From the NCBI GenBank assembly GCA_018389105.1, contig JACATO010002186.1:4106501-4170500 (forward strand): a DNA stretch of 64,000 bases, read 5' to 3'. The position numbers and the translations under genes were made by a program. Origin of the DNA: Nautilus pompilius. Its lineage: Eukaryota; Mollusca; Cephalopoda; Nautilida; Nautilidae. Shown here in pieces: positions 1-64,000 of this stretch (the first letter of the stretch is position 1; every line of letters begins with the position of its first letter). The notes under the pieces were generated by a model. It was not told where the DNA came from and searched no databases. It saw only the letters and a program-made list of their open reading frames with translations.

Positions 1-3000
1 TGACCACATTCAAGTATTAGGTAACATGTCATTGCACCTGACCACTTCTTGCTTTGATTGTAGCAAGTTAATCTACTAAATTACATAATCAATGAACTGC
101 CTGCTGGTTATCTGCATCTTTGTTCTCCCTTGGCATGCTTGATACTGTGCGCTTGTCCACGCTAGTTGCTGACGACCAATTACTGGAAACCAAATGTATG
201 TAAGCTGATTCATATGTAAACAATTTTTTTTTTAACATTAGAAAGGCATAAAAATGTGTGACTACACATGAGTTTAGTAACATTTGTAAAGTGGATGGAT
301 GACCATAGCAAGAAAAGCAACAATAGTAAATAAGCTAGAAAAAAAAAAACATCATCCAAGCATACACACAAGTTTTTGCCAACAAGTTAGGCATAAGCAT
401 GTTATCACTGCTAAAGAAAAACTGCATAAAGTGCCAGCCTACATTGCAGAGGGAATTAGCAAACAAGCAGCTGAAAAAGAATCGTGACGTAAAAGAAAAT
501 GATATTTACAAGAAAAAAAATCATAATTCAGATACTGTGCCATTAATAACAAATCTCTGAAGAAAAAAAACAAAACCCATAGATTGCATTAAGAGGAAAT
601 TATCCTTTGTCCCCACAAGAGTATCTCACTAGTTTCTAATAATAATAAAATTTATTTATATATCTTAATTGTGAAAGAAACCAATTTTTTTTTTTTGTTT
701 TTGGTTCTAGCTCAGATTTCTAAAAAAATCTATTAAGTGACTCTGGTTATTTTATCTGTAAACTTATCAAAATAAGTAATACTCAAAAAATCATACATGT
801 AAAAATATTTTGGCCAGCAGTATGCATTCCACAAATGCATTATTAGAACATGGCTTTATCCAAAATTGCTGCCAAAAAGGAAATGGTGATTATTATTTTT
901 TTTTTTTTTTTGAGTTATTAGACCCAGCCTAAATTAATTTTGTATGCAACATTAATCATGCATGGTCTGTACATACAAATTGCAGAAATATCTGCCTGAT
1001 GACTTCACATTCATAATCAAACCTATTGTGACTGAATAATTTCACATAACACAGCATCAAAAAATTCCATTTATACAAGGTTTCCTCCAGTAGTAAAACA
1101 TTTGCATTAATTTTAAAGTACATCAGACATTCATTCATAACAAGCATACAAATTTCAATATATATATATATAGCATGCAATGCTTCTATAATCTTAATAA
1201 AGTAGTAGTACTGTTGTGTATAGATATCTTTACTAATTTACTTTAAAAAAACTATCCTAAAGTAAAAATGTACTTGTTACATGAATAATAATTCTCAGTT
1301 GACATTAGATAGAAACAAAATAATTACATCAAAATCCTAAATATTGGTTAATGGCCTTAGTGACTGCAAAACAGAGAAAATTGAGTTATCAGATCACATA
1401 CTTTTGAATATATTTTCATTCCAAACTCTTGATAATGTTTAATCTACAGCTCAGAGATAGTTAACCAATTTTATTATTATACTAAAATAATATATATAAT
1501 AATGTGATACAAACATAATATTCGGGATATATTTATCAAAAATTAAGAATGAATTTAATTAATTATAAGTTAACTGAGTATTTAAAAAATCTTTTAAATG
1601 TTTAATTATTTAGAAAAAGAAAAAAATTTAAAGTAAATTTGATATCTCCATTTTGTGGTGGTATTGTGCCATTTTCATGCAGGAAAGGTGAGCAGCATTT
1701 CTCCCTGTTCAGTTAAATTATCAACAAGTCAAACACCATTAAATTCAACTTCACTAGACCATCCCTCTATTTAGTGGTTGGAGGAAATAATAAAAATCTG
1801 ATGCAGACAAAATATAAATGTGTGAAAAATACCATGATAAACCAGCTAGATACCAAACTGATCTGCTGGATATGTAAGATCCAAATCATGTCTTTAACCA
1901 GAGTAAGCAAACCCTGTGTTAACATGTTATCCACTTATTTTAACGTCTCAAAATTGTGTCATATCTGTAAAGGTAAAGAAACACATTTTCTAATTCATTA
2001 TTAGTAACAACCTCAAATTGCTATTCTCAGCTGTACAGTTTATTCAGATGAAGAATAAATCTTCCATCTCTAACTATACACTAGATTATCAAGCTTATGT
2101 GGCCTAGATAGTTACATGATTTTAACAGTTTAGTTAGTTCTTTCATGAATCACTTTTAAACAAATTCTCTGACACGCATTCTTACTAGAATTTGGATTTG
2201 CAACCAAAAAGACAAGACTCAAATCTTTCCAAAACTTCATCTACTCATACTTTGGTGGAGTCACCTAGCAAATAAAGAAAATTTTGTAGACGTTGTTTGA
2301 TGTGGCTATCCATGTGAGAAATCTCTGTTATCCCTGTCAATCACTCATCTACCTTTCTTTCCTTCATAGTTTGCTGATCTGACTAAAAATGTTCTTTCAT
2401 ATTCAGATTGTGTAAAAGATGATCTTCTCAAAAAAATTATAATATAAACCTGATTTAAAATTAAAGATACATGGAATTTATCCAAAATATGCTCCTAAAC
2501 TTTTAAAAACTAGGTTTCCTTAAAACAGTAAAAAATTAGGAAAAAAAAAGTTCTAAAACCACAAAAACTTTTTTGTTGCTGTTTAGTAACATTTTTCTTT
2601 TCCAAATCTACTTCCACAATAATTTCTGGAAGTAAACCGTTTAAAGTTTAAAAAAAATTTTTTTCAAGATCCAAAGGAAGTGATGTAGATCTAAGTCAAG
2701 TCTTAAGTACATAAATTTACTTGAAATTGTACATGTAGTACAAAAATTAATTTTCTGCACTTTTATTTCATGGAAATTATGAGATGTAATATATAAATAT
2801 TAAAAAGTACTTACACTGCCTAGCTATACTAAAATTAACACTTCCTCAAACAATGAAATAATCCATTTCACCCACAATCCTTTGAAGCTGTTGGCATAAA
2901 GGTCTAGCTGGAGCAAAATCAAGGTCATTTTAATGATTTAGCCTGAGGATAGATAGCCAATGCAAGTGATCTTTTGCTCTTTACAGTAGTTGTGTGATTG

Positions 3001-3858
3001 GGTAGTCATTCAAATTTTTCATCCATACTAAACCAAAACAAAGAGTTGTAGATGACATGTTCACCATAAACTTGAGTACTATAGCCAGATGGCTCAACAC
3101 TTAGAAAAGCCAATATGCAACAGAAAGAAAAGGGCCCTGCAGATGAGCAAGTCTTTACAGTATTGCTGACCAGTTTTGTTTATGATAAGTCCAGATTTCA
3201 ATGGTTCACTTCCAGTGGTTATACCTGGATAAGGTGAAGGCATAGAGAAAAACTTTACCATACCAGTTTAGAAAGATGATTTAATACTGCAGCCACCCTA
3301 TCAACAAGACATTATCTATATTTAATTTTGATCCTGAGAAGAAAAGCCAGAAGAAATGTAACCTATAAAACAGAAACATTGTCATCAACTTTATGTAAAA
3401 AATGGTTATTCATTTTTTCCTTTTGTTTCAGAATGTTTTCTTGTTTGGCTTAAAACACGAACTTGATAATTATTTGATTCAAATTATTGTATGGTAGTAT
3501 TAATAATTATTTAATTTCATTAAACAGCTTATCAAGTTGTAAAGCAGATCAAAGGTCATTTAAAGTGATTACTAATTACAAACTTAGGTTTTAAAACTTG
3601 TTTACAATAATATACAACAAATAAATAGTTGTAGGTGTTTTGCTACAGAACTCAATGCAATATTTGTAACTGAGTTAGTACTTTTTGTCACAAGCAGAAT
3701 TGTGTGTTATATATCTCAAGATACTGAAAACACATGCATACAAATGGATGGTTGAGAATTTGATGTTTTAATTTTTCAATAAATTTTAAATATGATTTCA
3801 AAAAGTATTTATGAATTAAATTTTTTTCTCTCTCTCTCTCTCTTAATCTTAAAATATA
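1..3858. other. AT-rich sequence without a recognised gene
   Basis: A and T homopolymer runs and short TA runs; no coding signal that I can support. A minus-strand stretch at 2,281-2,340 reads SHMDSHIKQRLQNFLYLLGD but is flanked by stops. It should belong to TRIT1 intron 3 or lie downstream of TRIT1. Confidence 0.5.
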
Positions 3859-3866
3859 CTCTAATA

Positions 3867-5778
3867 CAGTGGCCTTCAACCTTTTTATGTACAAGATCAC
3901 TTTTTAACTTGTGCAGTCCAAAATCTACCACCTTTAAGAAAATGTAGAATAAACGTTTTGCAATGTAGTTATTTTCATATCAACACAACTTTGTTGATCA
4001 AGATCAAACACCCAACTGAATTTGGTAGCTAAACCACCAATGTCTACTTCAAGGAATGTATTTCTATCAAATTTAATTCCTGAAATCACCTGTTAAATTC
4101 CACTGCTAATTTGTTAACATTTTCTGGGTGGAACCATTTTTCTTTGTCTTTGATTTTTTCTAGTATTCTCTCCAGACTGGGGAGGTGCTGCAGCATTTTA
4201 TTCTTTAATTGGGAGGACCAGACTCAGTTATAATTTGAACATATTCACACCACAGATCACACATGCTAAGTTTCTGCCATTTCCTTGCAGTTTGCAATTC
4301 AACTCATTCAGTTTTCATGTTACGTCCATAAGAAACCTGAAGTCTAGCCACCTGCATACTTCATTCCTTGATTTAAGAATATTGACGATTTCAGGCTTCA
4401 GATCTAAAAATCTTTGCAGGACTTTCCCTCAACCACCTCACATCGGCATAGAGGATTAGTTCACCATAGGCACCATTTAAACAAGTGGTGCTGCAGGGTT
4501 CTTGCTCAAATTGAGTTTACAATCCTGACAACAAATTTCATTACATGAGAAAAGTTCAAAACTTTACTCACTAATACTTGCTGGTGGATTATACACTGGT
4601 AATTGATTTAAAAAAGGAGAAAATTAGGACAATCTCTTTCAGCAAAATGCAACAAAGCCCACATTTGCACCAAGCATGTCTGGTGCACCATCAGTTGTGA
4701 TGGAAACCAGTTTCTTGATTGGAATGTTTTTCTCAAACATGTACCCTTTGAATTCATTGTAGATATCCTCACCTCTTCTTCTCTCTATAAGAGGCAAAAG
4801 GGCGAGAAGATCCTCCTTTGTTGTCGTGTTCTAAAAAACCATAATCACAAAAACAATCAGCTGGGCTGTCAGTCTTGTCGATGGATTCATGAAACTGCAT
4901 TGATAAGCATACACAGTCCTCCAATTCATGCTGAAAGACATCTTTGGAAAAAGATTCCATTCATCTTACTAAAGTGGAAGCACCAAATGACATTTTAGAT
5001 TGCCATCATTATTTTTTTGTTTTTAAAGTCTTTGAATAAAGAGTCAACAATCACAATCATTGGTTCTTTAATTACTTCACTATCCGTGAATGGTGTGTGT
5101 TTGTCAGCAGATCCCACATGCAAATTGATGCATTAGTGCAGATCTTACCTTTTGCTACTGATTTAGAAAAAAAATGACTGTTGAGCTTAAAAGTCTTTAG
5201 TTCATTAACTTTCTTGTACGAGGCTTGCTGTCCAACAGAAAACTATCCTTGAACTTACCATGCATCATTGTGTAGTCTAATTCCAAATTCCCCCTTTTAC
5301 TTATTGATATGCTTTTATGGCATATATGGCATATACTCTTATCTTTAATAGTTGTAAAAAGGTTAATTTTCTTATTCTGCATCAAAGTTGTAAATTTTCA
5401 ATTTCTTTTTAGATAGTCCAGATTCGCCACTTACATTATCGCTAAGCTGGACAGGCATGTAAGCAAAATGGTATTTAATCAGATTAACACCAATGACACC
5501 ATTACCATTTGTTGCACTTGCAACAAATCATGTGTGCTGTTTTAACTGTGGATATGAAAGCCATCATGTGTAAACTTTTTTAATATTGAAAACAATAATT
5601 TAACTTTTTAAAACTGAAAATCTAATTTTAGATAGCTGATCAGAACAAGCATACTGGCATCCAGGACTGCTGTTGGTGCGTGGCAGTCAAAGCAGAGAGA
5701 ACATGGTGATGTAGGCTAGCGCTCATGATGTATCAAATTACGTAAGCTTCTACAACTTTCAACTGTTAGAGACCACTG
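3867..5778 (-). mobile_element. hAT element, GTF2IRD2/ZBED5-like, decayed
   Basis: A 1,912-bp element bounded by an exact 8-bp target duplication, ctctaata (3,859-3,866 and 5,779-5,786), the hAT hallmark. Terminal inverted repeats start CAGTGG (cagtggccttcaacc left, cagtggtctctaac inverted right). The minus strand carries remnants of the transposase: a zinc-finger-like CHICHKSISIS segment near 5,310; EDCVCLSMQFHESIDKTDS near 4,900; GEDIYNEFKGYMFEKNIPIK then SITTDGAPDMLGAN near 4,700; and LNELNCKLQGNGRNL near 4,280. These follow the order of ZBED5/FAM200/GTF2IRD2-type hAT proteins. Many stops and shifts show it is dead. Confidence 0.85.
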
Positions 5779-6039
5779 CTCTAATAGAATATAATTCTTT
5801 GCTTTGATATTACTGTCAGAAATAAATATTTAATATTTTTCCATCTCAACTTTCTTTAAAATAAAAACAAAACATTAAAAATAGGAAAGAAAGTTAATTA
5901 ACAAATCTAAAACAAAAGAAATGCTACGACTGACTAAAATTCCAAACTTGAATAATACTAATACACATGCAACCAAATACAAAACATTGTAAACTCATTT
6001 TCACTTATTATCTACCTCAGACATCTGAATTATATTTAA

Positions 6040-6680
6040 CACGCTCCTCACGAGCCAGGTGGTCACTTTCTTGTTGGTACAAAAAGCCCATGTCATTGTG
6101 GAAAAATAGATTTCCTTTTTATTTTTTGACTGAGAATTTCTGTGGGTGGAGAGAAGCCATTTGTTGACCTCTATTTTATTCTCAGTGCATCATATGAGAA
6201 ATTATTGAAAAACCACTTCCCCAACTTTGTAGGTAGAAACTTTTGAAGAGTTAATAATGTCTAGTAATAAAAGTAATACCTTGAATTACCATGCGATTAG
6301 TCCCTGCTGCAGCTGACGACGTTCAGGGAAGACAGGCAGATGAGCAGCTTTCCTACCAAATGGTAAAGTTAAAAGCTTTATTAGTTTGGTGAAGCAGAAG
6401 CACAGGCGGCGGCACACGGCAGTAAGTCAGAATGGATCACGTGTGCTGCCTGCTTCACGTGTTGTATTGCCTCAGGACTATATCTGCATACTTTAGTATA
6501 CATTTGTACTGTGTAGTACTGAAAACTCAAATGCCTTTAACCTTTTCAATTTTCGTTCAGGAAGACGTTTTGAAATCTGTTTGATGTGATAAGTTCAAAT
6601 ATCACCACTTCAGATGTTTCCACAATGTTCTAGGGAATGTCAACAACCCCTGGCTCCTGAAAAGGGAGGGGGGGGGATAA
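6040..6680 (+). mobile_element. TTAA-flanked MITE, copy A
   Basis: The left end is TTAA|CACGCTCCTCACGAGCCAGG (TTAA at 6,036-6,039). It aligns over its length with copy B at 57,862-58,509 (shared cacgagccaggtggtcac, gaagccatttgttgacctc, atggatcacgtgtgctgcc). The right end has decayed: ggctcctga is followed by a G-rich run instead of ggggcgtg. No coding capacity is evident, so it is non-autonomous; TTAA targeting suggests piggyBac or Kolobok. Confidence 0.75.
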
Positions 6681-8754
6681 AAATTAGAAAATTAATTTTT
6701 AGTGACATTCAGCTTCACTTAGACGTTTGTACAGATCCATATGAAAAGAGTAGCTTGCCTAATGCATGTTGAATACAGTAGCACAACACTGACATCAATG
6801 CTATGTGAGCTATACATCTATAAAGATATCTCTTATGGATATTGCTCTGAGTAATGGAAAATGCCATGCCCAGTTTATGCAACATTTCAGAAACTGAAAG
6901 TAAACTCATGTGATAGTTAAAGATAATAAAACTCATCTACTATCCCTTTGTTGTCATGATGTAAAAAAGCACCCTCATAGACGAAATTGTTAGCAAAATT
7001 TTATCACTGGCAGACGAGTAAATTTATGTGCCTAATATAAAACACTAAGTACAGACTCTATATGGTTAAATGAGCCCCCCCCCCCAACAGATGCACACTA
7101 CCTTTAAATCTGAAAATAAGTGAGATAAGTGCTTAGTAATAGAACTTTGACTCTACAGTGGTACTTGTATATAGTAAACATTAGTAATCTTCTCATTTTT
7201 TAATTTCCATTTCAATAGGATTATTGCTAAAACATTTCCAGGATCTGTTGATTGGAACCTCTATTAAAACTGTTGTTGCAGGCTTTTAATTTTTTTTTTG
7301 AAAATTCATTCATTTTTAGTGTACTTTTCTTAAATATTATATCAAATTGTTATTATAGACTGTACATGAGATATACTTGCTAATAGCATCTAAAGTTTTA
7401 CTGAAATGTACATCCTCCAGAGGTCTTTAGAAGAAAAAATGAATAGGTAGGTAGAGAGATACAATAGTTTGTTTGTTTGTTGAGAGGAAGCCATCTTAAT
7501 AAAAAATTTCTACTTTAGATGATATTGTTATTTGTATTTATAGTTAGTTATTTGTGCGAATTTAGCTTATGTAACAAAATAGCTTTCAATCTTTATTAAT
7601 GAAATTATAATTATTAGTAATTTTTTTAAAGCTATGGCAATAACAGAATGAGAATATTAGCATATCTTTTTGGACTGTCAAGGAAAATAATTATCTAAAT
7701 CCAGAACAAAACAGGTTAGTTATTAGCCTTAGCATATCAAAAAAACTAAAATTGAAAAAAAATATATATATATCATAAAATACATTTTACCTTTGAATAG
7801 GTATACTATTATAAATAACATTTTGTAACAAAAATGTTGAGAAGCAATATATAACTCGATCAAAGAATAATATCTCCTTCGGCTAATATTCCCACCCTTT
7901 TTGTTTTTGTTTTCTTTTTCAGGAAGATGTAGCAAATGATAAATTCAATGGCTGCTATGTTTAGTGGAAAAACTGGGTGGTTAAGAAATTCTGTTATAAT
8001 CTCCACATACCAACCAGTGACCTCCTCACCTTTCCCATATCCTTATCATTGATCAGTTCCATAAAACTGTTAAGCTGAAGGGTCCACAGAATAAAATACA
8101 TATTAAACAGATACTGGAGTTAGTTAGTAGATTTATGATGGACCACTTCCTCTCCAATCTGCTTCTAGATGGCTCCAATTAAAGACACTCTACAAATTCC
8201 CCAGCTATTTGCAATTGTGTCATATTTGCATTTGTATAAGACTACCCTTAGTTGATGGCCCCTTGCTATGTGGATGAGTGAACAGGTCTAGCCACTAATC
8301 AAATTCTAAGTTGCTAAGGTCCCCAGTACATTAAACACCTAGAAACATCTTGAAACGAAGCCAACTAGCTTGTTTAAATGTACCATAATGTTGATATCCA
8401 TCAAGGTGTCTGTGCCAATAATTTCTAAAGATACAGAAGACTCTTGCAAATTCTAATGATAAAAAAATTTTAATTTAGGGAAGATAAATAAAAATGGTTC
8501 AACTTAATAAAATGAAAGATTTATCTGTGTCAAATGAATGATGAAAACAAGTTAACACAGTACAGTAGATAATTAAAAATATTCATCAGTTAAAATCAGA
8601 CAATAATAAATTCAAATAACAAACATTAAAGAACTAGTGCTTTGTAAAATTTTACCTAGACTTAGTCTACACAGTAAAAGTACATTTAACTGAATTGCTT
8701 GGAAACTAACCAACTTTGGATAACTGAAAAATTCAGATGTCTGGACACAATCCC

Positions 8755-9054
8755 CTAGGATAAGGTTATTTCTTCACAATTTGCTTTGAATACTGTCTTT
8801 CTTTCTATTATTCCTTTATTCTTTTTAGTATCAGCATAAAACTTGAACAGTTTATCTTTCTGTGCCAGAATATCATGCACAATGTGTGTGCCAATATTTA
8901 ATTCATTCATGATAAGTTTGCAACACTCAAGTTCTACTTGGTAAATAATATTTACCCTTTGCTGTATATTAAATACAAAACGCTTACATTTCTTATCCCT
9001 AGTGTCTATAGTAACAAAATCTTCTGTAAAAAATGGCAACAGCATTGCAAACAA
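8755..9054 (-). pseudogene. Tigger/jerky-type (CENP-B-like) transposase N-terminal fragment
   Basis: A 99-codon open frame with KRFVFNIQQRVNIIYQVE, IGTHIVHDILAQKDKLFKFY and an IIERKT tail. This is the layout of the CENP-B N-terminal helix-turn-helix in Tigger and jerky-like transposases (family: K.xLxIxxKxxII, GxxTIYDIKKQKDKLxKFY, K.RKT). No second DNA-binding domain or DDE region was recognised beside it, and no terminal repeats. A dead fragment. Confidence 0.6.
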
Positions 9055-12000
9055 TCAAAATGACAATCCAAAATTATTTTCCAGAGGGAAATATATAGAT
9101 GAAGCATAGAATGAAAAATGTTACTTCACTCAGATGTTTGGGTTTAGAATCAATTGAGAGTATGAGCAAATTCAGATAATCAGATTTGTCAGATATTTCT
9201 TGTTAGGATAAGTTGTCTTTTACTGTATTCATTTCTGGTCATATTTCAAAAGCTGCAAACTTTTAATTTACCAAATGCTGAATGCATAAAAAATTGTCTA
9301 GAACCTTTACTATTCCAATAAATCTTACCTTCCCACTACACACACTCTTTTAAAAATTGTGGTCAGTAAACAAATAAAGTGAACGATAGGTCCGATAACC
9401 AACACTTAATACTCAGTTAACCCTGCGCAAACTTTACCCATGTAAATGCAGCCTTCACAAACTATTACTAAATTGTAAATGCTGCACTTCATACAGAGTA
9501 TTAGTTTTCACAAAAGAAAATAGTATTAATCCCAACAAGTATCTGCATCAATAATAATAATGAGCTGTAAACTCTGGTTAACCTTGAGAAGAAAATGAAA
9601 AAACAAAACAAAATCTATGAAGCACAGAAACCATACCATAGGAACCCCAACTAGAACCTAGTTTTCATCTGTCAGAGAAGCTTATTTCTTGCCCTTAGCC
9701 CACTGTATTTATTTTTCTTAGACTTCCAGTTCATTCAAATATCTGAAAAATCTGCCACTAAGTAAGGTTTGTTTGTGGAACCTGATTCTGGCCTTAACCC
9801 CAACATTAGGCCAAACAGGTGCTCCTTTCTCAGTTTTACATTTAGCTGCTACTTCAAAAAAAAAAAAAAAAAAACTATCATCACATGTGTACCAACAGGT
9901 AACAGAAAGTTTGTATGAAGCCAAAGAACTAATAATCCTGCATATACATTTTGTAAATTTGCTTAAAGGGTTACTTGTATGTATCTTGGATACACCAAAT
10001 GAACACATGCTATCAGTTGTTAATCTCTCCAATTCAATGAGTCTTTTGAGGGATCAACACACTTATGTTTTATTTTTCTAGTTAAGAAATAATTTACTAT
10101 TATAGTTTTAATCAAAAAGTTAGAGAAGAAGAAACTATGGGTATTTTTCTGTTTTCTAAATTTGCTAGCAACATCAAAAAGCAGTCAAACTCTCACAATG
10201 ATAACCTTATCACTTTTCCCCACAAAAACATTCTAAAATAATATTTACGTCATAAGGAAATATTAGATCATATCACTCTAATAATCAAAATAAACAACCT
10301 TGGCAGAAAAATTTTAGGCTCTATGCAATACACTGATAGCTTGCATCACAACTTACATTTTTCATATAAAAAGTCATTTACTGATGATCTTCAGTGTATC
10401 TTACCCAGTGATGGCATTAGAACAGCAAACAACACAAACATGATAGTCAGTTACAATTTCTACAGTACATGTCTTAGTTATTTTTTTATAAACACGTGAT
10501 ATTTTGTCATCAATTACTATTTTTTTCTGTTAAGAATTATGGACCAATTATATAATCCAACTGATGCTGATCTTAAAGAAAAGTGTTAAGGTGAAAACTA
10601 TAAAGATAAGTAATACTATTTTAAAAATAAGAAATAAAGTTATTAATTTTAAGAGCTATTTCTACTGAATGTATTACTTAGATTCAGATGATTTATAATG
10701 GGTGCTTGGCAAATGTAATATTCATAATAAAAACTAGTATAAAATGACTACCAAACAAACTGGAACTCAAACAATGACAGATATCAGGTTTTAAAAAAAA
10801 TTATCCCACACATATTGAAATAACCCTTCAATCTTCAAAATATCAATTTCTAGTTAAGTTATAAAGAAGAGTTTTTAAATATATACATCAAATTCAATTT
10901 CACTTTATTATTATATCAAAATGTAAATATATTTATGTAAAATGATTTTAAGAGTTTATTTTGATATGGGGGAGTAGAGTTTTTAAATAAAGGTTTAACA
11001 TTTTTTAATGGTTTATTCATTCTTCTGATTTTGACTTTCTCATCAGGTGAGTACTTAGGCTATGTTCACATGTCAATAAGCAATCATCAATTTTTTTTTT
11101 TTAAAAGATGCCATCCTTCAACAATTTTTATAGATATCTATAGGTATACCTCAAAATAGTCTCAACAACACAAGGAATTTTAAAAGCACCAGTGCCATGA
11201 ACATAATTATGAGTAAAAACTTGATGACAAATGAAAAAAAAAAAAAAAGTTTTGGCATTTTTTTAAACTAACGTAAAAAATGAAAATCATCAATGTGAAA
11301 GTAGGTACAATAAAGCAACCTATTGTTTGTGAACATGGCAGAAGATTCACTAGAATGATTAAAAGTTTTGATAGTTTTTGCTTTTGAGAAAGACTAAAAG
11401 ACTAGGATGACACAGTTTAAATTAACATTGTTTAAGAAATGATTTCATTGCGAAATATTTTTATTTTGTAGATAAAGATGTGGTCATCCCTATAATAAAT
11501 AATCAGACTATATTAAATGTTGAAAAATCTTTCAGTAGTCAGGTCATACATGCTTGAAATTTCTTATTAAGCAAGTGGTAGAAAAGACCAAATGTATTAA
11601 CTGCTTTATACCCATTTTAAGGCAAAAGAACAGATAGATCTATTTTAAAACTTCTTTGCTCCATCTTTATCTATTTTTTTAAAAATTTTGCAACGTGCAA
11701 AAATGAAATATATTGACTGATAGCATATAGAGGCATGAAATATTCAAGAATTTCACAAAGTCTATTCTCTGGAAAACAGTAATAATTGTATGTGGACCAT
11801 TAAAATAAAGTTATTATTAAAAACTTTTTCTTTTTCTTTTTTTTACATCATCTCTGTTACAAAAACAAAGCAGCAGCAGACAGATGATAATTTTAGAAAA
11901 GCAAGTAATTTTCATTAGCATTTGTTTGTGCGTTACTATAAGTTTCATCATTGAAGGGAATTAAACTTTCCTGGCTTAAAAGTTAAATTATAATAAGGAC

Positions 12001-13430
12001 TTAGCCATTGTAAGGGTTATAATTTGCTTCCCTCATAATTTTCCTTTTACAAATTAACTAAACAGACAATTTAATTTATGCAACATAAGAGTCAAAAGTA
12101 GCAGCAGTAAGTATTATTACTTCCCAATATCGTACCACTGATACTTAAATGGTAAAACGCTAAAATCAAAGCTTTTCTGAAAAAACTAAATTTCTTAGTA
12201 AAAACTATGACATCCATCTTTGTAACAGAATATTTATAGTAGTATTTCTTTAAATTTTCTGTCAAAAATAATCACTTTCCTACCAATCATTGCTATTTTT
12301 AAAATCTCGTTTGACCTGAACTTATTTTAATAGTACTTAATTTTTTTTATATCTTTTCTAACTTCTTGTTCTTTTTTTCTCCCAGAAATATGCCATTGGA
12401 TAACCAAGAGACATTCACTCAAAAAGAGCCAAAGATAAAAGACAGGTTTAGTCAAAAGAAAGACAAGTAGGAGAAAAAAAAAATCAGCTAGCTTCATTGT
12501 TTCTGGAATCATCATCTTATTAATCTAGCCAAACTGTGCAAAAGACAGTAAGTGGGTGCTCTCACCTGTTCCAATCTCAAATGAAATAAAATGTTGCCGT
12601 CAGATATTTAAAAGGTGCTGGACTAACATTCACTAAACAATCTACATAAGTGAAAATCCAGGTAGAGATTTTTATTTAAATGATGAGATCTCCTGAGAAG
12701 CTCCAAGAAAGAGAATCATATAATTATTTGCAATAAAAACAACAATGGGAGAAAAACTAGATAAACTCTACAGGTATGCTATATGCTGTTGTCACCAAAT
12801 GAAGATTATAAGCTTTTTCATAAAGAGTGCCAAGATAAAGGAGGCCTGAATAAATTGTGATCTATGGTCAAAATCATTGAAGGTTTTTGACAGCATCCCA
12901 TGCAGTGTGTATGTATGAAGAAAATTTGCAGCTGCTTCTGACAGGATAGAAAGTAGCCATAAGGCTGTCTACTGAATTGAAACACTTCATAGGATTACAT
13001 GTGCTCACTACTACCACAGTAAAAAGAGATTTGCACTAGATTCCTCATCAGAGGACAAACTTATTGAGTATTATTAGTAGTAAATATGGTAATTGCAAGC
13101 AATTTGTCATAAATTTTTTTTGAACTGATAGAAAGTGCAATCATTCCTAAACCATGTGTACTTTAAATGGAGGCAATTATTACAAGCAGAAAAAAGTAAA
13201 ATCTAAAGAAAAAGGTACAGAAATATTATTATAAAGTTTTTTGAAAATGACCATACCTGATGTTGAGTACATAATGAATATAAATTAGTGTTTCAGAAAT
13301 TCGCTGGGGAGAAGCTAAATTTTCCCTTTCTCTACATGTCCAAAGATAGAAAACAAATACTGTTAACCAAGGAAAAAAAAAATTTCTTGCACTAAAAATT
13401 TCAAATTCATCTGAATTCATTCTCCACACG
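9055..13430. other. AT-rich sequence without a recognised gene
   Basis: Only A/T homopolymers (for example an A run at about 9,857-9,874) and chance open frames. Nothing supported. Confidence 0.5.
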
Positions 13431-13432
13431 TA

Positions 13433-14066
13433 CAAGGGTGTTTCAGAAAATAAAAGTAATATTTACATCAGTGCTTTCTGTGTGTGACAAAGAATGCCAT
13501 GATGCCAAGCAGCATTGATGTATGAGTACTTAAATGCACCCTCTTTATGTGTTGTGTACTCATGGCTCTAGTGAGCAAGCAAACAACATGGCCACACAGT
13601 TATCAGTATGCACCAGAAAAAGGCAATGTTCTCTCATTCATTTTCTGTGGGCCAAAGGTGTTCTGCTAAATGAAATCCATCAGAGAATGTTGGCATAATA
13701 GGGAGAGAACTGTATGGCATAAAGAGAGTGGACAGATTTAAAAATGACTAAACATTAGTAGTAGATGAAGATCAATTAGGATGCTCCAGTAGTGCCACAT
13801 GTTGCAACATGACAATGTGAGAAAACAGTGCTTTAATGACTAACAATACTTTGAACCTCTACCACATTCTCCATGCAGTCTAAATCTTGCCCCATCTGAT
13901 TTTCACCTCTTTATACCCCACTCAAAGATTGAAGATCTGTCAGTGATCCTGAGGTCCAACAGACAATGCAATTATGGCTTTACAAAGATGCTATCAAGAA
14001 ATTTAAGTCAATGGACTATGGTCACTTGTTTCATTTATGAATTGCCTTACTTTCTAAAACATATAT
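13433..14066 (+). pseudogene. Decayed mariner element
   Basis: Flanked on the left by TA and starting caagggtgtttcagaaaata; a matching inverted sequence (tgttttagaaagtaag) lies at about 14,050-14,066. On the plus strand MLQHDNVRKQCFND and, in the same frame after one stop, LPHSPCSLNLAPSDFHLF correspond to mariner LQHDNARPH and PPYSPDLAPSDFHLF. The last Asp-Leu of the YSPDLAP motif is now Asn-Leu. About half of the usual 1.3 kb remains. The right boundary is approximate. Confidence 0.68.
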
Positions 14067-15165
14067 AAATAATATACAAGGTCCAAATAAAACAAAAAGT
14101 GGAAAAACCCATGTCGTGTAAAGGATAACATTACTCACATAAGTAGTTAAACAGAATTGACATGTAATCATATAAACAGCATGCAATTCAAGAATGGAAA
14201 ATTAAGTACAAAGTTTTGAATATTAATATATGGAAGAAACAAGTTTAAATAGGTTGTCGATAATATCTTTGTAAAATTTTCCTTTTTCCAACAGTAACAA
14301 CGGTTTAACATACAATATGGAACTCTATACTGTGGTGAAATATCCTTCCTTGATAATAATTAGTTTAATACTTCTGTTCTGTAAAACTTACTAGGCTAAC
14401 CATGAAGTAGTGTGCTCCATTTCACATAAATCAAGCTTTTAAATTTTGTTGCACAAAGCATACAAAGTGTTTTTTTTTTAAAAAGTCTTTAGTACCATAA
14501 TTTTAGTCAATGGCTTTCCAAAATATCTAATAGAACACAGAGCTATAAAAAAATCTTAATTAGCTATTTACTTTTTTCAGGTTTCAATGAATTTAAAAAA
14601 AAAAAAAAAAAAAAACAGCTTTGGTTAATATAACATTGAGAGGGATGTTTGTCTGAAAAAATTATTTGGCCATATTAAACAATATTTTTTATTTCTGACC
14701 ATAAATTTTCTTTATGTTAATGATGAATTTGGCTTTTAATTATATATATATATATATATTCAGTAAGAATGATAAATCCATAAATATAGCATACTATAAC
14801 CAGATTCTTAAGTCTTTATTATTCTGATGCTAAAATGCTAAAAGATTTTGTCATTTAGTGTCTGGAATGTACATCTGACAATGGAATTGCCTAGATTCAT
14901 ATTCACATCTAATCAAAGCAAACTTCTACAAGTTTTAAAATGAATAAATGAAATCCATATTTTCTTCTGATCACTAAAATGTAAGAAATAATTTCCATGC
15001 ACTCAAAAATATTATTTTTCTTATCCATTATTACCAGATTTATGTCATAATTATTTAAAAGAAAGTACAAGTTTACCTAATACTAATTAGAGATGGGTGG
15101 GTTAGCAGTCATTTTAAAAATTTAAATATCTAACATTAAACCCGAAACTGGAGTCAGATTATATA

Positions 15166-15510
15166 CAGACAGTCGTTGACTTACGACCTATGCGACTTAT
15201 GACTGTTCGACTTTACAACCGCGACCGCATGTCTGGCAGTGTTGCCCAGCCCAAGCCAGCTGGGCGTACAATAGTTTCTGTACCGTGGCTGGCAACACTC
15301 ATCTTCCCATGCTCAGTTGTTCATCAGCATGGGTTTCGTCTACATTTATTTATAAATGTAACAAGAAATATGACTTAAGGATGAGATATCTTTATTATAT
15401 AGTACTATACATACGGTAATGTGGAATCTATAACTGGTCTGACTTACGTCCAATTCGACTTACGACCAGTCGGTCAGAACAGAACGTGGTTGTAAGTTGA
15501 TGACTGTCTG
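15166..15510. mobile_element. TA-flanked MITE, TcMar-like
   Basis: A 345-bp element with 25-bp near-perfect terminal inverted repeats (cagacagtcgttgacttacg left; cagacagtcatcaacttaca inverted right), flanked by TA on both sides. The motif gacttacgac recurs inside both ends. It has no transposase; its 62-codon open frame is not convincing. The TA target and tip suggest a Tc1/mariner-superfamily partner, perhaps Tigger-like. Confidence 0.82.
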
Positions 15511-17158
15511 TACATCCATGATATACATACTTACATAGATCAATGGAATGATTTGTCAGGGACAAAGTTGATATTTTCATTGAGTTCCATGTTAATTTAG
15601 CTACATTTTGTTTTTGTCTCTGTTCTACAAGTTTTTTTTTTTTTTCCCAAATAAAACTTCCAAAGATAAATGCAAAATTATAGGTAAATAAGTAAAAAAT
15701 AAAAATATGAAAACCACAAATAATACAAAAAGAAAGAAATCTGAACAGATGCTCCAACTAGAGTTAACCTTACAAAAACAGAAAGAATTCAAATATTAAG
15801 TGGTTTTATCATGCAAGTTTCTTACAAATTTCATCAATTCATTCATGATCTTTTTTATGAAAAATAGTTTTGCCCAAAATTTTTTGTGAACAAAATAAAA
15901 CAATCTGAATAGCAAAAATAAAACCATATTTGGTCAAGAACATACATTTATCTGTATCCACTGACAACCATCATCACAGGTTTATGACACACTTATCATT
16001 TTCTGGTTTAATTGGTATTGAGTAAGCAAGCCACATTCAATAAGGAGATCACATTAGCATCAAATTGCCTTAGGTCAATATTTGTGGAAATTTCTGAACA
16101 TAAATGCTAGTCTTACAGACATTGCAAAATAGCCAGCTGAGATATTTATAAGTAAAGAAGTAGAAATAAAGTAATCCCACTTGCAGACATTCTTTTAAGC
16201 ATAAAGAGGAATTTGCACAATCAGAAAGCAAGTTTGTGCTGTAAAATAGAAAAAAAAAAAACAATCAGTAAATGCTATAAATTATTTTAAGTAACCTAAA
16301 AAACTGCAAGTTACACACCCTTAATCTTTCACAGACCACTGATCTCACCTATTGTAGCACATCATGAACAAATAGAGAAAATCAAAGGGTTAGCTAAAAA
16401 GACTGATGTATTTTATGATTTACACTAAATGTTATTTTTGCTTAAAAAAAAAAGGTGGTGGTATTATATAGTGCACAAACTCTTTAAAGAATTGTTATTA
16501 ATGTGTTTACATAATCTAATAATACTAAAGTTTTCAAAGTTTGTTTTTTTATGCTTGAAAAATTTATGATTTTAAAATTATTATTTTAGTGCCTAGCATT
16601 TTATTGTGTTTCTACACATATGCATGGTATTCATTATCCTAATATAATGTAAATGATAATTATAATTTACAATTAATAGTTACAAACACCGAATCAGTAA
16701 TGATGAATACACCGTGAAATCAGTGATGACAAGAAATACTATAACTTTTGGAATTCAGGTTTTATGCCTGACATTAACTAACTGTTGCATGACTTAAGAG
16801 TTCACCAGAAGATGCCTGTAAACATCTGCTGCAAAATGACACAAAACCAGGAAATTTCTCCAGATGATGCAAATAATTTAGACATTTTCTGAAGCCTGGT
16901 AAAACATTTCTGCTTTAATTTTGTATGCAAAAAAAAAAAAAAGAAGAAGAGAGAAATTAGTCCTTTGTTAATGTTCATAGGTCAAAAACTGGCAGCTGAG
17001 GCTCCTCACTTCTTTTCTATTTTATGATTATAATAATAAAGTTTTGCTGGTTAGCCAAAAGAAAATGACCACCGAAAACCAACAAAGCTAGAGTTAGCCA
17101 TATATACATTGCTGATATGTAATGCCTGCCGAGAAATCAGCCAGTTTTGTTGACTTAC

Positions 17159-17250
17159 CAGCTACATTAAATTTCTGTTTCCCTCTTTGAACAAGTCGGT
17201 GGTTCATAAAGATATCATCTGGTTTCCATCCACAACTAATCAGAAAGGTT
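17159..17250 (-). other. Candidate exon of unknown origin
   Basis: A 92-bp open stretch between a good acceptor (cttagttattcctag) and a perfect donor (G|gtaagt) on the minus strand. In the open frame it reads LISCGWKPDDIFMNHRLVQR. The base composition is less AT-rich than the surroundings. I recognise no family and it does not match the missing part of TRIT1. It could be an unannotated exon, an old TE piece, or chance. Confidence 0.22.
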
Positions 17251-18369
17251 CTAGGAATAACTAAGGCTTAGGACAGCCCAGCTACACAATAACACCTGGA
17301 TGTTCACAACAACATAAATCATACAAAATGTAACAGCTGGCTCCATCACAGTACTTTAATCATTATTAATACTGTGCCAACTCGTCAGGAATAGAGGCTT
17401 GGTTGTCTTACAAAGTCACCATAATCATTTCTTGTCCTTGTCCAAGTTTTTCTTCTTTTTTATATGCATTACCCATTTTACATAAAAAATATAAATAGCA
17501 ATTGTAAAGTCAAGGCTGAATACTGGAAAAAAAACCCAACAAAAACATGATATATATTAATAACTTATAAGCAAATTACTTTAATCAAAATGTGTATTAG
17601 ATTCAAGTTCATTTTTGATGAATAATTTAATTGCAGACTTTGTGGCTGTTTTGAAAGTGTAAAAGAGTGCACAATCTCATTTTCTTCTTTATTACACACA
17701 TCTTGTAGAATGTGTTCATTTTATTATAAAACATCAAATTCTTGCAGTATCATACTTGCAATGTAGCCCCACTCAACTAAGAATGTGCTAGTAGTAACAC
17801 ATACCATCAGCTGAAGAAAAATTCTTTTGTTAATAATGCAAAAGTGAAGACAAAGAGCACACCAACATTATTAATGTCCAACAACAAAATTATATCAAAT
17901 GTAGTTCCTTCTTTCTGCATCTTTCTTATGAAATACTCTTTCCAATTTTACATTGCTAAATTGGCTAAATGCAGAAATCTAAAATGAAAATAATTGAGTA
18001 AATCTCCAAAACCTAAAAAAAACACATCAATCCTCTGAAATAGGATCCAAACATTCTCCAAAATCATCTTATTTTGTTAGTACTAAAGAATTTCTTTGGG
18101 ATTATATAATATCATAGCTGAAATTCCTAGAGGAGTAAAAGGAGCCAACTTTAATGCTAATGACACTTCTTTTGTTGGTGCACAGAAAAAAAAACAAAAC
18201 AAAAAAACATCACCTGCCATATGGAAGCACTGAATACAACTCAACAAATGGGCAACAGATCTGTATTTATATTAATAAGAGAAAAAGAGGATAATTTATT
18301 AAGCTTTCTGCACCATTTTTAAACTCATATATATTTGCTTTTATTATTACATTTATAAACTCTGAATAT

Positions 18370-18630
18370 TTGTATTGGTGCACAATTCTCGGAGCTTCTG
18401 GTTGGCTTGCTGAAAGACCTCAAACTAGACTCCTGTATGGCACCAGTTATCCTGGTTGTTTCTCACCTCGCCATACCCAAGCAGGATGTTAATATTACAT
18501 TTAATGAAAAATGCAGTCTCTGTTGTAAGGATATTACATAATCTGTGTTGTGAAAGAATCTATACATTTTCAGGCAGATACCCACACTAATGTTTGGTGG
18601 GTTGGCTCTTTCAGAATAATAAACTCCCAC
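18370..18630 (-). other. Unexplained island with a 57-codon open frame
   Basis: A short region with higher complexity than the flanking AT-rich DNA. On the minus strand the open frame includes SERANPPNISVGICLKMYRF and SLQQRLHFSLNVILTSCLGM, followed by GCGAG|gtgaga, a plausible donor in phase 2. That phase fits the candidate exon at 17,159-17,250. It may be a conserved noncoding element, TE or exon; nothing recognised. Confidence 0.2.
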
Positions 18631-19689
18631 CTATTTAGCTGTAATATGATAATCAAAAAATATCGCACAAGCATAATTTAAAAAATGGAAGCCTAAAAAA
18701 TAACCACCATGAAAGTTTCCAGAAAGCTATCAAAAAAGATAAAATAAGGATCAGAAAATAATAGCAGAGGCTCTGAGATCCAAAACATACTTTTAAAAAA
18801 AAAGCAAAAAAAATCCAATCATTGCAAGTAATAAAAGGAAGTTATTTTTTCCTATCAAGGAAATTGAAATGAAAGAAGCCCAAACAGAAATCCAAAGTTA
18901 CTTAACTTTATCAAAAGTCAATTTAGTTCATCAGGCAGAAATCTAAGAAATAACCTATTTCATAAACCAGTAGAACAAACATTTTTATATTCTCTGTTAC
19001 CCTCCAATATAATGCTTATTGAAGTCAGGACAACATTTCTAAAGATCAAAAGAAGTAACATTTACCCTAAGATTTTAAAGCACTTACCTATCACAGAAGA
19101 TACAAATCTATACAAAGGGATCTAACAAAAACTAACTATGGATGGGAAAATAGAATACATATATGATACCCCAATGATTTCTATAGGTACCATATGCATT
19201 AATTAAAGAAACATAATTAGAAGCTTTCAAATAAGCAGCTAACATTCTACCTGCATAGATTTGACTACTATGGAATCCCTTCAAAGTGAGAACTTAGAAG
19301 TACCATTGGAACAAACCAAGTCTGTTCTACAGGGCACATTAGCACAGGTTCCATGCATGCTGTGATACTGATGGAAATGAAAAAGCAAAAGCCTGGAAAA
19401 TGAGGTAGTTAAGCACATTAGCAAGAACGTTTAATCACATACAATGAAGCCAAAACCAACATTAGAGCGGCCTCCAAACAAAAATGGATGACATTGTCAA
19501 TTTTTTTTTTAACACTGAGAATAGGCCACAATAGATTAAAAGCCCAATTATATAAGCTCAGAAATATATATTATATATTTATTATTTTATATTGAAGGTG
19601 ACTTGGCTTAGTTGAAGAATTAAGAAATAATTGAATAATTGAAGTTGACCTTGGCTTACCTTTACTTCAAACTGACAGTCTGTCGTAAT

Positions 19690-21150
19690 AAGCAGTTGTA
19701 CACCATACAACAAAATGGAAGAAATCTGTGAAATTGTTACTTCACAAAAAGGCCGTGACAAATTAAACGCCCGTGGGTATTTAATGGTTAAAGAACTGTG
19801 AATATTACTTACTATTGGTGCGTGAAAACCGAAAGTCACTTAACTGCAGAGGGAGAGCAATAACAACACTTTCAAATAGACAACATATACTTAAAAAATT
19901 TGTTGACCACAACCATTGTCCAAGTGCAAGTGCATCGGGCATTTCAAAAATCATTGACGAAATAAAAACGCTAGCACGGGATACAAGAAATCTTCCCTGT
20001 CAGATCATCCAATCCTGTACAACTTCTGCCCCTCAAGACATTATCCCATATCTGACATTGAAAAATGTGCTTTGCAAGAAAATAGAGAGTTAGGCAAGCA
20101 AATCGACCTACTGAACCAAAAGTGCTTAGTGAAATCGAGGTTCCTTCAGCGTTGAAACAAACATTAAATGGCGAATTGTTCTTAGCAAGGGATTATACTA
20201 TCGAAGACAGACTTCTTTTATTCACCACCAAAAAAAAACCATGCAAAAACTAACGCACGCCTCAATTTGAATAATAGATGGCACATTCAAAACTGTGCCC
20301 ACAATGTTTTTATCAATTATACACAATTCACGCTCTGGTTGGCTCAGAAAACTGTAGGACTTATCCACTTATTTACGTTTTAATGACTGGAAAAGGCGAA
20401 GCCCTGTACAAACGCTTATTTGAAGATTTGGTAGACTTTGCAGAGGAAAACAGAGTTGAATTAAATCCACAAATCATAATGACAGATTTGGAATTGGCTG
20501 CTATTAACGCTTCTAAAAGTGAGTTTCCGAATGCTACCAATAAAGTTTGTTTTTTTCACCTAGGTCAATGCATTTGGCAAAAAATCCAAACGAGTGGTTT
20601 AGCCACGAGATATGGCAGTGACGAAAACTTTAGTCTGAAAGTGCATCATTTGTCTGCATTGGCATTTCTTCCTTCAGATGAGATTCCCAAATCTTTTAAT
20701 GAGTTAAAGCCCCAATTACCCGAAGAAGCCGCTGAAGTTATAGAGTGGTTCGAAAATAATTATGTACTTGGTCGGATAAGACGGCACTTATGCAACAGGG
20801 GTGCTGTTTGGTCTCCAGTAATGTTTCCGCCAGAACTGTGGTCCGTATATGATTCCATGCTAAATGATTTTCTGCAGACTCAAAATCTCGTAGAAGCCTG
20901 GCACAGACGATGGGAGAATTTGTGTGGAAGTAGGCATATAGGCATATATCGAATTATAGAAGAATTTCAGAAAGAGCAACAGCATGCGGAAATCAAATTT
21001 GAATGCCTTCTTCAAGGATAAACGTGTCCCAAAAGAAAAAAGGCGACTGTTGATCATGATGCGCGACTTCTGGCTATTGTGAGCGAATGCGAACGTCAAA
21101 CCAGCTCTTATGGACTACCTCCGTGCAATTGCTCATAATCTTTCTATCTA
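19690..21150 (+). pseudogene. MULE transposase with FLYWCH zinc finger, frameshifted
   Basis: A Mutator-like element coding region. A broken FLYWCH domain comes first: SQKGRDKLNARGYLMVKE near 19,745, then a frame change to RENRKSLNCRGRAI and FVDHNHCPSASA (19,820-19,940). After a region with further shifts (FLAKEYD-like, DGTFK-like), a 247-codon open frame at 20,278-21,021 gives the MULE domain: FYQLYTIHALVGSENCRTYP, MTDLELAAINASKSEFPN, CFFHLGQCIWQKIQ, ALAFLPSDEIPKSF, WFENNYVLGRIRRHL and VEAWHRRWENLCGSRHIGIY. DYLRAIAHNLSI at 21,113-21,150 is the C-terminal end in another frame. This transposase type is common in chelicerates, aphids and other invertebrates. No terminal repeats were identified. 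Not active. Confidence 0.85.
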
Positions 21151-21394
21151 ATACATTTTTATAATGTCCTTTATTTTACAAAGTAATATGTTTTTATACT
21201 TCTTTTAATAAAGTTATGACATTTTTATGTTTTATTTTACTTTTTCAGCCACTATGAAAATAAATAAAAAATGGACATTAGCTTAATAAGACCTAATAAG
21301 CCTCAAAATCGTCCATTCGGACACTAGTAAATTTGAATATTCAACTACTAAGAATACAAGAATAAACTCGGTATTCTGCTTCTCTGGGATTTCC

Positions 21395-21584
21395 ACTTTC
21401 AGGATTATGACCCAAACCCATTTCTACTGTATAGTACTGAAAATTCAAATGCCTTTTTTTCTTTCAATTTTCGTTCTGATAGACGTTTTGAAATGTGTGA
21501 GATGTGATATATTCAAATATCACCACTTCAGATGCTTTCACAAACCTCATAGTAAGAGTGACTACCTGGTTTGTGAGGGGTATG
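21395..21584 (+). mobile_element. TTAA-flanked MITE, copy C (right-end fragment)
   Basis: Shares tagtactgaaaattcaaatg, ttcaattttcgttctgatag and atatcaccacttcagatgc with the right third of copies A and B. It ends gtgaggggtatg|ttaa, giving the intact right TTAA at 21,585-21,588. The left end is missing, so the left boundary is approximate. Confidence 0.72.
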
Positions 21585-21588
21585 TTAA

Positions 21589-24500
21589 AAAAAAGGTAAT
21601 AAAGATTCTGTCAGACACTGCTTCCTTTAGTATAGGATATACATGTACATCTGAGTAGTCTTGATATGAAAATAAACTTGTAATTACTGCCCTGCTCCAT
21701 TTAAAATAAAAAAAGTGAAATGGCCAATCATCTCACAAATCAAGCAGGAAGGTATTAATTGTCTTCTTCTTCTAATTAAATAGTTCATAAAAAATAAGGA
21801 AGTCTTTTGTTACAAATTAGTGCACACATTTCCCTATCATTTTGCTCCTTTGCTTTTGTGATAATGCAATAACTAATAAAATCATTGGTGAAAAAAACAT
21901 TTGTATATGTAAAGGCCTTAAAGAAAAACTATAACTAGTACATTTGGTTGCATACTTAAGCCATATACCCAACATAAACATTTTTGATAGCCTATATGAA
22001 TCCATATTTTACCAATCAGTATCTGCCGTTTCTATACTAAAATATTTTGATGATTTCAAAATTGAGAACTTAAAACACAACAATAATTGCTTTCTTTCTC
22101 TTTTTTTCTTAAAGCAAGTTATGTAGATATACATAAACTTCTAAACACTGGGGCTATCTCATGCAAGAAACAGTTAATTAAAGTAGAAGCAGTTAAACAA
22201 GCAAAGTATTTCATTTTCTAACATGAGATTCAGTTACGAGAGTGAAATTTAGTTCTCTAAGGTAGAACACTTCGTGGAAAAGATGAAGGTTTAATATCCT
22301 GAGACCTGGATAACAAAAAACTTCATTGAACATAAGCTTCAGTAATAAATACCACATGCCTTAACAAAAACCACAATTTTACTATTTACAGTATAAACCA
22401 ACTTCACAATGAAAAATTAATACCCGTTTTTCACTCTACTGTTTGGATATAACAGAGAAACAGAACTTACAAGTTCTTTCCAAACAATTCAAAAGCAGGA
22501 TCTATACAGATTATTTAAAGCTACATTTCCATTCTTCTAACCACAAATCTCATTATTTCTTTTGCTAAATCCAAGGAATACTGATAACTTGTATGTGTTA
22601 CAGAGTTATTTCTAGATTTCACAATAACCAAATAGTCTCTCAGTGGTGGTAGATGAAATTGGCAATAAAAATTTTTTAAAAAAGACCTTGATGTAACATG
22701 AAAATATTGCAGGTACTTTGAATGCAAGTAGTGTAGTAATATGAAAGATTTGTGTAAAGTGAAAAAAAAGCATCTAACAGCAAAGTTCTTTGATGTTTTT
22801 TTTTTCCTTGGAGAAACTAAAAAGTTGCTATTTCTCAATAATAAGGCAGCTCCATTTTGGACTGAAAAAGATTTTAAAGTTATCATCATATTACTTTTCT
22901 GTGCTAGTTACTGACAGTATTATAACCAATTATGATAAAATAGTTGTTTCAAAGAAGCTTCCAATCCTAGAGTTCATCAAAAGGAAAATTCTGAAATATA
23001 CTTGGAATCTTTAAATTTAATATTCGAACAGAAAATCTTGTAATTACTTTTCAATAGTATACATTAGTATGTGCATTCCCCACTTTAATCAATCCAAGAT
23101 GTCTTTTATATTAAGCATAAAATAACCATGCGTGTTAAAACATGACACTAAGTTTGTAAAATTTAAAGTTTTTTAAAAAAATAGCTTCCCCATTACTGAA
23201 AAATATACAAAGTACGAAAACCAAAGCAACTTTTATCAGTTTTATTTAAATTTGTACAAACTTAATATTAGTGTTAGAAAATTCTGACATGTTGACATGA
23301 TAGCATTAACCACTGATACTCTTCACATTTTTAACAATATAGTATCACACTTCTAAAAAAAACACTGTTTTTAAGGTTTTTTAGTGACTGCAAAATGCCA
23401 TTTCTAACAATGTTTTTGCTTATAACAATTATAAACCAAAAAATGAAATTTGTTTATGTATTTAAGAAAAGAAATTTTAAAAAATAACTCCAAATTTTCT
23501 GATATCATCTCTCTATGTTTCAACCTCTCTCTTAGAATTCTTAGAACGTAACACCTTTGTTTGTAAAAGGCAAACTTCTGAGGTGAGTAAAACTATTATC
23601 TACACTTTTTAGTGGGTGAGAATCTGAATTAAAATAAAACAACAAATAAATCACCTACATGTAGCCATTTTTTTAAATATTGGAATCAGTGCAGCAGTTT
23701 GTCATAGATGACAGATTGCCTCAACCCTCTTTAGCATGATGAAAAAGTAATGAGCATGCCTAACAGTTAATGTTGGCTTCATTTGTCTCCTTTAATGCCA
23801 TGGATTGGTATGTCTCAATAACTTGTCTGCTCACCTCAATCAATGTCTAAATTTAATTCTAATATCTATTTAAAATTCAATATGCAAACAATTTACAGCA
23901 AATCTTTGGATGATGACAAGTTTTAAATAATCATTTCAATAAAGATTTCTGAATGACTGAACTACTTTTCATCCATGCAAAGGTATTAGTAAAAGAAAAC
24001 CAAGTAAATGCAAACTGAAGAAAATATTTGGGAAGCAGATAATTCAACCTATGATCAAGATTACTCATAATATCATATACTGCCTGCCTACTACACTAGT
24101 TAATTAGCCTTAATTAGGGGGAAAACTATAACACCAAAGCTCATAATGTATAGATCTTCACAAATTATTCCCTAAGCTGTTGGAGAACACCTGTTGATTG
24201 TCAGATTAATAATGTTATTCATCAGTTTCCAGCAAATGTTGACCTTTCAAAAACAACCCAGAGTTTCTTTTTATGGATAAGTTTTAACAAACATACCTCC
24301 CACTATTATGCCCTGGTGAAATTACTGACCTCCATTTTCCATTATGCAATCTTTCTGAATATGTCTACACAGCTGCTTAAAGTTTACACAAATCTAATGA
24401 ATCACATGACCTGACATAAACTACCAAAATTTAAATGCATAAGAGGATTTGTAAATTCTCTCATTCTATTTACACTGATCAGATACTGAATTACAAAAGT

Positions 24501-24692
24501 TTCCTGACATCTACAGACAGTGGTCAGAATTAAAATTGTTCAATTTACTGTTGCATATGCAATACATAAATTATATAATTTATTAATAAAGACTCCATAT
24601 ACAACATTTTTTTATCAAAATATAATTTTTCCAGTACATTTATCAAACAATTTCAACTTGTCATGTCAAAAGAATATATAGTTTTACCAATA
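21589..24692. other. AT-rich sequence without a recognised gene
   Basis: Chance open frames on both strands (for example 22,521-22,889 minus) with biased, low-complexity translations. No family recognised, no splice-supported exon. Confidence 0.5.
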
Positions 24693-24694
24693 TA

Positions 24695-25267
24695 CAGGGT
24701 TATTCAAAAAGAATGAAACAATTTCATTACGCAATATTTTAATAAGGAAAAGCAGTAGAAAACTCCAGCTAAGTCACAAGTATTCTACACACAATCAAGT
24801 TTTATTTCCTGTCTTACAAGTGTTCAATGTGGCCACCACCTGCAGCACGGGCAACATCAGTGCGATAAGAGAATTCCTCCCAGACGCGTATCAGCATATC
24901 ACGATCCACCGAGTTGATCGCTGTTGTTATTCGATGTTTAAGGTCATCGAGGTTAGTGGGTAGCGGTGGATCATAAACGCAATCTTTTACATATCCCCAT
25001 AAGAAAAAATCACGCTGCACCGTGACAACCGATTGTGTTTTCGCAAACTCGAGAATGCAGAACGCCTTTTGCTGAGGACTCGCCATTCTGAGGATAAACA
25101 AACAACTGAACGTTGCCAGAGGAACAACACAACTACAGCGCCCCCGTGGCAGCCAATCAAAACTTAGAAAACTCCTCTTTCAAATGGTCACTGACTTATT
25201 CCATGACGATGCTTGAGAACTGAAGTAATGCGTCATGAAATTGGTTCATTCTTTTTGAATAACCCTG
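24695..25267 (-). mobile_element. Internally deleted mariner/maT-like element
   Basis: A 573-bp element flanked by TA on both sides, with terminal inverted repeats of about 25 bp (cagggttattcaaaaagaat left; the same with no mismatch in the first 20 bases inverted right). The minus-strand open frame (24,814-25,101, 95 codons) joins the transposase N-terminus MASPQQKAFCILEFAKTQSV directly to the C-terminus FLWGYVKDCVYDPPLPTNL and DVARAAGGGHIEHL. The whole DDE catalytic core is missing, so this is a non-autonomous deletion derivative. Confidence 0.88.
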
Positions 25268-28200
25268 TACTTTCCATGTGTTATGCCAAAATAATATAAT
25301 TTTGGAAGTAAATGTCTCAAACAATAAAAGATTTATCTCTTTCTTTATGAACAGTAAAAAAGTTTAAAGTCTTAATAAATAATGTGTTATTTAATTTATA
25401 TTATACATCTAAGTACAAACAGGATTGGCAACTACATAACATAACAGGTGTTTGGGAGCCCAAATCCAACTGTTGAGACCCGGCTCAGTTTGGAAAACAT
25501 CCAATAACATGATTTTTTTCCCTTGCTCTTCTGCACTTGCCAATCCAGGGTTTTTTCCCCAAGTACTCCAATTTTCTTCCACAGAGGGAGGGAGAGAAAT
25601 TCTAGTCAAGATTTTCCATTTCCTGCTCTAGACAAAAGGTTAGGCTCCATTAAGTGCAGAAACTGTGGTAACAATGGCACTATGTAACCACAGGTTTGTA
25701 GACTGTTGATGGTAATGGAAAAAGTACTAATTATAAGTTACATAGTGTCTTTTCAGAAAATATTTATGCCTGCTTTGAAATCATTTGGAACTAAATTTTG
25801 AAATAGTTTGCATTGTATTCATTTATTTAGTTTAAATATTTAATCCTAGAAAAAAACAAACTAAGTCTTTCTCATCAGTCATTACAGCACTGCAATACAG
25901 TAATGACAATAAAAAATGAACTGTCAACCCATGAAGTCCTAAATTATCTAAAATCTTACCCTGAAAATGAGCGGGTGTAATTTAAACACACACAAAGTTA
26001 CGCAAGATATAAAATACAGAGATTTACCTCCCCATCACCTCTTCCTATTTTTGTCTTTGTTATTCATGATTAGCAGTCTACTGTACAATTGTTGAAATAT
26101 TAATACCTTGTTGTCAATGATAGGTTTAATACTAAAATCCTACTCTCCGCATCTAATGTCTCCCCTTTTATTAAAAGCATTTACATACTTTAAAAATTTA
26201 ATTTTTTTTTCCTTATAAACATGTAGCCGAATAGGGAGTGTAAGAAAAAAGAGGAGGAAGATAGTCAGTATAATGTCAGAAGAGTTCTTGGCCGGTTTCA
26301 AAGATAAAATTCTACAGATTTTACCTGACCATAATTGAGTACATAAAGTATTAAATTCATGTCAAATATCATGACAGACAAAACATGTGAAAAGTAACCA
26401 GCATTCAACAACATTTGAACAATGCAAATGATATATGAAATCTGATGATCATTTTTCGTAGTACAAAATTTTTTTTTATTTTAGTAGTTTTCCAAAAATG
26501 ACAAACTTTTTCAAGCCTTTATAAAAATTCAGTGTTTTTCCAGACATTTCACACATCTGGAATTTTCCCTTCCATATCCAATGATAAGTGTAATGTATAC
26601 ACCTATGTACGAATATATGGTTGTTTAAATGTTCGTTGCACGCCACAGCTTTTTTTATGATCCATACATCCACCATGTTATTTAACAGAAAACTCTTTTA
26701 TAAGTTACATTACAGTTACAGTAAATCTGCTCCATTTCTCTTAGCACTCTCAACAATTTCAATAAAAACTGTCAAAAGAAAATTTTTATTACTCTGGAAA
26801 TTCTAATTTATAACAAAACAAATTTTTTTAAATACTGCAATCAGTAAAGCTAATAGCAGGTGTCAAATGATATCATCTGGGTCAACATAGTTTCATCCTG
26901 CTGAATTTGGACACAAGGGAGATATTTTACTTCAAGAAAAATAAAATGTGGACAAATTATAATTGACTAAATTCTGTTTTAAATTGTGTTCAGGCTTTAA
27001 AAGACATCTATTGCCCACCATGAAGGTTCAAAAATGATATCTGGTTGGATTCTATCCTTGCGTATTTACCCTATCAACACAATTATTGGGGTTAAGAGAA
27101 AAAAAAAAAATTGGCTGCCTTAAGTAAATCCTCTCACAGTTTAAGGACTGCTTCCTGCCTCTTGACCTTGCCAAGCAGAGACATCTCTGGACTTGTCAGA
27201 GTCTACATCTTACTGTTATGGTTATAAAGTTCAGGAGTATACTGAACTTTTGTTTAAAATAGTCTTTGTAATTTAGTAGACATAAAGGGGAATATCATCA
27301 TTTAAATAATCACATTCTAGAAAAAGCTAGCTGCAATTTGATGGAACAGTGAATTTCTAATTGTGTGTGTGCTGTTTTGTAAAAGTTTATCAATGGTGTA
27401 CAGATTTCCCTGTAGATTGGACATAGCATTAAATGTTAATGTTTATTTAAAAAACAAATTTATTGCTTTACTAAAACAATTTTCTTTTATGGATACGAAA
27501 GCCTTTTATAAAAACAAGCATTAAAAATATTAAGTACTAAAAACAAAGTAAAATCCATAAAAATGCCAGCTGCACCAGCTAAACGAAGAAAGCCATCCTA
27601 GCAGACAGTCCCAGGGTTGGACATTGAAAAAGAATCACAAGTCATGATTTCAGCACAAAGAACCTGAAACTGAACAGCAACATTTCCAACTTTACATATA
27701 TACTCACTGAGAAATATAGCATACTTTATCCATATTTGGATGATTTTCTCAAGCAATGTTACTAAATGTGAAACAGGATCTTGTTTCAACAAACTCAGTA
27801 TAAATAAATCAATGGATAAAGAACACTGTTGCAAGATATGATGCTAAAATATCTCATTTGTCAGACAAAAATCAACATAATTAGTTTCTTCTGTGTGTCT
27901 TTCAAAAGGTGAAGATGTTATTTCAGTGCACAGTAGTAAAGTTACTAAGTGCAAACAATCTTGTAGACACTTAAATTTATGATGTTTGTGTATCTGAAGT
28001 CTAAAAACACAACCACATTGCAAAAAAGATCAATTAAATAATCAGATAAGCATGATTGATATTAAACAAGCTGAAAATCTACCTTCTAAACCTATAAATA
28101 AATCTGTTGGTGATTTTAAAAAATAATAAATTGGGAGGATATCATGGAACCATAAAAAAAATGTTTTTTAACTCCTAAAAATGTGCACACTATCTCATTT

Positions 28201-28961
28201 CTCAAAAAACTGCACATTCCAGGTTCAAATCAAAACTTACTTCATCAGAAAGTTAAGTTATATTTCAATATTTTGCTAAATGAATCCCTCTTCCTCCAAC
28301 CAAAGAAATAAATATTAATATACGGAATTCATTCATTTTATGACATACAGCCATTTAACACTTTCACTCAAGTGCATTTTTGCATTTAAGAACAAAGCCT
28401 TCAAAGGAAGAATTAAAACTACAGTGTTTCTCCCAACACCAGGGTGCAACAATATTGCATTTTTCTGACTAAAAAGCACAGCTTTTTTTCTCCTTGTTAG
28501 AAATAAAATATGCAGCTGATAGAAACAAGCACTTTATTTGTTGTTTCTCAAGAAATCAAAAGAAATAGTAACAAATCAAAGGACATAATTCACTAATACC
28601 ATGACAGTTTCTGCTCCTGTTTAGTTTGGGGATTTGAATAGTTGATGTATGAACTGAACATCTTTTAAAAATTTTTTGCCATTACCACAAACTGGAGTTT
28701 GCTGCTTTATTTCATTCGGATGCTGAAAATGAAGACCTTTTTAGATTTTCCCCTGATGATCCTTGAATGGATATAGCAATTATCTTCATGAAAAAAGAAC
28801 TGAATTTTTAAAAGATTTTCATATATGGTAACCATACAGAAATTTCCATACTTTTGTAGTATTTTTGTCATATTAATGTACATAATAAAAATAATGTAAA
28901 TAAAACTGATACCTATTTTGTTCTTATGATAGGCAACCTATTTGTTCACAGCACACATAGT

Positions 28962-29170
28962 TAGTTACACTATATAATACCTTATTTATAAGACACAAGA
29001 ATACAAAAGTTTTAAGGTCAACTTATATACTGATGTACAGTTGTAAACAATCTTCTTGCCACCATAGTTATAGTTACACCATAAAATACCTTATTTATAG
29101 GATATGAGGATAAAAATGGTACATTTTAAGGTCTGCATTTTACAAACTGATAGATCAGAATCACAAAAAT
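28962..29170. repeat. Diverged tandem duplication, about 105-bp period
   Basis: tagttacactatataatacc at 28,962 recurs as tagttacaccataaaatacc at 29,067, followed in both by ttatttata, a run of purines, ttttaaggtc and actgat. The copies differ at many positions, so the event is old. The right edge is approximate. Confidence 0.7.
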
Positions 29171-32100
29171 AGAGTTAACTTTTGTTTCGATATATATAAA
29201 GGTTTATCCAAAATGTATGAGAGACATACAGACAGATTATTACATAAGTATTTACAAATAGTTTTTTTTTTTAAGTAGTGTGAGCTTTTAGAGCAAGGTA
29301 ATCAACTACATCCATTAAGTAGGTTTAAAAATATATAATATATACATTTTGAAATTTAAATAGAAGTATCAAAATGCATAACATTTTTTAAAAAATTTTG
29401 AAATGCTAACTTGAGAAGGCAATCATTGATATCTATTTTACAATTTAAAAATACCCTTGCTCTACCTGGCTTTAGCAAAATTTCCATTTAAACAAAAGTA
29501 TCAGTATTAATAATTTCTTCAACATAATCTTTTACTTATCAACTGTACTGACTAATATGACCTTTAAAGTATTTTAAATGTTAGTATATTATGTAATTCG
29601 TGCAAGTGGTTCTTCACTAAAATGAGCCCTCTCCAGATTAAAAATCCTCCAAAGTGAACTTTTAGTTCTGAGTATATATATAACTAATGAAATTCACATA
29701 CACAAAACTGTATAAGTTTAATTTTGGATAGTACTAGGGGTCAAACAACTGCAGTTTTACTGTAACCATTTCCAAAGGTTTTGAGTGGTTACACACTTTT
29801 TATTTATAACTATTTTCCATTTTACCATGAATTGTGAACAACAGAAATTTCTTCTCAAAAATTAAGGTGGAGCTCAGCATTTCAGTTATCAATACTTGCA
29901 AACAACAAATCAAAAACCTAAAGGTAAAGTTAAAAATATGAAAAACCAGAATTCATGATGCATAAAATAGTAATGCTAGATATTTGCTAGAATTTGGCAT
30001 GATCTCAATATGTCATTTGCATTCCAAAAAAATAAATCAATTCATAAATCAAGACTGGTAAAAACAATTTAATACAGTAGTATGTCTGTTTACTTTAGTT
30101 AAGTTAAAGCCTACTATGGCTTACATAAGGCTCTCAGACTAAGAAATGCCCAAGAGTATAATTTTTTTAATGGGCTAAAAACACCACTAGTAATGAATGA
30201 CTAAGGGAACAATTTGTCCCATACACTTATAATTTTATTGCTAAAGAAATATTCTTAACACCTAACCATGAAGACAGCTTGGCCAATTTTTATTTGTCCA
30301 CTAGCTAAAAAGTTCTGTCTATAAACTCAAAAAATTTGTAATCAGTTAAATTACAATTAGTTTATTATAGTTTTTATCTATTGCTAATAAAGTTTTTACA
30401 TTTATGTTTTTTCGGATTCTTATAAAAAAATTTTTTTTTAAACTTAATCTATAGTACATATTGTTAACTTGTTCATTTATTTAAAGCTGAATGGGCAAAA
30501 GGAATCTTGGTCCTGTATTTCTCTCTCTCTATAGCTAGGATTGCTTTTTTAAAAAGTAGGAAAAGTCTAGAGGCCCATAAAGATTATATCATAAGTTTAA
30601 TTAATTCAGGCCTCAAATTTTTTATTTATCACTTTTTCCATTTATATACACAGTATAATACCTGGAAGAATTTTAGTCAAAGCAAATAGCTTGGTATACC
30701 CATTGAAAATAAAATAAAAATTAAACTGTTTACACCAATGAGATTTTATTCACACAGTAATGAGAACCACCAGCCAGCAAACGCATTGTGTTAAGTTTCT
30801 AGAGAATGTGCCAGATGATAAGGACCAGGTCCTTGCCAGGTCATGTCCTGAACATTAATTATGTCCAGTAGTAAACAAGGACTCTGCTAGTCCAATCAGA
30901 AAGTGGCCAGCATCACCAGTTACATGATACAATACTTCAGTGTATGGTCTAAAAGTCTAGTAGTCAAAGATGGTGAGAGAAAAAGAAAGTAATTATGCTA
31001 TCTCAATAGCTCAGCTTCAATGTAACAAATGTATTCAGACAAAAGCACCATCAGGAAATTGTGAACCCTATCTGCACTTAGGAGTAGAACAATACATTAA
31101 ATTTTCTTTTTTCCAATGAATTAAAAACTAAATATTTACAATAAATAAAAATTAAATAGAATTTTTAAATAACATGAAAAATCAATCCCAGTAAATAATC
31201 ATAATTATTCTGGATCTCAAGAATAAAATATATAGCAACAAGTGTTATACTAAGAAAAATAAAAAATGTGCAGTTCCAGTTACAAAAATATAGATAGTAG
31301 TGATGAGAATTCCTTGCGACTCTGAAACTAGACAACTGATTCATTCAAACTAACAAATGGTAAAATAAAATATTTTTATTTCACTTTTAGATAGAATTGG
31401 TTGAAACTTGTTTAAAATGAAAACTAGGTATCCAATGACAAAAAAAAAAAAAAACCACTGATCTTGAGCTTCATGAGACAAGAGTTATTTCCTGCTTTTA
31501 AAATATAAATATTTTATAATTTTTTGTAAAGAATGACTACCCTGCCCACTCTATTGTATTATTACACTACTAGAGAGCCACCTGCATTTTCAAATCACAG
31601 TGCCACCTAAAAAAACTATACAGCTGAACAAAGCTAATACTTTTTATTCACTAAGCATAGAATTAAATCATGTAATAATACCAAATAATTTTTTTCTAGT
31701 TTTTTTTAAATATTGCATTTCCAGCCTCACCATGTGGTTTCATGCAAAACAAACCACCACCTGTGCTATAATCTTTGCACATCTTATGTTGTTTTAAAAT
31801 TATTTTAAAATATAACTTTAGTATAAAATTTTCTTTCATTTTTTAAAACATTAATTCAAAGTAGTTATCAATAATTAGAAAGTAATGATTGTAGTACACT
31901 AATTTGTTCAAATCACTTTAGTAGGCTGTTTTATTTAAAAACTATAAAATTCATGAACAAACAAAAAAGGAACATCTTGAATGTTCAATATTCAGAATTT
32001 TCTATTTGATTCTAAAAGCTAATTTTATATTATGTAATAATTATATACAAAAATTACATGTAAAATTAATTAAATATATATATATATATTCTATAATAGT

Positions 32101-32416
32101 TACATTTTTTGTTGTTTTTCCTTTAAATCATTCTCAAAACATCCTATAAGTAGCAGTCAGTATAAATGCTAATAGCTACGGGATATGCCACAAAACACTT
32201 CACAGTTTGAACTTTACAAATCTTTGGCTGATTTTGTAAAATGAACTTTCAGAAAACTCAGTGGTGCATCAATTTATGGAGTCAGTGAGTCAGAAAATGC
32301 ACAGCAAACAGTTTAAAAGTAGCTGCTCTGTTTGAATCTTTTTCAGATAATTACCAAAGTTAATACCCAATATAATACAAATATGGTGACAAGGACTGTG
32401 TAATATAATTTACTTA

Positions 32417-32842
32417 GTGTTGAAGCATTTAGGACTTTGCCATAAAACAACAAAGAAGAAAAATTTGTTTCCCCATCAGAAAAAAATGTTTATGGTTGTT
32501 TTACCATCACAAGTACATCTGTCTAAAAAAGAGAATCAAGATGGTAAGGTTCATTGGAAGGATTGGCAAGTTCTCAGCAGAAAGACATTAAGCTTGCATG
32601 TTGAGTGCATGGAGATGTTTTTCTCTACACACTATATAGTAAAGCAAGAGGGAGATTTTAAAGAAGGCAAGCACAAAGTCAGAGACAAAAAACATGCAAT
32701 CTTCCTAACAGAGGTAGTAGGAACTGGGGATATATTTGACATTCAGCAATTTTTTAGTGCCAGCAAATCAGACACTGCACTGAGATATCATACAAGTGTT
32801 GGAAAGACATTTCAATCCACCACTTATTGTTTTAATTTTTGA
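32417..32842 (+). other. Unassigned 141-codon open frame
   Basis: Long for such AT-rich DNA and of ordinary amino-acid composition (KQEGDFKEGKHKVRDKKHAI, DIFDIQQFFSASKSDTALRY). There is no recognised domain, no signal peptide, and it lies antisense in the presumed TRIT1 intron 3. It may be a TE fragment or chance. Confidence 0.2.
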
Positions 32843-33392
32843 ACAAGAAACCAAAAAGCAGACAAATCACTTAGTGAGTACATTCTAGTGCTAAAAAAAT
32901 TCTTAATTCATTCTAACTATGATGACTTTTAAAACAGGTTCACGTGTGGTCCCAACAAAACTCAGATTCAAAACAAACTGTTAAATACAGCAGATTTAAT
33001 GTTGAAACATGCCTTCAGATAGCAACTGCAAAGAAAATGGCTAACAGAAATATCAGGGAATTTCATCTAGTCAATCAGAAAAGGTAGTTTTAGCAGCATT
33101 AACAAACCACGCCAAAGATATTACAAAATGTTACATGTTTAATGGTGAACATTTAGCTCGTACATTTTAAGTTCAATAAAGCAAAGTGTTTAAAATATGA
33201 AAAGATGGTACACATCAGCTAAGCCTGCAAAAGCAACAAACAAGACAGTTAACCCCAAGTCAAAAACAAAAAAAAAATCAACACAATAATGTATAGTAGT
33301 GTCACCGGCACTCTACCCCTCCAAAAAAGTACAGTCAGCTAGCTAGCAAGAGTAGAAGGGACAGCAAAGCTCGTGATTTCAAGTGTTAGGTA

Positions 33393-33424
33393 AGAGAGAG
33401 AGAGGGAGAGAGAGAGAGAGAGAG
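33393..33424. repeat. GA dinucleotide microsatellite
   Basis: An AG/GA run of about 32 bases with one GGG interruption, within the presumed TRIT1 intron 3. Confidence 0.93.
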
Positions 33425-34047
33425 AACTTTACTTGAGTAAACTTTTCAATGTTTCAACAATAAAGAATACATCCAGTCATAACACAGTAAGGTATTTTGT
33501 TAAATTACTTGCCAAAAAAAGCAAAACTTGATAAACTGTTAGAAAAGCACAAGGTATTGTTCAAGAACTCTACTTTGGTGGAAATTTAAATTTCTTTATT
33601 AAAGTCTCAAAAAAGTTTAAATATTATTCATACGAATATAATTTAATCACAAACACAAAATACAGTAATACACCACTAAAATCATTCTTTTTGTTTTCAA
33701 ATTTTCAGATTTTAAAAATAAAATAATATTTGGCCACTGTACACTAAAGAAAATAAATTCAATTTCCAATAGAATTCATACACACATCTGCTAATGAGTT
33801 AATTTAGTCAAAAATTATTCCTCCCAAAATCATTCATCATCAAACTCCAGAGGAATTTCAGAAATACCAATCTCTGGTATTCCTCAGAAGGATAACTATA
33901 ACTGATTAAAACTATTGAAAAACAATATCAACCATGATTGGTTCAAAATAGTTCAGATATAAGATAACTCCTTGGGCAGGGGTAATACAAGTGATTGGCT
34001 AACAATAATGAATTATAAAGTAGGTGTGAAAAAAGCTAAAATCTTAC

Positions 34048-34146
34048 CTCTTTTTGAATCAAAAAGTTCCAGAGTAGTGCTTCAATGTAGTAGTTAGTTC
34101 CTCCAACAATGATTGGAAGTTTTCCTTTATCTTGAAGCTGATTAAT
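34048..34146 (-). CDS. TRIT1: tRNA dimethylallyltransferase (TRIT1), exon 3
   Basis: Residues 90-122 (33 codons), phase 0 at both ends. Acceptor gatatctcag|ATTAAT; donor AAAGAG|gtaaga, a strong consensus. LPIIVGGTNYYIEALLW carries the GGTxYY motif that lines the substrate channel in MiaA-type prenyltransferases. Only about a quarter of a normal TRIT1 (about 460 residues in human) is thus in view. The rest of the catalytic domain, the tRNA-binding region and the C-terminal zinc finger were not found in 1-34,047 by eye. Confidence 0.94.
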
Positions 34147-36076
34147 CTGAGATATCGTTAAGGAAAATGCATAAAAAAACAGCAATCCATAATATAAAAA
34201 GCATTTAGGCAAGTAATAAAAAAATTATGTACAATAAGTTTAACTCTTTCCCTGCAAAAGTCAGAGATCACTGATGTATCATAGTTTTGTGATACTCAAT
34301 AGACGGTGGGTCAGTAGCACTGGACATTGTTAGTTTAAACATTGGTTAATGTCCTTGAGGGAATTCTGAATAAAATGGAGTGAATCTGCTCATGGAAATG
34401 ATGTAAAAAACTTTGGCAGGGAAAGATTAAAGAAAATAGATTAGTCATCAATTGATAGAAATCAATTTGATACTGAAATATCTTGAAGCAAAAACCAAAT
34501 GGTAGCAAATTTGCTTATCAAAACTTCTGAAGGCTGGAGAATACAAATGTTTAGGTAGTTTATAAAAGCAATTTGTTTTTGTTTTGTCATTATGCAAAGA
34601 CAGATAACTATAAGTATTTCATTTGTTCATAGATGGTGCATTCAGAAGTTCACTATTGTCCCAGAATGTCACCATGTAATATTTATGAAGGGAAATGTGC
34701 AATGTCTGTGACATGGCTAAACAGAAAAAGGTTGTCAAATCTATATTAACCATTCTGATATAACCATAACACAAGTATGTCCCATACAAATGTAGTATTT
34801 GTTTGAACACTTCATCAAATTAAGCTGGTACACTGGACTCAGTGACTATTCTATAGCAGACTGCCTATAGCACATGCTCAGGACTGCAAATCTTCTTTTA
34901 GAAATGTCAGTCTTAAATTTTTGCTACATTTTACTTACTATTACTACTACTACTATAAAAAAGTATCTCATTTAGCATCTATGCTAAGCATCATAAAAAC
35001 AAAATCTTGATTTCAAATTCTTTGTAGAGCAGCTTTTCTTTTTTATTTTCAAATGTAACTTAAAGAAAATTTTTTTAAAAAAATTCTAACCAAAACTCTC
35101 CCATCCTAATTTTCAGTACTTTTGTATTGCTTTCAATCTGACTTCCTGCTCTCAAGTTTTTGGAAGTCACACTGGTACTGTAATACTGCCCCTAAGTAAA
35201 TTAAGTATAGTCAGTTTATATAAATCATATTAGACAACAATATTTTATTGGCTGCTCTGTATAAAGGATGCAATGCTTGAGAAAATACCATACTGGTTTG
35301 AAAGTAATGATTTTACTTTCTATGGCTGGTATGTTCTTTCTCAGATAACTAATGTTTACAGCAAATGAATGATCTTGTGTATCTATGTGAATCTTAAGAC
35401 GTTTAATTCCACTGCAATTTTTTTAAAAATTGTTACGAAATTTCCAGTATTGCCTGCCTTATACTTTGACTTCCAGGTCAAAGGTCATGATAATAAAAAA
35501 AACCTACTCTTAGGTCATTTTTGCTAAAGGCAGAATCTGATCAAATCACAAGTAACAGATTGGTGTTATTGCTGGATCTGAAGCCCTGTGAAAAAATCTT
35601 TTCTCTCCCTAAACACCCAAAATAAAAACAAAGGTGGGACAGAAATTAATATGGTAATTTTTCTCTTTTACTTTATGATTTTTAATAGTCAAATGTGACT
35701 GAACTACTTATCAGATTCTAAAATATTTAGAATTTATTCTTTTATTGTATCTTATTAAAGTATTAAAAAATAATCACTTATCCACTTTTGAGTGGAGATT
35801 TTTAGAAAATTAGGTTTCCGATTTCTTATCAATACAGAGAATTCACTGTGGACAAAAACTTTTTTTCTTTTTAAAAGACAATGCATTTTTCTGTCATAAA
35901 ACTTATTTTCATCATTCATTAGCTTATCTTATAAATTTAAAATTGTTTGTCAAAACATCTACTAGTTTCATGTCCTGCTTATTTTTCTCTATCATTGACT
36001 GACATCACCTCAAAGACTCTTCCTAAAGGACCTAAAAGAAAGTTCAACAAAAAAGGCAGTCAAGCTGCTACATATA

Positions 36077-37592
36077 AAGGTGCATCACAAAAAAATTAGA
36101 ATATCATGGAAGAGTTCAATATTTTTTGTCAGTTATTTCAGAAAGTGAAAATTGTATATATTCCAGAATCATTACATGTAAACTAAAATGTTTCAAGCAT
36201 TTTTTAATTTTAATTTTGATAATTACGGCCTACAGATCAAAAAATAGAAAAAACGTATCTCAAAATATTAGAATATTCCATTTCGAGTTTGAGTAACTCA
36301 CTATTTACGCAGTATAAATACCACGAATCTCTCAGTCTGGTTCAGTACACACAACCACAATCATGGGGAAGACTGCTGACTTGACAGTTGTCCAGAAGAC
36401 ACTCATTGACACCCTCCACAAGGAGGGTAAGCCACAGGAGGTCATTGCTGAAAGGGCTGGCTGTTCGCAGAGTGCTGTATCAAAGCATATTCATGGAAAG
36501 TTGACTGGAAGGGAAAAGTGTGGTAGGAAAAGGTGCACAAGCAAGAAGGGATGACCGCAGCCTTGAGAGGATTGTCAAGCAAAACCGATTCAAGAACTTG
36601 GGGGAGCTTCACAAGGATTGAACTAAGGCTGGAGTCAGTGCATCGAGAGCCATCACACACAGACGTGTCCAGGAAATGGGCTACAAGTGTCGCATTCCTA
36701 GTGTCAAGCCACTCCTGAACCAGAGACAACGTCAGAAGCGTCTTACCTGGGCTAAGGAGAAAAAGACCTGGACAGTTGCTCAGTGGTCCAAAGTACTCTT
36801 TTCAGATGAAAGTAAATTTTGCATTTCATTTGGAAATCAAGGTCCCACAGTCTGGAGGAATAGTGAAGGGGCACAGAATCCAAGTTGCTTGAAGTCCAGC
36901 GTGAAGTTTTCAGTCGGTGATGAGTTGGGGTGCCATGTCATCTGCTGGTGTTGGTCCACTGTGTTTTATCAAGTCCAAAGTCAACGCAGATGTCTACCAG
37001 GAGATTTTAGAATACTTCATGCTTCCATCTGCTGACAAGCTTTATGGAAATGCTGATTTCCTTTTCCAACAGGACTTGGCACCTGCCCCAGTGCCAAAAC
37101 TACTAGTAACTGGTTTGCTGGCCATGGTATTACTGTGCTTGATTGGCCAGCCAACTCGCCTGACCTGAACCCCATAGAGAATCTATGGGGTATTGTCAAG
37201 AGGAAGATGAGAGGCACCAGATCCAACAATACAGACAAGCTGAAGGCTGCTCGCTATCAAAGCAACCTGGGCTTCCATAACACCTCAGCAGTGTCTCATG
37301 CAAAAGGAGCCCCCACCAAGTATTGAGTGCATAAACGAACATACTTTTAAGAAGTTTGACATTCCTATACTATAAATTCTTTTTTTTTTTATTGATCATA
37401 TGAAATATTCTAATATTTTGAGATAGTGGATTTTTGATTTTCATGAGCTGTAAGCCGTAATCATCAAAATTAAAACAAAAAAGGCTTGAAATATTTTATT
37501 GTGTGTGTAATGAATCTAGAATATATGAAAGTTTTAAATTACGGGAAAAAATGAACTCTTCAACAATATTCTAATTTTTTGAGATGCACCTG
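36077..37592 (+). mobile_element. Tc1-like transposon, nearly full length
   Basis: A 1,516-bp element between TA dinucleotides with tips aaggtgcatcacaaaaaaat (left) and caggtgcatctcaaaaaatt (inverted right). Inner inverted repeats around 36,235-36,290 and 37,400-37,455 (caaaatattagaatat) show the long IR/DR type of terminus. The plus-strand transposase is split by frameshifts into 36,363-36,554 (start MGKTADLTVVQK, first HTH), 36,676-37,035 (MGYKCRIPSVKPLLNQ, VLFSDESKF with the first Asp), 36,917-37,168 (FLFQQDLAPAP with the second Asp) and 37,135-37,326 (SPDLNPIENLWGIVKRKMRG with the Glu). All three DD34E residues survive, but the reading frame does not. Confidence 0.93.
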
Positions 37593-37610
37593 TACACACA
37601 CATACATATA

Positions 37611-38752
37611 CAAGGTTGGTCGAAAAAGAAACCAAACTTTTTATAAAACAAATTTATCGCTTTACTTACAATTTAATCAGATTTGTCTCCTTCAAAATAG
37701 TTCTCTCCACTGTCAATACACCGTTCTTGCAGCGAATTTTCTTTGATCTTTTTATTGTCTGAAATCAGTGACCTTTCGGGGTGGATTTCAACTTTGAGAA
37801 CAAAACAAAGTCCACAGGGGCCAAATCCGGAGAGTAAGGCAGCTGGGGGATGAGAGTCGTCTGGTGCTTTGCCAAAAAGTCACAGATAAGGAATGACACA
37901 CGAGCAGGTGCGTTGTGGTGGTGCAGCATCCAGGTTTTGTTTTTCCATTCCTCAGGCCTCCTCCTTCGCACTGCTTCTCTCTGACCACTTGGAACAAACT
38001 CATGATGAACGACGCTTTTCCAATCAAAAAAGGTGATCAACATCTCCTTCACATTTGAGCGACCTTGATGTGCTTTCTTTGGTCGTGGTGACGATGATCC
38101 AACCCACTGCGACAACTGTCTTTTTGTTTCCATATCAAAGCCATACACCCACATTTCGTCACCTGTTATGACACTTTTCAGAAAGCTTTCATCAGCATTC
38201 GAACAGTCAAAGAGCTTCAGACTGACTTGACTCGGTTCTTTTTTCATTCATCTGTCAGCAGATGTGGCTACACGATGCATGTTCAATTTTTCTTTTAAAA
38301 TCATGTAGCATGAACTTTTACAGATGCCTATTGCTTTGGAAACTTCACGGATCACAGCACGCACTTTCTCAATGTGATCGTCATCCGTTGTCATGAAAGG
38401 TCATCCAGATTTGGGATTGTCTTCAGTAGATGTTCTTCCAGATTTTAAATGCTGGTACCACTTGTGACATTGCGTACGGCTCAAAAAATCCTCCCCATAG
38501 GCCTGTTGCAACATTAGAAAAGTCTATGTACAGGTTTTTCTCAATTTGAAACAATTTCACAGATCCTTCATTGTTCAACTTGCGACAAATCGCCAAGTGC
38601 ACTAAATATACTTTCATTCTAGTGTGTGTAGATCGATTACTAACTGACATGGTGTGATGTGGCCATTATTAGACTGAAGGTCAAGGTCACCCGTTGCGCC
38701 GGCTGGTTGGCATGCTGTTTTAAAAGTTTGGTTTCTTTTTGAACAAACCTCG
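37611..38752 (-). mobile_element. Mariner (Mos-type) element, inactive
   Basis: A 1,142-bp element flanked by TA, inverted repeats caaggttggtcgaaaaagaa (left) and cgaggtttgttcaaaaagaa (inverted right). On the minus strand MSVSNRSTHTRMKV (start at 38,650) opens the transposase; a 160-codon frame at 37,765-38,247 covers LFDCSNADESFLKSVITGDE, QWVGSSSPRPKKAHQGRSNV and MLITFFDWKSVVHHEFVPSG. The second catalytic Asp is lost: HHHNAPARVSF replaces HHDNAPAHASF. There is a deletion after HEFVPSGQ, another before the C-terminal ERCIDSGENYFEGDKSD (about 37,680-37,730), and several frame breaks. It cannot encode an active enzyme. Confidence 0.93.
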
Positions 38753-41700
38753 TACATATATCAAAACAAGCATAATATTGGTGCAAACGTTTTCCCCGTT
38801 AATCATGAAAATTTTAGTTGTCTGAAGTAGTTTTAAAATGTTCTAAACATTTATGAGCTTTAGAACATATGTCGCATGGCAAATTTGGGTAGGTGTTGCT
38901 GAAGGAAACAAACAGTAAATTATGTGGCACAATAAACCAGTTCAATAAAATGGATCATCATCAGATTCCAAACCCAAGACAACCTACATAACATATTGTT
39001 CTGAACAAATTATAATCAAGCACCATGTTTCATGTAGATCTCCGAAAACCATTGAAAAATAAAACAAATTGTAGAGCTTGTCAAATATTTTTAAAATGTT
39101 CAAAACGATAAGAAAAAGTATCAACTAAATTTTTCCTTCATTCTATGCTTAATTGAATCATTTAATAAGTTGAAGTTTTATTTCTTATTTGAATGTTTAC
39201 TGTAAAAATCTAAGTTCTCTCTTTTACCAACAACCCATATAGAATTTTGACAAATAATAAAATTATGAAGACTCTGATAAAAAAAATGTATAGATAATAG
39301 CTAATATTCATGTTATAATAAACAGTAAATAATAGACATGCACACAGATGGAAATGTGTATAGACAACAATAAAAAATTTAAATGAATGAAAAAAATTAG
39401 ATTATGTATTTCTGGATCATCCCTTTAACTGAAGATAGGACTTTAAACTCTTGCCTCTTTAGTTTTGATAAACTTGCAAATTTACTTTTGTAGTATTTCA
39501 CTCCAAATCTCTTGTAGACCTTATCACAGACCTGTTCTGGTAGTATTCCTTATTGAATAGAGTTCAGAGCCAGTGCATTGTGTTCTTGTTGTAAAAAGGA
39601 CATTTTGTTTTAGCAGTGTACTAGGGGTCATCATAATAGAGAACAAAATTTCTGCCTGTTAATCTTCCTCCAGATAGCTACTAATCCTTGACTTAGGTTT
39701 TTATGAATTTTAAATAGATTTCCATGTTTTTTGCTCAGTGAACCCTAACTTACACAGAACTAACTCTATGCTTTACTTTCTGTGTTACATACTGATTAAG
39801 ATGTCAATACTGTTATTTTGGCATACAAATTTTCTTTGCTTCCAAATATTTTGAATTTTTACTCATTTATAAATAGCTCTTTTTGTGGTAAAGGGTCATG
39901 AGCAGCAAATCTCCCTTTAAGACCACATTCACTTAGCATCTAGAAGGTTGTAAGTATCCATCTCTAGTGTTGTTGTTTTTAAACTGAGCAAAAACTGATT
40001 GTGAAACTCAGCTGCTTAGAATTTACCAGAATTAGCTCTCGTATTCTTCTAATGCTTATTAGTTTTTATCCCTAAGAAACAGAAGGAAGTCTATTGTTTT
40101 CAGAAGACTGTTCTACTTTTCTTTTCCCCTCCTTTGTCAACAAACTGCCTTTTCCCTTAATCTTTTACAGTTTTGAGATTTATTTAACATCAATACAACG
40201 CAACGAAATACCTTTGCTTTGCAAGTATACATTATTTATTTTTAGGAATCCCATTTCTAGATGTCCTTACTTATGCAGTAGTAATGTCGCATAACCTTTT
40301 TTTCCCCAAATATTGCATGTCTCCACTTTATTCATGGCCACTGATAGCCAATAAAAATATAGCTCTTGCACTATGTCACTCACAGTGTGGTTACCTTACA
40401 AGTTTCTAGTAAATAGTACATGCACAATTCATTTGTGGATAATAAAAACCTTCTAAAAAGTATGATGGCAAAAGTTAAATTCCTGTCTTCAGCAAACAGT
40501 TACATCATTCAGGTGTTCTAAAGATACATCCTTATATATTTTTCACAAGTTATCTATTCACAAAATATTTATTAAATAAATAATTTTAGCACGTTTATTT
40601 GTTATATTCTGTTGACAGGAACACTCTCATTTCCAGTATGTACATAGAGTCTAACTAATATAAAGATTTTCTTAAAAAATTATCATTATTATAGGCAAAT
40701 ACAAGATACATGTAAAATTTTAAATAAATTTAACCATGTATAAATAGCTGCTTAAAATGAGAATTTGAAGAAAAAAAATGCATTGTAATACGATGTCAGG
40801 CATTTGGTTTACTTACAAAAAAACAGGAACTTAAATATGGAATTTAATATATGCTAACATTTTGAGTATGATATTTTTGGACTCATTCACACGATAATAA
40901 ATTAAAGAATTCTTCTCCAACTCATTCAGCATTTCATAGCCAGCTTTAGTGATCTAGATGACTGAATCATGTCCTAAGCAAGTTTAAGCTTTAAGGCTCA
41001 GATTTGCAAAGATCTACTGAGACACCATGCTCTCTAGGCAAAATTAAATGTCACAATACACAAGCAGTTTATTACCACTCCAAAGGTAGTTTAAAAATGA
41101 TAGTAAGAATATTTAAGTATGTTAGATAGAAGCAAAATAGCCACAAAGGGGATGCAACAAGTCAATTTAAAATTAAAACTTAAATGTACAGAATTAACAA
41201 ATGCTTAAACCATGTGTCCAAAAACACAATTGTGCAGTGTTCAAAATGAAGACTGTCACTGTGTAGTAGGGCATCATTGGTGTGATGAAGTCAGCACCCT
41301 GAAATCAGCCCAGAAATTTTGGCTCCAAATGCATGCTTATAGTCAGTAAAATGCTACCTCAAAGGAGAAGTAGACTAACAACTAATGAGAATTGTGAGTA
41401 CCATCATATACTGAAAGACTTTAACTAAGATGTGGAGTTCCAGGAAATAAATGCTGGTAGATAGTGCAAAACAGTACCAAGAACCTCTTCTCAAATCATA
41501 CCAGAAGGGCAACTGGTGATAACCTTGGAGAATTCCTTATTGAAATTAAATCAAATTAACCAATCAGCTGACAAAAAGACTGGAAAAACTCAGATGAAAG
41601 ACTGTCACATAGATCTGCATCAGTTAATTCAGTATACAATCAGCTAGAATCACCAATGCAAAGTTCAAAGAAAAACTGACAAAAACACCTAGTAGCAAGA

Positions 41701-44199
41701 AGTACATCTAGCTATACAACCATTTATAGAATTAACATAAAAAGTGTTTTCAGTAGCTAAAAATTCTTCTTCTTAAAAAAAAACTTGCTGGGTTTTTCAC
41801 CCACATCTCAATGAACCAGGAAGCAAATGCAGGAACCTTCATAATCCAACAGATAACAGTTTCTGCAGCTGCAATAGATGGTCAGCCAAACAGCTTTTAA
41901 ATTGGAAAGAACATTATAATAACTATGTTAAAGTCTGCTATGCTAACAATAGTGGTATCTTGCCTTACATACAAAAAAAGTCACATGAAATGATCTGAAT
42001 GCACAACTTTCCTTCATCCTACCAGGCATAAAAAAATCAAAATCTTTTGCTTTTGGTGTTGTCTGTACTGCCAAAAACTTTCCAAACAAGAATGATATAC
42101 ATGATCTTGAAGCTTCCAAAAGCCTAAACCTCAACAAAACCAGATAGTTTTATCCAGGGTCAACACTACTGTGCCATGATCACCATATGGCTGAGAGATT
42201 ACAAGCAAAAGATGTTACATATCTGCAAAGTCCATCATGATTATAAATACTCCAGAAGTATTTCTCAGTAGGATACAACGATCAAAGAATGTTGATGAAA
42301 TCAGCCTATCCAAAAAAGCCTTGGAAGCATCAGTGTTTGTTCAAACAGTACAGCAATCCATGTCCAACATGCAAATGAAGTTACCGCTAAAAATCAAGTT
42401 TTTTCGACAGAAACAGTACTGTCAGTTAAAAAAGCAAAGAGTAAAACAAAGCTAACTCATTGATGGGGCAACATTGTATGTTGGTGCATAAACAGAAACA
42501 AAGATGAGCAGTTTATCTAAGAAGGTACCAAAGACTTTTTTTTTTTTTAAATCTATCTGCCATTATTGTTGTGTAGGCAGACCACCACCACATCATTATT
42601 AAATAAGGCAGCAAGAACAACTACACCAGTACTATAGTGTAGCCAGCAGAAAACAATTCTACCATCAGTTAAATGTTGGAATGTTTTAACCTGTAGATTA
42701 GAAACACATCAATTGTATACTTAATCAGATAGTTGCCAAAGCAAAATTCTTGCCCTCAGACAACTATTTAAGGCTGCTAAAGAATAAAAGCAATATAAAA
42801 AATGCATCTCCACAAATATTTTGGTTTGTACTTGCACACTCTCTCTTCATCTGACAAAGTAATGAATAGTGAGAAAGACTGGAATCTTTTCTGAAATGTC
42901 TATAACAAATATTAGCCATATCTTTTTATGGAATTATATATGAACCATGCTGCAATTTATCCAAGGACTTTAGATCTGAGAATATTTCAAGACTACAGAA
43001 TTTCTAAGTTACTTCAAGGTCCAAATTAACTAGACAGACATCTGACATCATACTAGATGACTTCAGGATTTTCCTTGACTGGCTGAGCAATGTTAACAGT
43101 GAATAAAAAAAAAAATGTCTAAAGTGAAGCAAAATATTCAAGTACAACTACAAGAGCAGTACTCACATCTAGTGACTGTTCTTCAATTCTTTAACCATCA
43201 TGAGTGCATCATCTTCAACATCACAAATAGCATCTGTAGGAGTCAACTTAGAGACAGTTTTTTTCTCCCTTTCACACACATAACAGGGCAATACTACTGG
43301 AAGTGCCCCATTTCTCCACTCTTTAGTCAGTTGTCCTTGTGCAGACAGAGGCCAAATGGTCACCAACCTGACAAATCTGGTACAACTGCACTTGACCCTC
43401 GAACAAATTCTGATGACCAGGAAACTCTGCTCGCATATGGCAAGTCCACAGTGAAGAACTCTCCTAACACCTATTCCTTGGCATCCTCATTATTTAACCT
43501 TAAATTCTAGACACCTTTTTCAACTGGAACGAGAGCTTTAACAGCTTTGGGCTAGCCACCACCAATAAATTTCTCAGATCAGATATAAATCTAAGGCCTT
43601 CACTGTCCAAACCTAGATGGTAAGTTAGAGGCTTAAAGGTTGCTCAATAGCAGCAATGACCATTGTACAGAAAACATTCTGCTGAGCTGCTGCCACAAGC
43701 AGAAGCACATGCAACTGGAAACAACCATTACATAAACAATTACAGAAAATTTACAAAAACTGCCTCCTGACAACGTAAAGAAGGTACATAAAAACAATTT
43801 GGAATAAGAAGCAAAACTGCCAGATATATCAATCAAACTTCAGTGAGTGCAAAAATATACAACAATACTCAGATACTGATGTCAGCTCTATGGCAACACA
43901 AGTTGTGGACACATTGTAAATGTACTAATAGCCAGGACTTCCAATGCCCTCTAGTTCTGACCTTAGCTGCCCCTTATACAGCAAACACTTAAAATTTAGG
44001 AAATTTCTAAAGAAAATAAACAAATATTAAGGAAAATTCCCAATAATTGTGGTAGACATACAAACATTTTTATCAATAATTCTCACAATATACACTATAT
44101 GATTTAATCTGTGATTTAAATTGCATTTTCCTTATATTTATTACACATTTTAGCGATCAAAATATTTTCAAACTACTGGACAACAACAGAAAAGAAAAC

Positions 44200-45250
44200 A
44201 CCAATGTGCCAATTGGAGATAAAATAGCAGCATTACTCTCTGTAAAAGTATGTCTATCTTCAGCATTGCTGAGAAATACAGCATTAGTCTTTTTATGACT
44301 CTTAAAGACTGGAGAAAAGCTGAGGCTAAAATAAGAAAGTTTACTGCCACTCTTAAGCCTAAAAAAAAGGATAATATTTGTAGACTTTCTAACAAAAACC
44401 AAAACACCTCTCGAATGGATTCAAGCCAAGACAGAACACTTCAATCTCAATGAATATTGTTTGTGAGAAGGCTAAAGACTTTTATGTCCAGTTACATCTA
44501 GAGTCTGATTTAGGAAATTCTGCAATTGCTATGGCCTACATCTTAGCAGTTTTCTAGGTGAAGCGGCCACTGTTAATACAGATGCAGCTGAAAGGTTTAC
44601 GAAAACCTTTAAAGACTACCAGTCTCAAATTCAGCCTATAAAAAAATTACCACCCAAGATCTATTGTACGCAGGCTTCTGGTTTTAAATTATTTAAAGAC
44701 ACAATAATCGATCGTGTTCCTATGCTGCTGCTATGAGTTTGCACCTTTCTTGTATCTGAATATTAAAGCATAAGGCTTTTAAAAAACATGCAATAATCTT
44801 CAGTAATGTGAAGGGCTAATAAAGAGGCAGAGGTTACTGCTCAAATCTTTAAAGAATGGTTTAAATTTGAATTTATTTGTAAACTAACTAGTTATTTAAA
44901 CCAGGAACTGCATTCTAAGGATGGCATTGCTTCCAGATGACGACCCTGGATATCCTATCAAAGTTCTGGAATCTATAAATCCTGATTTTAAAGTGTTACT
45001 TCTTCCTCCTAACACCAGCATCCTTCAGATCAAAGCTATGATTGCCATCTTTGAGTGCATTTACTGCCTTTTCATCAAAAAAGTGGCCTCATTGGAGAAT
45101 GATATCTAAAAAATAGCTTAAGAGGCATGGAAGAAATTTAAAAGATACATCAGCTCAGTGGCAGTATACAGAGGAAGCTCTGCAAATAGGTGGTGTTGCA
45201 TCATAACTGACATCTTGAAAGCCATCTTAGATTAATGCTGATTTGTGCTG
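44200..45250 (+). pseudogene. Tigger (pogo-like) transposase remnant
   Basis: Broken frames in order: GEAATVNTDAAERFTKTFKD near 44,560-44,625 (family GEAASAD.EAAEEF), SGFKLFKDTIIDRVPML near 44,680 (family APGFKASKDRLTLL), VTAQIFKEWFKFEF near 44,840, then the open frame at 44,921-45,109 with LLPDDDPGYP, INPDFKVLLLPPNTSILQIK and IAIFECIYCLF. The last matches LLLDNAPGHP and NPNVKVVFLPPNTTSLLQPM of Tigger. The catalytic DETGL segment was not seen. A TA run (45,349-45,381) follows. No terminal repeats identified. Confidence 0.75.
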
Positions 45251-45345
45251 TTATTTCATTTTCAAGGGTATGGATATTGTTATAAATATGAATTCACATG
45301 ATTTGCTATGAAAAACAAAAACAAAATAAAGATAATGATAATTTG

Positions 45346-45348
<3 letters not shown>

Positions 45349-45381
<33 letters not shown>
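45349..45381. repeat. TA dinucleotide microsatellite
   Basis: About 16 uninterrupted TA units directly after the Tigger remnant in TRIT1 intron 2. Shorter TA runs occur at about 1,161, 14,743, 32,075 and 59,237. Confidence 0.95.
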
Positions 45382-45383
<2 letters not shown>

Positions 45384-47430
45384 CATTCCTAAATATAAAC
45401 AGATTTTAAAAAGATTTCATCTTCAATGAATATTTTTAGAAAAATAGTATTATTATTATAATATTGATAAATGTTGTCAAACACTAAATATCATTATTTT
45501 TGCTTTTTTTTAAATATAAGAGCCAAGTATGTGACATAATCAGTTTACTGAACTTTCTAGAAAGTCATGATTTAAAGAATGACATGAACTCAACAAAAGT
45601 ATAAAAAAAAACTTAAAGCGTGAAGGAAAGGCAAAATACAATCCTGATCCATCCAAAGAAAACAAAAAGAAACTTTCACACTACAAACTATTCTTATAAA
45701 AATTAAAAGGATAAACACAAACAGTAACTTAAATCAAAATGGAAGTAATGTGAATTTTCCATTGCTATTACTAAAGTACCAAACATAATTATTTCAGACT
45801 AATTAATTTTACTTTTAGTTTCCAAAATTGTATTTCATAGTAAAAACATTTGGCAGTGCTTTAAAAAAAAATTTTTAAGTTACATGGAAATATCCAATGA
45901 GTAAGGCATTTAAAGTTTCATTAATCAAAAATGGCATCCAAAATTATATGCCAGTAGTCAGAAAAACATTTCCATAATTTGAAACTGAGAGCCAATAAGT
46001 TGCTCATCTCATTTCTAGCAGAACAAAAGTGTTTGCTGGAATTAATACCTATAGATGTTAATGATTCTAGAAATTGTCATTTACTTTTAGCGATTAAATA
46101 CACTCATCAAATTGCAGGTGTTTTATTTTCTTTCATGTGCAATTACTGGCATTTGTTTTGTATCATCCACAAGAATTGCTCCTTTCAGAAATAGATTTAA
46201 ATAATGTTAATATTATAAGCTTCATTATCATGCTAGCTAGATATTTCATAATTTGGTTTCAATTTCTCTACATCAAACTCCAGAAATGGTAATAGTATTC
46301 TCTTATTCAGCTCATTCTCTTCTCAAAAGATTAAGACCAATTCCTACATATCCCTTAATAAAAATTATAAATATATATATTTTTAAAATAATAAAAGCAC
46401 AAAAACAAATTCCACAAATTCTTGATAGAAAATGATTATTTTATCATTTATTCTGCAACTGATTTAATTTCCAAGTAGATGAACCCAACACAGGAATTAT
46501 TACAAAAAGAAATGTATGGTGACTATGCAAGATAATGCAGCAGACAACATATCAACATCTCTATTCTTAATTACCGATGAGTCATCCAACTCATAAGAAA
46601 CCTGCATCAACTGAGTTTAGGTGAGTTTCTCCAGCAAGCATGCTTCATGTGTTTACTGTGAACTGTTTACTTGATCCAAAACCATCTTCTGCATCCAGAG
46701 ATGTCAAGAGTCCCATCAAGGGGTAAAAATGTATTGTTCTACTACACAGTGACACAGTGATTATCACATACTATCTGCACCAATCAAGAATTCACCATTA
46801 ATGAAACCTTTACCTAAAAAAAATGTTGTTGTAATTTCTTCATCTTTCAATCTTTTTATGATGCAGCATTTGTCCATTTCCAGAATCCTAAGTCAAAAAT
46901 AAAAACTGCACTTCCTCCAAGTCTGATTCTGGGGATAAGCAAAGATCCCACTCCACTCTACATACAAACAATTCTAGTTATGATACAAATTTTAAAACAA
47001 ACTAACTTTACAATCTATTTATCTCTTGAGGATTAATCAGCTAAACATAGATGAACATGCTGATTAATGATATTTACATACACCTATGGAGTATGGTAGT
47101 ATCACTAGAAATGGTGACCAAAAACATACCATTAGTTTTGAGACATTAAAAACTATTTAAAACTGTCCAAATGAATGTTTTCAGTATTATGCACTGTTTA
47201 TTCATACACCAGAAGAAACATAGCAGAAAATTTTATTGTTTGGTAGCTAAACAGATGTATTCACAGATGAAATAAACTACATTGAACACTGTGCTGTGAT
47301 CAAAATATCAGTAAATCTCTCTACTAGAAAGCAAAAATTATACTATAACGTTTTCAGCTTTAAAGTAGTAGCAACAGCAGCATACAATACAGAAAACTAG
47401 CCAAATGTGGGGGGGGGGGAGAAAGGATAC

Positions 47431-47571
47431 TAGTGGTATGGCTGAATTCTGAAAATCTACAACAGTATATTTCATGTTCAGTGGACTTACAAAATCAATT
47501 AGATGATGTGGACATGTTCTCCTTTCTTCTTCAGACACTTTGTTAGTTATTATATCGAGTTCTTTGTATAC
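47431..47571 (-). CDS. TRIT1: tRNA dimethylallyltransferase (TRIT1), exon 2
   Basis: Residues 43-89 (47 codons), phase 0 at both ends. The acceptor is ttattttag|[30 protein letters not shown] and [10 protein letters not shown] match the human [24 protein letters not shown] and YTVVDFRNRA. The donor CTA|gtatcc is weak and is followed at once by a pyrimidine run (a run of G on the plus strand). It is supported because joining PL to exon 3 (INQLQDKGKLP) aligns with human ALIEDIFARDKIP with no gap. Confidence 0.93.
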
Positions 47572-47668
47572 CTAAAATAAGAAAAATGAAATTAATATAA
47601 AGATTTGTTGTGTGTGGCTTTAAAGTATTTGCTTTTGTTTTGAATCGAAATGCATGGCATGAAACCAC

Positions 47669-47699
<31 letters not shown>

Positions 47700-48453
47700 T
47701 GAATAAAAGGCATACAATAATAAAATCCAATACAAGAGAAATCTTAAAATTTCAAATCATACCAACCAACTCCCCCCAAATTATTACACTAATATCTAAC
47801 CAAATCAAAGAGAAATTCTTTATTCAACCACATGGCAAAGAGTTAAAGAAAATAAGAGAGAGAAAAGAGGCGAGAGATTTATGGTCGATAGTAGACTGTG
47901 TGTTTATGAGAGAGATCACTGTACTTAAAGGGTTCAAATGAACCCTGTCCGAAATACCACTGCTGTAATGGTATCCAGCCGGACTTCATCTGAACGTCGC
48001 CACAATATCCTGTGTATGAAATCATTACCAATTATGCTCCTGGAATTTAGGGAGCAGTCTGGGTTAGTGGCGAGCAAAAAGGCCCCAGAGCTTTGCCGAG
48101 ATCCCTTTCCACCCCCTCAGGATATATAGGGTAAACTGATATCCATCATTAATGCCAGTCACTGTTGACTGGAGAAAAGAAACATCACCGGTTCGGCTCC
48201 ACATCCAATCTCCATGAATAAAGTAAAACCGAAGTCGGGGGGTTGGTAGACCGACGGACTGTACTAGTATCGCAGGCTGCTTGGTTACTATATATCATGT
48301 CTGAAGTACGAGGAGAAAGAACTCCGCTCTGTTGGCGGTTAAACCTGAAAGTGTTCGCTCCACGTGCCGACTATTTATCTGTTGTTAGACCCGTTTATGA
48401 ACAAAATTCCCTCCCCCCCCCAAACTCTTTCCTCTCTCTTCTCTGCCACTTGC
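47572..48453 (-). other. TRIT1 intron 1 (GC-AG)
   Basis: An 882-bp intron with a GC donor (CAG|gcaagt) and a ttattttag acceptor. About 47,930-48,250 is clearly richer in G+C and CpG than the rest and shows no host-gene match; it may be an old TE or a promoter-proximal CpG island. A 21-base A run lies at 47,679-47,699 and a C run near 48,411-48,421. Confidence 0.85.
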
Positions 48454-48579
48454 CTGCATAGAATCTGCACTAATGATTTCACCGGAGAAGAACTGTCCCA
48501 ATTCAAGTGCTAGCCTAGATTTGCCCGTACCGGTGGCACCAAGAATCACAACAAGCGGAATTTGTCGTCTGCCCGCCAT
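48454..48579 (-). CDS. TRIT1: tRNA dimethylallyltransferase (TRIT1), exon 1
   Basis: TRIT1 transfers dimethylallyl from DMAPP to A37 of tRNAs reading UNN codons, in cytosol and mitochondria. This exon gives residues 1-42, starting [28 protein letters not shown] (residues 14-21) is the P-loop; SADSMQ (37-42) is the conserved MiaA-family motif with its Asp. The ATG sits in a good context (caacaatgg) and the alignment with human TRIT1 begins about here; a further-upstream mitochondrial start cannot be excluded. The exon ends at CAG followed by gcaagt, a GC donor, in phase 0. The next exon continues [11 protein letters not shown], as in the family. Neighbour: MYC, 13.9 kb upstream on the same strand. 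Confidence 0.95.
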
Positions 48580-48693
48580 TGTTGCTGACCACGAGCGCCA
48601 CCTGTGATAAAAACTCGGCTCTTTTCGGAAATTTCCGATAGAATCACATATAAAATCTGGCGGTTACTGATAAACGTTACACGATACCACATC

Positions 48694-48730
<37 letters not shown>

Positions 48731-48740
48731 TTAGTTCAAT
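48580..48740 (-). promoter_or_regulatory. Probable TRIT1 5' UTR and promoter region
   Basis: Directly upstream of the TRIT1 ATG. The first 60 bases are GC-richer than background and include a CAGGTG E-box on the coding strand (48,599-48,604). A TAA/AAT microsatellite follows at 48,698-48,730. No TATA box is obvious. The placement rests on position only. Confidence 0.35.
48698..48730. repeat. AAT trinucleotide microsatellite upstream of TRIT1
   Basis: About eleven AAT units roughly 120 bp upstream of the TRIT1 start codon. Length variation here could alter the spacing of promoter elements, but nothing shows that it does. Confidence 0.95.
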
Positions 48741-49431
48741 AACAGCATTTGTTATTTTCTGTCCGTTTGTCAGTCTCCTCCCCCCGGGGAGGGAGAGAGA
48801 GACGGATGGCCGCCCACATCGATACCGTGTCGCCATTGATGTCGGTATCGTATCCTAAAGATAAATAATGGGCGGTCCGGACTCGATCGGCAAGAAGGGG
48901 GGGGGGGGGAAACTACCTGAATGGCATCCAACGAGATTACTATTACTATTATTGTAGGCGGCATGATGCAATACACACATCTAGAATCGGTTTCTCATCT
49001 ACTACGAACTTGTTCTGAATTAACGGGAATAAAAACGAGTAAACCTTAAAAACAAGAGGAAAAAAATGAATCTCCCTCCCACAACCTTCAGAGATTTAAA
49101 TCATTTCTGAAAAACAAATGGTCTGCTGTTTTACAGAGACGACAGTACTGTCCAACGACGACGAATGGAGGAGACCCGCCTCCATCTCAGACTTTGCCAT
49201 ACTATTAAAACCTGAACAGCTGCCTGTTCCTTTTACTCTCGCCGGATATTCCATACATCTGTTGGCAAAGAGAATTTATAAAAAAAAAGCTAACAAAAAT
49301 TTCTTTATGAAGAGTGTAATGTAGTAATAATTATTTACAAGAAAAGCTGCTGTTAATGGTTTTAAGTGAAAACAGTACTATAGATTCCTCCACTGATGTG
49401 ATAAAAAGATGCCATCAAACTGAGGGCAGGA

Positions 49432-49668
49432 TCAGATGACTAGTCCCCATGTGGGTGGGGAGGAGAGGTGGCGAGAGAGTGAGGTCATATGGCCTACCCA
49501 GCCATGGTACTGGTGATGTGGGTAAAAGCCCAGTACATTTGACTCCAGTTCAAACAATCCCCTAACAGTGCTATACACATCCTTTTTTGTTCGTCTATCT
49601 GGAGCTGTTTGGATAATTTTACCACTGTAATGATCAACCAGAGCAAATATCTTCATGGGCTTTCAAGG
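49432..49668 (-). other. Unassigned open frame or candidate exon upstream of TRIT1
   Basis: Preceded by a pyrimidine-rich tract and AG (ttctctccttgaaag at about 49,659-49,673). Reads MKIFALVDHYSGKIIQTAPD, then RRTKKDVYSTVRGLFELES. KIFALVDHYSGKI loosely recalls DDE transposase cores of the piggyBac type, where a similar phrase occurs, but the rest does not follow. I assign no function. Confidence 0.22.
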
Positions 49669-52553
49669 AGAGAAAAAAAATTCCACTGAGACTACGGATG
49701 GTTTGGAATTTACAGAAAGTGGGTAACCTCTCTCCTCCCACCAATGACAAAACACCTACCACTCTCCTTCTTCCATTGTTCCACACTCGAGAGAAACCAT
49801 CACACAAACTTATATTTTTTAAAATTTATTTTTCACCTGCCGCACGTACCGAATTTACATCCTGACAGTTTGGATAAATGATTAAGTGAAAGTTTTATCA
49901 TCACCAGTAAGATTGGCTCTTCTAAAACTGAGTCAAACACTGCAAAGACACCATACAAAAACATGTCGGAACTGCATCAGTCACAAAATAAATATTTATT
50001 AAAAATCAATAAAAATGAGAGAACCAAATCCCAAACACAAACAGATCAATTTAGGTATAAAACACCCAGGGATGGAATAGTAAAGAAAATATAGCAACTA
50101 AATGAGATATGTTTACAGTAATTATAATACAAATTAAAATAGATTTTGATATATTTTTAGTGAATATATTCATAAACTCCATTTCATTTGAGGAATGTGA
50201 ATTCTACGAGTGTAGGCTTCCTTCCCCATTGCATATAAACAAAATATTATCATTACCAAAGTTGAAGATAAAATAAAATTAGTCTGCTAAAACTTCTCAA
50301 TTTATACACAATATGTTTATCTAAAAGTTTTGTCAGCTAAGAAACTCCACATTATCAATTTGTTTTGGTGTAATGCTTTCTGAGAGAGAACTTCATCATA
50401 TGATATTTTTTACAGAAATGAATCCCTGATAAATTGTGGAATGTTAGTCTTACCGCACCTTTTTTTTTTGGAAATGACTGCTATGCAACAATGCCTTTCA
50501 GAATCTCACAGGATCACACCAATTATCCATTTAAGTAATTTGAAACATTTTTCATCTAGCTATTCTACTAAAGAAACCTGGCTCCATATTTCTAAGTTAA
50601 TGTACAAACAGACTTTTAAGCAGTTTGTATAGTATCTTGACCGAGTTTCTAGCTACTGATAAAGACATTTTCCAGATTAACAGTATAGCAGCTCATACTA
50701 GAAATAGGCAGAATCCCCTTTTAAATGCAAATATTACTGCATTTGTAATGCACCATCAGTTCAAGCATGTTCTTTTGCCATTTTTTAAAATTGTTCCATT
50801 GCAGCAGCATTTTCTTAATTACTGTTGAATAGGAATTTATTTGAAATTTGGTACACCACCTATTTTAAGACAAGCGATAGGAGAGATTGCTAAATCTGAT
50901 TTAAAGTCTTGCGCAAAATTTGCTCATGGTGGTTTTCTAAAGGTTGATTTTTTATGTCACAACTTATTTTGCCCCAATTGTCCCTCTGTCTTGATTACAT
51001 TGAAAATGAATTGTGGGCCAAGTATAGGGGTTTCTTCCACAAAGCAGTTTTCGTGTCCCATCACAAGAGGGCGTCTGATTGTTTTTCTTCTCAATCTGAG
51101 CAGAAATTTTTGTTTAGCTTCTGTTTTTTTTTTTTTTGGTAATTTCAAATTAAGAGGAAATTGGGTCCAAGAACATTCACACTGAGCCAAAATTAGTTCC
51201 AAAAGAAAAAGCATCATGACGCAGGTTTAATGTACATGCACAAAAGAATTTATTGGTACATAATTTTAAAATGCAGTTCTAAGACACACTGCTAACTCTG
51301 GGTAATTACTTTTAAAGGTTTTCTGGAGTGCTGGACTAGTAATTGATTAGCCAGCTGGGTTGCAAATGTTAAATGTAATGCATGAAGTAGGGCAGAGCAT
51401 GGGTCTATACATCCCTGGGCAGGCAAAGCAAGATATCTGACAAGTGACTTTCCAATGTAAATGTATTTTTAATATACAAATTAAAATGAGGCACAAATTC
51501 AGCAAGCACTCAAAAACTGATAACTAGACATCCACATGGAAGATGTAGTTTGATGTCTATAAACACCAATGTCTTAGTTTGAGACGAGTTAATGAAAGGG
51601 ACAAACTATTTTTAGCTTAGTATAAGCACAAAACGCCCGATCCAGAATTTCTTTCTTCAAATTTAACATGTTAGTTACAAAGTCATGCAGTTTCTAAAAG
51701 AGCTAACAAAATACTGAAATGTTGAACAAAATCATCGGAGCATAACTAAACTTTGATTTATCCACACGTAGAGTATGCTGCCCATACTTTCAGAGATAGA
51801 GATAGGTTCAAACACAATCTGACCTACATGAAGACTATAAAAATGCTGAAGATGGCAAGTGTTAAGAAGAATACAGAGATGAAGAGTTGATAGAGGTAAT
51901 CAAAATATTTAAAGGCTCAAAAATGTTTTGAAACATTTTTTTTTTTTTTTACATTATCTATACTGACAATGACAGAAGTCACCAGTTTGTACTCCTTAAA
52001 TGCAGAGTAGATTAGATGTTTATATGTTTGATAACAGGTTGAATTTTGGGATTGAGCTCTGAAAATTTCTTTAGAAATGCACTTTATCAGCATTTTGGGT
52101 TCATAGGGGGCTGCATGAATGTCAAGGATTTTCTTCCATTTTGCACACTATACCATAGAAAGCAGTTACAGGATTAGAAAATTATCGTGTTGTTTGTCTT
52201 CATCAATTTTTAAAAATATATCACATTGGTGACACACAACGGTCTGAGAAAGGTTTTGGAAGAATCTCAAGGTATTAGACTGAAACAAAATTCTGGCTAA
52301 AGTCAATCTCAATTTTTTTTTATTTTTTAAACGAAATAATATAATAGGATCACTGCTTTAAACATAATGAAAAAAAGATGCAAATTATCTGTTTCTCTTT
52401 AATCTCGAGACCATGCAAAGTTTAGTTGTGAGAAAATGTTTACAATAACAAGGACCAGAAAAAAAATTATATGTTTTAAAATTCCTGCATCATCCTAAAC
52501 AACAAATTTGTTTTAGATTTATTATTTATGAATTTCTTTTGTTGAAATCCTAG

Positions 52554-52856
52554 TCAAACTAATATTTCATTGAAGTTTGCTGGTGTCATTCTTACTATAG
52601 ATGCCATTTCCACTACTGCATTAAAAATGTCTGGCGCATTGGCACCATGAATATCAAAACAATGCTCATCTAGCTTTAGTGCATTAATTTTTGCCACTGA
52701 TGTATACATACACACTAACACACAAAAATCTAGGCATGGTGCATATGGCTTTGCATTATCAGGGGGCATCAATCTTTGAGCCAATGGAACTGAAAGCACC
52801 GGCACGTTATTCCCCACCCAGCACTGCAGATGACTCAAACTCCATCTCTGATGCAT
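52554..52856 (-). other. Unassigned 100-codon open frame between MYC and TRIT1
   Basis: Open from an ATG at 52,856 to a TGA. Includes LAQRLMPPDNAKPYAPCLDF, LDEHCFDIHGANAPDIFNAV and VEMASIVRMTPANFNEILV. The composition looks more protein-like than most chance frames here. A stop immediately precedes the ATG. No family recognised; it could be a TE fragment or a small gene. Confidence 0.22.
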
Positions 52857-53679
52857 TCATTCCTTGATGTCCTTCCATTGCTGTATGACCCGCTAAGATT
52901 CTAGGTATGCACACTTGAGACCTCCACATCAGCAGGAGGAAAGGATTCAGTGTTGGATTCCATCACATAGCAAGTAGATAAAGCAACTAGGTAACGCGCA
53001 TAGTCTAGAAGTCGTTTTTGTGAGAAAATAAAGCCCAAAATGTACAGAGAGGAAATGATAATGTAGGCCAACATCCTCCAGAATATATTATCTTTAGTAT
53101 AGACCAAAGTGATTGTTAAATGACTTGTCAGTGCCTAACCATTTTTGGCCAGTTTACTAAGGCAATTTCAGGCGACTCGCATAAAAAAGTATAAGTATCT
53201 ACGATTTTTTAAAAAAATTTCCATAAGTCATGCAAGGATGCAGAAAATCTTTTTCTAAGTGATTGAGCATTAAGCACAAACCAAATTTTCTATTAATTAT
53301 TATTGACTTAAACCATTTATAAAAGTATTGTTGCAAGATGTAATAAAACACATATCACATACTGTATCAGTAATTTTTCTTGCATTTAAGAAAACAAATT
53401 ATTTGTTAAATCATTACAATTTCTGCTAATATCAATGTATGTCAGGGTTTTGGAAAAATTCTACATAGGAGTTAAATGTAAAAACTTAGAAAATGTATGT
53501 TTGTAGTTATAGATAACTCTCCAGCCCATGGCAAGAGGCAGCCTACCAACCTGCTCCTGTGAAACAGTGACATTCTGAAACTACACTATTAAATTCATCA
53601 GAAAACATCAAAGACCTAAAAGTAAGATGATGATGCAAAGTAACCTAACCTGCAAGGAAATTACCTCGCTGAAGAATCT

Positions 53680-54340
53680 GCACTCTCCTAAATCCATAAC
53701 CAGGATTGGTAAAAGGAATGTACAAACAATGCATGAGACTGGTAAAAAGATCGAAGTAGCAGAAGAAATGGAAAGATATCAAGTAGACATATTATAATTA
53801 AGTGAAGTCAGATGGGTAACATCAGTACAAGTGACAATGTCAACTACACATCTGCTACTATCCTCTGGAATACCAAATCCAAAAATGAACACACGGATCA
53901 TATTCGGATAATACTTTCAAAGAGAGCAGCTAAATGTTTGATAGAATAGGAACCAGTTTTTTTTGAAAGGATCATAACAGTGTGTTTTACATCAAAATTC
54001 CAGAAAGTGTTTATTATCCAACATTATGCACCTACAAATCAAGCCAATCAAGAAATGAAAAAAAACTCTCATGAGCAGTTACAGAACATTGTCCAGAAAA
54101 AAGATGTCCTATTGGTAACTGGAGATGGAAAACATCAACATCGACAGAGAAGAAATCATGTTCAACAGGGTCTTGGCAAGATAAATGAGAATGGTGAAAT
54201 GTTTGCCATTTGTGGAATAAATAACTTAGTCATAGGAGAAACTGTCTTCCTTCATGAAAGCATAGGGGTCAAAAGACCGCAAAACAGGAAACCAAAATGA
54301 TTGCATTATAATTTCACACATAGATGGAGAAAAGCCTTAG
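53680..54340 (+). pseudogene. Non-LTR retrotransposon endonuclease remnant
   Basis: An apurinic endonuclease (EEP) domain of the kind often annotated as craniofacial development protein 2-like. RNVQTMHETGKKIEVAEEME near 53,715 corresponds to the WNVRTM start of the domain. The 106-codon frame at 53,980-54,300 has VFIIQHYAPTNQA, KKDVLLVTGDGKHQH (GDFN-like) and NENGEMFAICGINNLVIGET (family NENGERL..FC..N.LVIGGT). A frame break then gives a short piece similar to IDHI-ISKKWR. No reverse transcriptase was found downstream. An old 5'-side fragment. Confidence 0.72.
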
Positions 54341-57000
54341 ATAATCTAAAGAGTAAGGGCAGTGTGGGCAGAAATATATTGGTGTATGCCAAACTGAACA
54401 AATAAGAGGAAAAACCAAGCAACAGAGCAGCTCATACTATAGCAGGTCACAGCTAAGAGATAACAGGTAATTGTAGCCGGAAATGATGCAATGCTGAAAA
54501 ATAAATGGACGGACATAAATATTTATTACTAAGTCTGTAGTATTATATGTCAGAAAGACCAGGAGACATACCATAGCCATCCCATCTAAACTAAATGGCC
54601 ATAGTTTACAACAGCAGGAATTCATGAAACAGAAATGGGTCAGGTCACACATGGAGAAGACTAAATTAATATAACACAGGAGGCACTAGAATAAAATGCA
54701 CAAAGAAAAGAAAACAAGGAAGAACAAGGACAATAAGGAGACATAACAGAAGCAAAGTGAAAATCCATTGGAATATCCTGGAGGAAAGCGAACATAGCAA
54801 CAGGGGACCAACCACCTACAGTATCCATTTTCTTCCTCCATATGCTCCTGTTGTTATTTACCTAGATGAATACTTAAAAAAAGCCTTTCTAAAATTTTCA
54901 TCATCATCAGTGTCCAGGAAAATTGCCTAAAAATAATTTTTTTGTACCTTTGTAAGTGAAAAAAACCCAGATGATTTCAAGAATTTTTCCTGTGTAGGTT
55001 GCTGCATAAAATTTACTTATAATTTTCTGACATTGTATTAACATAATTGTTTTTGTGTGTGCGCAATTCTTAGAAAAATACTGGGGAAAGTAGGGGTCAG
55101 ATGTCAACAGATAAAACCATGATAGGAAACATGAAATACAAACCAATTAAACTTACATACCTGATATATATTTGGCTGCTGAAAGATGGACTTTCACCAT
55201 TTCTTCACATCCTTAAATGTGGCAATTTTCCTACTAGCAATTGTGTATTTTACATTCATTTAACACTGCATCACAACCATCCTTTTCAGAAATATAAAAC
55301 TGCATTGTCAGTTTTGGTCCTCTTTAGTTCTTGATTTACTTAAACGCCATTCTTTGTATGGTAGACACAAATATTAAGTTTATCACATGAAACTAAAATC
55401 TGAGCGAGTTAATACCAGAAAAGGTAGAGATGAATTTCAGATGAATCTGAATAACTTAATAGATGAAGCAGTGAGGTGGAAAATAAGGAAATATAGACAA
55501 CTATTTTTTTATCATTATCAATAGTGTGGCAGTTCAGTTGTTAGTTTACTGACCCGATTGAAAATGACACGAATACCTACCTAGCAGGGTTATATCTTGC
55601 TTTTCTTTTCCACCCAACAATGTGCGCTTCCATCAGGCACCCAGTTTCCTTGCATCTAAAAATGAAAACCACTAGCAAGGATTTTCTTGCCAAAGCAGAC
55701 ACGCCCCCTACCATTCCAGATTAGGTCACTCTAAGAAAAGTACTTGACCTATTATCTTTTTATAATTTCACATTGAAAAATATGCTTGCTTACTTCCTAG
55801 AGTAGGAATGCTCTTAAGAGAAAAGAAATATCTGTTTTCTCCAATAGTAGAGCAGGGTTTTCTGCCCTGCACTCGTGTAAAAATTTCCAATTATTTAAAG
55901 AGTTGAAATCTGTGCGAAAGTTTTTAAAAAATGAGAGAAAATGTGCAAGGCGAAAGTGGAAAATTTGAAATTTGGTGATTCAATGAAATGAATCACACAG
56001 ATTTATTAGATAAAACTATGGGCAAAAGCAATGTTAAACAGTCTGGACATTCAGTATTAAACTTGAAAAGTATGGTATTAATATTGAAACAAAAATCCAA
56101 AGCAACTGAATACTTCCAGAAATCAGAGTTAGAGAAATGCTGACAGCCATGACAACTGAGGGTGAGAGTAAAACAAGATCTATCTTTCCACAAAATCAAT
56201 TGCTTCAGGATAAAGTCTAAAGGAAACAAGCATGCAGATGACAGTTGCTGGTAATCTGCACATGAAGCCAATGGATTTCTATCTATAATGGATCACTAAT
56301 ACTTGGGCCAGACTGTCTGCCAATCTTATCCAGGACTCATTCAATGTTTGCAGCATTTTTGGTACTCCAAATGGGGAAATCACATGATTCATTCATTCAA
56401 AGATTAACTCTGCTTGTTGGGTTGCAAACCGTGGCATCAAGAGAACATTTCAGAAAGGTTGGAAAAAGTGCTGATTGCAGTATTTTGCTTTTACTGCTTC
56501 CGTCTCTTCCAGACTGATTGAATAAAAAAACATAAACTAAGGTCTACTATTACTTGGCACACTGAATTAGCAAACTTAGTTCCAGAAATATCTAAAATAA
56601 ACAGTTCAGCTGCCAATAGAATACTATTCAAATAATTAACCAAAACCATTAATCTAAGGAATTTTAGTAAAATTATGCAAACCTTTTTTCATGCTCTCCA
56701 TGGAACTGCAGTAGAAATGAGTCAAATTTTAAAAAGGGATATTGAAATATTTAAGAATTCACTGCAAGTCCAGATTTTAAGCATTCAGGACTTCCTAAAC
56801 AATTACAAATATTATATTTAACTTAGTTTGGGTAGGCTTTCAAATAATCCAAGTTTTTACAGCTGTCTACACTTAATATTAAAGACCATTAATTAGAGAA
56901 TGTACAAGAGCATTCTAGTTCCTCAGACATACAGAACAGTAAATATTTGTACATAAATTAGTGAGCCTTATGCATTAAAAAAAATCTACTTTGTATCAAA
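54340..57000. other. Intergenic AT-rich sequence
   Basis: Between the LINE remnant and the 71-bp tandem duplication. Only chance open frames; nothing supported. The 54,340-54,800 part may still be decayed LINE sequence. Confidence 0.45.
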
Positions 57001-57001
57001 T

Positions 57002-57145
57002 TCCTAATTGTGTTTTGAAAGATACTATTCTCAGAAACTCATATTTACAGAATTATTCCATAGAAAAAAATATCCTAATTGTGTTTTGAAAGATACTATT
57101 CTCAGAAACTCATATTTACAGAATTATTCCATAGAAAAAAATATC
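57002..57145. repeat. Perfect 71-bp tandem duplication
   Basis: Two identical adjacent copies of a 71-base unit that begins tcctaattgtgttttgaaag, starting at 57,002 and 57,073. The lack of any mismatch points to a recent duplication or a collapsed or variable minisatellite. Confidence 0.95.
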
Positions 57146-57861
57146 TCCACATTAAATTAAATTAAGATAAAGTTGAGGCTTGAATTATAACTTTTAACAT
57201 ATAGAATTTGATTTTTAATGTTTGGAACCAATAATAACCTGGTTAAATCTCACAGGCACACAATTGGCAATACCTTTGCGGCTTTAACCAGATGTAGAGG
57301 GGCCCCCCCCAAAGTATGAAGCATAATGACCCAGAGTTCAGTACCCCAGTGGAGACATTGGTTTGCTTTAGAGGGTAGTTTCCATTTTAGTGCTGGCACA
57401 CTATGCTTCAAGACGAGGGGAATGAGAATGCTTCTAGCGTTAACAACAACATTGCACAAGCTCAGCATTGATGCTTGCAGGAATTGCTCACATGTCATTT
57501 CAGATGAATCACAAACTGTTTGCTTAGCATTCAGTTGAATTCCACATACTATAAGTGCATAGTAGTAATTTAGTTCCTCACTTCTAAAGCAACTAGTTTA
57601 TCTAACAGTTGTATGGCCCTGCCGAGTTTGCACGTGAAGTGCAAATTTTGCTCTGTCTGCAGTTTTAACAGGTGAGTCAAAATTTTAATTTTCAAAAACA
57701 GTTGGCTTACCCGGGGGTTCAGACACTTGATAAATCTACTGAAGCTTTCAAAAAATGAGCTTTGTTTGATCGCATGGCGGCCACAAATTTGTCTGCCTAT
57801 AAATACTTGATTAATCAATGATAATGAACTGCTAATATGCTAGCGCTGAGCAATATTTTAA

Positions 57862-58509
57862 CACGCCCCTCACGAGCCAGGTGGTCACCTTCTCATTGAT
57901 ACAAAGCCCCAGGTCATTGCAGAATAGATATCCTTTTTATTTGAGAATTTCCGTGGGTGGAGAGAAGCCATTTGTTGACCTCTATTTTATTCTCAGTGCA
58001 TCATATGAGAAATTATTGAAAAACCACTTCCCCAACTTTGTAGGTAGAAACTCTTGTGAAGCGTTAATAATGTCTAGTAATGAAAGTAGTACCTTGAATT
58101 ACCATGCGAATAGTCCCTGCTGCAGCTGACGACGTTCAGGGAAGACAGTCAGATGAGCAGCTTTCCTACCAAATGGTAAAGTTAAAAAAGCTTTATTAGT
58201 TTGGTGAAGCAGAAGCACAGGAGGCGGCACACAGCAGTAAGTCAGAATGGATCACGTGTGCTGCCTGCTTCACGTGTTGTATAGCCTCAGGACTATATCT
58301 GCATACTTCAGTATACATTTGTACTGCGTAGTACTGAAAACTCAAATGCCTTTTTCTTCTTTCAATTTTCGTTCAGAAAGACGTTTTGAAATCTGTTTGA
58401 TGCGATAAGTTCAAATATCACCACTTCAGATGCTTCCACAATGTTCTAGGGAATGTCAACAACCCACCCTATAGTAGAGAGAGAAACTACTTGGCTCCTG
58501 AGGGGCGTG
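57862..58509 (+). mobile_element. TTAA-flanked MITE, copy B (full length)
   Basis: A 648-bp element with terminal inverted repeats CACGCCCCTCACGAGCCAGG (left) and, read inverted from the right, CACGCCCCTCAGGAGCCAAG. The left flank is TTAA (57,858-57,861); the right flank is TAAA, one base off. It has the same orientation as copies A and C. No transposase is encoded. Confidence 0.82.
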
Positions 58510-61500
58510 TAAAAAGGTGTAGCAAGAAAAATCCCAACTGAATGGAATAAAACAACACATTTGCATCGACATTGCTGGCATTAATCAGTTTAAAAACCAA
58601 ATTTATGGTCGTTTTGAGAACATGCATTCTCTGGGTCTTAAGCAAAGCTTTGCATTTGAATATTCAAGAGCTATTTAACATCCGATCTTCACCAAAAAAA
58701 AAAATAAATTTTTTTTAAAAATTACCTCTTAAGTATTTAATGCAAACAAAAATATCTATATTTTATACACAAAACTTTCTAGATTTATTAATTATATGAA
58801 AAAGTGTGCAAATCCGTCCAAAACAATGTTTTCTCCACAAATAACGTGTTTCAGATGCCTGCCCTTCTCCACACACACAAGGACCATGTAGATTTAAAAG
58901 AAAATAAAAAAAAAAAAATTAACATTTCAGTAAAAAAAACCAAAAAAAAAAAAAAACACTCTTTCCTAATAAGTTTATTTTAAAATAAATTTTTAAAATA
59001 AAAGTGAATAAATGCAAACTGGCAGTCCGTGTAAACTTCTCCACACATTTTGAACAAAAAAAAATTTTAGCATTTCCCTTTCATTGAATTAACCAGATAC
59101 AAAAAAAAAACTGTGTAACTCAATGTGATTTTAAATAATAAATCGAGAAGGGTTTGAGACCAAAACTTCATTTAGATGCTTGCAGAATTTGTTATTGATA
59201 ATAAACTAGGTTTTCAAAAATATATATTTTTCCAAGGTATATATATATAGAAAAATCAGAGAAAATGGCAATCCAACAAGCAAGGTGTTTGAGTACTCAT
59301 CGTTATAGACCAGTCACAAATAGTTGGAAATATGAAATGCACCATTGTTTGGGTGGCTGCTGCTGAACCCATGAAACTGGCAGAGGAACCAATGCGACAA
59401 GTCTAGTAAGGGTTGATTTCTTTTCATAATCGTACACGAAGAGAAAAACAAGTTATGGAAACTAAATTCTTTCTGACTGCAATGGCCAACTTAATTGATG
59501 TCACTCGCTCTCATGTTTAAAATATTCCATCACAGTAAAAGAATTCATTAGAATCCGAGAAACACTAATATTCTGATTTCAAATGTTAAAAAGTAATTAA
59601 TATTTTTTTATCCATAACCTATATATTTCACAGTGGATGGGAACGTGCTAACAGAAAGCTAAGTTCCGATAAAGAAAAATTTGACAAGTTTCATAAATAT
59701 GAAAGCTCCGTTAAGTTTGTTCTTTAAATAAGCGTAGCGGAAATCTGGTGACAATGTTTAGATGCGCATTCACGCTATTTTCAGTACTCAGCCAGTCCTA
59801 AGTAGTGAAAATTACAACCTATAATCATCATTTTTCTCTTAGAATTAGCATAATAACTGTATCAAAAAATGTGCTTATAATATGCATAGAATGCTTTTTC
59901 TACAAATTAGTTTTTAGAAACTGCTTTGCATCTGTAAGTCAGCATGCATAAAAAAGATGCTTATAAGAGTCTGCCAACAAAAACCGTAATGTTGAGAACC
60001 TATTTCTAGCAGCAGGCCAACCAAATCAAAGCAGGCTAAGATTGGTAGGCATTGCAACAGTGGTTAGGCAGTACTAGAATGCAGCAGGAGGAGGAAAGAT
60101 CTAATCCACATCAATATTTCTAGCACATCTAACCTACGTGCATGTAATTTAGTTTTCAAGTCGTACAGCACAAAGGAATAATTATGTAAATGCTTTTAAC
60201 AAGCTGTTCAGTTAGGTGAACTTGATAGTAGTCAGCACTGAGCTAGTAATAAACTAGAGATAGCACACACACACACAATTTAAATTATAGTATACAGTAT
60301 AAACCATGCAAAAATAATCTGCTTATCAAACAAAAAATATTTCAAATTAAGTTGAGGAAAGAAAGAAATTGCTTATTTTTTCCTTCAGCTTTCTAGATGC
60401 TGCTGCAATAAGCATATTTATAATGCATACATTTTAAAAGAATTAACATTTTAATTAGAAAGCTTTGAAATTCAGAGTTATTTCCCTTGTTTTATTACTA
60501 AGATGAGCTTAGTCAAAGCGTAGTACCCAAACCTAGTGAACATTTAGTTTACCCCATGTTCCCTCCCGCATTCTCAGTAGGGTTTGTTGTCCAGTAAATA
60601 TAAGGGAAATGTAGGTTTCATATGAATGTAGTTAATCCTTAAATGCACAAATTGCTAGTCTAAAGCCATCAAAACCCAAAACAGGTATCACAATTAACAC
60701 CCATCTGCCATAGATTAGGTAGAAACTGCTTGCTAACCCATAATAATACCATTCTGCAGATCATATTCATTTTTAAGGACCCAAAACTTCAAGAAACAAA
60801 AACTAAATACCTAACTTAACATTTACATCCATACTTGGTCAGAAACATAATTAGTGAATTTTTATTAAAACCTTAGATGTTTTGAGAATCAAGCTATCCC
60901 CATTTTACTTCTACATCAAATCTTGTACTAACCACAGTTCCGTCCAATACACAGCACAGTGAAGAGCTTTCTTTAAAACGTACGGCTGTTAAATTTGTTT
61001 CCGCGTTCCCATCATGTCTTTACCAATTTATAGTTTATTACTTTAAAACATTCTAGTAAAACTGTCATCACCACAAATATAATTCTTTTTATACTGGAGA
61101 ACGAAAGTCACAAAGTCTAACCAATGAATTAACTAGCTGTAGGTATGTACGTCTCCTTCACATTTTCTGATGTAATAAAACTTGGCATTATAAATCTACT
61201 AGTCTTCCCCACGTCACGCCTAGAAAGGATCTTGTAGGAAGCTGGAGCACACCAGACCAGTACGCTCAGCCCATGGTGCTAAGGCGGAACAGGCAATCAG
61301 ACTCTGAATCACTTAATGAAGCCGAGTGAAATTAACTTCACAGAAAGTTGTCAAGAGCACTCCCCTCCACATCATCAGGTATGGTACTAGATGTACATTT
61401 ACTTTTCTACAAAGTCTTTCCAGAGACAGGGCTTATCTGTGGATTCAAGAACACTCCAAGACTGTACAGGAAATCTAGGTTTGTCGCATTTCGCAGTCGT

Positions 61501-61840
61501 TGCTGTTCATATTTCCCACAGCTCTGGTGCGAAGTTAAACGGCAGCCAAACAAAATAAAATAGGCTGATATTTTTCGTTTTATTACAAACAAATACTTAA
61601 TTCAAAACAAACAAACACCACACACACAACAACAACATGCTTCTTCCTTGTCAGTCTATACTAACCAAACACAAAAGGTTTTCACTTGTCATTTATTCAT
61701 TCACTCGTTTAGTGGGAAGGCAAAATGGAATGAGTACATACATGTACACGTGTGTGTGTGTGTGTCAATGAAGTGTGCTGTGATGAAAATCGGAATGTGG
61801 GTTGAACCAAATCAAATGTTGTGTTACGGAAACAAATCAG

Positions 61841-61874
<34 letters not shown>

Positions 61875-62457
61875 GAGGTCAGGTCACGCCCTTTAAAGAT
61901 TTTCTTAAAGCAATAAAATCACCCCAGCAAAACTAATTTTAAAAATGTGTAAATATGAAGGAAAATTTTTTGAAATCATTTAAGACAAATTTTGTAGTAA
62001 GAGGCAGTGATTTGCTGTGTTGGGGGAGGGTGCCCGAATATACACACACACACACATACATAAATATGAACTTTGCACTCGCACACCCTAGTTAATATTC
62101 ATGACCCCAGTTTTGATTGGTTGAGGTCTAAAAGTTTCCCGCCAAATATAATGCCAGTAGACAATGAATAAGCGCTTACCCGTCATATCAAATGGGAGAC
62201 GTGACCTGACCAAAATTACTTTTTTTTTTATACTTAATCTATAATAATAATAATAAAGATAAAGATAAATGCACTCAACATAAATAAAACCATTGGTCTG
62301 CCACTCGCAGGAGATATAGAACCAAAGAAACTTAACAAGATCTGCTGTCTGAATTATAGAGTTAAACGGACTATGTGATGACAAATAGAAAAATGGATGG
62401 AAGGTGGAGAGAAGGATGGATGCTGCGGAGAGGAGGGAGCCAGCTGCTGGTGGCGGC
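58510..62457 (-). other. MYC 3' flank and probable 3' UTR
   Basis: Downstream of the MYC stop. No protein-coding gene is visible. It holds CA/GT runs (near 60,265, 61,750 and 62,042), the ATT microsatellite, several A runs near 58,700-59,110, and AATAAA on the MYC strand at about 61,842 and 61,578. 61,200-61,570 is GC-richer with open frames on both strands that I do not recognise. The transcript end cannot be set. Confidence 0.4.
61840..61875. repeat. ATT trinucleotide microsatellite
   Basis: About eleven ATT units, 0.6 kb downstream of the MYC stop codon. On the MYC strand it reads AAT repeats and includes one AATAAA, which could act as a poly(A) signal. Confidence 0.93.
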
Positions 62458-63086
62458 TCAATGTCGATGATTCGCGTGAGCTGCCAACACGAGTTTTTTC
62501 AAACGATCTCTTCGCGCTTTCTGTCGCTGTAACTCGGACTGTAGGAGTTCATGCTGCCTAACCAGCTGCATTATGTGGTATTTAGCTTCCTTCAGAATAA
62601 CAACTTTGGCAGCCTTTTCTTGTCCCTTGATCTCCGGGACTTCGTCCCGCAGAGTGAAGAAGCTGTATTTGAGGTCGTTCCGCCGCTTCCTTTCCAGCAC
62701 ATTGTGCTGAGTCCTTTTACCTTCGCCTTCGATCTCCGAGTCCGGCTCCAGTTCTGGCAGTGGACACGGGAGAGCGAGGGAAGGGCGACGGTCGTTCTTC
62801 AGTTTTTGCGCCACGGACTTCAGTTCGGTCACACCCAGCTCCCTCTTCATTTTCTTACCGACTCTCGAAGGGGCTGGCGACGGCCGCGTCACCGAACGGC
62901 CCCTTTTCGACGGGGCCCGACGGACGATGACCGACTCCTCGTCGTTGTCGTCGAACTTTATCGAACGGAGAGCAGACCGTACGTGTATCCGTGTCCCCAC
63001 GTGCTCAAAGGTAACTGTCCGGGTCTGCTGAGACGACGACAATTTCTGTTTGTTAGTATCCACAGTCACCACGTCGAGTTCGTCAT
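62458..63086 (-). CDS. MYC: MYC-family transcription factor, bHLH-zipper terminal exon
   Basis: This is the DNA-binding and dimerisation exon of the same gene. It begins after an AG acceptor (aatctag|atgacg) in the phase left by the upstream exon and ends at TGA: 208 full codons. DDELDVVTVD at its start is the conserved Myc motif after the intron. A basic, Ser/Pro-rich stretch (RAPSKRGRSVTRPSPAPSR, KKMKRE) and an acidic patch (ELEPDSEIEGEG) precede the bHLH. HNVLERKRRNDLK carries the His, Glu and Arg that contact the CACGTG E-box. SFFTLRDEVPEI and KAAKVVILKEAKYHI form helix-loop-helix. The zipper that would pair with MAX has Leu at two heptad positions, then Gln, then Leu, ending LKKLVLAAHANHRH. 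With the upstream exon, 358 residues are visible, near the length of whole L-Myc even without the N-terminus. Confidence 0.95.
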
Positions 63087-63551
63087 CTAGATTTTAAAAT
63101 AAAAATAATATAGAGTAATTTTCAAAATATATATATATTCTAAGAAACGGAACTGAAATCTGCACAAAGGGAGGTTGGGGGGGGCGGGTGCTCGCTCCGA
63201 CCCACTGTCGTGAACCCTTGTAACGGACCTAATTATGTCACTGGTTGCGTTAGCGAACCCAGATTCTCACCGTATTTAATTTCCACGTTTATAAATAAAA
63301 TGGACGTACATAGGTCTGAGAGCTAATCCCCCCCCACCCCTGGCAGAATACCCGTTTCACCTGGCGCACCCCCAGCTACTAACCCCGCCGACACGATACC
63401 GTGTGTCGGGCTGGGACTCACACACACACAAGAAATCCATCTATCTTCCTAGACAGACATACTGGGGTGAATCATCTAACCCAAAATCGATAGATACCAG
63501 ACCTACAGATTGTCGTTGTTGTTGTTGTTGTTGTTAGGAAGAAGAACCAAC
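63087..63551 (-). other. MYC intron between the two visible coding exons
   Basis: A 465-bp GT-AG intron (gttggt donor, ttttaaaatctag acceptor), phase 1, at the conserved Myc position just before DDELDVV. It holds a GTT trinucleotide run near the donor (about 63,514-63,535), a CA run near 63,420, and C- and G-rich stretches. It is far shorter than the TRIT1 introns. Confidence 0.88.
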
Positions 63552-64000
63552 CTGTGTCCGATGGAGTCTCGATACCCTGACTTCGATCACCGACACTCAA
63601 GGGGAAAACCAAAGTCGGGTCCACACACCGACTCTGAATGTCCAGGGTGGGCGAATGCAGGCTGCTGCTGCTGCTGCTGGTGGTGGTGGTGGTGGTGGTG
63701 TTGTTGTTCTGCTGAAATGGCTCGGATTTTTCGGGCGATTTGAACGAGTGCTCGATCCGTCCCGACCACATACAGTCGTGAATCAGAATGGAACTCAGGT
63801 TATCCTTTTTCCCCGGCGGCGATTCCGGGAACTCCAGGTCCCTCGTCCCTCCGTCCTGGTACTCGATGGGCGACGGGTACAAGTCGTCGGGCACGTCGCA
63901 GTAGGCGCCGGCGCCCTCCTCGTCGGCGCTCCAGCGGCTGTCCGCCGAGAGCACCGCCGCCGCCCGCGAGGGAGAGTCGGGAGGCGTGTTGATGTCGAAC
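63552..64000 (-). CDS. MYC: MYC-family transcription factor, N-terminal coding exon (5' incomplete)
   Basis: This exon encodes the transactivation region of a Myc protein and runs off the window, so its start is missing; 149 codons are visible. Reading in from the edge, FDINTPPDSPSR looks like Myc box I and keeps the T-P-P-x-S-P spacing of the Thr58/Ser62 phosphodegron. ILIHDCMWSG, about 70 residues later, is a clear Myc box II core (family DCMWSG). The usual hydrophobic FSAxxKL tail after box II is absent; RIEHSFKSPEK follows. A run of 3 Asn, 7 Thr and 6 Ser comes next, then ETPSDT. The donor is CAG|gttggt, leaving the first base of a codon. Joining to the next exon gives PSDT-DDELDVVTV, matching the family's SDS..EEIDVVxVE. 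The Myc assignment is firm; the paralogue (c, N or L) cannot be told. Confidence 0.93.
63661..63714 (-). repeat. Coding trinucleotide tract in MYC (Ser/Thr/Asn/Gln)
   Basis: Six AGC, seven ACC, three AAC and two CAG codons in a row on the coding strand, giving Q2-N3-T7-S6 in the protein. A nearly pure codon tract like this is expected to be length-variable. A related GTT run lies about 125 bp away in the intron. Confidence 0.9.

Follow-up and report, generated by a model that had tools for sequence, protein, structure and literature searches.

MYC head-to-tail with TRIT1 in a nautiloid: a probably ancient gene neighbourhood at the edge of a long CpG-intact domain

In the 64,000 nt stretch of DNA analysed here (the window), a MYC gene lies next to TRIT1, an arrangement that recalls human MYCL–TRIT1 at 1p34.2, where we take order and orientation to be the same and the distance to be roughly 12 kb. 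Two questions are raised by this locus: how old is the linkage, and could it be explained by one gene having control elements within the introns of the other? If the linkage is ancient, the MYC gene has a traceable chromosomal address older than the vertebrates, MYCL is the copy still at the ancestral address, and a major growth regulator offers a case on which to test why such gene pairs persist. A 2012 study by Irimia reportedly dealt with ancient metazoan microsyntenic pairs and genomic regulatory blocks. Among the titles listed in the open-licence PMC literature, no report of MYC–TRIT1 linkage in invertebrates was found.

Structure of the two genes

The window contains two coding segments of MYC:

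62458..63086, minus strand: MYC exon 3, an open frame including the stop codon at 62458-62460 (Pfam HLH, 40.1 bits)
63552..64000, minus strand: 3' part of MYC exon 2, cut by the end of the window (Pfam Myc_N, 34.5 bits)

The start of the coding sequence is situated outside the window, at window-equivalent 64146, and was found in the parent assembly. Window and flanking sequence together give the full coding sequence, 64146-63552 joined to 63086-62458, which is open, in frame and 407 aa long. The splice donor of exon 2 is GTTGGT and the acceptor of exon 3 is TTTAAAATCTAG. Exon 3 encodes an acidic stretch (DDELDVVTVD), the bHLH-leucine zipper and the stop codon. As Myc_N and HLH both exceed their cut-offs within this single coding sequence, the gene is assigned to the MYC family. 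The best PDB match of exon 3 is the Myc proto-oncogene protein (1nkp_A, 63.9 bits), ahead of MAX at 45.9 bits, and the bHLHZ is thus nearer to MYC than to MAX. When the translation was inspected by eye, EDIW...TPP.SP and DCMWSG were present, which we take to be the motifs of MYC boxes I and II.

For TRIT1, three coding exons, all in phase 0, were identified:

48454..48579, minus strand: TRIT1 exon 1, ATG at 48579, with the P-loop GATGTGKS (tblastn; miaA, 29.4 bits)
47431..47571, minus strand: TRIT1 exon 2 (Pfam IPPT, 51 bits; tblastn, 62.5% over 48 aa; donor GTATCC)
34048..34146, minus strand: TRIT1 exon 3, GGTNYYIEALLW (Pfam IPPT, 31 bits; splice sites)

The tblastn query was a human TRIT1 sequence, to which exon 1 is 77% identical over 39 aa. 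The Pfam matches of exon 1 all stay below the cut-off; the cut-off of the miaA model is set for the whole protein. An IPPT domain with P-loop and GGTNYY places the gene among the TRIT1/MiaA tRNA isopentenyltransferases; the TRIT1 product is a tRNA i6A37 modification enzyme. These exons comprise just the first ~122 codons, which corrects the original prediction in this respect. Exons 4-6 lie to the left of the window, at window-equivalent about -39.9, -40.8 and -59.5 kb. The gene spans at least 108 kb, and introns 2, 3 and 5 measure ~13.3, 73.9 and 18.6 kb. Residues 280-467 gave no convincing match within the 264 kb read, and the gene may extend past that; animal TRIT1 has a C-terminal C2H2 zinc finger. 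The intron after exon 1 is an apparent GC-AG intron (CAG/GCAAGT).

Gene order, copy number and the human counterpart

The parent assembly carries two seven-unit molluscan hemocyanin genes. The nearest matches of the last hemocyanin unit are two single-unit chains, 4yd9_C and 1js8_A, both from cephalopods. Judging from these genes, the host is a mollusc and very probably a cephalopod. Together with the type of transposons present, they point to the chambered nautilus as the very probable host.

The distance from the MYC stop codon to the TRIT1 ATG is 13,878 bp:

48580..62457: interval between TRIT1 and MYC, 13.9 kb, mostly CpG-poor (CpG o/e 0.41)

No host gene was found in this interval among ORFs of at least 120 aa or by a codon scan (best 110 of 315 segments). 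Searches for tRNA and Rfam matches gave none in the window, and none for Rfam in 140 kb of the flanks (14 of 20 stretches). The original prediction had judged the host to look non-vertebrate, calling for its taxonomic placement, and had described two minus-strand genes head-to-tail, MYC upstream of TRIT1, 13.9 kb apart with no recognised host gene between. The hemocyanin genes and the gene structures bear this out. It had also likened the pair to human MYCL–TRIT1, and here, too, a MYC-family gene adjoins TRIT1 in the same order and orientation.

Profile searches for copy number covered the 727.6 Mb parent assembly. Myc_N has one match in the whole assembly, at the present MYC, and the present TRIT1 accounts for 4 of 4 IPPT and 5 of 5 miaA matches. 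With orthology judged by family matches and single copies, the orthologues are adjacent in a protostome (the mollusc) and a deuterostome (human) and probably form a bilaterian microsyntenic pair. As in ancient metazoan pairs of this kind, two unrelated genes, one of them a transcription factor, are adjacent across phyla; the present case differs in that two species are compared and in that the CpG evidence described below points away from the introns of the neighbour.

Because the host is a non-vertebrate in which no second copy of either gene was found, the simplest reading is that the linkage is older than the vertebrate duplications, and the order shared by mollusc and human agrees with what had been proposed on this point. 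MYC and TRIT1 have thus probably been neighbours since before the vertebrate–mollusc split.

A wider block with further human neighbours was looked for in the MFSD2A and PPT1 families and not found. In human, MFSD2A presumably lies on the other side of MYCL. In the mollusc, the three matches of the MFSD2A family (MFS_2) are on contigs C1008, C992 and C340 and the three PPT1-family matches are all on contig C117, none of them on the MYC–TRIT1 contig (C2084). The two genomes differ in this respect, as human TRIT1, MYCL1 and MFSD2A are reported to lie within one 106 kb LD block at 1p34; a human 0.09 Mb amplicon is reported to contain TRIT1 and MYCL1 only. A search for CAP by PF01213 gave no match anywhere, controls included.

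The CpG-intact domain on the 5' side of MYC

CpG domains were called by two-state segmentation over 264 kb (window plus flanks). CpG content is read here as the trace of past germline methylation, that is, as a footprint in the sequence and not as an enhancer assay. Two segments concern the gene pair:

62140 to window-equivalent 121682 (in the window 62140..64000): CpG-intact domain, 59,543 bp, o/e 1.04, GC 0.42
47871..49243: CpG island at the TRIT1 promoter (segmentation, CpG o/e 0.90)

MYC is situated at the edge of the 59.5 kb domain, which extends on the side away from TRIT1. Coming from TRIT1, CpG climbs unevenly from ~57.5 kb and then jumps near 62.1-62.5 kb. Apart from this domain, the 264 kb contain 11 CpG-normal segments, none longer than 1.73 kb, and introns 2, 3 and 5 of TRIT1 are CpG-depleted, with an o/e of 0.21-0.26. 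Copies repeated within the 264 kb make up 4-7% of these introns versus 3-4% of the CpG-intact domain, which hardly separates the two sides.

Vertebrate DNA methylation valleys mostly measure a few to tens of kb. The present domain is like them by sequence, with a regulatory gene in a long CpG-intact stretch amid a CpG-depleted background; it differs in being 59.5 kb long for one gene. CpG-intact sequence was also found by homeobox exons, in 9 of 10 cases at ~2 kb and in 8 of 9 readable cases at ~10 kb, and at 2 of 17 control points. If the methylome agrees, the layout would show regulators of a mollusc to lie in large protected domains.

No host gene was recognised within 100 kb on the 5' side of MYC among open frames of at least 110 aa, by the codon scan (best 110 of 315 segments) or by Pfam searches on 10 frames at 66-118 kb. 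These 10 frames had been chosen by hand as candidates for a genuine gene inside the domain. The one over the cut-off is a DDE_1 transposase, one is far below it (HEF_HK) and eight are without a Pfam match; smaller exons or non-coding RNAs could escape.

This distribution hints at a control region of MYC on the side away from TRIT1. The further proposal that elements of one gene might lie in the introns of the other is weakened by it, not refuted.

Possible reasons for the persistence of the linkage

The reading that we prefer, with a probability of about 0.62, is an ancient bilaterian MYC–TRIT1 neighbourhood retained by slow rearrangement, with MYC likelier controlled from the 5' CpG-intact domain than from the TRIT1 introns. 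In the bilaterian ancestor, one MYC would have stood just upstream of one TRIT1, head to tail. The pair would have been retained in the nautiloid genome, which rearranges slowly, and in vertebrates by the MYCL copy once the duplications had taken place. TRIT1 would be a seemingly ordinary housekeeping neighbour, and control of MYC would come from the 59.5 kb stretch without recognised host genes, the regulatory role that we infer for it. Survival of the linkage would most likely reflect slow rearrangement, perhaps aided by selection against breaks near MYC.

A competing explanation that we hold to be quite possible, at somewhat less than even odds, is passive retention alone: neither the nautilus lineage nor the vertebrate MYCL region would have undergone much rearrangement, and functional constraint would have had no part in it. 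It overlaps the preferred reading where slow rearrangement is the main cause. The Nautilus genome is reported to evolve slowly (PMC8257504) and to be organised similarly to those of other molluscs (PMC9023564), and the location of the MFSD2A and PPT1 families, two further human neighbours, off the contig is also in favour. Against it, breaks beside a dosage-sensitive regulator adjoining a long gene-poor domain would be expected to be selected against.

Unlikely in our view is a genomic regulatory block, in which enhancers of MYC in the huge introns of TRIT1 would let selection hold TRIT1 in place as a bystander. The length of the gene and of its introns would suit such a block, and PMC9023564 and PMC8851819 describe bystander arrangements of this kind, in which a regulator adjoins an unrelated gene; however, introns 2, 3 and 5 are CpG-poor and contain transposase fragments, and the long CpG-intact stretch is on the opposite side of MYC.

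An adjacency that arose by chance or convergence, or that comes from a misjoin in the assembly, is very improbable: the CpG change does lie between MYC and TRIT1, as could result from a misjoin, and one assembly was examined, but the uneven rise of CpG is less readily explained by a misjoin than an abrupt step would be, one repeat family is present on both sides of the domain (see below), and the chance of a given gene being next downstream on the same strand is ~1/17,709 x 1/2 = 2.8e-5, uncorrected for the choice of a pair known to be adjacent in human (17,710 Nautilus genes according to PMC8257504). For a comparison of one invertebrate with human, an independent origin of the adjacency is improbable, and we infer common ancestry.

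An extension of the preferred reading, which we consider doubtful as a whole, is that the ancestral animal MYC locus was two-sided, flanked downstream by TRIT1 and upstream by a long control domain, CpG-intact and poor in genes, that is still present in the nautiloid. After the vertebrate duplications MYCL would have kept TRIT1, and MYC and MYCN would have kept the gene deserts by which they sit in vertebrates. In the mollusc, multi-kilobase CpG-intact domains would set off developmental regulators, namely homeobox genes and MYC, from a mostly CpG-depleted genome. Such a layout would be vertebrate-like and would differ from that of octopus, for which sparse gene-body methylation is reported: under 10% of CpGs are methylated, with an enrichment in the bodies of a subset of genes (PMC9476566).

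Transposase fragments and short CpG-intact segments

Three transposase fragments were found in the TRIT1 introns:

20278..21018, plus strand: MULE transposase fragment in intron 3 (Pfam MULE, 56 bits)
36622..37032, plus strand: Tc1-like transposase fragment in intron 2 (HTH_Tnp_Tc3_2, 31.7 bits, cut-off 31.5)
37768..38247, minus strand: mariner-like transposase fragment in intron 2 (Transposase_1, 22.7 bits, below the cut-off of 24)

Leaving aside the MYC domain and the island at the TRIT1 promoter, the 264 kb contain 10 short CpG-intact segments. Five of them (-62545, 126335, -22899, -80916 and -32244) have further copies of at least 74 bp in the region, the segment at 19754 contains the MULE domain and has 66-bp partial copies, and four (15143, 24848, 154717 and 161598) are without a second copy. 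Of the five short CpG-intact islands within intron 3 of TRIT1, three have a transposase domain or repeat copies; the other two measure 343 and 384 bp. One repeat family, its members 81-83% alike, is found to the left of the CpG-intact domain, inside it and to its right (-62545, 117929 and 126396). Because of this distribution the 59.5 kb domain is taken to belong to the same genome, and a chimeric assembly is unlikely. By eye, the segment at 161598 overlaps a transposase-like frame and that at 15143 resembles a short DNA transposon.

The MYC and TRIT1 genes

Both MYC and TRIT1 are encoded on the minus strand with MYC upstream of TRIT1, in agreement with the original prediction. The window corresponds to positions 4106501-4170500 of contig C2084. 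The MYC exons are placed as follows:

63086-62458, minus strand, MYC exon 3
reaching past the window end, minus strand, MYC exon 2 (remainder in the flanking piece L001)

With exon 2 finished from L001 the complete product comprises 407 aa, and a family profile search of the whole assembly gave a single Myc_N match. TRIT1 is indeed situated downstream of MYC, but only its exons 1-3 are inside the window. Exons 4-6 were located on the same contig in the joined flanks, at window-equivalent positions of about -39.9, -40.8 and -59.5 kb, which gives TRIT1 a length of at least 108 kb; the 264 kb read did not reveal its last exons. All four IPPT matches and all five miaA matches in the assembly (727,640,739 bases, 2558 contigs) fall within this TRIT1, although a very diverged extra copy could escape, since the family search works exon-wise and scores the best candidates only.

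The donor of TRIT1 intron 1 is apparently GC (48448-48453, exon 1 end CAG/GCAAGT; GC-AG type). The open frame that holds exon 4 is 153 codons long (window-equivalent -39971 to -39513); in it an acidic and lysine-rich stretch precedes the conserved part, suggesting an insertion.

As predicted, open frames and a codon scan (best 110 of 315 segments) revealed no other host gene in the 13.9 kb between MYC and TRIT1. This interval contains a 71 bp unit in two perfect head-to-tail copies (56998-57145).

Identity of the host

All 14 assembly matches to the molluscan hemocyanin domain PF14830 belong to two genes of seven units each, which are either paralogues or uncollapsed haplotypes:

C557:780470-791999, seven-unit hemocyanin gene 1
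C1362:511129-522124, seven-unit hemocyanin gene 2

Of these units, two were matched against solved structures, where only single-unit chains discriminate, multi-unit chains summing to higher scores. For the last unit (L026) the best single-unit chains were 4yd9_C (613.6 bits) and 1js8_A (593.3), which we take to be squid and octopus FU-g, followed by 8tnv_A (486.5), presumably a gastropod hemocyanin. For the other unit (L036) 1lnl_A (384.4, presumably also gastropod), 4yd9_C (380.6) and 1js8_A (372.2) were not separated, as expected if these chains are of a different unit type, and this unit gives no cephalopod support. The hemocyanin genes thus bear out a non-vertebrate host, the last unit being nearest, among single-unit chains, to the presumed cephalopod ones. 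According to an excerpt of PMC7931591, FU-h is absent from cephalopod hemocyanins. PMC8257504 describes the Nautilus pompilius assembly (730.58 Mb) as smaller than any cephalopod genome sequenced before, with DNA transposons as the predominant class. The transposase matches in the window are of DNA-transposon types (MULE, Tc1 and, below the cut-off, mariner); they come from 10 frames scanned in Pfam, and further ones may be missed. We regard the host as very probably a cephalopod and, with high probability, as Nautilus.

Age of the linkage

The orientation match uses the strands of human MYCL and TRIT1 as we presume them to be. In excerpts of the human literature, TRIT1, MYCL1 and MFSD2A form one 106 kb block at 1p34 (PMC3155907), and a 0.09 Mb region holds TRIT1 and MYCL1 alone (PMC3806277). 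Given the 17,710 genes stated for N. pompilius in PMC8257504, a particular gene pair would be arranged like this, in both order and strand, with a probability of about 2.8e-5. MYC-TRIT1 is probably an additional ancient microsyntenic pair. The parsimonious reading is that the two were already linked in the bilaterian ancestor, and the evolutionary half of the original prediction, a linkage older than the vertebrate duplications, is probably right. Matches to the MFSD2A and PPT1 families are on other contigs; as contigs are not chromosomes, these families may still be more loosely linked to MYC-TRIT1. On the evidence of one genome, either selection or slow rearrangement may account for the retention of the pair.

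A CpG-intact domain at MYC

The CpG layout is more unusual than the pairing itself. Two-state segmentation of the 264 kb (CpG versus TpG/CpA) gave a sole long CpG-intact segment at window-equivalent 62140-121682 (59,543 bp, GC 0.42, CpG observed/expected (o/e) 1.04), of which 62140-64000 is inside the window and the remainder in the flanking pieces L006-L011; the 11 other CpG-intact segments are each at most 1.73 kb. It begins about 320 bp past the MYC stop codon and runs away from TRIT1, leaving MYC at one edge; the surrounding region is CpG-depleted. Open-frame, codon and Pfam scans of this domain found no host protein gene besides MYC, and one transposase fragment is present. Fine profiles of two stretches, 46-70 kb and 112-130 kb, show TpG/CpA to be mostly overrepresented beyond the limits of the domain and mostly not within them, consistent with past methylation of the sequence outside.

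It had been proposed that regulatory elements of one gene might lie in the introns of the other. This is not supported, as TRIT1 introns 2, 3 and 5 are CpG-poor (o/e 0.21-0.26) and the long CpG-intact stretch is on the other side of MYC; intron 1 (882 bp, adjoining the promoter island) has an o/e of 0.67. Rather than enhancers inside TRIT1, we favour the domain 5' of MYC as the probable source of MYC control, TRIT1 then being a neighbour on the far side of a boundary; we infer this regulatory role from the sequence footprint.

The domain at MYC seems to belong to a class of CpG-intact domains that also surround homeobox genes, because homeobox flanks are CpG-intact (o/e at least 0.7) compared with few control points. 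Flanks (600 bp) were sampled at 10 of the 98 homeodomain matches, hand-selected from the first 20 rows and situated on eight contigs (two pairs having a common contig). About 2 kb from the exons nine of ten were CpG-intact (the tenth 0.67), and about 10 kb away eight of nine readable ones (the other 0.44; a tenth, all N, was left out). Of 17 control points of 400-2000 bp, at round positions picked by hand (C2084, the MYC-TRIT1 contig, 11; C117 and C2021, 2 each; C557 and C1362, 1 each), two were CpG-intact, and at the sampled points the genome outside such stretches is mostly CpG-poor. With few matched controls near other genes, o/e was intermediate at the hemocyanin loci (0.40-0.86) and low at two MFS_2 loci (0.28, 0.32).

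Nineteen of the 98 homeodomain matches start no more than 12 kb into their contig; these contigs may be very short, as if the assembly broke near such genes.
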